From Sphingobacteriales bacterium (GTDB taxonomy: Bacteria; Bacteroidota; Bacteroidia; Chitinophagales; Chitinophagaceae): a stretch of 39,457 nucleotides of DNA. The number at the start of each line of letters is the position of its first letter. Within the stretch, counting starts at the first letter, position 1. Location of the stretch: positions 1 to 39,457 of the forward strand of contig JAHEZE010000015.1 in NCBI GenBank assembly GCA_023251235.1, in the 5' to 3' direction. The position numbers and the translations under genes were made by a program. Below the pieces are notes generated by a model, which was given only the letters and a program-made list of their open reading frames with translations, did not search any database and was not told where the DNA came from. Positions 1 through 39,457 of the stretch are shown one piece after another.

Positions 1-765
1 ATACTCTTCTACCTGGCTTTTCTTTTTTCCTTCTGCCGGCTCATTGATTGGAAACTTAACAAAGCCATTTCCGTTGCTCATCACTTTACTCATCAGAGCA
101 GAATATTCGGTGGAAATATCGTTATCATCAAATGATAAAATATTTCTGAAGCCCATTGTATCCTGGTAAAATTTTACCCAGGGGTTCATCTGGTTCCAGC
201 CTACATTGCCCACACAATGGTCAACATATTGGAGCCCGGTATCCGCAGGATGAAAATAGGGATTGCTCCATTCACGAAATCCGGGTAAGAATGGACCATT
301 ATAATTTTTTCTTTCTACAAATAAATGAACCGTATCCCCATAGGTATGAATGCCGCTCAATACTACTTCCCCATCATTATCTTTTAAATGCTGAGGTGGC
401 ATATATGATTTTGCACCACGTTTTACAGTTTCTTCCCATGCACTGGTGGCATTATCCACTTTTAAGGCAAGAGCTTTAACACCATCACCATGTTTATAAA
501 TATGGTCTGCTATTTCATTATTACTGCGGATGGGTGTAGTAAGTACGAGGGTCAATTTATTTTGCCGAACAGCATAACTTGCCCGGTCTTTTACCCCTGT
601 TTCCGGACCTGTATAAGCCAATGGCTGGAAGCCAAATGCACTCATATAATAATGAGCTGATTGTTTTGCATTACCCACATAAAATTCTACGTAGTCTGTT
701 CCCTGAAGTGGAAGGAAGTCAGTTTGCGAAGCCTGATTTTTATCTGAAACTGTAATTGTGTTCAT
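1..765 (-). CDS. hppD: 4-hydroxyphenylpyruvate dioxygenase, C-terminus cut by window edge
   Basis: Non-haem iron dioxygenase that turns 4-hydroxyphenylpyruvate into homogentisate in cytosolic tyrosine catabolism. Reading the minus strand from the ATG at 765 gives 255 uninterrupted residues running off the left edge. The N-terminal vicinal-oxygen-chelate domain is recognisable (YVEFYVGNAKQSAHYY near residue 25). The second domain begins with YVDHCVGNV, whose histidine is the first iron ligand of the family; the other His and Glu ligands lie outside the window. Family members are about 350-380 residues, so roughly two thirds is visible. It is divergent from purK. The 5' side carries a 58-base element (790-847) that recurs upstream of the GH51 gene at 29.8 kb. 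The identification is strong; only the 3' part is unseen. Confidence 0.93.
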   Translation of the reverse strand, partial: MNTITVSDKNQASQTDFLPLQGTDYVEFYVGNAKQSAHYYMSAFGFQPLAYTGPETGVKDRASYAVRQNKLTLVLTTPIRSNNEIADHIYKHGDGVKALALKVDNATSAWEETVKRGAKSYMPPQHLKDNDGEVVLSGIHTYGDTVHLFVERKNYNGPFLPGFREWSNPYFHPADTGLQYVDHCVGNVGWNQMNPWVKFYQDTMGFRNILSFDDNDISTEYSALMSKVMSNGNGFVKFPINEPAEGKKKSQVEEY

Positions 766-847
766 AAAATATTTTTTTGTCAGCAATAACATTTCTATTC
801 ATCACCTTTTGTGTCACTCCCTTGTACGTTCAGAAATTCTATTGAGC
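766..847 (-). promoter_or_regulatory. Conserved leader/promoter-like element upstream of hppD (copy A)
   Basis: Read on the minus strand, 847 down to 790 matches 29735-29792 at 48 of 58 positions, without gaps. The best-conserved core is GAACGTACAAG followed by GAGTGACACAA. It is flanked on both sides by an AATAGAA direct repeat. The element ends 24 bases before the hppD ATG, and an A-rich tract with ACAAAAAAATAT lies in between, as in the other copy. The shared position and orientation suggest a promoter, an operator or a leader RNA. A dispersed repeat that happens to lie there is the alternative. The function is unknown to me. Confidence 0.6.
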
Positions 848-1035
848 AATTAAAGAATGCCACATTACTCCCCTTTAGAGGATGGGGGTATATCCATTGC
901 CAGCGTTTCCATTAAAAGATTGAAACGGCTTCTTTGGTCAGAAAATAATTTATGAGGATAATCAGGAAGCATAAATCAAAATTAAACAAATTCCCAACTA
1001 CAAACCACAATCTAAAAACCTTAAACTTCAGCTCT

Positions 1036-1043
1036 TATCTTTG
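1036..1043 (+). promoter_or_regulatory. Bacteroidota -7 box upstream of purK
   Basis: TATCTTTG fits the Bacteroidota -7 consensus TAnnTTTG and ends four bases before the purK ATG at 1048, which would give a leaderless or nearly leaderless mRNA. I see no TTG at the usual 17-23 base distance upstream, so the promoter is only half supported. Confidence 0.4.
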
Positions 1044-1047
1044 CGTT

Positions 1048-2169
1048 ATGCAAAAAATAGGCATATTGGGTGGTGGTCAACTGGGAAGAATGCTTTTGCA
1101 GGCTTCGGCTAATTACCCTGTCGAAACATATCTAATGGAAAATGATGATGAATGCCCGGCAGCGCATCTTTGTCATCATTTTACTAAAGGGGATATAAAA
1201 GATTTTGAGGATGTTTATAATTTTGGAAAAAGCCTGGATTCGGTTACTATCGAAATTGAAAATGTAAACGTAGAAGCTCTGGAAAAATTAGAGGCCGAAG
1301 GGGTAAAAATTTTTCCAAAACCTTCTGTATTGAAAATAATAAAGAATAAAATTTTACAAAAGCAATATTATTCGCAATACCAGGTACCCACAGCAGAATT
1401 CATCGTTACTCATGACCAGGCAGAATTAATGCGCCAGGAAAAATTTCTGCCGGCCGTCCACAAACTGGGCGAAGGCGGTTATGACGGCCGTGGCGTGGAG
1501 ATCATTAAAACCAAAGACGATCTGCATAAAGCATTTGATGCTCCCGCTGTTTTAGAAAAACTTATTCCTATTGAAAAAGAAATAGCGCAAATGATCGCTA
1601 TTAATGAAAAAGGAGAAGCAGCTCTTTATCCTCCGGTTGAAATGCTTTTTGATCCCGAACTGAATTTACTCGACTATCAACTTTGCCCTGCAGAATTAAG
1701 TACACAAACTCTTTATAAAGTAGAAGCTATTGCTTTAACTGTAGTTAAAAATTTTCAATCGCCGGGGATATTTGCAGTAGAAATGTTTGTTGATAAAAAT
1801 GGAAATGTATTTGCAAATGAAACAGCCCCCAGGGTTCACAACAGCGGCCATCATACCATTGAAGCACATTACAGCAGCCAGTTCGATATGCTTTGGAGGA
1901 TTATGCTGGGATATCCGCTTGGAAATACGGAAGCCATTCTTCCTTCTATTATGGTCAACATCATCGGAGCTTCCGGATACAATGGTCCTGTGAAATATGA
2001 AGGGCTGGATGAAGTATTGAAAATAGAAAATGCTTTTGTGCACTTATATGGGAAAAAACAAACCAGGCCTGGCAGGAAAATGGGCCATGTAACTATTCTA
2101 AGTAAAGAAAGACAGGACCTGCTTCATAAATCCAATAAAGTAAAAAGTATGCTTTTACCGAAATCATAA
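1048..2169 (+). CDS. purK: N5-carboxyaminoimidazole ribonucleotide synthase
   Basis: Cytosolic ATP-grasp enzyme of purine synthesis that joins bicarbonate to aminoimidazole ribonucleotide using ATP; PurE then rearranges the product. The protein has 373 residues, normal for PurK. It opens with the nucleotide-fold motif MQKIGILGGGQLGRML. The ATP-grasp glycine-rich loop (GEGGYDGRGV) lies near residue 143-152, and the family signature NETAPRVHNSGHHT near residue 257-270. The reading frame is open from 952, but homology starts at the ATG at 1048, and a TATCTTTG box sits just before it, so I chose that start. The gene is alone on its strand, with no purE beside it. The identification is secure. Confidence 0.95.
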   Translation: MQKIGILGGGQLGRMLLQASANYPVETYLMENDDECPAAHLCHHFTKGDIKDFEDVYNFGKSLDSVTIEIENVNVEALEKLEAEGVKIFPKPSVLKIIKNKILQKQYYSQYQVPTAEFIVTHDQAELMRQEKFLPAVHKLGEGGYDGRGVEIIKTKDDLHKAFDAPAVLEKLIPIEKEIAQMIAINEKGEAALYPPVEMLFDPELNLLDYQLCPAELSTQTLYKVEAIALTVVKNFQSPGIFAVEMFVDKNGNVFANETAPRVHNSGHHTIEAHYSSQFDMLWRIMLGYPLGNTEAILPSIMVNIIGASGYNGPVKYEGLDEVLKIENAFVHLYGKKQTRPGRKMGHVTILSKERQDLLHKSNKVKSMLLPKS

Positions 2170-2300
2170 GTACTTCCTTTCATCCATTGCATTTACCTTT
2201 TATAAAAGCCTGATCAATATCATCTAAGAGAACATTTTTTTCTGATTTATGATTGCCGATAAGTACTTATTTTTAATGCCCAAACCACAATTGATTAATC

Positions 2301-3359
2301 GTGACCAAAACAAAGTTTTTTAAAACATCACTTTTTTTACTGATCTTCTATGCATTTGCTGCCTGCAATAATAAAAAGAAGGATAACACAGCACAAGCAG
2401 CAGGTCCTGTAAAACAACCTCCGATCTCAGTAGAAGCGCTAATTACTAAATCACAATCACTAAGCACTAATATTGAAGTTCCAGGAACATTACTGGCAAA
2501 TGAAACTACCGAAATACACCCCGAAGTTTCAGGGAAACTCGTAGAATTAAATATAAAAGAAGGAAGTTTTGTATCTCAAGGAACATTACTGGCAAAAATA
2601 TATGATGGAGATCTGCAGGCACAGAAACGAAAACTGGAAGTGCAATTAAAAATTGCCCAACAAACTGAAAATCGCCAGGCTCAATTACTAAAAATACAAG
2701 GGATCAGTCAACAGGAATATGATTTGAGTTTGCTTCAGGTGCATAACCTGAATGCAGATATTGATATTATAAATGAAGCTTTAAGGAAAACAGAAATCAG
2801 GGCGCCATTCAGCGGCAAACTTGGATTTAAAAATATCTCCCCCGGGGCATTTATTACTCCCTCTTTAATTATTTGCACGGTAAGCCAGGTGAGCCAGTTG
2901 AAATTACAATTTACTGTACCGGAAAAATACAGTTCATTGATTAAAAATGGTCAGCAGATAGATTTTACATTGGATGGATCTGACAAAACTTTCAATGCAA
3001 ATGTTTCTGCAACTGAAGTGTACATAGAGGAAAATTCCAGAAGCCTTTCTGTAAGGGCTATAGTAAAATCCCATGACCCATTTTTAGTTCCCGGGGCTTT
3101 TGCTAAAGTAAAAATTGTATTAGGCAATAATGAAAATGCAATTTTAATTCCTACTGAAGCAGTCATTCCCATGGGCCGGAAAAAACAAGTCTACCTGTTT
3201 AATGGAGGAAAAGTTTTGGTAACAGATATAGTAACCGGTATTCGTGACTCCACCAATATACAGGTAATAAGCGGGTTAAAACTGGGAGATACTGTTATAA
3301 CCTCCGGCTTATTGTTTCTGAAGCAAGGAAGTGATGTAAGAATTACAAAAACTAATTGA
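2301..3359 (+). CDS. RND efflux periplasmic adaptor (membrane fusion lipoprotein)
   Basis: Adaptor subunit linking an inner-membrane RND pump to an outer-membrane channel. The 352-residue product starts with a lipoprotein signal (hydrophobic stretch, then FAACNN with Cys near residue 22), so it is probably anchored by lipid in the periplasm. A lipoyl/barrel-sandwich half-motif (EVSGKLVELNIKEGSFV) lies near residue 75-90, a coiled-coil hairpin near 100-160, and the second half (IRAPFSGKLGF) near 167-177. The start is GTG at 2301; a stop lies in frame three codons upstream and no ATG fits the signal peptide. It is the first gene of a three-gene operon, 16 bases before the pump. The substrate cannot be told from sequence, and no adjacent regulator is seen. 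Confidence 0.92.
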   Translation: MTKTKFFKTSLFLLIFYAFAACNNKKKDNTAQAAGPVKQPPISVEALITKSQSLSTNIEVPGTLLANETTEIHPEVSGKLVELNIKEGSFVSQGTLLAKIYDGDLQAQKRKLEVQLKIAQQTENRQAQLLKIQGISQQEYDLSLLQVHNLNADIDIINEALRKTEIRAPFSGKLGFKNISPGAFITPSLIICTVSQVSQLKLQFTVPEKYSSLIKNGQQIDFTLDGSDKTFNANVSATEVYIEENSRSLSVRAIVKSHDPFLVPGAFAKVKIVLGNNENAILIPTEAVIPMGRKKQVYLFNGGKVLVTDIVTGIRDSTNIQVISGLKLGDTVITSGLLFLKQGSDVRITKTN

Positions 3360-3375
3360 TTCCAATTTTGAACAG

Positions 3376-6300
3376 ATGAATTTATCAGAACTAAGTTTAA
3401 AAAGACCCGTACTAGCCATAGTTTGTTCTTTATTGATCATCATCTTTGGCTCTATCGGCTATTCTTTTTTGGGTGTAAGAGAATATCCTGCCATTGACCC
3501 GGCTGTAATCAGTGTACGTACTTCTTATGTTGGTGCCAGTGCAGATATAGTAGAGCAGCAAATTACCGAGCCATTAGAAAAAGCAGTAAATGGTGTACAG
3601 GGTGTAAAAAATATTACATCCAACAGTTCCCAGGGTAATAGCAGCATTACCGTTGAATTTGAATTGAGTGTGGACCTTGAAAAAGCTGCCAATGATGTAA
3701 GAGATAAAGTAGGACAAGCCGTAAGCAGCCTGCCCCAGGATATTGATGCCCCTCCAATCGTATTTAAATCGGATGCAGATTCTGACCCAATAATGTTTAT
3801 TATTATTCAAAGTCAGAAAAAAAACTTACTTGAACTTTCTGATTTTGCAGAAAATGTAGTACAGGAACGGCTGCAAACCATTTCAGGTGTTAGTTCTGCA
3901 GGTGCCTTTGGAAAGCAATATGCCATGAGGCTTTGGATTGATCCTTCAAAACTTGCTGCATACAAACTTACCGTACAGGATATAAGAGCTGCATTGGAAA
4001 AAGAAAATATTGAATTGCCCGGCGGAAAAATAAGGGGTAATACTACACAGTTAATTATTAAAACCTACGGAAAACTTTCAACTGAAACACAATTTAATGA
4101 TCTTATCATTCGGGAAACAGAAGGGCACATTATACGTTTTCGTGATGTTGGTGCAGCCGTTCTTTCCTCTGATAATGATGAATTTTCCTCTCGGGTAAAC
4201 AATGTAGCCTCTGTCGGTGTAAGGATTATTGCGCAACCGGGCAGTAACCAGATTGAAATCGCAGATGAGGTTTATAAAAGAATTGACCAGATTAAAAAAG
4301 ATATGCCCGGCGATATTACCATTGAAGTTGGTTATGATCGTTCAGGTTTTGTACGTAAAGCAGTAAATGAAGTAAAAGAAACTTTAATTATTTCTATTTC
4401 ACTGGTGGTCTTTATCATTTTTCTTTTCTTCCGTGAATGGTCATTAGCGCTACGCCCATTAATTGATATCCCGGTTTCCCTGATTGGTGCATTCTTTATT
4501 ATGTATGTGGCGGGCTTTTCTGTGAACGTACTGACACTACTTGCTGTGGTATTAGCAACAGGGCTGGTTGTGGATGATGGAATTGTTGTTACAGAAAATA
4601 TTTTCAAGAAAATGGAACTGGGCATGAATAAACATAAAGCCGCCCTGGAAGGTTCCAAAGAAATTTATTTTGCGGTCATAGCTACTTCAATTACCCTGGC
4701 AATCGTTTTTCTGCCTATCATTTTTTTACAAGGCTTTGTTGGAAGATTATTCCGGGAGTTTGGAATAGTGGTAGCCGGTGCAGTATTGATTTCAGCCTTC
4801 GTTTCACTTTCACTTACTCCTGTATTAAATATTTTCCTTAGCAAAAAAGATCCGGGCAAGCATTCCTGGTTTTATCGGGTTACTGAACCATTCTTTACCG
4901 GAATGGAAAACCTTTATCGCCAGACACTAAAGGGATTTATGAAACTTCGATGGGTAGCATTAATCATTGTACTTGCCTGCCTTGCCACAATCTACTTAAT
5001 TGGGAAAAATATCCCTTCCGAATTAGCTCCAATGGAAGATCGTAACCGGGTTCGTGCCACCTTAACAGGACCTGAAGGAGCCGATTTTGATTTTACTGAT
5101 AAGGTTACTTATGATATTGCCCAACAGCTTATAGATTCTGTTCCCGAAAAATCATTTGTACTCACATTTGCTCCGGCAGGATTTACCGGTGGTGGCAGTA
5201 GCAACACTTCTTTTATCAGCATGGGATTGGTAGATGCTGGTATGCGTAACCGTTCACAGGATGATATTGCACAGCAAATGAACCGGATGTTTCGCCGGTA
5301 TAATAATGTAAGGGCTTTTGCCATCCAGGAACAAACAATTTCCGTAGGACTTGGTGGCCGTGGTTCCTTCCCGGTACAGTTTGTATTACAGAATCTGAAT
5401 TTTGATAAGTTAAAAGAAAAAGTTCCGAAATTTCTGGATGAGGTTGCAAAAAGTAAAGTATTCCAGGGCTTTGATGTTAACCTTAAATTCAATCAGCCCG
5501 AATTACAGATAACCATTGACCGGTTAAAAGCAAATGAACTGGGGGTTTCTGTTTTAGATGTTACTAATACTTTACAGTTGGCATTAAGCGGCCGCCGTTT
5601 TGGTTATTTTATAATGAATGGAAAACAATATTCAGTTATCGGGCAAGTAGAAAGAGAAAACCGCGATGAACCGGTTGATCTGAAATCTTTTTATGTACGT
5701 AATAACCGGGGAGAGTTAATACAATTAGATAACATTGTAAAAATGGAAGAATCCGCTAATCCCCCAACTATTTATCATTTCAACCGTTTTAAAAGCGCCA
5801 CTATCTCAGCCGGTCTGGCAAATGGAATGGCACTGGGAGATGGTATAAAAGAAATGGAAAGAATTGCAAAAATAGTTTTAGATGAATCTTTCAATACTTC
5901 GCTTAGTGGCGCTTCTCTTGATTTTAAAGAAAGTTCTTCCAACACCTCATTTGCCTTTGTACTGGCATTAGTGTTAATCTTTTTAGTGCTGTCAGCACAA
6001 TTTGAAAGTTTTATTGACCCGTTGATTATTATGATCACGGTACCACTTGCTTTAGCCGGTGCTGTAATAAGTTTAAAATTATTTGGGCAAACTTTGAATA
6101 TATTTTCTCAAATTGGTATCATCATGCTCATTGGGCTTGTTACCAAGAATGGAATTCTTATTGTTGAATTTGCCAATCAAAAAAGAAGAAGAGGTGAAAA
6201 GAAGATTCCTGCAGCTATTGATGCGGCCGTTGCAAGATTACGGCCTGTCTTAATGACCACATTGGCAACTACATTAGGAGCTTTACCGATTGCTTTGGCC

Positions 6301-6483
6301 ATCGGTTCTGCAGGTAAAAGCCGTGTACCATTAGGAATTGTTATCGTCGGAGGAATGTTATTTGCCTTAATTCTGACCCTGTATGTTGTACCAGCTTTAT
6401 ATTCTTATTTATCAAGTAAAAAGAAATCAAGCAATCTTGACACGATAATATCAGTTGCTGAAATGAAAGAAGCTCATGATTAA
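3376..6483 (+). CDS. RND (HAE1-type) efflux pump, inner-membrane subunit
   Basis: Proton-driven tripartite efflux transporter of the AcrB/MexB family, 1035 residues, the normal length. The first transmembrane helix is at residue 10-30, two large periplasmic loops follow, and helix clusters lie near 335-500 and 855-1015. The proton-relay aspartates are present as D400 and D401 in GLVVDDGIVV, and the partner lysine as K924 in GLVTKNGILIVEF, so it should be active. The sequence is of the hydrophobic-and-amphiphilic type rather than the heavy-metal type. The stop overlaps the start of the downstream outer-membrane factor gene (8 bases shared), indicating translational coupling. The likely substrates are drugs, bile-like detergents or plant phenolics, but the sequence does not decide among them. 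Confidence 0.96.
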   Translation: MNLSELSLKRPVLAIVCSLLIIIFGSIGYSFLGVREYPAIDPAVISVRTSYVGASADIVEQQITEPLEKAVNGVQGVKNITSNSSQGNSSITVEFELSVDLEKAANDVRDKVGQAVSSLPQDIDAPPIVFKSDADSDPIMFIIIQSQKKNLLELSDFAENVVQERLQTISGVSSAGAFGKQYAMRLWIDPSKLAAYKLTVQDIRAALEKENIELPGGKIRGNTTQLIIKTYGKLSTETQFNDLIIRETEGHIIRFRDVGAAVLSSDNDEFSSRVNNVASVGVRIIAQPGSNQIEIADEVYKRIDQIKKDMPGDITIEVGYDRSGFVRKAVNEVKETLIISISLVVFIIFLFFREWSLALRPLIDIPVSLIGAFFIMYVAGFSVNVLTLLAVVLATGLVVDDGIVVTENIFKKMELGMNKHKAALEGSKEIYFAVIATSITLAIVFLPIIFLQGFVGRLFREFGIVVAGAVLISAFVSLSLTPVLNIFLSKKDPGKHSWFYRVTEPFFTGMENLYRQTLKGFMKLRWVALIIVLACLATIYLIGKNIPSELAPMEDRNRVRATLTGPEGADFDFTDKVTYDIAQQLIDSVPEKSFVLTFAPAGFTGGGSSNTSFISMGLVDAGMRNRSQDDIAQQMNRMFRRYNNVRAFAIQEQTISVGLGGRGSFPVQFVLQNLNFDKLKEKVPKFLDEVAKSKVFQGFDVNLKFNQPELQITIDRLKANELGVSVLDVTNTLQLALSGRRFGYFIMNGKQYSVIGQVERENRDEPVDLKSFYVRNNRGELIQLDNIVKMEESANPPTIYHFNRFKSATISAGLANGMALGDGIKEMERIAKIVLDESFNTSLSGASLDFKESSSNTSFAFVLALVLIFLVLSAQFESFIDPLIIMITVPLALAGAVISLKLFGQTLNIFSQIGIIMLIGLVTKNGILIVEFANQKRRRGEKKIPAAIDAAVARLRPVLMTTLATTLGALPIALAIGSAGKSRVPLGIVIVGGMLFALILTLYVVPALYSYLSSKKKSSNLDTIISVAEMKEAHD

Positions 6484-7894
6484 TTTTTTTATGAACTCAA
6501 CTGTTGACCTACTAGCAAAAAATATTGTTGCGCATGCCCCGACGAGCTACGATAATAATCGGAGCGGAACTCGGAATCGCACTCTTATACGTTCTGTTCT
6601 TTATGCTGCTTTCAGCCTGATTGCTTTTTCATTGCATGCTCAGAAATTACTCTCATTGGAAGAAGCCATTGCCACTGCACTCCAGAATAATTTTGATATT
6701 CAATTATCAAAAAATGATTCAATGGTGGCTGCCTTGGATTATTCTTACCGCAATGCCGTTTTTCTTCCAAGAATAAACAGCACCCTCAGCTCCAACTGGG
6801 CTGAAAACAAACAGAACCAACGGTTCACCAATGGCACAAAAAAAGCAGGTGGTGTAAAAACAAATAATTATGTCGGCAATGTTTCTTTAAACTGGACTTT
6901 ATTTGATGGCTTGAAAATGTTTGCTACAAGAGAGAAGGCTGCAGAATATATAAAATTGGGAGAACTGGGTATTAAAGATCAGCTTGTAAATACGGTAGCC
7001 GCTGTTATCAATAATTACTACGCAATAGTAAGACAGAAACAACAACTGAAAGCAATAGAAGAACAAATGAGCCTGAATGAAGAAAGAGTAAAATTATCTC
7101 AACGAAAACTGGAGATTGGTGAAGGCGCCAAGCCAGATGTACTGCAAAGCAAGGTGGATCTGAATGCACAAAAAGCAGCAAGGCTTACTCAACAAACCCT
7201 GATTGAAAAACTAAAAGAGCAACTGAACCAATCAATGAATGTAACACAAAATACAACTTATGATGTCGTTGAAACCATCCCGATTAACATGAATTTGGCG
7301 CTGGGAGATATTCAAAACAATATTGAAAACACAAACCCCGTTTTGCAAATCACAAAGAAAAATATTGATATTGCCAATCTTACATTAAAAGAAAGAAAGG
7401 CTGAACGATGGCCAACTCTTACGTTTAATTCCGCTTACAATATTAACCGCACCAATAATAACGTGGCTCTCAACCCCGCCCTGCCCATCTATAATCGCAA
7501 CAGGGGATATAATTACGGCTTCGTTGCCAACATCCCAATTTTAAATAACCGGAATAACAACAGGCTTATTAAACAAGCCGCATTAAATGTTGATTACAGC
7601 AAACTTATTTTTGACAATCAACGTTCACTGATCAATCTTGATATCATTAATGCTTTTAAAGATTATGAACTTCAAAAACAGGAACTGGAACTTGAAGAAT
7701 CTAATATTTTACTGGCAAAAGAAAATGTTGACATTGCACTGCAGAGTTACCGTCTCGGTGCTTTCACTTTTTTACAATTGAGAGAAGCCCAAAAAAGTTT
7801 AGAAGACGCATACAACCGCCTTATTGCTGCCAGGTATAATGCCAAACTTGCAGAAACCGAACTACTTCGTTTAAAAGGGGACTTAATTAGGTAG
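6476..7894 (+). CDS. TolC-family outer-membrane efflux protein
   Basis: Outer-membrane channel of the RND system encoded just upstream. The 472-residue product has the duplicated TolC-type coiled-coil arrangement: LSLEEAIATALQNNFDI near residue 60, a second repeat near residue 280, and the closing motif LGAFTFLQLREAQKSLEDAYNRL near residue 428-450. The start overlaps the end of the pump gene; ATG codons at 6476 and 6491 are both possible. The signal peptide hydrophobic core (VLYAAFSLIAF, cleavage near HAQ) begins only at about residue 41, so the n-region is unusually long. The DNA of that extension (about 6535-6585) is more GC-rich than its surroundings and contains short inverted repeats. 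No in-frame ATG lies nearer the signal core. Confidence 0.92.
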   Translation: MINFFMNSTVDLLAKNIVAHAPTSYDNNRSGTRNRTLIRSVLYAAFSLIAFSLHAQKLLSLEEAIATALQNNFDIQLSKNDSMVAALDYSYRNAVFLPRINSTLSSNWAENKQNQRFTNGTKKAGGVKTNNYVGNVSLNWTLFDGLKMFATREKAAEYIKLGELGIKDQLVNTVAAVINNYYAIVRQKQQLKAIEEQMSLNEERVKLSQRKLEIGEGAKPDVLQSKVDLNAQKAARLTQQTLIEKLKEQLNQSMNVTQNTTYDVVETIPINMNLALGDIQNNIENTNPVLQITKKNIDIANLTLKERKAERWPTLTFNSAYNINRTNNNVALNPALPIYNRNRGYNYGFVANIPILNNRNNNRLIKQAALNVDYSKLIFDNQRSLINLDIINAFKDYELQKQELELEESNILLAKENVDIALQSYRLGAFTFLQLREAQKSLEDAYNRLIAARYNAKLAETELLRLKGDLIR

Positions 7895-7919
7895 TTTCTC
7901 TTCACTATATAGGAGGCGG

Positions 7920-8058
7920 ATAGAACACATTAGAAAATCACACGTAGTCAGACAATCTATATGAAAACCATGGTTTCTAATATTTCTATTGTGATTCAAA
8001 TTGATGCACTACCCAAAATGAGGTCCCGATTGTTATCAGGACTAAACCCGTAATTTTG
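7920..8058 (+). promoter_or_regulatory. Promoter and inverted repeats upstream of the pRiA4b ORF-3-like gene
   Basis: TTG at 8030-8032 and TAATTTTG at 8051-8058 are 18 bases apart, which fits the Bacteroidota promoter form TTG-N17-23-TAnnTTTG; the ATG follows at 8063. Upstream, ATTAGAAA (about 7931) and AATCACA (about 7938) recur as inverted partners TTTCTAAT (about 7973) and TGTGATT (about 7990), and AAACCATGGTTT is a perfect 12-base palindrome between them. These could form a hairpin or operator sites. The end of the efflux operon is only about 30 bases before, so part of the structure may act as its terminator. Confidence 0.45.
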
Positions 8059-8062
8059 ACTC

Positions 8063-8626
8063 ATGGCAATATTAAAGTTCAGGATCTATTTTGAAGAAGA
8101 TGACAGTGTTTATCGTGATGTTGTTATCCGGCATACACAATCATTTTTTGAATTACATGAAGCGATATTACGAGCTTATGAATTTGACAATAAGCATAAA
8201 GCTACTTATTATCGCAGCAATGATCATTGGCAACGTGGAAGGGAAATTTCACTGGAAGTATATGATAAAGAATATAAGGCGCCCCCCTTATTAATGAAAG
8301 ATACTACAGTTGGTTCTGAAATTAAAATTCCCTCTCAAAAATTTATTTATAATTATGATTTTAACAGGAGTTGGAATTTTCTTGTTGAGCTGATTAATGT
8401 AAGCAAAGAGGAAAATCCGAAACTCAGTTATCCTGCTATCATCCGTACAGAAGGTATTGCTCCCAGCCAGTATGGTACCAAAGGTTTGCTGGGTGCAAAA
8501 TTTGCCGATGTGGAAGAAAAATATGACCTGACGCAGGTTTCAGAAGGCTTTAGTGAAAAAGATGAAGAGGGAGAGGATATTGGATTAAGTGACGACACCG
8601 TTGAAGAAGATACCACGGAAATATAA
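8063..8626 (+). CDS. pRiA4b ORF-3-like (IS1096 TnpR-like passenger family) protein
   Basis: A 187-residue protein matching the plasmid pRiA4b ORF-3 family: the opening AILKFRIYFEEDDSVYRDVVIR, then FFELHEAILRAYEFDNKHKATYY, are typical of its N-terminal fold. Residues from about 155 on are a strongly acidic tail (EKDEEGEDIG and more). The family's biochemical role is not known. Although some relatives travel with insertion sequences, no transposase or terminal repeats are found here. It lies 32 bases before miaA on the same strand, so the two probably share a transcript. It has its own well-formed TAnnTTTG promoter. A simple housekeeping role is as likely as a mobile origin. Confidence 0.8.
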   Translation: MAILKFRIYFEEDDSVYRDVVIRHTQSFFELHEAILRAYEFDNKHKATYYRSNDHWQRGREISLEVYDKEYKAPPLLMKDTTVGSEIKIPSQKFIYNYDFNRSWNFLVELINVSKEENPKLSYPAIIRTEGIAPSQYGTKGLLGAKFADVEEKYDLTQVSEGFSEKDEEGEDIGLSDDTVEEDTTEI

Positions 8627-8658
8627 TTAAAAGAAATTTATGAACTTGAAAATTGATA

Positions 8659-9567
8659 ATGAATTTTCCTTCAAAAAAAACAGTTATCATTATTGCCGGA
8701 CCAACAGCCGTTGGTAAAACATCCGCTGCCATTGCACTCGCAAAACATTTTCACACAAAAATAATTTCTGCTGACAGCCGGCAGTGTTTTAAAGAACTCA
8801 ATATCGGTGTGGCAAGACCTTCGGAAGAAATACTAAAAGAGGTAAAACATTATTTCATTGCTTCACATTCAGTAAAGGATGAAATGACTGCTGCTGATTT
8901 TGAAAAATTTGCATTGCAAACAGTATCTGAATTATTTATAACAAAAGATGTGGTGATCATGGTGGGTGGCACCGGGCTCTATATCAAAGCATTTTGCGAA
9001 GGGCTGGATGAAATACCTGAAGTGAATTCTGAACTAAGAATTATGATAAATGCACAGTTCAAAGCAAAAGGAATGGAATGGCTGCAAAATGAAATAAAAC
9101 AAAAAGACCCTGAATTTTATAAATCGGGAGAGATTCAGAATCCCCGGCGGATGATGAGGGCATTGGAAGTGGTGGAGTCAACAGGTAAATCAATTCTTTC
9201 TTTTCGAAAAGGAAAAAAGGCAGAAAAAGATTTCAATATCATCAAAATAGGTCTTCAGCTGCAGAAGGAAGAATTGTATAAGCATATCAATGTAAGAGTG
9301 GATAAAATGATTGAATCAGGTTTGTTTAATGAAGTAAAAGCATTGATCCCTTTCAGGAAACTAAATGCGTTACAGACAGTGGGTTATTCGGAAATTTATA
9401 ATTACCTGGATGGAAATATTTCTTTTGAGCAGGCAGTGGAAGAAATAAAAAAGAACACGAGGCAATATGCCAAGCGGCAGATGACCTGGTTCCGTAAGGA
9501 TAAAGAAATAAAGTGGTTCGCCCCGGAGCAGATAAAGGAGATAATTGAATACACTGATATGCAATGA
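8659..9567 (+). CDS. miaA: tRNA dimethylallyltransferase
   Basis: Adds a dimethylallyl group from dimethylallyl diphosphate to N6 of A37 in tRNAs reading UNN codons. The 302-residue product has the P-loop GPTAVGKT at residues 14-21, SADSRQCF near 34-41 carrying the general-base aspartate, the MVGGTGLYIKA motif near 96-106, and the C-terminal QTVGYSEIYNYLDG and RQYAKRQMTWFR motifs. The ATG at 8659 is preferred over a TTG two codons earlier because the family usually begins a few residues before the P-loop. It lies directly downstream of the pRiA4b ORF-3-like gene. The identification is secure. Confidence 0.96.
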   Translation: MNFPSKKTVIIIAGPTAVGKTSAAIALAKHFHTKIISADSRQCFKELNIGVARPSEEILKEVKHYFIASHSVKDEMTAADFEKFALQTVSELFITKDVVIMVGGTGLYIKAFCEGLDEIPEVNSELRIMINAQFKAKGMEWLQNEIKQKDPEFYKSGEIQNPRRMMRALEVVESTGKSILSFRKGKKAEKDFNIIKIGLQLQKEELYKHINVRVDKMIESGLFNEVKALIPFRKLNALQTVGYSEIYNYLDGNISFEQAVEEIKKNTRQYAKRQMTWFRKDKEIKWFAPEQIKEIIEYTDMQ

Positions 9568-9929
9568 TCAATTTAAATACATTTTGCATACAGCAAATCC
9601 ATTTCAAATGAATTTGATATTGATTTCTTTTTATTCTTTGGGATTGGATTGCACTGGCTAAATCAAATTTGATAATTTATTCTTATAGCAAAAAAGTAAT
9701 TAAATATTTTAAAACAGTCTATGGATTCAATTTTAAATTTTAGATAAATTTGATTATTTTTATTCGAAGATTAAAATAACCCGCCGATTCATTTTTTATA
9801 AGCAGAACAACAGGATAATAAATGTTGATTTTTGGGGAAAAATTGTTTCATATGTAAGACGCATTTTTTTTAAAGAAAAGCATTTATGCACTAACTACTT
9901 TTATACATTCATTTTATAATAATTATTTT
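9568..9929 (+). other. AT-rich intergenic region between miaA and the CBS-domain gene
   Basis: This 362-base stretch is very AT-rich, with no convincing reading frame on either strand and no RNA gene that I recognise. TAAATTTG at 9745-9752 fits the -7 consensus, but no TTG lies at the expected distance. There is no strong hairpin with a T tract. It presumably holds the promoter of the CBS-domain gene. Confidence 0.5.
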
Positions 9930-10361
9930 ATGGGAGCAGTTAAAGATATTTTGAAAATAAAGGGTAACATTACCTTTTCTATTTCCCCGGACACAATCGT
10001 TTATCATGCGCTGGAAATTATGGTTGAAAAAAATATAAGTGCCCTGGTAGTGACAGAAAATGAAAAACTTATAGGTATTTTTTCCGAAAAGGATTATGCC
10101 CGTAAAGTAGAACTTAAAGACAGAGCTTCAAAGAAAACACGGATTGGAGAAATCATGACGGGCCAGGTTATTACTGTAACACCCGACAGCACTATTGATG
10201 ATTGTATGCAGTTAATGACAAATAAATTCATTCGGCATTTACCTGTTATTGAAAATGATAAATTGGTTGGGATCATTTCTATTGGCGATGTTGTAAAATA
10301 CATTATTAAAGAACAACAATTTATTATTGATAATATGGAGCATTATATAACCGGAACTTGA
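9930..10361 (+). CDS. CBS-domain pair protein
   Basis: A 143-residue cytosolic protein made of two CBS domains and little else: residues about 10-60 (ALEIMVEKNISALVVTENE, then GIFSEKDYARKV) and about 73-135 (IGEIMTGQVITVTPDSTID, then HLPVIENDKLVGIISIGD). Such tandem pairs bind adenine nucleotides and act as energy or ligand sensors for a partner protein. No catalytic domain is fused and neither neighbour suggests a partner. It is a single-gene unit preceded by the long AT-rich region. Similar stand-alone proteins are common in Bacteroidota and usually unassigned. Confidence 0.9.
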   Translation: MGAVKDILKIKGNITFSISPDTIVYHALEIMVEKNISALVVTENEKLIGIFSEKDYARKVELKDRASKKTRIGEIMTGQVITVTPDSTIDDCMQLMTNKFIRHLPVIENDKLVGIISIGDVVKYIIKEQQFIIDNMEHYITGT

Positions 10362-10511
10362 TTTTAGTTACATCAATGCTTTAATACCAGTTGCTCAGAT
10401 TGAATTTACAATATTCACTTATAATTGCTGGCCACATTTGTAGAAATGCATGAAGAAATAAAAAAGTGCAAGTTCTGATGCTGTTTTTAAAGTCAGCTAA
10501 TTTGATTACGA

Positions 10512-12044
10512 CTAAATTTTAAATCCAAGTGTAATCAACACATTGCCGCCGCTGTCTTTCAGGTTGGCAAAAGTGTTGGCTCTCGGCGAGTTTACTCTAT
10601 AAGGAAAGTTTACATCTTTATTTAAGCGGTGTACATAGGTAAGGTCAAGGAACATGCCTTTGTTACGGTAACCCAACCCGCCGCTGATATTCATTTTTCT
10701 TCCTTTCAATTCACTATCTGTATAGGGGCTGCCATAATAAGCAAATCCTGCACGGGCCATAATGGTTTTAAATTTCAACTCTGCACCCAGCTTGAAATTG
10801 AATACCCCTTTGTATAATGCATCAATGGCATCATTGTAAGGTTTATAAATGTCATTCGATGTATTTTGATCATAAGCGGCAAACTGCAACCATTTGTAAT
10901 TAACATATTCTATATCGGCAGTAATAAAACCTTTCTGTCTTTCTATTTTTTCTTCTTCCCTGAAGACGTAAGATCCGCTGATCATGATCCTGGTAGGAGA
11001 ATTGATCACATATTTATTCTCCGTTTGATTTCCCCCGGTTAATACTGAACTGGCAACACTGTCATATCCTGTGTTAGGGGCAAATAGTTTTTCCAGGTCA
11101 GCAGCAAAGCCGGAGCGAAATGTTTCATTCAACGGCATCCATGTAGGAGAGTGCACTGCTAACCCCAGGCGTATATATTCTTTTGGCCGGTAAATAATCC
11201 CCCCTCTCAGATTAAGTCCATACCCCTTTAATGTATAGTTTTCATCGTAGGCTAGAAAATTAAAATTGTTATTGATATTACCCGTGGCATCCCATTCATG
11301 GAAATAAGTTCTTTTTTCATGGTTAATAATGGAAACCCCGAGGCTGATTCCGGCAAGCAGCTTTTTGCTTACCTGCGATCCAAAGCCAAAAGCAAATTCG
11401 GTAATTCCACCTTTGGATTCCACCAGGTTTTGCTGCCCTCGGTTGGCCACCTGTTCTGATCTTGCAATTACTTGTTTACTTCCATTGACGGTAGCAGTAT
11501 CAACGAGGTAAGTATATAATGCCATCTTTGTTTGTAAAGAAATAGTAGAACTGTTCAGCGCCTGGTCAATGGTGAGATTAGAGGAGGCAAATTCATCAGC
11601 CAGTGGTTCAGCAAAACTGCTGTAATTATTTTCTCCCTGATAAAAAGTTGTTTGATTAAAATTAGCAAGCCGTGTTACGGTCATAGCAAAAGAATTTCTT
11701 GCATTGCGTCCGAATCCTCCAAAAACAAATCCGGTAGTGCCAAGGCCACTTGAGTTTTTTGATGATCCTGTAAAATCTGTTCCCCGGAAATTACTTTTTC
11801 CTTTGCCAAATTGAAAGCCGGGGGTAAGAATAAAATCAGAGGTTTTAAATAAAGCTAATCCGGCTGGATTAGTATGGTTGGCAGAAGCATCACCTCCCAA
11901 AGAAACGACGGCGCCGCCAATGGCCTGGTTACGGGCGGTGCCCGTTTGCGGATACCATGTTAACTTAAGTGCATCTTCTGGAACCTGTGAAAAACTTATG
12001 TAGAATGAAAGAAGAAAAAATGTTGTGTAGATTTTTCTGTTCAT
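10512..12044 (-). CDS. OmpP1/FadL-family outer-membrane protein
   Basis: A predicted beta-barrel of the FadL/TodX type that lets hydrophobic compounds cross the outer membrane. The ATG at 12044 gives a 510-residue protein with a clean signal peptide (MNRKIYTTFFLLSFYISFSQ). The frame is open further upstream, but the extra residues would precede the signal peptide, so I reject that start. The mature N-terminus has the FadL-like plug sequence GTARNQAIGGAVVSLGGDAS and then NHTNPAGLALF. The C-terminal half has repeated aromatic beta-strands ending VLITLGFKI. It is probably cotranscribed with the lipoprotein gene encoded just upstream on the same strand (87 bases apart). The substrate is not evident. 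Confidence 0.85.
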   Translation of the reverse strand: MNRKIYTTFFLLSFYISFSQVPEDALKLTWYPQTGTARNQAIGGAVVSLGGDASANHTNPAGLALFKTSDFILTPGFQFGKGKSNFRGTDFTGSSKNSSGLGTTGFVFGGFGRNARNSFAMTVTRLANFNQTTFYQGENNYSSFAEPLADEFASSNLTIDQALNSSTISLQTKMALYTYLVDTATVNGSKQVIARSEQVANRGQQNLVESKGGITEFAFGFGSQVSKKLLAGISLGVSIINHEKRTYFHEWDATGNINNNFNFLAYDENYTLKGYGLNLRGGIIYRPKEYIRLGLAVHSPTWMPLNETFRSGFAADLEKLFAPNTGYDSVASSVLTGGNQTENKYVINSPTRIMISGSYVFREEEKIERQKGFITADIEYVNYKWLQFAAYDQNTSNDIYKPYNDAIDALYKGVFNFKLGAELKFKTIMARAGFAYYGSPYTDSELKGRKMNISGGLGYRNKGMFLDLTYVHRLNKDVNFPYRVNSPRANTFANLKDSGGNVLITLGFKI

Positions 12045-12131
12045 AAAAATGAAATGAAAGCTTAGGTAATAAGATGGAGGAAACATTGCAGTAAATGTTT
12101 CAACTGAGTATCCTCCATCATGATTGATAAT

Positions 12132-12842
12132 TTAATTGCCACCCCTGTTTGGACGGGTCACTCCCCCACCTCCGCCGCTTCCTGAAGAACTGCCTGAGCT
12201 ACCTGAGTTGTTGCCGGAAGAGTTGGATGTAGAAGGTGAATAGGTTCTGTTGGGAGCATTGTAAGAATTATTATTCCCACTAGAAAATATTTGCTTCAAT
12301 GTATTGCTGAGACCATTGCTGTTATTGGAGTTATTATAAACCGGCCTGCTGATAGTCATACCGGGTCTTGTAACGCCTTTCGTAATATTCAGATTTGTGT
12401 TATTATAATTGTTATTTGTGTAAGTGTTTAAATTAAAGTTGCGGAGCTTTACTGGATTATTCATGTTGCCCGCTATTTTGGAATTTATTACCATTACTGT
12501 ATTTACACAATAAGGATTGTAATAATAGTTCCAGGAATTGTAAGGATTATAATAAGTGCCGTAATAATTATTATATTGATAGCCATACCGGTCATAAGAA
12601 TACCAGTCGTTTAAATAATCCCAGCGATAATGGTTCTGCACTTTCATGCGTAGAAAGCGATCATCATAATATTGATCATCGTAGCGGTATTTTTCTTCAT
12701 CCTGGTCCACCCGTACATATTCATCCTGGGGGCGGGCAGGTGAGTAATATACATCATCGGGAGTTTGACCGGTTTTGTAAGCGGTAGTACAGCTGCTTAA
12801 TGCTGCTGCGGTAATTGCCAGGAGTAAAATTTGACGTTTCAT
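12132..12842 (-). CDS. Asn/Tyr-rich low-complexity lipoprotein of unknown function
   Basis: A 236-residue predicted lipoprotein: a signal peptide ends at LSSC with Cys18, followed by a polar linker. Residues about 55-115 are extremely rich in Tyr, Asp and Asn (for example YQYNNYYGTYYNPYNSWNYY). A short ordered segment (VNTVMVINSKIAG) follows, and the C-terminus is Asn/Ser/Gly-rich, ending in a poly-Gly run and VTRPNRGGN. I do not recognise a functional family. The composition suggests an extended surface or periplasmic protein. The gene starts 154 bases from proS on the opposite strand and lies just before the FadL-type porin gene, with which it may form an operon. Confidence 0.75.
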   Translation of the reverse strand: MKRQILLLAITAAALSSCTTAYKTGQTPDDVYYSPARPQDEYVRVDQDEEKYRYDDQYYDDRFLRMKVQNHYRWDYLNDWYSYDRYGYQYNNYYGTYYNPYNSWNYYYNPYCVNTVMVINSKIAGNMNNPVKLRNFNLNTYTNNNYNNTNLNITKGVTRPGMTISRPVYNNSNNSNGLSNTLKQIFSSGNNNSYNAPNRTYSPSTSNSSGNNSGSSGSSSGSGGGGGVTRPNRGGN

Positions 12843-12996
12843 GGCAGACAGTTTAAATGATTATAAAATTGAAGTTACTACATTTGCGCCGGAATCACGG
12901 CACATTTATTAAAGCCTCAAATATTTTGCCAGCTGGGAAAAAATTTTGGACTGTGCTGTTAATTAAAAACCAAAAAACAGAAACAAAAAACATAAA

Positions 12997-14475
12997 ATGA
13001 GTAAGGGAATTACTACAAGAGCGGAAGATTATTCTCAATGGTATAATGACCTTGTATTGAAGGGAGGGTTGGCTGATTATTCAGCTGTAAGAGGTTGTAT
13101 GGTCATTAAACCATATGGATTTGCCCTTTGGGAAAACATGCAGGCTGTATTGGACAAAATGTTTAAGGATACCGGGCACCAGAATGCCTATTTTCCTTTG
13201 TTTGTGCCTAAAAGTTTTTTGGAAAAAGAAGAAGGACATGCTGAAGGCTTTGCCAAGGAATGTGCGGTGGTAACTCATTACCGGCTAAAAGCAAATCCTG
13301 ATAAAAAAGGAACTTTGATGGTAGATCCGGATTCAAAGCTGGAGGAAGAATTAATTATACGACCAACGAGTGAAGCCATCATCTGGAATTCATACAAAGA
13401 CTGGATACAGTCTTACCGTGATCTTCCTTTGCTCATCAATCAATGGGTGAATGTGGTAAGATGGGAAATGAGAACAAGATTGTTTTTGCGTACAGCAGAA
13501 TTTTTATGGCAGGAGGGGCACACCGCACATGCAACTGCTGAAGAAGCAGTGGAAGAAACCAAGCGTATGCTTGAAGTGTATGCAACATTTGTTGAACAAT
13601 TTATGGCTTTACCTGTAATAAGAGGGGTAAAATCAATCAGCGAACGATTTGCAGGAGCAATCGATACTTATTGTATTGAGGCACTAATGCAGGATGGAAA
13701 AGCTTTACAGGCAGGCACCTCTCATTTTCTGGGGCAAAATTTTGCAAAAGCATTTGATGTGAAATTTTTGAATAAAGAGAATCAGCAGGAATATGTATGG
13801 GCTACCAGTTGGGGAGTAAGTACAAGACTTATTGGGGCATTGATAATGGCACACAGCGATGATAATGGGTTGGTGCTACCTCCAAGAATTGCTCCTGTGC
13901 AGGTAGTGATTGTTCCGATTTATAAAGGCGACGAATCCAAACCGGTAATTGATGCTAAAGCAAATGAAATAATAAGTGCATTGAAATTGGCAGGCATCAG
14001 GGTAAAGTATGATAACAATGATAATACAAGACCGGGCTGGAAATTTGCCGAGCATGAATTGAAAGGAGTTCCTATCCGGCTTGCAATGGGTTTGCGGGAT
14101 CTGGATAAAAATGTAGTGGAATTGGCAAGAAGAGATACAAAAGAAAAACAACATGTTTCATTGCAAGGTCTTGATGGGTTCATTGTTAAATTGCTGGATG
14201 AAATTCAGCAAAATCTTTTTGATCGTGCCCTTGTTTATCGGAAAGAACATATAACAATTGCAGACAAATGGGAGGAGTTTGTAAAAATACTGAATGAAAA
14301 AGGAGGTTTTGTTTCGGCTCATTGGGATGGAACTGCCGAGACAGAAACAGAAATAAAAGAAAAAACCAAAGCCACTATCCGATGTATTCCTTTAAACAAC
14401 CCGCAGGAAGAAGGTAAATGCATCTTAACCGGGAAGCCAAGCAAGGAAAGAGTTTTATTTGCTATGGCTTATTAG
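12997..14475 (+). CDS. proS: Prolyl-tRNA synthetase, short archaeal/eukaryal type
   Basis: Class II synthetase that charges tRNA-Pro in the cytosol. The 492-residue length and the lack of an INS editing insertion mark the ProS type also found in archaea and eukaryotes and usual in Bacteroidota. Class II motif 1 lies near residue 60-80 ([13 protein letters not shown]), motif 2 near 155-170 ([23 protein letters not shown]), and motif 3 in the segment [20 protein letters not shown] near 269-288. The anticodon-binding domain follows from about residue 300 ([13 protein letters not shown]), and the C-terminal zinc-like domain ends with the usual Tyr. TACATTTG at 12879-12886 is a possible -7 box but lies 110 bases from the start. 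Confidence 0.96.
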
Positions 14476-14583
14476 TGGAATGATTGTGTATTAATAAACC
14501 AACACTGCATTGTATTTAAACCATTGCTTCTTTAATTTTATTATAACCTCCGGAGGAGTTCTTCGGACAAAAACCAATTTACC

Positions 14584-15054
14584 ATGGAACAGGATCAAGA
14601 CACTTCATCATCCGGGCTTGGCATTGATCAAACATCTCAAACGCATTTAGTTGAAGCAGCCCGTTGGGCAAGGTTTCTTGCAATTGTTGGCTTTATAGTT
14701 TGTGGTCTTATTATATTAATGGGAATTTTTGCAGCATCCATCTTTTCTTCCATGATGGAAAAATTCAGAGGTGAGGAATTTTCCAATATTCCGATGAGCG
14801 GTCTTGGTCAGATGATGTCTGTTATATACATAGTGGCAGCAGTAATTTATTTCATTCCCTGTCTCTTCTTATTCCGGTTTGCCAATTATATGAAAACAGC
14901 GTTTATAACAGGTGAACAGGAAACATTAAATAAATCTTTTCAGAATCTGAAAGTGATGTTTCGGTTTGTAGGCATTCTTACAATCATCATTCTCTGCCTG
15001 TACGCACTAGGCATTTTAATGGCTATTGCCGGAGCAGCTGCAGGAGGACTCTGA
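14584..15054 (+). CDS. DUF5362-type small membrane protein
   Basis: A 156-residue protein with a polar N-terminus (residues 1-25) and four predicted transmembrane segments near 30-52, 78-97, a weaker one around 100, and 125-150. It resembles Bacteroidota proteins annotated as DUF5362; no biochemical role is known. The segment AARWARFLAIVGFIVCGL and the amphipathic stretch FANYMKTAFITGEQETLN are the recognisable parts. A 10-base palindrome CCTCCGGAGG (14547-14556) sits 27 bases upstream of the start. A clear terminator follows the gene, so it looks like a single-gene unit. Confidence 0.75.
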   Translation: MEQDQDTSSSGLGIDQTSQTHLVEAARWARFLAIVGFIVCGLIILMGIFAASIFSSMMEKFRGEEFSNIPMSGLGQMMSVIYIVAAVIYFIPCLFLFRFANYMKTAFITGEQETLNKSFQNLKVMFRFVGILTIIILCLYALGILMAIAGAAAGGL

Positions 15055-15079
15055 TTACACCCCGCATTTAATAATTAAT

Positions 15080-15107
15080 CCCCGGTTCAAGGCCGGGTTT
15101 TTTATTT
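15080..15107 (+). terminator. Rho-independent terminator after the DUF5362 gene
   Basis: CCCGG at 15081-15085 pairs with CCGGG at 15093-15097, with a possible extra T-G pair inside, followed directly by six T residues. The hairpin starts 26 bases after the stop codon. The position and T tract fit an intrinsic terminator. Confidence 0.75.
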
Positions 15108-15211
15108 GATAGAATAATAGCATTAATCTTTCATCTCTTCAGGATAAAAAACAATTAACACAAAATCAGTAACTATAACCAGCAACCATCAACAAGCTTT
15201 ACTTTTACTTT

Positions 15212-15910
15212 ATGGACGAGGTAAAGAATATATTCGAAGAAGGCCGGGTGCTACTTATCAATAAACCGCTTGAATGGACGTCTTTTGATGCAGTAAGAAA
15301 GATCAGGAATCTAATAAGGATAAAGAAAGTGGGGCATGCCGGTACACTGGATCCATTAGCAACAGGATTATTGATCATTTGCACAGGAAAGTTTACCAAA
15401 AAAATAAATGAATACATGGCGCAGGAAAAAGAATACACCGGAACATTTACTTTGGGCGCCACAACACCTACTTATGATTTGGAAAGTAAACCGGAAAGTT
15501 TTAAAAGCACTGATTCTATTTCAAACGAAGAAATTGAAAGGGCAACAAAAAAATTTATTGGAGAAGTTTTCCAAATACCTCCTGCACATTCAGCCATTAA
15601 AGTGAAAGGTAAACGGGTGTATGAAATGGCAAGAAAAGGTATTGATGTGAAGCTGGAACCAAGAAAAATTTTTATAAAAGAATTTTCGATAACGAAAATT
15701 CAATTACCTATTGTTGCCTTTCGGGTAGTTTGTGGTAGCGGAACTTATATCCGTAGTCTTGCAAATGATTTTGGTGCAGCACTTGGATGTGGAGCCTATC
15801 TCAGTAGTTTATGCAGGACAAGAATCGGGGATTTCAAACTGGAAAATGCAAAAACAATAGAAGAATTTGAAACTGAAATAAAAGAGATCAGAATGCAAAT
15901 GGATAGTTGA
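15212..15910 (+). CDS. truB: tRNA pseudouridine(55) synthase
   Basis: Converts U55 of the tRNA T-loop to pseudouridine. The 232-residue protein is the short form common in Bacteroidota, without a long PUA tail. The catalytic aspartate is D47 in GHAGTLDPLATG. The LLINKPLEWTSFDAVRK motif is at residue 14-30, IPPAHSAIKVKGKRVYE near 121-137, and VVCGSGTYIRSLANDFG near 172-188. Its 3' end overlaps the end of the convergent tamL gene by 23 bases. Confidence 0.96.
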   Translation: MDEVKNIFEEGRVLLINKPLEWTSFDAVRKIRNLIRIKKVGHAGTLDPLATGLLIICTGKFTKKINEYMAQEKEYTGTFTLGATTPTYDLESKPESFKSTDSISNEEIERATKKFIGEVFQIPPAHSAIKVKGKRVYEMARKGIDVKLEPRKIFIKEFSITKIQLPIVAFRVVCGSGTYIRSLANDFGAALGCGAYLSSLCRTRIGDFKLENAKTIEEFETEIKEIRMQMDS

Positions 15911-18221
15911 TGCCTAATTGAATGATTCCGCCCAATGGTTTAAAATTATAAAACCACTGATTTTTACCTATAATATTAACTGGTTCCGGCGAAGGATTTT
16001 TTATTTTTACAGCATAGTCAAAGCGCAGAATAAAAAAATCAAAATCTATTCTCAGGCCGGTACCTGCACCTACAGCCATATTTTCCAGAAATGATTTTGC
16101 TGTAAGTTTTGCATCAGGAAAATCAGTATGTGTTTTCAGAAACCAAACATTCCCGATATCTGTAAAAACACAGCTATTTACTTTAAATCCTGCTATAGTA
16201 CCAAGAGGGAAACGATATTCAACATTCGTTTCAAACTGAAAATCGCCAAAACGAAAAGGAACTTCTTCTTTTGTTTTTGTGGTAGAACCCGGGCCAAGCG
16301 AACGCAGACCCCATGCTCGCATGCTGTTGGGTCCTCCGGCATAAAACTGTTTAAAAAAAGGAAGGTTAAGATTTGTTTTCCTGTTTCTTGTCTGTAATGC
16401 CAGGCCTGCACCAGCATAAGCCCGGATCACAAATGAATTTTTTCCCAGGCTCACTATACGGATGAATTCTGCATCCAATTTTATAAACCGGAAAAGACTG
16501 TCAAGAGCTTTTAATTTAATAAAATTAGAAAGCAATCCTGATTCTTCAATATTTGTTCTGAAAACATGAGAGGCATTCCCTTTGCCGCCACGCACCTGGA
16601 ATCCTCCCTGTATGGATACCACTAAACCAGTGTTAAATATATTTCTGAAAGATGGAGTTTTAGTAAAAATGCTGTCCAGCTTCGGTCTTGGATTCAGAAA
16701 TGCATATTCTATATTCGGCATCTTGAGACTGGCTGTCATTTCTCTTCCAATGTTGTTTTTCCAGGAAAAATTATAGCCCCATGACGCATTGAGCGAAGTC
16801 AGGTTGAAAATATCTTTTCTTTCAATGTTACCCAAAGAAAAAGAAAGCACTGTTCTGAAATTATCCCTGAATTTTTCGGGAATCCATTTAGCATTAGGAA
16901 TTGGTTTTGGAAAAAATATTGAATGGCTGATGCTGGCCTGCCTGGTTTTTACAAATTTACCTTTGGTGTCTACTTCTGTACCATATCGAATATTGGTGTT
17001 TGTCTGAATGGTTGAATGGCCAAAATTTCTGTTTTGCAATTGCGCATTAAGTCCTATTCCTAATAATTTTTCATCAAGAAAAAAACTGCTGTTCCGGCTT
17101 CCTTCAATATTCGCGGTAAAAGAATATTTATCGGCAGGAGTAAGATAAATTTCAAAATCTACTGAATCAGTAAACGGCCTTGGAATCTGTTCAATATTAA
17201 CCAGCCTCCATGCATTTAAACTATTAAAACGGTTTATTGTTTTCAAAAATTTATTTTGATTATAAAGATCTCCCCGTTTAAAATATATATTCTGGGTAAT
17301 GAAATTCGGTTTAAAAAGATGCCGGTAATTAATGACGGTAAAATTGTTGTCATCCAGAATAATTTTTCGTTTCAACCCTATAGTATCGGAGCTGAAGTCA
17401 GGAAAAACTGTTGTATGCCCAACAAAATATTTTCTCAATCTTAAACTGTCGTAACCGGGTCGAAGACGGATTTCAAGATTGGCCGTTGGATTTGTTTTTT
17501 TGATACGCATGGAAGAATCCAGCAAATTAATTTGTTCAAAGGGATCGAAAGTCGGACGTAGCAGAAATACATTCAGGGTATCCCAAACGCCAACAAGTTC
17601 ATCAAATGAAAACCGCAGGAAGCCGTTATTTCTGTAAAGTTCTACAAGGCGATTAAATTCCAGCGAAACTGTTTGTTTGGAAAATGGATCGCCCTTTTTA
17701 AATACTGAATTTTGTTTCGTTCCATCAGCCAGGGCTTGTAACTCAGGATGATTGATCTTATAATTTATTAAATCAAGCTTTACCTGTTTTCCTGGTTTAA
17801 CATGAAAATTGACAATAGCCCGGTATTGAGGTGGTTCGGCATCCGGTTTTATGATAAGGGTCGTGTCATAAATAATAGTATCTCTGAAATATCCCTGCGA
17901 AATAAGCAGGGCATGCATGAATTTTACTGAACGATCTGCATTGGCACTGTCATAAACAGGGGGTTTCTTTAAAACGGAACGAAAGAGCTGCCCAACTGTT
18001 CTTGTCCTGATACTATCATCCAGTTGTCCATTCAGCTGGGTGATTAGCTGATTTTTTTCTTCTTTGGAAAAATTACCATCAAGGTTGATATTTGTTTGGT
18101 AAACGAAGGGTTTACTGGCCGGATAATTTTTAGGAACAACAGCGCAGGAGGTTATAAAGAACAGCGATATTACAGCTGCAAAAACGGCGGTAATAGTAAA
18201 TGGTGACTTGCTTATTAACAT
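15888..18221 (-). CDS. tamL: TamL-type Omp85/BamA-family outer-membrane lipoprotein
   Basis: A predicted 777-residue Omp85 protein that helps insert or export outer-membrane proteins. The N-terminus is a lipoprotein signal (FFITSC, Cys near residue 26), the feature separating Bacteroidota TamL from TamA. POTRA-like segments occupy about residues 40-340 (for example TANLEIRLRPGYDSLRLRKY), and the barrel follows from about 365. The GGPNSMRAWGLRSLGPGS motif near residue 628 matches the lid-lock VRGF/Y-type region of the family. The protein ends in NYPFAF, a terminal Phe as expected for a barrel. No tamB lies nearby. The gene is divergent from the RNA methyltransferase gene with only 21 bases between the two starts, so their promoters must be very compact or lie inside coding sequence. 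Confidence 0.85.
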   Translation of the reverse strand: MLISKSPFTITAVFAAVISLFFITSCAVVPKNYPASKPFVYQTNINLDGNFSKEEKNQLITQLNGQLDDSIRTRTVGQLFRSVLKKPPVYDSANADRSVKFMHALLISQGYFRDTIIYDTTLIIKPDAEPPQYRAIVNFHVKPGKQVKLDLINYKINHPELQALADGTKQNSVFKKGDPFSKQTVSLEFNRLVELYRNNGFLRFSFDELVGVWDTLNVFLLRPTFDPFEQINLLDSSMRIKKTNPTANLEIRLRPGYDSLRLRKYFVGHTTVFPDFSSDTIGLKRKIILDDNNFTVINYRHLFKPNFITQNIYFKRGDLYNQNKFLKTINRFNSLNAWRLVNIEQIPRPFTDSVDFEIYLTPADKYSFTANIEGSRNSSFFLDEKLLGIGLNAQLQNRNFGHSTIQTNTNIRYGTEVDTKGKFVKTRQASISHSIFFPKPIPNAKWIPEKFRDNFRTVLSFSLGNIERKDIFNLTSLNASWGYNFSWKNNIGREMTASLKMPNIEYAFLNPRPKLDSIFTKTPSFRNIFNTGLVVSIQGGFQVRGGKGNASHVFRTNIEESGLLSNFIKLKALDSLFRFIKLDAEFIRIVSLGKNSFVIRAYAGAGLALQTRNRKTNLNLPFFKQFYAGGPNSMRAWGLRSLGPGSTTKTKEEVPFRFGDFQFETNVEYRFPLGTIAGFKVNSCVFTDIGNVWFLKTHTDFPDAKLTAKSFLENMAVGAGTGLRIDFDFFILRFDYAVKIKNPSPEPVNIIGKNQWFYNFKPLGGIIQLGINYPFAF

Positions 18222-18242
18222 GATTAAATTAAAAGAAACACG

Positions 18243-18983
18243 ATGCTTTCAAAAACACAGGTCAAATATATTCAAAGTTTAGGCCATAAAAAATGCAGGG
18301 ATGAAGAAGACTTGTTTCTAGCTGAAGGTCCTAAGATTGTTAAAGAACTTCTTTCTTCAAAAAATATTACTATCAGGCAGATTTATGCGGTGAATTCGTG
18401 GATAAGAAATAATCCGGCAGTTAGTGTAGGAGTTAGCGAAATAACAGAACAGGAATTAGAAAGAATTTCTCAATTAAAAACACCTAACCAGGTAATTGCT
18501 ATTGTAGAGAAAATAAAGTGGAAAGATGAACCTGATTACAAAGAAAAAGTTTCACTTGTACTGGATTCCATTCAGGATCCGGGGAATTTTGGAACAATTA
18601 TTCGCCTTGCTGATTGGTTTGGGATTAAACAGATTATTTGCAGTCCAAATTGTGCGGATGTTTATAATCCTAAAGTAGTGCAGTCTTCCATGGGAAGTAT
18701 CACCAGAGTTCAGATTGAATACACTGATCTTTTACATTTCTTAATGAAGAATAAAGAAATAAAGATTTATGCTGCAAAACTGGAAGGCATTTCCATTACA
18801 AAAATCGGAAAGTTGAAAGAAGGATTTATTGTAATTGGCAATGAATCAAAAGGCATCAGCCCGGAAATTTCAAATCTGCCGTCAGTCAGTATTACGATTC
18901 CGAGTAATGGTGAAGCCGAGTCATTAAATGCCGCAGTGGCTACGGGGATTATTCTATCTCATATTTCACACTCAACCCTCTAA
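18243..18983 (+). CDS. SpoU/TrmH-family RNA 2'-O-ribose methyltransferase
   Basis: A SAM-dependent methyltransferase of the SPOUT knot class acting on rRNA or tRNA ribose; the target is not decided by sequence. The 246-residue protein has an N-terminal substrate-binding domain (residues about 1-90, with FLAEGPKIVKELL). The three SpoU motifs follow: LDSIQDPGNFGTIIRLADWF near residue 103-122 (motif 1), FIVIGNESKGIS near 197-208 (motif 2), and ITIPSNGEAESLNAAVATGI near 217-236 (motif 3). The catalytic Arg and the Asn/Glu ligands are present. It starts 21 bases from the divergent tamL gene and converges on the FtsX-like permease gene with 11 bases between the stops. Confidence 0.92.
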   Translation: MLSKTQVKYIQSLGHKKCRDEEDLFLAEGPKIVKELLSSKNITIRQIYAVNSWIRNNPAVSVGVSEITEQELERISQLKTPNQVIAIVEKIKWKDEPDYKEKVSLVLDSIQDPGNFGTIIRLADWFGIKQIICSPNCADVYNPKVVQSSMGSITRVQIEYTDLLHFLMKNKEIKIYAAKLEGISITKIGKLKEGFIVIGNESKGISPEISNLPSVSITIPSNGEAESLNAAVATGIILSHISHSTL

Positions 18984-18994
18984 AGAAAGGTGCT

Positions 18995-20236
18995 TTACCG
19001 GAATTGTATCGCCTTTACCGGCCTCACTTTTCTTACAATATAGCTTGGTATAGTGAGTACAAGAAAACTTACAACTAAAGTTCCGCCACAAACAGCGGCT
19101 ACCTGCCACCACACTATTTTAACAGCGGCTGTACTCATATAATAGGCTTCTTCCTGAAGAGTTATAAAACCGGTTTTTTGCTGAAGCATTAGAAGGCTTA
19201 ATCCCAAACCAGCGCCTAAAATAATCCCGGTGGCGGTTATGATAATGGAATGGCGAAGGAAAATTTTTTGTACAGTCCAGTCACTTGCTCCAATTGCTTT
19301 TAATACACCCACCATGCGGATTCTTTCCAGTACAAGAATGATAAGACAGGTAATAAGATTAATGAGAGCTACAAGGATCATGAATCCGATCAGCACATTG
19401 CGGGTAACATTCTGCATATTCAGCCAGTCAAAAATATTAGGATAAACATCCCGGATAGGCTTGGTGTCCCATGTTTCGGGAAATTTTGCCAGTGCATAAA
19501 GATCTTCACTGACCTTTTGCATTTGAGTGTAGTCATGCAGGAAAATTTCATACCCTCCTATTTCTGTCTGATTCCAGTCATTCGATCGCTGAATAAGTTT
19601 CAGGTCGCCAATGACAAAATTTTTATCGTAATCTTCAATCCCTGTTTTGTAAATCCCTGATATTTCAAGCTTATCAGGTCTCAATGTTCCATCCGGGCGG
19701 ATAAAATAGATCAGTATTTTGTCATTGACCTTCAGGTCAAGTTGCTTGGCCGTATGTGTAGAAATGATTATCTCTCTTGTATAGCTGCTGTCATTGAACC
19801 GAAGCCAGCGGCCTTGTTGTAAAAAAGGTTTTAGGTGGTTAAAATCATAACTGGTATCCAGCCCTTTCATTAACACACCTTCCATTTCTTCTTTGGTTTT
19901 TAAAATGGCATAACGGGTAGCAAAAGGATGTATGCTTGTTACCCGGGGATCTTTTTTTATTTCAGCAACCGTGGTATCATTTTTTTCAATAGCAATTTCT
20001 TCAGCAATCGCCGCCCTGCCGGGCTGTTTATATTGTACCCTTATATGACCGCAAAAACTAAATACTTTATTGCTTACCGTTTCCTGGAAGCCATTTACAA
20101 AGGCTAGTGTCACAATCATCACCGCTACACTGATGACAGTAGCTACAATAGAAAGTCTGATTATAAAACGGGAAAATGACTTCTGCTGGTTAAAAGCGAT
20201 CCGGTTAGCTATGAAACTTGCAACTCTCACATTCAT
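18995..20236 (-). CDS. FtsX/LolCE-like ABC transporter permease
   Basis: A 413-residue inner-membrane permease of the FtsX/MacB/LolC-E type. One transmembrane helix lies near residues 25-50, then a large periplasmic (MacB-type) domain to about 270, and three helices near 280-305, 325-350 and 380-400. The first helix is preceded by FIANRIAFNQQKSFSRFIIRL, typical of LolC/LolE-like proteins. The C-terminus ends IVRKVRPVKAIQFR, the family's usual basic tail. Lipoprotein release is the best guess at function, but the ATPase partner is not adjacent. A TATTTTTG -7-like box lies at 20249-20256 on the minus strand, 12 bases before the ATG. Confidence 0.88.
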   Translation of the reverse strand: MNVRVASFIANRIAFNQQKSFSRFIIRLSIVATVISVAVMIVTLAFVNGFQETVSNKVFSFCGHIRVQYKQPGRAAIAEEIAIEKNDTTVAEIKKDPRVTSIHPFATRYAILKTKEEMEGVLMKGLDTSYDFNHLKPFLQQGRWLRFNDSSYTREIIISTHTAKQLDLKVNDKILIYFIRPDGTLRPDKLEISGIYKTGIEDYDKNFVIGDLKLIQRSNDWNQTEIGGYEIFLHDYTQMQKVSEDLYALAKFPETWDTKPIRDVYPNIFDWLNMQNVTRNVLIGFMILVALINLITCLIILVLERIRMVGVLKAIGASDWTVQKIFLRHSIIITATGIILGAGLGLSLLMLQQKTGFITLQEEAYYMSTAAVKIVWWQVAAVCGGTLVVSFLVLTIPSYIVRKVRPVKAIQFR

Positions 20237-20248
20237 TTATTTGTCTCT

Positions 20249-20256
20249 CAAAAATA
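20249..20256 (-). promoter_or_regulatory. TAnnTTTG box upstream of the FtsX-like permease
   Basis: The minus strand reads TATTTTTG here, ending 12 bases before the start at 20236. No TTG is found at 17-23 bases upstream, so support rests on the -7 box alone. Confidence 0.35.
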
Positions 20257-20339
20257 ACGTTGTAAAAAGATTTATCCTCTTTTTCCTGATAATTTCACAA
20301 TATTGTAGTCGATAATCCGGTTTATCAATTGACAGAACG

Positions 20340-21611
20340 ATGAAATATATTTTACCTGTTTGCTTTTTATTAAGTTCCCTGGCGGTCCATAGCCAGTTGC
20401 CTGATCATATTTATAAATCAACTATTCATTCCGTAAAACTTTTTAAAACAGGCGATCCATACAGCTATCCCGTTATAAAGTTAAACAGTCCCGAACAGCT
20501 GGAATTATATTTTGATGACCTTGATGGAGATGTAAAGAATTATTATTACAGTTACCAGCTTTGTAATGCAGATTGGTCCACTACCATTCTACATCCATTT
20601 GATTACATCAGGGGATTTCAGAATGTACGGATCACAACCTACAGGAATTCTTCCATTGCTTTTACCCGTTATACCAATTATCAGGTTCGTGTTCCCGATA
20701 AAAATTGTGTACCTACAAGATCTGGTAATTATCTTTTAAAAATTTTTCTTGACGGGGATACTTCAAAACTTGTATTTACAAAACGGTTTCTTGTTGTTGA
20801 TACCAAATCTTCAATTGCTGCACAGGTACTGCAGCCGTTTAGCGGGAGTATTTTCAGAACACATCAAAAACTAAAAGTTGCTGTTAATCTCAATTCAGAG
20901 CTTAATGCCTTCAGTCAGCAGGATGTTAAAGTGGTATTGTTGCAGAATTTTGCCTGGTCAACGGCATTGTATCAGCAACGGGCAACAATTTACCGTGGAA
21001 ATTATTTTGAATATAGTGATGAAAACACCACTGCCTTTGCTGCAGGAAAGGAATGGAGATGGATTGATCTGAGAAGTGTAAAACTTATGAGTGAGCGGAT
21101 GGTTCGTATTGATAAGCAGCCTACCCGGACAGATGTGTATGTAAAAACTGATGGAGAAAGACAACAGCAGGTTTATCTGTATTACCGCGATATCAATGGT
21201 CTCTATACAATAGAAACTTCAGACAATGTCAATCCATTCTGGCAGTCGGATTATGCTTTTGTGCATTTCAGTTTTTTCCCACCAGGTAATAAACCCTATC
21301 CTGAAAGGGATGTATATCTTTTTGGTGAACTCACCAATTACATGGCTGATGATAATTCAAAAATGGAATTCAATGAAGAAAAAGGGGCTTATGAGAAATC
21401 GCTGCTTCTAAAACAAGGTTTTTATAACTATTCATACGTTACATTATCGCCAAAAAAAACAAACGAGTCTTACAGTTTTGAAAATACCGAAGGTAACTAT
21501 TGGGGTACTGAAAATGCTTATACCATTCTTGTTTATTATCGTCCATTTGGAGGAAGAGCCGACGAATTGATTGGATTTACAAATATTAATTCTGTATTCC
21601 AGCGACCATAG
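20340..21611 (+). CDS. Type IX secretion system plug protein (formerly DUF5103)
   Basis: A 423-residue secreted protein with a signal peptide ending near VHSQ (residue 19). The body matches the family once called DUF5103 and now named for the plug of the T9SS SprA translocon: HSVKLFKTGDPYSYPVIKL and LYFDDLDGDVKNYYYSYQLC lie near residue 30-75, FDYIRGFQNVRITTYRNS near 88-105, and the C-terminal domain has DVYLFGELTNYMADD near 325-339. In the established model the plug closes the periplasmic side of the SprA channel when no substrate is bound. Its presence implies that the organism has a T9SS, consistent with a Bacteroidota plant-polymer degrader. No other T9SS gene lies in the window. It is divergent from the permease gene (103 bases). 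Confidence 0.87.
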   Translation: MKYILPVCFLLSSLAVHSQLPDHIYKSTIHSVKLFKTGDPYSYPVIKLNSPEQLELYFDDLDGDVKNYYYSYQLCNADWSTTILHPFDYIRGFQNVRITTYRNSSIAFTRYTNYQVRVPDKNCVPTRSGNYLLKIFLDGDTSKLVFTKRFLVVDTKSSIAAQVLQPFSGSIFRTHQKLKVAVNLNSELNAFSQQDVKVVLLQNFAWSTALYQQRATIYRGNYFEYSDENTTAFAAGKEWRWIDLRSVKLMSERMVRIDKQPTRTDVYVKTDGERQQQVYLYYRDINGLYTIETSDNVNPFWQSDYAFVHFSFFPPGNKPYPERDVYLFGELTNYMADDNSKMEFNEEKGAYEKSLLLKQGFYNYSYVTLSPKKTNESYSFENTEGNYWGTENAYTILVYYRPFGGRADELIGFTNINSVFQRP

Positions 21612-21686
21612 GTGAAAAAAAATTATTGCTCAAATAAAAAAACACTGGCAATAACCAATGCTTCAGATAATTTTCAATTAATCATC

Positions 21687-22337
21687 TTACATCTTTTTAG
21701 CATCTTCCAAAAACTTAGCGAGGCCAATATCAGTAAGAGGGTGTTTTAATAATCCTAAGATGGAATCTAATGGGCATGTGCAGACATTAGCTCCAGCCTC
21801 AGCACAGCGTATGATGTGATTGGGATTGCGGATAGATGCAGCAAGCACTTCGGTTTTGTATCCCTGCACGGCATAAATATGAACTATCTGTTCTATTAAT
21901 TGTACACCATCCCAACCACCATCATCAATTCGTCCAATAAAGGGAGATACATAAGCAGCGCCGGCTTTTGCACAAAGAATAGCCTGTCCTGCTGAAAATA
22001 CTAAAGTGCAATTGGTGCGGATACCATTATCCGTAAACCATTTAATTGCTTTTATCCCTTCTTTTATCATCGGTACTTTTACAACAATATTTTTATGAAT
22101 GGCAGCCAGTTTTTTTCCTTCTTCAACTATCCCGGCAAAATCTGTAGAAATTACCTCGGCGCTGATGTCGCCATTCACCATTTCGCAAATGGTTTTATAG
22201 TGATTCATTATTGCTTCAGTTCCTTTAATCCCCTCTTTTGCCATCAGGGAAGGATTGGTAGTAACTCCATCAAGGATTCCTAATTCGTTTGCTTCTTTAA
22301 TCTGTGCAAGGTTGGCTGTGTCAATAAAAAATTTCAT
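21687..22337 (-). CDS. Small transaldolase of the FSA/MipB-like family
   Basis: A 216-residue cytosolic Schiff-base aldolase. The catalytic lysine is K87 in VVKVPM; the opening MKFFIDTANLAQIKEA and GVTTNPSLMAKEG are family signatures. Two positions known to separate fructose-6-phosphate aldolase from transaldolase favour transaldolase: Glu61 (AEVIS), where FSA has Gln, and Phe133 (SPFIGR), where FSA has Tyr. I therefore predict transfer of dihydroxyacetone units in the pentose phosphate pathway, although automatic annotation would often say fructose-6-phosphate aldolase. The SRP RNA gene is transcribed just upstream on the same strand. Confidence 0.9.
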   Translation of the reverse strand: MKFFIDTANLAQIKEANELGILDGVTTNPSLMAKEGIKGTEAIMNHYKTICEMVNGDISAEVISTDFAGIVEEGKKLAAIHKNIVVKVPMIKEGIKAIKWFTDNGIRTNCTLVFSAGQAILCAKAGAAYVSPFIGRIDDGGWDGVQLIEQIVHIYAVQGYKTEVLAASIRNPNHIIRCAEAGANVCTCPLDSILGLLKHPLTDIGLAKFLEDAKKM

Positions 22338-22363
22338 GATTATTTAAAAATACAATTGTAAAT

Positions 22364-22469
22364 AAAAAAAGGCAGGCTACTCACATCGCACCGCTACAAC
22401 CACTTATCCTTGCTGCCTTCCGGCCCTGGGGAGGTTCAGCAGGAGCTGGTCGTGTAAGACCTGCCGGCC
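22364..22469 (-). ncRNA. ffs: Signal recognition particle RNA, small bacterial type
   Basis: On the minus strand the sequence contains the SRP domain IV signature: CUGCUGAACC, then CCCAGG, then CCGGAAGG with the GGAA tetraloop (plus-strand 22416-22423), followed by CAGCA. A closing helix forms between CCTGCC (22460-22465) and GGCAGG (22371-22376). A run of seven U residues (22364-22370) follows the helix and would end transcription. The transcript is about 100 bases, the 4.5S-like size. It binds Ffh and targets membrane proteins to the Sec translocon. The 5' end is placed just downstream of a TATCTTTG promoter box. Exact ends are uncertain by a few bases. Confidence 0.93.
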
Positions 22470-22470
22470 G

Positions 22471-22478
22471 CAAAGATA
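22471..22478 (-). promoter_or_regulatory. -7 box of the SRP RNA gene
   Basis: The minus strand reads TATCTTTG, an exact TAnnTTTG match, directly before the predicted 5' end of the SRP RNA. The same octamer stands before purK. A TTG at the -33 position is not obvious. Confidence 0.55.
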
Positions 22479-22530
22479 AGGGGAACAGTAGTGTAATAAT
22501 TGGCTAAATAAATGATGTTGAAAATTACTT

Positions 22531-22938
22531 TTAAAGTCTTTTTGTTTTATTGTTTTTCCCTGATTGTTTTTTTAGTACATCTTGTTTGGTAGGCAAAATT
22601 TCATCATCCGGTTTTTTCTTTATCCAAATTGTAACCTCCTTCCAAATCGAGGGAGAATATTTCAAAACTGCTTTAATTACTACTTTATCTTCTGTACAAA
22701 TAGCAGGCAGGATAAGTTCATTGCCTTCAAATACTCCATAACTGGAAGTAAATAAGACTTCTTTAGCAGAAAGAGGCTTCCATTTACCATCAGAAAGTTT
22801 TCCGTCAACATTAATATAATTATGAGTTCCTTTTTTTAAACTATCGGTATAAAGATGAAAATAAATGCTGTCCACTTTTTGGGCAATAATAAAAGTGGTT
22901 GAGGTGGTAAATAAAGTAAAAAATAAAAATTGTTTCAT
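22531..22938 (-). CDS. Small secreted protein of unknown function
   Basis: A 135-residue protein with a signal peptide (MKQFLFFTLFTTSTTFIIAQ), probably periplasmic. The mature part reads as a small beta-rich domain with KVDSIYFHLYTDSLKKGTHN near residue 21-40, a short VFEGNELILPAI stretch, and a Lys-rich end (KKQSGKNNKTKRL). I do not recognise a family. It lies just upstream of the SRP RNA on the same strand and diverges from the hydroxyproline genes (120 bases). There is no sign that it belongs to either group. Confidence 0.65.
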   Translation of the reverse strand: MKQFLFFTLFTTSTTFIIAQKVDSIYFHLYTDSLKKGTHNYINVDGKLSDGKWKPLSAKEVLFTSSYGVFEGNELILPAICTEDKVVIKAVLKYSPSIWKEVTIWIKKKPDDEILPTKQDVLKKQSGKNNKTKRL

Positions 22939-23034
22939 GATTCTTCAGCTAAAGTCGCAAATTATGTGCAAAGGGTTGGCAGCAATTGTTAAAATCATTT
23001 TTTGGAACCTGATATTATTTCATCCGGGTATCTT

Positions 23035-23042
23035 TAGCTTTG
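23035..23042 (+). promoter_or_regulatory. -7 box upstream of the hydroxyproline-type operon
   Basis: TAGCTTTG matches TAnnTTTG and lies 16 bases before the ATG at 23059. A second, weaker box, TATCTTTA, overlaps it at 23029-23036. TTTG at 23001-23004 is too far away for a standard -33 element of this octamer. Confidence 0.4.
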
Positions 23043-23058
23043 TTTAAAACCAATTTAT

Positions 23059-23958
23059 ATGTCATTTGAATGGAAAGGGGTTTTCCCTGCATTGCTTACA
23101 CCCTTTAACGAAAAGGATGAACTGGACCTGGATATGTTTGAAAAAAATCTGGCTGCCCAGGTAGAAGCCAATGTTCATGGAATTATAATCGGAGGTTCTT
23201 TAGGAGAAGCCAGTACGATTACTGATAAAGAAAAAGAAGAACTGGTTGAATTTTCTGTTGAGTACCTCAATGAAAAAATCCCTGTGATATTAAACATTGC
23301 CGAAAGCACAACAAAGGCTGCAATAGAACAGGCTGCCAACGCAAAACGTTGGGGTGCTGATGGCATCATGCTGTTGCCACCCATGCGGTATAAAACGGAT
23401 GACAGGGAGACTATAGAATATTTTAAAGCCGTGGCAGCTTCTTCTGAATTGCCCATCATGATTTATAATAATCCGCCGGATTATAAAATTGATACCAGGC
23501 CGGATATGTTTGAAGAGTTGGTTGCATGTAAAAACATTACTGCATTGAAAGAAAGTTCAAGAGATGTAACCAACCTGACAAGAATGAAGAACCGGTTTGG
23601 CGACCGGTTTAAAATTTTATGTGGTGTAGATACATTGGCCATGGAAGAACTTTGCTTAGGCGCAGATGGATGGGTGGCCGGATTGGTAGATGCTTTTCCA
23701 AAAGAAACTGTTGCTATTTATGAATTAGTAAAAGCTGGAAAGATTGAGGAGGCCACAAAGATTTACCGCTGGTTTATGCCATTGCTTGAATTGGACATTC
23801 ATTCCAAACTGGTACAGTATATCAAACTTGCGGCCCAACAAACTGGTATCGGAAGCGAATATGTAAGGGCACCGAGATTAACTTTGATTGGTGAAGAAAG
23901 AGAAAGAGTTTTAAAGATCATTAATGATGGAATTTCTTCAAGACCAAATATTCAATAA
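23059..23958 (+). CDS. DapA-family lyase, probable 1-pyrroline-4-hydroxy-2-carboxylate deaminase
   Basis: A 299-residue member of the dihydrodipicolinate synthase/N-acetylneuraminate lyase superfamily. The Schiff-base lysine is K164 in ALKESSRD, and the helper tyrosine Y136 in IMIYNNPPDY. The GGSLGEASTIT motif is near residue 45-55. The superfamily covers many substrates, so the specific call comes from context: the next gene encodes a 2-oxoglutarate-semialdehyde-type dehydrogenase, and a hydroxyproline epimerase lies 4.5 kb downstream. In the known pathway this deaminase converts 1-pyrroline-4-hydroxy-2-carboxylate to 2-oxoglutarate semialdehyde. A dehydratase for a sugar acid such as 2-keto-3-deoxy-L-arabinonate, which also yields 2-oxoglutarate semialdehyde, is the main alternative given the arabinosidases nearby. 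The next gene starts 17 bases on. Confidence 0.82.
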   Translation: MSFEWKGVFPALLTPFNEKDELDLDMFEKNLAAQVEANVHGIIIGGSLGEASTITDKEKEELVEFSVEYLNEKIPVILNIAESTTKAAIEQAANAKRWGADGIMLLPPMRYKTDDRETIEYFKAVAASSELPIMIYNNPPDYKIDTRPDMFEELVACKNITALKESSRDVTNLTRMKNRFGDRFKILCGVDTLAMEELCLGADGWVAGLVDAFPKETVAIYELVKAGKIEEATKIYRWFMPLLELDIHSKLVQYIKLAAQQTGIGSEYVRAPRLTLIGEERERVLKIINDGISSRPNIQ

Positions 23959-23975
23959 TCAATATTCAATGCTCA

Positions 23976-25451
23976 ATGTTTAAGGATGCAACTTCTTCGG
24001 AAATTGAAAATTTGATGCAGCAGGCATGGACTGCATTTCATGTTTACAGGAAAACGAGTTTGAAACAGCGGGCCGATTTTATGCGAACCATTGCCGTTGA
24101 ACTTGATTCTTGTGGCGATGAGTTGATTCAAACAGCCATGCGGGAAACTAATTTACCTGAAGCAAGATTGAGAAATGAAAGGGGCAGAACAATTTTTCAA
24201 CTGAACCAATATGCAGATGCCTGCGAAAGTGGTGAGTGGCTGGAAGCAAGAATTGATACTGCGATCCCGGATAAAAATCCACCAAAGCCTGATATAAGAA
24301 AAATGCTGGTGCCGCTTGGCCCGGTTGTGGTTTTTGGTTCTTCTAATTTTCCGTTTGCGTATTCAACTGCAGGTGGCGATACCGCTTGTGCATTTGCTGC
24401 CGGTTGTCCTGTTATTATAAAAGCACATCCCGCACATCCGCAAACATCGCAAATGGTTGCCGATGCAATTTTAAAAGCATCGGGAAAATGCAATATGCCC
24501 AAAGGAATTTTTGCTCATGTTCATGGCGCAAGTTTTGAAGTGGGCAAAAACCTGGTGATGCATCCGCTTACAAAAGCAGTAGGCTTCACCGGATCATTTA
24601 TTGGGGGTAAACAATTATTCGATTGGGCCAATCAACGTAAAGAACCGATTCCTGTTTTTTCAGAAATGGGAAGTATCAATCCTGTTTTTCTTTTACCTGA
24701 GAAATTAAAATCTTCTTCTGCTGATATTGCTAAAATGTATGCCGGCTCTATCACGTTGGGTGTAGGGCAATTTTGTACAAACCCCGGATTGATCATCGGT
24801 ATTGAAAGTAATGAGTTGAAATCTTTTGTTCATGATCTGGGAAAAGCCATTCAGCAAATTTCCCCCGCACCTATGTTGCATTCCGGAATTGTAAAAGCCT
24901 ACAAAGAGAAAAAAGGAAATGCTTTGTTGCAAGACGAAGTTCATCTCGTGGCCGAATCCGAAACAGAGGTAAAAGAAAATGAAGGCCTGCCAACTATAGC
25001 CACTGCAAGTGGACAATCTTTTATTAAAAACCGGGTTCTGCATCAGGAAGTGTTTGGGCCTTATTCATTGGTAATTCGCTGTAAAGACATGAATGAAATG
25101 ATTGAAGTGGCAAAGCATACAGAAGGACAACTAACTGCTACCTTAATGGCCTCAGAAAATGATATAAAGTATAATGATGAATTAATTGAAGCAGTAAAAA
25201 ATATTTGTGGTCGGTTTATACTAAATGGAGTTCCCACTGGCGTTGAAGTTTGTCTGAGTATGCATCATGGCGGGCCATTTCCTGCAACTACCGATTCAAG
25301 ATTCACCAGTGTCGGTGCGGACGGAATAAAAAGATTTGCACGGCCACTTTGTTTTCAGAACTGGCCGAATGAATTATTACCAGATGAATTGAAAGATGAA
25401 AATCCATTGAGAATCTGGAGGACAATAAATAATGAACTGAAAAAATATTAA
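23976..25451 (+). CDS. Aldehyde dehydrogenase, probable 2-oxoglutarate-semialdehyde (2,5-dioxovalerate) dehydrogenase
   Basis: A 491-residue NAD(P)-dependent aldehyde dehydrogenase. The catalytic residues are present: N124 (SSNFPF), E230 (FSEMGS) and nucleophile C267 (GVGQFCTNPG). The segment LGPVVVFGSSNFPFAYSTAG and the ending MHHGGPFPATTDSRFTSVG are characteristic of the 2,5-dioxovalerate dehydrogenase branch. It would oxidise 2-oxoglutarate semialdehyde to 2-oxoglutarate for the TCA cycle, the last step both of hydroxyproline and of oxidative L-arabinose breakdown. It follows the DapA-family gene by 17 bases, with short ATTCAAT-like repeats between, and precedes the Asp-box protein by 11 bases, so the three form an operon. 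Confidence 0.88.
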   Translation: MFKDATSSEIENLMQQAWTAFHVYRKTSLKQRADFMRTIAVELDSCGDELIQTAMRETNLPEARLRNERGRTIFQLNQYADACESGEWLEARIDTAIPDKNPPKPDIRKMLVPLGPVVVFGSSNFPFAYSTAGGDTACAFAAGCPVIIKAHPAHPQTSQMVADAILKASGKCNMPKGIFAHVHGASFEVGKNLVMHPLTKAVGFTGSFIGGKQLFDWANQRKEPIPVFSEMGSINPVFLLPEKLKSSSADIAKMYAGSITLGVGQFCTNPGLIIGIESNELKSFVHDLGKAIQQISPAPMLHSGIVKAYKEKKGNALLQDEVHLVAESETEVKENEGLPTIATASGQSFIKNRVLHQEVFGPYSLVIRCKDMNEMIEVAKHTEGQLTATLMASENDIKYNDELIEAVKNICGRFILNGVPTGVEVCLSMHHGGPFPATTDSRFTSVGADGIKRFARPLCFQNWPNELLPDELKDENPLRIWRTINNELKKY

Positions 25452-25462
25452 AAGAATTTCAA

Positions 25463-27772
25463 ATGAAAAAGCTTGCCTTACTATTGCTGCCGCTTTCTTT
25501 ATTTGCTCAGCAAAATATTCCCACTACCGGTACACAGAAGATGGCAGCATTTGCAAAACAAAAACAAATGCTGCAGCAATCACCATATAAGGATTTACAA
25601 TGGCGATTAGTAGGTCCGGACAACCGAAGCGGTCGCAGTACTGATGTAGCGGGTATCACCGGAAACCCGAATATTATTTATGCGGCATTTGCTACCGGCG
25701 GCTTATGGAAAACTGAAGATGCCGGCAATACCTGGAAATCGATTTTTGATAAAGAAGCCACACAGTCAATTGGAAATATCGCATTAGCTCCATCCAATCC
25801 TAATATTTTATATGTGGGCACAGGTGAAGCAAATATTTTCCGTGCATCACTGCCGGGTATTGGAATGTATAAATCAACAGATGCCGGAAAAACTTTTAAA
25901 CATATAGGTTTGGAAAACACCGGGACCATTGCAAGAGTGGTTGTTTATCCTAAAAATCCAAACATTGTTTATGTAGCTGCCAGTGGCAATGAATGGACCT
26001 ATAACAAAGACCGTGGAGTTTATAAAACAACTGATGGTGGTAAAACATGGGAAAATATATTATTTGAAAATGATAAAAGCGGATGTATTGATTTGGTAAT
26101 GGATCCCTCTGACCCAAATACTCTATATGCTTCATTTTGGAATCGTATCAGGAAAAGATGGAGTGATCCTATACCTGAAGATGGAGATTATATTTATAAA
26201 ACAATAGATGGAGGAAAGAGCTGGAACAAAATTGTAAATGGTTTGCCTGATACAAAACTCACGGGAAGAATTGGTCTGGCAATTTCTCATTCTAATCCAA
26301 ATGTTCTCTACGCATTTGTGGATGATCACAATAAAAAAAGAGATCCGAAGCCTGGTGAAACCGATAGTTACGAAAGAAAAGTACAGAAAGTTGTAATTGG
26401 CGGAGCTATCTACCGAAGCAATGATAAAGGAGAAACCTGGCAGAAGCAGGCAGAGATACATGATTTTTTTACACCACTCTCCGGAACCTATGGTTGGGTA
26501 TTCAGCCAAATAAGAGTTGATCCCAAAGATGAAAATGAAGTGTATGCTTTTGGTGTAGCAAAAGGAGTGAGCCGGGATGGTGGCAAAACATGGAAAATTT
26601 GGGAACCAGCCGATACAACCGGTGATTGGACACATGGAGACAATCACGCCATGTGGATAGATGAAGAAAATCCGGATCGTATGATTGTTGGTAATGATGG
26701 AGGACTTACCTTAACTTATAACGGTGGAGTAAAATGGAAAAATTTTTTTAATAAGATACCGACCACGCAATTCTATACAATTACCTATGACATGCAAACA
26801 CCGTTCAATGTTTTTGGTCCGGTACAGGATGAAGGCACAATGAGTGGAAACATTACAAATACTTTTGGAAAAACTTCAGATACAACGCTTCGTCCGTGGC
26901 GTATGGCTCCCGGTGGCGAAGGCACACAGATCCAGGTTGACCCCAAAAATTCAAATATTGTTTATTCATCCAGTTACTACGGTCGCCTGATGAAAACAGA
27001 TATGAGTAAAAGCCGTCGTGAAGGTGTGAAAAGATTTACTGAGTTCGATGTAGGTCGTATAGATTCACTTCGTGGTGAGTGGTTGGCCGGAACTCTAATG
27101 AGTAAGTTTGACAACAAAACAATTTATCATGGCCTGCAGCATTTGTATAAAACAACTGATGCGGGTGAAACCTGGAAAATGATAAGCCCTGATCTTTCTT
27201 ATAATACCGAATCAGCAAAAGGTGTTTATCCCTATCTTATCTATCACCAGGCTATTACTGCCATTGCAGAAGGAGATATACCGGGTTTTTTAGTAGCGGG
27301 TACTGATGATGGCCGGGTGTGGTTAACAATAAATGATGGAGGCAATTGGCAGGAGATAACCAACAACTTGCCGAAGAACAAACATGTGGCAAAACTTTTT
27401 ACATCTGCGACAAAGCATCCGCCAAATTTATATCTTGCATTGAATGATAGAAGACAGGATAATCAAACAACTTATTTATACAAACTCAGTGGCGATGGTA
27501 ATACATGGCAACTGATCTCATCCAATCTTCCGCCTTCACCTGCCAATGTAATTATTGAAGACCCTGATGTTAAAAATGTGCTTTATTGCGGTACAGATAT
27601 GGGTGTTTATATAAGTAAAGATGGCGGCAACACATGGTTGGCAATGAATGGTAATCTGCCGGCATCGGTTTCAGTGAATGATATGTTTATTCATCCAAGA
27701 GATAAAAAATTAGTGATCGGAACGTATGGAAGAGGAGTGTATGTGATTGATGATTTATCAAAATTGAGATAG
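25463..27772 (+). CDS. Secreted Asp-box (BNR/VPS10-like) beta-propeller protein
   Basis: A 769-residue protein with a signal peptide (MKKLALLLLPLSLFAQQ). It holds at least eight Asp-box motifs of the S-x-D-x-G-x-T-W type, such as DAGNTW, DAGKTF, DGGKTW, DGGKSW, DKGETW, DAGETW and DGGNTW, spread along the chain; these make the turns of sortilin/sialidase-like propellers. The catalytic role is unknown: relatives include GH74-type enzymes and VPS10-like binding proteins, and many are only annotated as glycosyl hydrolases. Many relatives I recall continue some 200-300 residues past the GTYGRGVYVIDDL motif, whereas this one stops five residues after it (SKLR), four bases before a REP palindrome. 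It may therefore be a shortened form. It lies inside the hydroxyproline operon, so a role in binding or cutting plant glycoprotein is possible. Confidence 0.85.
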   Translation: MKKLALLLLPLSLFAQQNIPTTGTQKMAAFAKQKQMLQQSPYKDLQWRLVGPDNRSGRSTDVAGITGNPNIIYAAFATGGLWKTEDAGNTWKSIFDKEATQSIGNIALAPSNPNILYVGTGEANIFRASLPGIGMYKSTDAGKTFKHIGLENTGTIARVVVYPKNPNIVYVAASGNEWTYNKDRGVYKTTDGGKTWENILFENDKSGCIDLVMDPSDPNTLYASFWNRIRKRWSDPIPEDGDYIYKTIDGGKSWNKIVNGLPDTKLTGRIGLAISHSNPNVLYAFVDDHNKKRDPKPGETDSYERKVQKVVIGGAIYRSNDKGETWQKQAEIHDFFTPLSGTYGWVFSQIRVDPKDENEVYAFGVAKGVSRDGGKTWKIWEPADTTGDWTHGDNHAMWIDEENPDRMIVGNDGGLTLTYNGGVKWKNFFNKIPTTQFYTITYDMQTPFNVFGPVQDEGTMSGNITNTFGKTSDTTLRPWRMAPGGEGTQIQVDPKNSNIVYSSSYYGRLMKTDMSKSRREGVKRFTEFDVGRIDSLRGEWLAGTLMSKFDNKTIYHGLQHLYKTTDAGETWKMISPDLSYNTESAKGVYPYLIYHQAITAIAEGDIPGFLVAGTDDGRVWLTINDGGNWQEITNNLPKNKHVAKLFTSATKHPPNLYLALNDRRQDNQTTYLYKLSGDGNTWQLISSNLPPSPANVIIEDPDVKNVLYCGTDMGVYISKDGGNTWLAMNGNLPASVSVNDMFIHPRDKKLVIGTYGRGVYVIDDLSKLR

Positions 27773-27776
27773 TTTC

Positions 27777-27811
27777 AAACTTTGCCAAAGTTTTAGACTT
27801 TGGCAAAGTTT
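27777..27811. repeat. REP palindrome upstream of the RAYT gene
   Basis: Perfect 15-base arms (AAACTTTGCCAAAGT and its complement) are separated by the 5-base loop TTTAG. Each arm is itself a near-palindrome around AACTTTG-C-CAAAGTT. It starts four bases after the stop of the Asp-box gene and ends 18 bases before the RAYT start. It may also act as a transcription end or an mRNA-stabilising hairpin. Confidence 0.85.
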
Positions 27812-27829
27812 AATTTTAGAAAGTTAACT

Positions 27830-28423
27830 ATGGCTCCGGGTCAGTTTTATCATGTTTTTAATCATGCCAATGGCAGAGAGAACTTATTTGTCGAAGAAAA
27901 AAACTACAGTTTCTTTTTGCAAAAACTTTCGAAACATATTTTACCGGCTTGCAGGATTTATGCTTATTGCCTGATGAAAAATCATTTTCATTTACTGGTA
28001 CAGGCTCGTACTGAAGCTGAATTAAATCAGCTTTGGAGTAAGGAGGAAGAAAAGGAGTTGCCAGTGGGAAAACTTATTTTAAAAACAAGTAAGGTTTACG
28101 CAAACTTATTCAGTAGCTATACACAGGCATTCAATAAAGTGTATAATCGCATGGGCAGTCTTTTTATTCCGAGTATGAAAACTGAAGAGGTAGAAGGAGA
28201 TGCTTCTTTTTGCAAGGTTGTTCATTATATTCATGCCAACCCTGTTCATCACAGATTTGTTGATAAAATTGATAAATGGAAGCATAGTTCATATAAAATA
28301 TTTTTGAGCAATGGACAAACAAATATCGAAAGAGATTATGTTTTAAAAATCTTCGGAGGAATCGATATGTTTTTGAAATATCATGAACAACCAATTGATC
28401 TGAAATATAAATGGATTGAATAG
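27830..28423 (+). mobile_element. REP-associated tyrosine transposase (RAYT, Y1/HUH family)
   Basis: A 197-residue single-strand DNA transposase of the IS200/TnpA-REP family. FYHVFNHANGRENLF at residues 6-20 is the family opening. The HUH motif is NHFHLLV with H52 and H54, and YIHANPV contains the probable catalytic tyrosine Y133. The frame is open from a TTG at 27800 inside the REP, but the ATG at 27830 gives the usual N-terminus. REP palindromes stand on both sides (27777-27811, and 28425-28453 plus 28497-28535), the arrangement of a REP-RAYT unit. In known systems RAYTs bind and cut REPs and are usually single-copy, domesticated genes. It sits between two hydroxyproline-pathway genes and looks like an insertion. 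All key residues are present, so it could be active. Confidence 0.9.
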
Positions 28424-28424
28424 T

Positions 28425-28453
28425 CTTTAACGAAGTTCTAAACTTTGCCAAAG
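28425..28453. repeat. Degenerate REP palindrome downstream of the RAYT gene
   Basis: CTTTAACGAAGTT (28425-28437) and AACTTTGCCAAAG (28441-28453) pair at 10 of 13 positions around a 3-base loop. The right arm is identical to the arms of the other two REPs; the left arm has three changes. It begins one base after the RAYT stop codon and ends 10 bases before the epimerase ATG. Confidence 0.65.
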
Positions 28454-28463
28454 CTCAAATCAT

Positions 28464-29534
28464 ATGAGTACAAGAAAAGATAAATCAATTTCTAAGTCCA
28501 ACTTTGCCAAAGCCCAAAACTTTGGCAAAGTTGGAATTCCCGTTTTTCATTGTATAGATGCACATACCTGCGGTAATCCGGTTCGTCTTATTGCAGCAGG
28601 TGGTCCCGAACTGGAAGGAAATAACATGAGTGAAAAACGGCAGCATTTTTTAAAAGAATATGACTGGATAAGAAAAGGATTGATGTTTGAGCCACGGGGT
28701 CATGATATGATGAGTGGAAGTATTCTTTATCCGCCGCATGACCCGCAAAATGATTTTGCAGTTTTGTTTATTGAAACAAGTGGATGTCTTCCTATGTGTG
28801 GTCACGGAACTATTGGAACAATTACAATTGCAGTTGAAGAAGGATTGATTGTTCCAAAAGTTCCTGGCATTATACGAATGGAAGCCCCGGCCGGGCTTGT
28901 TCAAATTACTTATAAACAAGAAGGAACTAAAGTAAAATCAGTAAAGCTCACCAATGTGCCTGCATTTCTTGATAAAGAAGGAATCACTGCTGAATGTCCT
29001 GACCTGGGTGAATTGGTTATTGATGTGGCTTATGGCGGAAATTTTTATGCAATAGTGGATGTACAAAAAAATTTCAAAGGGCTGGAACATTACCCGGCTG
29101 ATAAACTAATTTCATGGGCAAGGGAGTTAAGAAAAAATATAAATGCAAAATATGAGTTTGTTCATCCTGATGATGAAACGATCAATGGATGCAGTCATAT
29201 TCTTTGGACAGGTGCAGTATTAGATAAACTATCTACTGCAAGAAATGCCGTGTTCTATGGAGATAAAGCAATTGATCGCAGTCCATGTGGTACGGGAACA
29301 TCAGCAAGAATGGCGCAGTGGTATTCAAAAGGGAAATTGAAGAAAGGAGATGTGTTTATTCATGAGAGCATAATCGGCAGTAAATTCAATGGCACAATTG
29401 AAGAGGAATTAACAATAGATGGAAAACCAGCCATCCGTCCGGGTATTGAAGGCTGGGCAAAGATTTATGGATATAACACAATAAGCATTGATAAGGATGA
29501 CGATCCTTATGCGTATGGATTTCAGGTGGTGTAG
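28464..29534 (+). CDS. 4-hydroxyproline 2-epimerase (proline racemase superfamily)
   Basis: A cofactor-free epimerase that converts trans-4-hydroxy-L-proline to cis-4-hydroxy-D-proline. Both catalytic cysteines are present: C112 in MCGHGTIGT and C275 in DRSPCGTGTS. A dehydratase of this superfamily would have Ser or Thr at the first site. The 356 residues slightly exceed the usual 310-340. Homology starts only at FHCIDAHTCGNPVR (residue 28), so about 24 residues form an N-terminal extension. Codons 12-24 of that extension are exactly a REP palindrome. The ATG at 28464 is the only ATG available before the conserved domain. It lies 40 bases after the RAYT gene. It completes three steps of hydroxyproline catabolism with the genes at 23.1-25.5 kb; the D-hydroxyproline dehydrogenase step is missing from the window. 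Confidence 0.92.
   Translation: MSTRKDKSISKSNFAKAQNFGKVGIPVFHCIDAHTCGNPVRLIAAGGPELEGNNMSEKRQHFLKEYDWIRKGLMFEPRGHDMMSGSILYPPHDPQNDFAVLFIETSGCLPMCGHGTIGTITIAVEEGLIVPKVPGIIRMEAPAGLVQITYKQEGTKVKSVKLTNVPAFLDKEGITAECPDLGELVIDVAYGGNFYAIVDVQKNFKGLEHYPADKLISWARELRKNINAKYEFVHPDDETINGCSHILWTGAVLDKLSTARNAVFYGDKAIDRSPCGTGTSARMAQWYSKGKLKKGDVFIHESIIGSKFNGTIEEELTIDGKPAIRPGIEGWAKIYGYNTISIDKDDDPYAYGFQVV
28497..28535. repeat. REP palindrome inside the epimerase coding sequence
   Basis: Perfect 16-base arms (TCCAACTTTGCCAAAG and its complement) are separated by the 7-base loop CCCAAAA, a total of 39 bases. It starts at the first base of codon 12 and ends at the last base of codon 24, so it adds exactly 13 codons (SNFAKAQNFGKVG) without shifting the frame. 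Confidence 0.9.
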
Positions 29535-29730
29535 CCCCATCCCGACCTCCCCCTTTAGGGGAGGCCATCTGTGCTCAAGGCCAGCTTATTTGAAAAAATG
29601 TTTAAAAAAGATAAGATGATTGATTAAAGAAGATTAAAGATATAATACTGAAGTGGAAGAACTAAAAGTTGATTAATGATTTGAAGTGCCGCTTCTTTTC
29701 CTTAAGGAGGGGGAGATGGTGGGTGAGGTA
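29535..29730. repeat. Intergenic segment flanked by inverted pyrimidine-rich palindromic repeats
   Basis: Just after the epimerase stop, CCTCCCC (29546-29552) and GGGGAGG (29558-29564) form a hairpin within a C-rich stretch starting GCCCCATCCCGACC. At 29698-29729 the minus strand reads a related sequence (CCTCACCCACCATCTCCCCC, then CCTTAAGG). Thus two C-rich palindromic elements face each other across about 130 bases with no reading frame. Similar C-rich repeats are widespread between genes in Bacteroidota. A related short C-rich segment is seen near 870-890 beside leader copy A. Transcription termination or a decayed miniature element are both possible. Confidence 0.5.
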
Positions 29731-29734
29731 AGAA

Positions 29735-29822
29735 GCTGAATAGAATTACAGAACGTACAAGAGAGTGACACAACAAATGCTGAATAGAATTACAAAAGCT
29801 TGTAACAAAAAAAATATATTTC
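29735..29822 (+). promoter_or_regulatory. Conserved leader/promoter-like element upstream of GH51 (copy B)
   Basis: GCTGAATAGAATTACA occurs at 29735-29750 and again at 29779-29794, a 44-base period. Between the copies lies GAACGTACAAGAGAGTGACA. Positions 29735-29792 match the element before hppD at 48 of 58 bases, in the same orientation toward the gene. The GH51 ATG follows 30 bases later, after an A-rich tract. It probably carries the promoter of the six-gene arabinosidase operon, but no TAnnTTTG box is visible in it. Confidence 0.6.
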
Positions 29823-31346
29823 ATGAAAAAAATTGCAACAATCATCATTTTACTATTTTCTTTTACTTTAATTCATGCTCAAAACCTGAAAGCCAGAATT
29901 AAAATTGATATTGAACGAAAGATCGGTGCCATTGATACGCTGATCTATGGAAATTTTACCGAACATCTTGGCCGGTGTATCTATGGTGGTATCTATGATC
30001 CCAAATCTTCGCAGGCGAATGAAGATGGTTTTAGAAAAGATGTAATTGATGCTGCCAATAATCTTGGCGTCAGTATTATCCGTTATCCCGGCGGCAATTT
30101 TGCTTCGGGTTATCATTGGGAAGATGGTATCGGGCAAAAAGCTAATCGCCCCAAACGTAAAGATCTTGCATGGGGTGCTATTGAAACAAATGAAGTGGGC
30201 ACCGATGAGTTCATGAAATTTATTTCTAAATCAAAAGCGCAGCCATATATATGCGTAAATCTGGGAACAGGTACAATAGAAGAAGCAAGAAACTGGGTGG
30301 AGTATTGCAATGCGCCGGCGGGTTTGTATTATTCTGATCTCCGTGTAAAGAATGGGCATCCTGCACCATACAATATTAAATACTGGGGTTTGGGAAATGA
30401 AATGGATGGCCCCTGGCAGATGGGACATAAGAATGCAGAAGATTACAGCAAGTTTGCATTGGAGGCAGCCAAACTAATGAAGTGGAGTGATGATAAAATT
30501 AAATTAATTGCATCGGGCAGCAGTAACTATGGCGCTGACTGGATCAGCTGGAACCGGACAATATTAACCGAGTTAAGAAATCAGATTGACTATATTTCAT
30601 TGCATCATTATGTGGGTAATTCTGATTCAAGTCACAAAAAATTTATGACTGCCACTTTGTTTACGGATAAAGTTATCAAAATAACAGAAGGACTTATTAA
30701 TGAAGTAAGGTCCCGCTATAAAACAGACCGGCCAATCTATATTGCCTTTGATGAGTATAATGTGTGGTACCGGTCTTGGGTAGAAAAGCAATTGGAAGAA
30801 CATTACAATTTGCAGGATGCACTGGTGATTGCTGAGTTTCTGAATTGTTTTATCCGAAATGCACAAATAGTGAAGATGGCGAATATGGCACAACTGGTGA
30901 ATGTGATAGCGCCGATGATGGTTACCAATGACAAACTCTGGACACAGACAATTTATTTTCCCCTTCAATTGTTTGGTAAAAATTGTTTTGGTGAATCTGT
31001 ATCTGCATTTGTTGATGGGGATACTTATGATGTGGGAGATCAAAAAGGAATTCCTTACCTCGATGTGTCAACTGCTTATAATGGCTCAAAAGATGAATTA
31101 ATAATAAATGTTGTGAACCGGAGCGAAGACAAAACGGTGGAGACAAATATCCAGAACCAATTTGGAATGCTGGCGGATAAAGCGAATGTGGCAGAAGTGA
31201 ATTCAAAAAGCATTTATGATGAGAACAATGAAAAAGAACAGAAAGTAAAAACAGTCAGTAAACAAATAACTTTGAAAGGAAATGAATTCACCTATTCTTT
31301 CCAGCCTCATTCATTTACCCAGATCATTATTAAAATAAAAAAATAG
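29823..31346 (+). CDS. GH51 alpha-L-arabinofuranosidase, secreted
   Basis: A 507-residue retaining glycosidase that removes terminal alpha-L-arabinofuranose from arabinan, arabinoxylan or glycoproteins. A signal peptide (residues 1-20, ending LIHAQ) sends it to the periplasm. The TIM barrel contains the acid/base E193 in YWGLGNEMDG and the nucleophile E311 in AFDEYNVWYR, with FTEHLGRCIYGGIYD near residue 45-59 and IIRYPGGNFASGYHW near 85-99, all GH51 hallmarks. A C-terminal beta-sandwich ends the chain. The length is normal. It is the first gene of an operon whose next gene starts three bases after its stop. In extensin Hyp-arabinosides the fourth arabinose is alpha-linked, so this enzyme could open that chain. 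Confidence 0.94.
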   Translation: MKKIATIIILLFSFTLIHAQNLKARIKIDIERKIGAIDTLIYGNFTEHLGRCIYGGIYDPKSSQANEDGFRKDVIDAANNLGVSIIRYPGGNFASGYHWEDGIGQKANRPKRKDLAWGAIETNEVGTDEFMKFISKSKAQPYICVNLGTGTIEEARNWVEYCNAPAGLYYSDLRVKNGHPAPYNIKYWGLGNEMDGPWQMGHKNAEDYSKFALEAAKLMKWSDDKIKLIASGSSNYGADWISWNRTILTELRNQIDYISLHHYVGNSDSSHKKFMTATLFTDKVIKITEGLINEVRSRYKTDRPIYIAFDEYNVWYRSWVEKQLEEHYNLQDALVIAEFLNCFIRNAQIVKMANMAQLVNVIAPMMVTNDKLWTQTIYFPLQLFGKNCFGESVSAFVDGDTYDVGDQKGIPYLDVSTAYNGSKDELIINVVNRSEDKTVETNIQNQFGMLADKANVAEVNSKSIYDENNEKEQKVKTVSKQITLKGNEFTYSFQPHSFTQIIIKIKK

Positions 31347-31349
31347 AAA

Positions 31350-33332
31350 ATGAAACGCATAAAATTATTTGTAATTTATTTTTTCTTTTCGGCTAAAATA
31401 TTTTCACAAAATACCCTGCAGAAAATTGAGCCGGTTAGTTTTTCGCAGGTAAATGTTACGGATAAATTCTGGCGGCCTAAGATTGATAAGGTGGCTACAA
31501 AAACTTTGTCGGCCTGCATTTATCAAACTGAAATTGCTACGCCACGCATTCGCAATTTTGAAAAAGTAGCCAGGAAAAAAGGCGAGCCGCATGAAGGAAT
31601 TTTTTATGATGACAGTGATGTGTTCAAAGCACTGGAAGCAATGGCTTATTCTTTAAAAACTCATCCAAGTGCTGAAATGGAAAAAAAATGCGATGAGTGG
31701 ATTGATAAAATTGCAGCAGCGCAGCAACCCGATGGATACCTCAACACATGGTACACTTTAAAAGGCTTACAGGATCGCTACACCGATATGAGTATGCACG
31801 AAGATTATAATGCAGGTCACATGATTGAAGCGGCGGTTGCTTATTTCAATGCCACAGGCAAAAGAAAATTTTTAGATGTCTGCATTAAATGGGCTGATCA
31901 GTTTGATAATTTATTTGGCCCGGGTAAAAGAGATTGGGTGACCGGTCATGAAGAACTTGAACTTGCATTGGTGAAATTGTATAAAGCAACTAAGAATGAA
32001 AAGTATCTTAAACTTTCTGATTGGCTATTGAGTGAACGGGGTAAAAAATTAGCTAAGGGTTACACCTGGACAGAATGGAAAGACACGGCTTATGCACAGG
32101 ATGTATTACCCGTGAAAGAACAAAAAGAAATTACCGGACATGCTGTACGGGCCATGTATTTGTACACCGGTGCTGCAGATGTTGCTGCACAAACTGGGGA
32201 TAATGGATACTTGAAAGCCATGAGAAATGTTTGGGAAGATGTGGTGTATCGGAACATGTACATCACCGGCGGCATTGGTTCGGCAGGAAGTAATGAAGGA
32301 TTTACACAGGATTATGATTTGCCGAATGAACAGGCTTATTGCGAAACCTGCGCCAGTGTAGGAATGGTATTCTGGAATCAGCGGATGAATTCGCTTACAG
32401 GAAATTCAGAATACATAGATGTACTGGAAAGAAGTTTATATAATGGAGCACTGGATGGATTGAGCCTGAGTGGTGATCGATTTTTTTATGGCAACCCTCT
32501 TGCATCTCGTGGCCAGAATCAAAGAAGAGAATGGTTTGGTACGGCTTGTTGCCCTGCTAACATTGCAAGGCTGGTGGCTTCTTTAGGAGATTATATTTAT
32601 GCAAAAACGGATAATAGCATTTATATGAATTTATTTGTAGGCAGTAATACAACTATTCCTCTTGCAAATGGAAATGTAGATGTAAAGATGGAAACAAATT
32701 ATCCGTGGGAGGGGAATATTAAAATAAATATTGATCCGGTTAAAAAATCTCCAAAGGAGTCCTTGTGGACAAAATTCAAATTGTATCTCCGTATACCCGG
32801 TTGGGTTCAGGGACAAACTTCCACAAATGACTTGTATGATTTTTCTGATTTTAAAGCCACGGTAGTCTCATTGAAAGTAAATGGAAAAGATCAGGCAGTA
32901 AAAATGGAAAACGGTTACCTGATAATTGACCGGGAATGGAAGAAAGGGGATGTAGTGGATTATAATTTACCTATGCAGGCAAATAAGATTTTTGCCAGAT
33001 CAGAATTGAAACAGGATAATAACCGCATCGCTATTCAACGTGGCCCGATTGTCTATTGCGTGGAAGGATCAGACAATAATAACAAAGCATGGAATATTAT
33101 TATTCCTGATAACACTAAATTTGAAACTATAGATTATAAAGTGCTTGATGAACCCGTAAAAGCAATAACAGCTGAAGTTCCTGTGGTGACAGTGAGTGAA
33201 GACGGAACCTCTTTAAAAACTGAAAAGAAAAAAATAATTGCTATACCATATTATACATGGGCCAATCGCGGTAAGAATGAAATGCAGGTTTGGCTGCCCA
33301 CTAAGATTACTGATATAAAATTGAATTACTAA
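31350..33332 (+). CDS. GH127 beta-L-arabinofuranosidase, secreted
   Basis: A 660-residue DUF1680 enzyme with a signal peptide ending near KIFSQ. The catalytic and zinc-site residues of the family can be placed against Bifidobacterium longum HypBA1: acid/base E316 (SNEGFT), E332 and C334 (CETC at 331-334), nucleophile C400 and neighbour C401 (TACCPANIARL). The 16-residue spacing from E316 to E332 equals that between Glu322 and Glu338 of HypBA1. HypBA1 cleaves beta-1,2-linked arabinofuranose from hydroxyproline-linked oligosaccharides of extensin, which fits the hydroxyproline genes upstream. It lies three bases after GH51 and two before the DinB-like gene. Confidence 0.93.
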   Translation: MKRIKLFVIYFFFSAKIFSQNTLQKIEPVSFSQVNVTDKFWRPKIDKVATKTLSACIYQTEIATPRIRNFEKVARKKGEPHEGIFYDDSDVFKALEAMAYSLKTHPSAEMEKKCDEWIDKIAAAQQPDGYLNTWYTLKGLQDRYTDMSMHEDYNAGHMIEAAVAYFNATGKRKFLDVCIKWADQFDNLFGPGKRDWVTGHEELELALVKLYKATKNEKYLKLSDWLLSERGKKLAKGYTWTEWKDTAYAQDVLPVKEQKEITGHAVRAMYLYTGAADVAAQTGDNGYLKAMRNVWEDVVYRNMYITGGIGSAGSNEGFTQDYDLPNEQAYCETCASVGMVFWNQRMNSLTGNSEYIDVLERSLYNGALDGLSLSGDRFFYGNPLASRGQNQRREWFGTACCPANIARLVASLGDYIYAKTDNSIYMNLFVGSNTTIPLANGNVDVKMETNYPWEGNIKINIDPVKKSPKESLWTKFKLYLRIPGWVQGQTSTNDLYDFSDFKATVVSLKVNGKDQAVKMENGYLIIDREWKKGDVVDYNLPMQANKIFARSELKQDNNRIAIQRGPIVYCVEGSDNNNKAWNIIIPDNTKFETIDYKVLDEPVKAITAEVPVVTVSEDGTSLKTEKKKIIAIPYYTWANRGKNEMQVWLPTKITDIKLNY

Positions 33333-33334
33333 AA

Positions 33335-33808
33335 ATGGAAATGAAGCAATATCTTATTGAAACTTTCCGCTTTAATGACCATGCCAATAAAATGGTGCTC
33401 GCAAAAATTAAAGAATTACCTGACCAAAAAGAATGTATTCGTTTTTTCAGCCATCTCATCAACTCACAGATAAAATGGCTGAAAAGGATTCAGGTTTTTC
33501 CAAATGATCCCGGGCTTGATTGGTGGGAGCCGGTTTATCCGCTGGAAGAATTGGAAAACTGCTGGAACAAAAGCCTTGAAGCATGGATCAGTTTTCTTAG
33601 CAGCCTTTCTGAAGAACATTTATTTAAAGAAAAAAAATTTACCGGCTTCGATGGAGGTCATTGGTCGGCTGTTCTGAAAGATATTGCACTGCAATTAAAT
33701 TATCATTCTATTCATCACCGGGCACAAATGCAAACCATCATACGGCAGCAGGGTTTGCAACCTGATTTTATAGATTATATCAGAACAAAGTATAAAAAAC
33801 TGAATTGA
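33335..33808 (+). CDS. DinB-like four-helix-bundle protein
   Basis: A 157-residue cytosolic protein of the DinB/YfiT superfamily. Candidate metal-binding histidines stand at the usual places: NDHAN near residue 14-18, FSHLINSQIKW near 39-49, and NYHSIHHRAQM near 121-131. The superfamily includes thiol transferases and many unassigned proteins; the sequence does not show the reaction. It sits two bases after the GH127 gene and 11 bases before the mutarotase, so it is transcribed with secreted glycosidases although it has no signal peptide. Its role there is unknown. It may simply be a passenger of the operon. Confidence 0.82.
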   Translation: MEMKQYLIETFRFNDHANKMVLAKIKELPDQKECIRFFSHLINSQIKWLKRIQVFPNDPGLDWWEPVYPLEELENCWNKSLEAWISFLSSLSEEHLFKEKKFTGFDGGHWSAVLKDIALQLNYHSIHHRAQMQTIIRQQGLQPDFIDYIRTKYKKLN

Positions 33809-33819
33809 CTATTTAAATA

Positions 33820-34959
33820 ATGAATGTATACATGAATATCAAAATTGCGGTTGGTTCACTATTATTTATTTTTGGATGTAAGCTGATGCCCCGGAATGAA
33901 GGAAAAGAAATTACCAGTTCCAAACAAATGGCAGGGAAAATATTTTATAATATGATTGAAACAGACAGTGTTTTTCAGTACACACTTATTAATAAGAATG
34001 GAATGCTTGTAAAAATCCTGAACTATGGCGGAACAGTAACGGATATTATCACTCCTGATAAAAATGGAAAGATGGGAGATGTGATATTGGGATATGATTC
34101 GTTAAGCGGTTACATGCAAAAAGGTAATCCGTATTTTGGTTGTCTTGTTGGCCGCTATGCCAACCGCATTGCCAATGCAAAATTTACACTCGATGGAAAA
34201 GAATATACGTTGGCTGCAAATAATGGCCCCAACTCATTGCACGGCGGTTGGAAAGGATTTGATAAAATAATCTGGTCAGTAAAATCATTCAATGATTCCA
34301 GTCTTGCACTTTCTTATTTAAGTAAAGACGGAGAAGAAGGGTATCCTGGTAATTTATCTGTAGAGGTAATGTATTCTCTCAACGTTGATAATTCATTGAA
34401 AATTGAATATAATGCTACCACTGATAAGCCAACTCCTGTTAACCTGACTAATCATTGTTATTTTAATTTATCTGCCGGAACGGATTCCACAATTCTCGAT
34501 CATGAACTAATGCTGAAAGCTGATAAATACACACCCGTTAATGAAACCCTGATTCCAACCGGAAAAACTGCTGATGTAAAAGGAACACCCATGGATTTTA
34601 CAGTTGCAAAAAAGATCGGGAAAGAAATTGCACAGGTCAATGGAGGATATGATCACAATTGGGTCTTAAACAAAACGGGCAACGATCTTGAAATGATTGC
34701 ATCCGTTTATCATGCAGCGAGTGGTCGTTATATGGAAGTACTAACTACACAACCAGGTATTCAATTCTATACCGGAAATTTTTTAGATGGCACATTAAAA
34801 AATACAAGGGGAGGTTTACAATATGTACAACATGCCGGACTTTGTTTAGAAACCCAGCATTTCCCGGATTCACCTAATCAACCAGCATTTCCAAATACAA
34901 TTCTGAAGCCGGGAGAATCATATCATCATGTAACAGTTTATAAATTTTCAATTAAGTAA
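33820..34959 (+). CDS. Aldose 1-epimerase (GalM-like) lipoprotein
   Basis: Interconverts alpha and beta anomers of aldoses. The 379-residue protein has an N-terminal hydrophobic segment ending LFIFGC, a likely lipobox, so it would be anchored in the cell envelope. GalM motifs are present: [13 protein letters not shown] near residue 68-80, [12 protein letters not shown] near 110-121, [15 protein letters not shown] near 134-148, and [10 protein letters not shown] near 208-217 with the catalytic His; the catalytic Glu lies in [15 protein letters not shown] near residue 345. A second ATG at 33832 would also give a good signal peptide. In this operon it probably speeds anomer exchange of released L-arabinose. 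Its stop shares one base with the next start (TAATG). Confidence 0.92.
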
Positions 34960-37358
34960 TGAAAAGAATCTTCTTATTCCTGATTGCTGATTTCTTATTC
35001 CTTATTTCTTTTCCACAGGCAGATAAAGCTCCTGCTTATCCTCTTATTACTAATGATCCGTATTTCAGTATCTGGAGTTTTACTGATAAACTGAATGAAA
35101 GCACAACAAAACACTGGACGGGAACAGATCATTCATTAATGGGGATATTAAATGTTGATGGTAAACTTTATAAATTTCTGGGTGATTCTCCAAGGGAATT
35201 GAAATCTATATTGGCCGATGCAGACTTTGCTTCATATAATTGCCAGTTCACTGAAGCTAAACCTGCCGGAAATTGGACAAATGTGGAATATGATGATGCG
35301 AAATGGCAAACAGGAAAAGGAATGTTTGGCACACAGAATGTGGAGCCACAAACGATCTGGACAAGCAGAGAAATTTGGATAAGAAGAACATTTGAAATTT
35401 CGTCAATGAATTTTCACCAACTCCTGTTGAAGACCAAATATGATGACAATGTTGAGATCTATCTTAATGGAGAAAAAATATACACTGCCGGATGTTGTTC
35501 TGCCAATAAAGAAATTTTATTGACGAAATCAGTAGAACAGAAATTGCATAAGGGAAAAAATGTGCTGGCTATGTATTGTGAAAACACCGGTGGCCAGGCC
35601 TACATTGATGCCGGGTTGTATGATAGATTACCACCTCAGCCAATTCAGCAGGCCATTCAAAAGAAAGTTGAGATTACTGCGACGCAGACAAAATATGAGT
35701 TTGACTGTGGCCCTGTTTTTATTGCGGTAGATTTTCTTTCTCCTTTACTGATAAATGATCTTGATTTGTTTTCAAGGCCTGTTAGCTATGTAACTTTTAA
35801 TGTTCTGTCAAATGATGGCAAACCACATGATGTGAAATTATATTTTAATGTTGCTAATGAACTGGTGAGAAATAATAAAAAGTCGGAAGTAAAAACAGGA
35901 ATTGGAAAGTATGAGAACATATCCTACTTCAAAATAGGCACGACAGGGCAACCGGTATTGAAAAGAAAAGGAGATGATGTGAGAATTGATTGGGGATACC
36001 TGTACTTGGCCGTTACCAATGAGGCAGGAGTAAAGCAGAATACCAGTTCAAAAATTCCCGGAATTAATTTACCGGGGATGATAAGCACTGAAATCAGTTT
36101 CGGAAAGGTGAAATCGGTTCCAATTGAAAAAACAGTACTTCTTGCTTACGATGATTTATATTCTATTCAATATTTCAACCAGGATTTACACGCATGGTGG
36201 AAGAAGAATTTTTCTACCACAGAAGAAATGATAAAAAAATCTTTGAATGATTTCGGACCGATAGCGGAACGTTGCGGGAAGTTTGATAAAGAATTATACA
36301 ACGATGCTTTAAATGCGGGCGGAGAAACCTATGCAAAACTTTGTGTACTGGCTTATCGCCAATCTCTTGCTGCGCATAAATTAGTAAGAGGACCCAACAA
36401 TGAAATTCTTTTTCCTCAAAAAGAAAATTTCAGTAATGGTTCTATCTGGACGGTGGATGTAACTTATCCTTCGGCGCCACTGACTTTAATTTATAATCCG
36501 GAATTACTGAAAGGAATGGTGGAACCATTGATGTACTACAGTGAAAGTGGAAAATGGACAAAGCCATTTCCTGCTCACGACTTAGGAACTTATCCAATTG
36601 CCAATGGACAAACATATCCGGAAGATATGCCGGTGGAAGAGGCAGGCAATATGATTATCCTTACGGCGGCTATTTGCAAAGCACAGGGCAAGAATGATTT
36701 TGCAAATAAACATTGGAATACATTAAGTCAATGGGTGGAGTTTTTAGTGAAAGATGGATTTGACCCCGCCAACCAATTATGTACAGATGATTTTGCCGGT
36801 CATCTTGCACGGAATGCTAATTTATCTATGAAGGCGATTATGGGCATTGCTGCCTACGCTCAGATGGCGAAGGGCCTTGGTAAAAGAGGTGAGGCTGGTA
36901 AATATTATAACATTGCGGAAGATTATGCTGCCCGATGGATGCAGATGGCGGATGATGGGGATCATTACTCTCTTACTTTTGATAAGAAAGGAACCTGGAG
37001 TCAGAAGTATAATCTTGTTTGGGATAAATTGCTTGGATTAAATCTTTTTCCACAATCGGTTTATGATAAAGAAATTAAATACTATCTCACCAAACAAAAC
37101 CAATTTGGATTACCCTTAGATAGCCGGAAGACTTATACAAAATCTGATTGGATACTATGGACAGCTACTCTTGCCAATAATCAAAATGATTTTGAAGCAC
37201 TGATTAAACCGGTTTATAAGTTTGCGACAGAAACACCGACCAGAGTTCCTTTGAGTGACTGGCATGAAACAACTGACGGTAAACAGGTGGGTTTCCAGGC
37301 AAGAAGTGTGGTGGGAGGATATTTTATTAAAATGCTTGAAAATAAATGGAAGAAATAA
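34959..37358 (+). CDS. DUF4964/DUF5127/DUF4965 glutaminase-A-like secreted protein
   Basis: A 799-residue secreted protein (signal peptide near residues 1-19). It starts with [23 protein letters not shown], the typical opening of the family also containing fungal glutaminase A. An inserted beta-sandwich of the galactose-binding kind covers about residues 95-225 ([19 protein letters not shown], then IWIRRTFEI). The helical C-terminal half carries [12 protein letters not shown] near 497, [19 protein letters not shown] near 554-572, and [19 protein letters not shown] near 608-626, and ends [24 protein letters not shown]. The fold of this half resembles alpha/alpha-barrel glycosidases, so a sugar substrate is as possible as glutamine. 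It stands between a mutarotase and a second arabinofuranosidase, which favours a role in plant glycan or glycoprotein breakdown. The activity is unproven. Confidence 0.85.
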
Positions 37359-37362
37359 CCCG

Positions 37363-39457
37363 ATGAAAAAAAATAGTTTCCTCTTAATATTCTTTTATAG
37401 CTCATTTGTTTCATCACAATCTTATGTGCCGGAAAAGAATTTCTCAAAAATGAAAGTGAAACCGGTAATCCCTGTGAGAGCTTATGCTTTTAATCTGAAG
37501 GATGTAAAACTTTTGAACAGTCCATTTAAACATGCGATGGAAATGGACAGTGCATATTTACTTTTATTAAAACCCAATCGCTTGCTTCACCGTTTTCATA
37601 AGTATGCCGGTTTGCCGGTGAAAGACTCAGTATATGCAGGCTGGGAGAGTGAAGGATTATCAGGACATACTTTGGGTCATTATTTATCGGCGGTTTCAAT
37701 GATGTATGTGACAACAGGTAATAAAGAATTAAAGAATCGTGTTAATTATATTGTTGATGAACTGGAGAAATGCCAGCAGGCAAGAAAGACAGGTTATGTG
37801 GGAGCTATTCCCAATGAAGATTCAATTTTTGGTAAAGTGGCAAGAGGGAAAATAAAATCTTCCGGTTTTGATCTGAACGGAGGATGGAGTCCCTGGTACA
37901 CGGTACATAAATTAATGGCAGGACTTTGTGATGCGTATTTGTATTGTGAAAATAAAAAAGCATTACAGATAGTTACCAATATGGCTGATTGGGTTTACCA
38001 TACTGTTTATCATCTGGATGATTCCACCAGATTAAAGATGCTGAACTGTGAATATGGCGGCATGAATGAAGTGCTGGCAAATATTTATGCGTTAACCGGC
38101 AATAAAAAATATCTTGATCTTTCTTATAAATTTTATGATGAATTTGTAATGGGACAACTGGCAAAAAAAATTGATCCACTTCCGGGAAAACACAGTAATA
38201 CCAATGTGCCAAAAGCCATTGGCAGTGCAAGGCAATATGAATTAACCGGGAATGAAAGAGATAAAACCATTGCCTCCTTTTTCTGGCAAACAATGACGCA
38301 TAATCATAGTTACGTAATCGGTGGTAACAGCAACTATGAATATTGTGGTGAGGCAGGAAAATTAAATGACCGGCTCAGTGACAATACCTGTGAAACCTGC
38401 AACACTTACAACATGCTCAAACTTACGAGGCATTTATTTGCGTGGAATCCGTCAGCGGAATTGATGGATTATTATGAAAGAGCTTTGTATAATCATATAC
38501 TTGCTTCACAAAATCCTGCTAATGGCATGATGACTTATTTTGTGCCGCTAAGGATGGGGACAAAAAAAGAATTCAGTGATTCGTTCAATACATTTACCTG
38601 TTGTGTAGGCAGTGGTATGGAAAATCATTCAAAGTATGTAGAACAGATTTATAGTTATGATGGAAAAGATATATTATTTGTAAATCTCTTCATTCCTTCA
38701 GTATTGAATTGGAAAGAAAAGAATGTCATTGTCACCCAACTGAATTTTGTGCCAGAGAGTAATCAGGTAAAACTCAGGATTGATTGTCCGTCGCCCACTA
38801 CTTTTTCTTTAAGAATCCGCAGACCTTTTTGGAGCAGAAATAATCCGGTCATTAATGTAAATGGTGAAGCAGTGAAAACAGAAACTGATGAACATGGATA
38901 TTTGGCAATGGCACGTAAATGGAAGAAAGGAGATGTTGTGGCAGTAGATTTTGAAATGAATCTTTACACCGAAGCAATGCCGGATAATCCTGATCGGATT
39001 GCCATCAAATATGGCCCGTTGGTGATGGCGGGGCAATTGGGAAAACAAATGCCCGATCCTGTTTATGGAACTCCTGTTTTACTTACCGATAATAAAAATG
39101 TGAATGACTGGATAAAACCAACTGCTCAGCCTTTGCAGTTTGAGATGAAAGGAGTGGGTAAACCTTTTGATGTTACACTGATTCCTTTTTACAAGACTTA
39201 TGATCAGTATTACAGTGTGTACTGGGATTTTTTTTCCAATGCAGATTGGAATGCAAGACAGACAGAGTATGAGGCAGAGAAAAAAAGAGCAAAAGAAATT
39301 GAAGAAAAGACAATTGATTATTTCCGTATTGGCGAAATGCAGCCTGAAAGAGATCATAACCTGAAAGCCAGTGAAAGAAGTTATGTAAGTGATGCCATTG
39401 GAAGAATGGGAAGAGAAGCCAGAAGAGATAATTTTTTCTCTTTTGATATGAAAGTGG
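37363..39457 (+). CDS. Second DUF1680 (GH127/GH146-type) beta-L-arabinofuranosidase, C-terminus cut by window edge
   Basis: From the ATG at 37363 the frame is open for 698 codons to the right edge. A signal peptide (residues about 1-19, ending VSSQS) is present. Zinc-site residues are found as CETC at 343-346 and CC at 413-414 (FTCCVGSGMENHS); E326 or E330 is the likely acid/base. GHTLGHYLSAVSMMY near 101-115 and CEYGGMNEVLANIYALTG near 229-246 distinguish it from the GH127 enzyme at 31350 and resemble the DUF1680 branch classed as GH146. It begins four bases after the preceding stop. After the barrel, the visible tail (PERDHNLKASERSYVSDAIG) starts another domain. The operon may continue past the window. 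Confidence 0.9.
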   Translation, partial: MKKNSFLLIFFYSSFVSSQSYVPEKNFSKMKVKPVIPVRAYAFNLKDVKLLNSPFKHAMEMDSAYLLLLKPNRLLHRFHKYAGLPVKDSVYAGWESEGLSGHTLGHYLSAVSMMYVTTGNKELKNRVNYIVDELEKCQQARKTGYVGAIPNEDSIFGKVARGKIKSSGFDLNGGWSPWYTVHKLMAGLCDAYLYCENKKALQIVTNMADWVYHTVYHLDDSTRLKMLNCEYGGMNEVLANIYALTGNKKYLDLSYKFYDEFVMGQLAKKIDPLPGKHSNTNVPKAIGSARQYELTGNERDKTIASFFWQTMTHNHSYVIGGNSNYEYCGEAGKLNDRLSDNTCETCNTYNMLKLTRHLFAWNPSAELMDYYERALYNHILASQNPANGMMTYFVPLRMGTKKEFSDSFNTFTCCVGSGMENHSKYVEQIYSYDGKDILFVNLFIPSVLNWKEKNVIVTQLNFVPESNQVKLRIDCPSPTTFSLRIRRPFWSRNNPVINVNGEAVKTETDEHGYLAMARKWKKGDVVAVDFEMNLYTEAMPDNPDRIAIKYGPLVMAGQLGKQMPDPVYGTPVLLTDNKNVNDWIKPTAQPLQFEMKGVGKPFDVTLIPFYKTYDQYYSVYWDFFSNADWNARQTEYEAEKKRAKEIEEKTIDYFRIGEMQPERDHNLKASERSYVSDAIGRMGREARRDNFFSFDMKV

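Follow-up and report, generated by a model that had tools for sequence, protein, structure and literature searches.

The locus analysed here raises the question whether predicted arabinosidases and enzymes of 4-hydroxyproline (Hyp) breakdown, encoded side by side on one contig, act on the same substrate. A preliminary description of the window, by which we mean the whole 39,457-nt stretch of DNA analysed, had proposed that one region handles both the sugar and the amino acid of a plant glycoprotein of the extensin type. The genes that it named were all located at the positions it gave, by means of an ORF list and a Pfam scan of 30 out of the 34 window ORFs of at least 120 aa, 3 of these 30 giving no match; all window genes discussed below lie on the plus strand. 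The window ends at the start of a 100-N assembly gap, past which the contig continues to 42806.

The gene at 28464..29534 was assigned as a 4-hydroxyproline 2-epimerase (NF010578, 578 bits, cut-off 376); the homologous part starts near 28542, and trans-4-Hyp epimerase activity is predicted. Both catalytic cysteines noticed earlier are indeed there, in the motifs MCGHGT and PCGTGT, and are invariant in 9 aligned proteins. The DapA/DHDPS-family lyase, also recognised from the beginning (23059..23958; PF00701, 209 bits) and predicted to be a pyrroline-4-hydroxy-2-carboxylate deaminase, has both the Lys of LKESS and the Tyr of YNNPP. An aldehyde dehydrogenase, predicted to act on alpha-ketoglutarate semialdehyde, is encoded at 23976..25451 (PF00171; motif residues Cys aa 267 and Glu aa 230; nearest solved chains 3v4c and 1eyy); its family was recognised correctly, but the label '2,5-dioxovalerate-type' proved weak, the score being 93 bits where 750 is the cut-off. 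Genes of these two families occur in 76/95 and 69/95 epimerase loci, respectively. A DadA-like FAD oxidoreductase (39732-40976; PF01266), previously counted among the missing parts, is encoded in the contig tail just past the gap, and the canonical 4-Hyp catabolic set (4HypE, DAAO-type, DHDPS-type and ALDH) is all on the contig. None of the four enzymes has a signal-like N-terminus as judged by eye. Neither the aldehyde dehydrogenase nor the oxidoreductase reaches the cut-off of the NCBIfam model nearest to it, which speaks against the interpretation favoured below.

The three glycosidases announced in the preliminary description are all present, and the signal-like N-termini that they carry by eye favour this interpretation. 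The first is of the GH51 alpha-L-arabinofuranosidase type (29823..31346; PF06964, 133 bits; 1pz3, 410 bits) and the second of the GH127 beta-L-arabinofuranosidase type (31350..33332; PF07944, 340 bits). In the latter, the catalytic, middle and C-terminal domains are all matched (PF07944, PF20736, PF20737), 6ex6 and 4qjy, to the second of which it was aligned, are the best solved chains, and the Glu/Cys/Cys-Cys zinc and nucleophile motif is present; beta-L-arabinofuranosidase activity is predicted, the score with the NCBIfam aceric acid hydrolase model being 432 at a cut-off of 950. The second DUF1680 enzyme (37363..39457; PF07944, 418 bits; Zn/Cys motif), whose 3' end is lost at the assembly gap, gave 483 bits with 5opj, which we take to be the GH146 enzyme BT0349, and 208 with 8k7x, versus 82 with 6ex6 and 64 with 4qjy; by these matches it appears GH146-like and not a further GH127. 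Cleavage of Araf-beta-Hyp by this enzyme is putative; two characterised GH146 enzymes, XeHypBA1 and Bll4HypBA1, are described in excerpts of PMC10850190 as cleaving this linkage. XeHypBA1 frees arabinose from Ara-Hyp (PMC6085000); another GH146, Bll3HypBA1, is nearly inactive on Ara-Hyp according to the same excerpts (PMC10850190), which argues against the favoured interpretation.

The epimerase is followed by a tight gene run in the order GH51, GH127, DinB, GalM-like, GtaA-type and GH146-type DUF1680, and the oxidoreductase beyond the gap places the arabinosidases amid Hyp-pathway genes. The junction of the GH146-like gene and the oxidoreductase spans the 100 Ns in this genome, a point against the favoured reading; further into the tail lies BshC (41074-42684). 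Within the run, the DinB-superfamily protein (33335..33808; PF05163, 36 bits) precedes a GalM-like aldose 1-epimerase with a lipoprotein-like N-terminus (33820..34959; PF01263, 332 bits; found in 9/95 epimerase loci) and a GtaA-type six-hairpin protein (DUF4964/DUF5127/GtaA; 34959..37358; PF16335, 479 bits; 6/95 loci), for which sequence search found no solved relative and the structure model, from an alignment of 4 sequences, has a mean pLDDT of 54. Upstream of the epimerase are encoded a secreted-looking Sortilin-Vps10/BNR-repeat beta-propeller protein (25463..27772; PF15902; signal-like N-terminal stretch by eye), whose family is present in 11/95 loci, whose solved matches by sequence search are beta-propeller-type chains only and whose model, from 3 aligned sequences, has a mean pLDDT of 62 and is of too low quality for use, and a REP-associated tyrosine transposase type (RAYT) protein (27800..28423; NF047646, 56.6 bits, below the cut-off of 80; PF01797, 24.4 bits, cut-off 23), which is probably a bystander. 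A 34-base pattern for the palindromic repeat had 0 matches genome-wide, a result of little weight since its spacer was set by eye, and a scan for bacteroidete promoters gave a single strict match, located within a coding region.

Absence of SusC/SusD, a known regulator and a peptidase family, noted in the preliminary description, was confirmed for the 30 scanned window ORFs and the contig tail; of the parts sought beyond 39457, the FAD oxidoreductase was found, and SusC/SusD and a peptidase were not. Since the contig is without SusC/SusD, in which it differs from the Bacteroides arabinan PUL, in this strain the locus cannot be called a classical PUL. Nor was a sugar or amino-acid importer recognised on the contig; all these absences count against the favoured reading. 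A minority of related loci add SusC/SusD, an AraC regulator, an Xaa-Pro aminopeptidase, a DPP-IV-type peptidase or an amino-acid permease, in support of the favoured reading, so three of the four types of part listed as missing (SusC/SusD, peptidases, AraC regulator) do occur in relatives.

Co-occurrence in related genomes had been set beforehand as the test on which the proposal could fail, and the proposal survived it. The epimerase occurs in 92 out of 195 Chitinophagaceae genomes, and in 38 of the 92 its neighbourhood of about 20 kb contains PF07944 genes; because 52 such genes were observed against about 0.96 expected (from genome PF07944 totals at 1e-20 and rounded genome sizes), a more than 50-fold excess, the co-location is not due to chance. 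The DUF1680 cluster, built by BLAST single linkage, held 56 ORFs in 40 loci, 55 of which matched PF07944 on re-scanning at 1e-10, the exception being the C-terminal half of a gene that is split in G030; the corrected count is 55 genes in 40 loci, or 52 (53 ORFs before correction) in the 38 genomes. One member, in G035, matches at 1e-19 only, under the 1e-20 threshold of the totals, and leaving it out gives 51 genes in 37 genomes. In 95 loci (those of the 92 genomes, G001, G003 and a second, sub-cut-off match in G129), the oxidoreductase lies downstream on the same strand in 70; genes intervene in 33 of these, and in 24 of the 33 they include DUF1680, 23 of the 24 being gap-free. GH127-like and GH146-like genes are present together in 15/40 linked loci. 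On the epimerase tree, where no label was given to 19 rows that lack DUF1680 and have under 5 kb on a side, the linkage label changes at least 26 times, at least 10 changes being forced by well-supported branches. Against the favoured reading, 54 of the 92 genomes have no linked DUF1680, partly owing to short contigs, and outside the family linkage is rare (5/55 loci of an even phylum sample). The simple ORF picker gave no epimerase ORF in 5/55 outside-family and 3/80 named loci, which were kept in the denominators; the 80 named loci overlap the sampled ones (e.g. L141/G092, L133/G083), and these counts are not independent. Isolates that carry linked loci include Flavihumibacter solisilvae 3-3, Ilyomonas limi 17mud1-8, Chitinophaga japonensis DSM 13484 and Mucilaginibacter gilvus F01003.

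From the gene content, gene order and catalytic motifs observed in the locus, and its recurring linkage in relatives, we infer which substrate is used, in what order it is cleaved, that export and uptake take place, and what every enzyme does. The locus probably serves to unmask and consume 4-hydroxyproline of plant hydroxyproline-rich glycoproteins of the extensin type. Exported GH51 would remove the terminal alpha-Araf, GH127 then the beta-1,2-Araf units and GH146 the last Araf-beta-Hyp, all outside the cytoplasm, which free Hyp, or peptides containing Hyp and released by other enzymes, would then enter. There the epimerase would convert Hyp to cis-4-hydroxy-D-proline, to be oxidised by the DadA-like enzyme; deamination by the DapA-like enzyme would give alpha-ketoglutarate semialdehyde, from which the aldehyde dehydrogenase would form 2-oxoglutarate. 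The presence of all four pathway families, with the glycosidases between epimerase and oxidoreductase, supports this scheme.

The original idea of one region for sugar and amino acid is thereby largely upheld, except that its sugar half looks incomplete: three arabinosidases are predicted in the run, and araA (L-arabinose isomerase) was not detected in the genome. Because of this, Hyp may matter more than the sugar here. That linked loci generally go with a lack of araA was not supported (araA is absent from 8/38 linked versus 11/73 unlinked PF07944 genomes). We tentatively consider a utilisation in which Hyp, as a source of carbon and nitrogen, is the goal, with such loci built repeatedly in different Bacteroidota lineages. 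Arabinosidases would then unmask Hyp, the sugar being a by-product lost or shared with neighbours, and glycosidase or proline-peptidase modules would be plugged into a conserved Hyp catabolic core.

Extensin would be the specific substrate in our scheme, and lectin, AGP and arabinosylated peptides are possible ones as well. That the same mechanism is directed at CLAVATA3-type arabinosylated peptides, solanaceous lectins, AGP or algal wall glycoproteins, and not at extensin, seems less likely, though plausible: the locus enzymes do not tell these targets apart, and according to excerpts of the literature solanaceous lectins carry Hyp arabinosides (PMC7263609), while CLV3 is among the proteins that bear Hyp-Araf3 (PMC8012813). 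Extensin is fitted best by GH51, which suits the fourth alpha-Araf, a residue that according to PMC8012813 is never added at non-contiguous Hyp sites, and by alpha-galactosidase-type enzymes of some related loci, which agree with its Ser-alpha-Gal (same excerpt). Of the 3 members of cluster 51, the 2 that were scanned are of this alpha-galactosidase type (PF16499), and such enzymes adjoin DUF1680 in L205 and L206; GH27-type enzymes may instead be beta-L-arabinopyranosidases, as described for Chitinophaga pinensis in part of PMC8424115.

It is improbable that the DapA-like enzyme and the aldehyde dehydrogenase serve oxidative L-arabinose breakdown in addition to Hyp, the two branches meeting in one operon. 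Oxidative L-arabinose breakdown likewise ends in alpha-ketoglutarate semialdehyde, and a DapA-family dehydratase and alpha-ketoglutarate semialdehyde dehydrogenase function in both pathways; the missing araA would agree with this, as would weakly SMP30/arylesterase-like genes in 10/95 and weakly GFO/MocA-like genes in 6/95 loci. The genome, however, has one IlvD/EDD dehydratase, most simply housekeeping, and the DapA and aldehyde dehydrogenase genes flank the epimerase even where no arabinosidase is present.

Quite doubtful is the view that two functions merely lie side by side, an arabinan or arabinose operon happening to occupy a Hyp-catabolism site. GH51, GH146 and GalM are the set of the Bacteroides arabinan system, whose PUL with BT0349 shares GH146 with the window and also has GH51 and GalM, and to our knowledge no Hyp genes; GH146 and GH51 types serve arabinan too, which counts against the favoured reading. 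PF07944 also tracks araA in the family (92/111 PF07944 genomes), epimerase and GH51 are separated here by 288 repeat-bearing nucleotides, and arabinotetraose derived from arabinan is a substrate of the GH146 enzyme BT0349 (PMC10850190, in part). This view is opposed by the excess of PF07944 near the epimerase, by the repeated gain or loss of linkage, by the intercalation of DUF1680 between two pathway genes in 24/95 loci, by the lack of araA and by the absence of endo-arabinanase and GH43 from the 30 scanned window ORFs. On the strength of the linkage statistics, a plain arabinan operon lying beside the Hyp genes by chance was dropped as the main explanation.

Several known systems come close to the locus. 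Bifidobacterium longum HypAA-HypBA2-HypBA1, as presented in part of PMC7263609, likewise combines alpha- and beta-arabinofuranosidases, including GH127, for Hyp-linked arabinose chains, but works with GH43 and GH121, imports beta-arabinobiose by an ABC transporter, uses the sugar and is given no Hyp catabolism there; GH121, GH43 and an ABC sugar importer had no match in the 30 window ORFs scanned with Pfam models, none of them dedicated to GH121. In Xanthomonas euvesicatoria, xehypBA1-BA2-AA adjoins a broken putative prolyl oligopeptidase gene, and neither an epimerase nor the catabolism of Hyp is mentioned in the text (PMC6085000); XeHypBA1 is called GH127 in that paper and, with Bll4HypBA1, GH146 in excerpts of PMC10850190. 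The canonical 4-Hyp cluster (Zhao et al. 2014, PMC4113996) shares all four families with the contig, and neither glycosidases nor DUF1680 are mentioned in the main text of that neighbourhood study. We found no earlier description of the pairing proposed here, of sugar stripping with Hyp catabolism, which recurs across the family.

Plant walls contain extensins and related Hyp-rich glycoproteins as structural proteins, and the described bacterial systems for the Hyp arabinosides of these proteins take the sugar. If the proposed function is true, the locus would give Bacteroidota a route to both carbon and nitrogen of plant wall glycoproteins. It would also provide a genomic marker for this trait, suggest what many DUF1680 genes are likely to do, and point to isolates, known by name, in which the trait can be studied.

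The preliminary description had placed arabinosidase and hydroxyproline (Hyp) gene sets in one region, and the gene content of the contig confirms this; all the Hyp-pathway and glycosidase genes of the window lie on one strand. Genes for a DapA-family lyase (23059-23958), an aldehyde dehydrogenase (23976-25451), a secreted-looking beta-propeller protein (25463-27772) and a REP-associated tyrosine transposase type protein (RAYT; 27800-28423) share the strand of the 4-hydroxyproline epimerase gene (28464-29534), with 11-40 nt between neighbours from DapA to the epimerase. After a spacing of 288 nt, GH51, GH127, DinB, GalM-like, GtaA-type and GH146-like DUF1680 genes follow in this order up to the window end, separated by -1 to 11 nt. 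A run of 100 N begins there, and beyond it the same contig (C24) of this draft genome (3.23 Mb, 181 contigs, 95% complete) carries a 414-aa FAD oxidoreductase (PF01266, 209 bits), then BshC. The oxidoreductase is a candidate for the D-hydroxyproline dehydrogenase previously listed as missing; its nearest NCBIfam model is the D-amino acid dehydrogenase PRK00711, at 248 bits, under the cut-off of 383. Thus, the arabinosidase genes are enclosed by genes of the Hyp pathway.

Co-occurrence of the two gene sets in relatives, proposed earlier as a check, was examined in 195 Chitinophagaceae genomes. The epimerase family was found in 92 of them (91 over the family cut-off), and PF07944, the DUF1680 domain, in 111 (348 genes), including 77 of the 92 epimerase-bearing versus 34 of the 103 epimerase-less genomes (Fisher p 4e-13). 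Genome size may be a partial cause of this association, and proximity is a stronger test than co-presence. Near the epimerase, 52 PF07944 genes were found in 38 genomes of the 92-genome set (51 in 37 at the threshold of the genome totals), versus about 0.96 expected at random placement. Neighbourhoods spanned up to 20 kb per epimerase, being shorter at contig ends and slightly longer for three, and the resulting 95 loci represent all 92 epimerase genomes, two extra genomes and one second match. ORF clustering placed DapA-type genes in 76 loci, DadA-type in 75, aldehyde dehydrogenase in 69 and DUF1680 in 40; the last cluster comprised 56 ORFs, 49 of them sharing the strand of the epimerase, and 55 matched PF07944 on re-scanning, the remaining one being half of a split gene. 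The oxidoreductase lay downstream on the epimerase's strand in 70 loci, in 37 as an adjacent pair and in 33 with inserts, which contained DUF1680 (24), GalM-like (7), GH2-C-like (7), GtaA-type (6), melibiase-like (3) and GH51 (2) genes. In all, 24 of the 95 loci have DUF1680 intercalated, on the epimerase's strand, between the epimerase and oxidoreductase genes, and this stretch is N-free in 23 of them, the window genome being the exception. A FastTree tree of 144 epimerase proteins was labelled for linkage in 125 rows, 45 of them positive; this label required at least 26 changes versus 37 with shuffled labels, at least 10 being forced by well-supported branches; therefore, DUF1680 linkage was gained or lost many times.

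SusC/SusD, a peptidase and a regulator, also noted as missing, do occur in a part of the related loci. Among the 95, where each cluster was scanned against Pfam by one representative (two for cluster 51), we found SusC-type genes in 13, SusD-type in 6, an AraC-type regulator in 33 (29 on the opposite strand), Xaa-Pro aminopeptidase-type in 6, DPP-IV/S9-type peptidase in 4, DUF885 in 15, amino-acid permease in 11, melibiase-like cluster 40 in 4 and alpha-galactosidase-type cluster 51 in 3. A single stretch of Ilyomonas limi 17mud1-8 encodes DUF885, DadA, SusC, SusD, AraC, DapA, epimerase, DUF1680, GH51 and Xaa-Pro aminopeptidase, and we saw no aldehyde dehydrogenase gene there.

Several other genes recur in these loci. 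The bacillithiol enzyme BshC is encoded near the epimerase in 28 of the 95 (in the window genome directly downstream, C24:41074-42684), so the locus often occupies one conserved chromosomal site. In 26 loci a gene of the fatty-acid-hydroxylase family (for instance L030:13874-15154) lies near the epimerase on the opposite strand, and the Vps10/BNR beta-propeller gene occurs in 11, often between aldehyde dehydrogenase and epimerase. The GtaA-type six-hairpin protein (34959-37358) accompanies DUF1680 in 6; sequence search found no solved relative, and it is a candidate new glycosidase or peptidase acting on Hyp glycopeptides. A DinB-superfamily gene (33335-33808) sits inside the window's glycosidase run, and in locus L074 (genome G166) a GH95 alpha-fucosidase-type gene (10505-12880) directly follows the epimerase, before two DUF1680 genes. 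The RAYT-type gene is flanked, within 27779-28531, by eight matches to ACTTTGCCAAAG (at most 1 mismatch, both strands) versus 0.39 expected. One palindromic pair falls within the 5' part of the epimerase reading frame, and a REP-like element thus seems to contribute part of the approximately 26 residues preceding the conserved part of the enzyme.

Among 80 named loci, which overlap the 195-genome sample, DUF1680 was present in 25, including 6 of 7 with a Sphingobacteriaceae label. Beyond Chitinophagaceae, in a sample spread evenly over the phylum, it occurred, Pfam-confirmed each time, in 5 of 55 epimerase loci. Three belong to one family (f22): upstream of DapA, L205 and L206 have DUF1680 adjoining a gene of alpha-galactosidase type, and L214 combines two DUF1680 genes with a Xaa-Pro aminopeptidase. 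In L222 and L235 (family f24) it lies downstream, beside DPP-IV-type and DUF885 genes; the DUF1680 proteins of these two loci (L222:15893-18943, L235:1107-4148) carry laminin-G and bacterial Ig-like domains, a layout like that described for the cell-surface Bll3HypBA1 of Bifidobacterium (PMC10850190). In three further outside loci (L218, L233, L234) the epimerase is accompanied by SusC/SusD and a Xaa-Pro aminopeptidase, and in two also by a DPP-IV-type peptidase, and none contains DUF1680; they are possibly a Hyp-peptide version, e.g. for collagen or unglycosylated peptides.

No open-licence PMC paper was found to contain both 'hydroxyproline epimerase' and 'arabinofuranosidase', and none of the titles or abstract openings listed there joined the two topics; two papers mention hydroxyproline epimerase together with glycoside hydrolase. 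The Hyp route of epimerase, DAAO-type, DHDPS-type and aldehyde dehydrogenase enzymes is established (PMC4113996), and in that study (Zhao et al. 2014) the main text names no glycosidase near the epimerase. For Latescibacteria, GH127 was proposed to serve use of hydroxyproline-rich glycoproteins, with no Hyp genes mentioned in the part of that report consulted (PMC4454575). The claim that such a locus is undescribed stands provisionally, the search having covered open-licence PMC papers, and we provisionally regard the locus as two known systems joined in a new way.

Extensin Hyp is reported to bear Araf-alpha1,3-Araf-beta1,2-Araf-beta1,2-Araf-beta-Hyp (PMC7263609), and extensin Ser alpha-galactose (PMC8012813). 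GH51 would remove the terminal alpha-Araf unit, GH127 the beta-1,2 Araf units, and GH146 would cleave the final Araf-beta-Hyp bond. The zinc and nucleophile motif, Glu/Cys/Cys-Cys, is retained in the window's two DUF1680 proteins. XeHypBA1 and Bll4HypBA1 were reported active on Araf-beta-Hyp (PMC10850190; for XeHypBA1 also PMC6085000, where it is classed as GH127), but membership of GH146 alone does not prove this activity, since a third member, Bll3HypBA1, is almost inactive on it (PMC10850190). The exo-enzymes have signal-like N-termini, as judged by eye, and we therefore propose that sugar would be stripped outside the cell and Hyp catabolized inside. The freed arabinose may not be used via the known isomerase route in this organism: no L-arabinose isomerase AraA (PF02610) was found in its 95% complete genome, which does not prove absence, despite two PF07944 genes, both within the window locus, and a GH51. 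The genome has one IlvD/EDD-type dehydratase and three FGGY kinases of unassigned type. Lack of araA is no family-wide rule, as the gene is present in 30 of the 38 linked Chitinophagaceae genomes. The sugar-plus-Hyp interpretation is supported and strengthened, and extensin, unproven as it is, is the likely substrate of the window locus.
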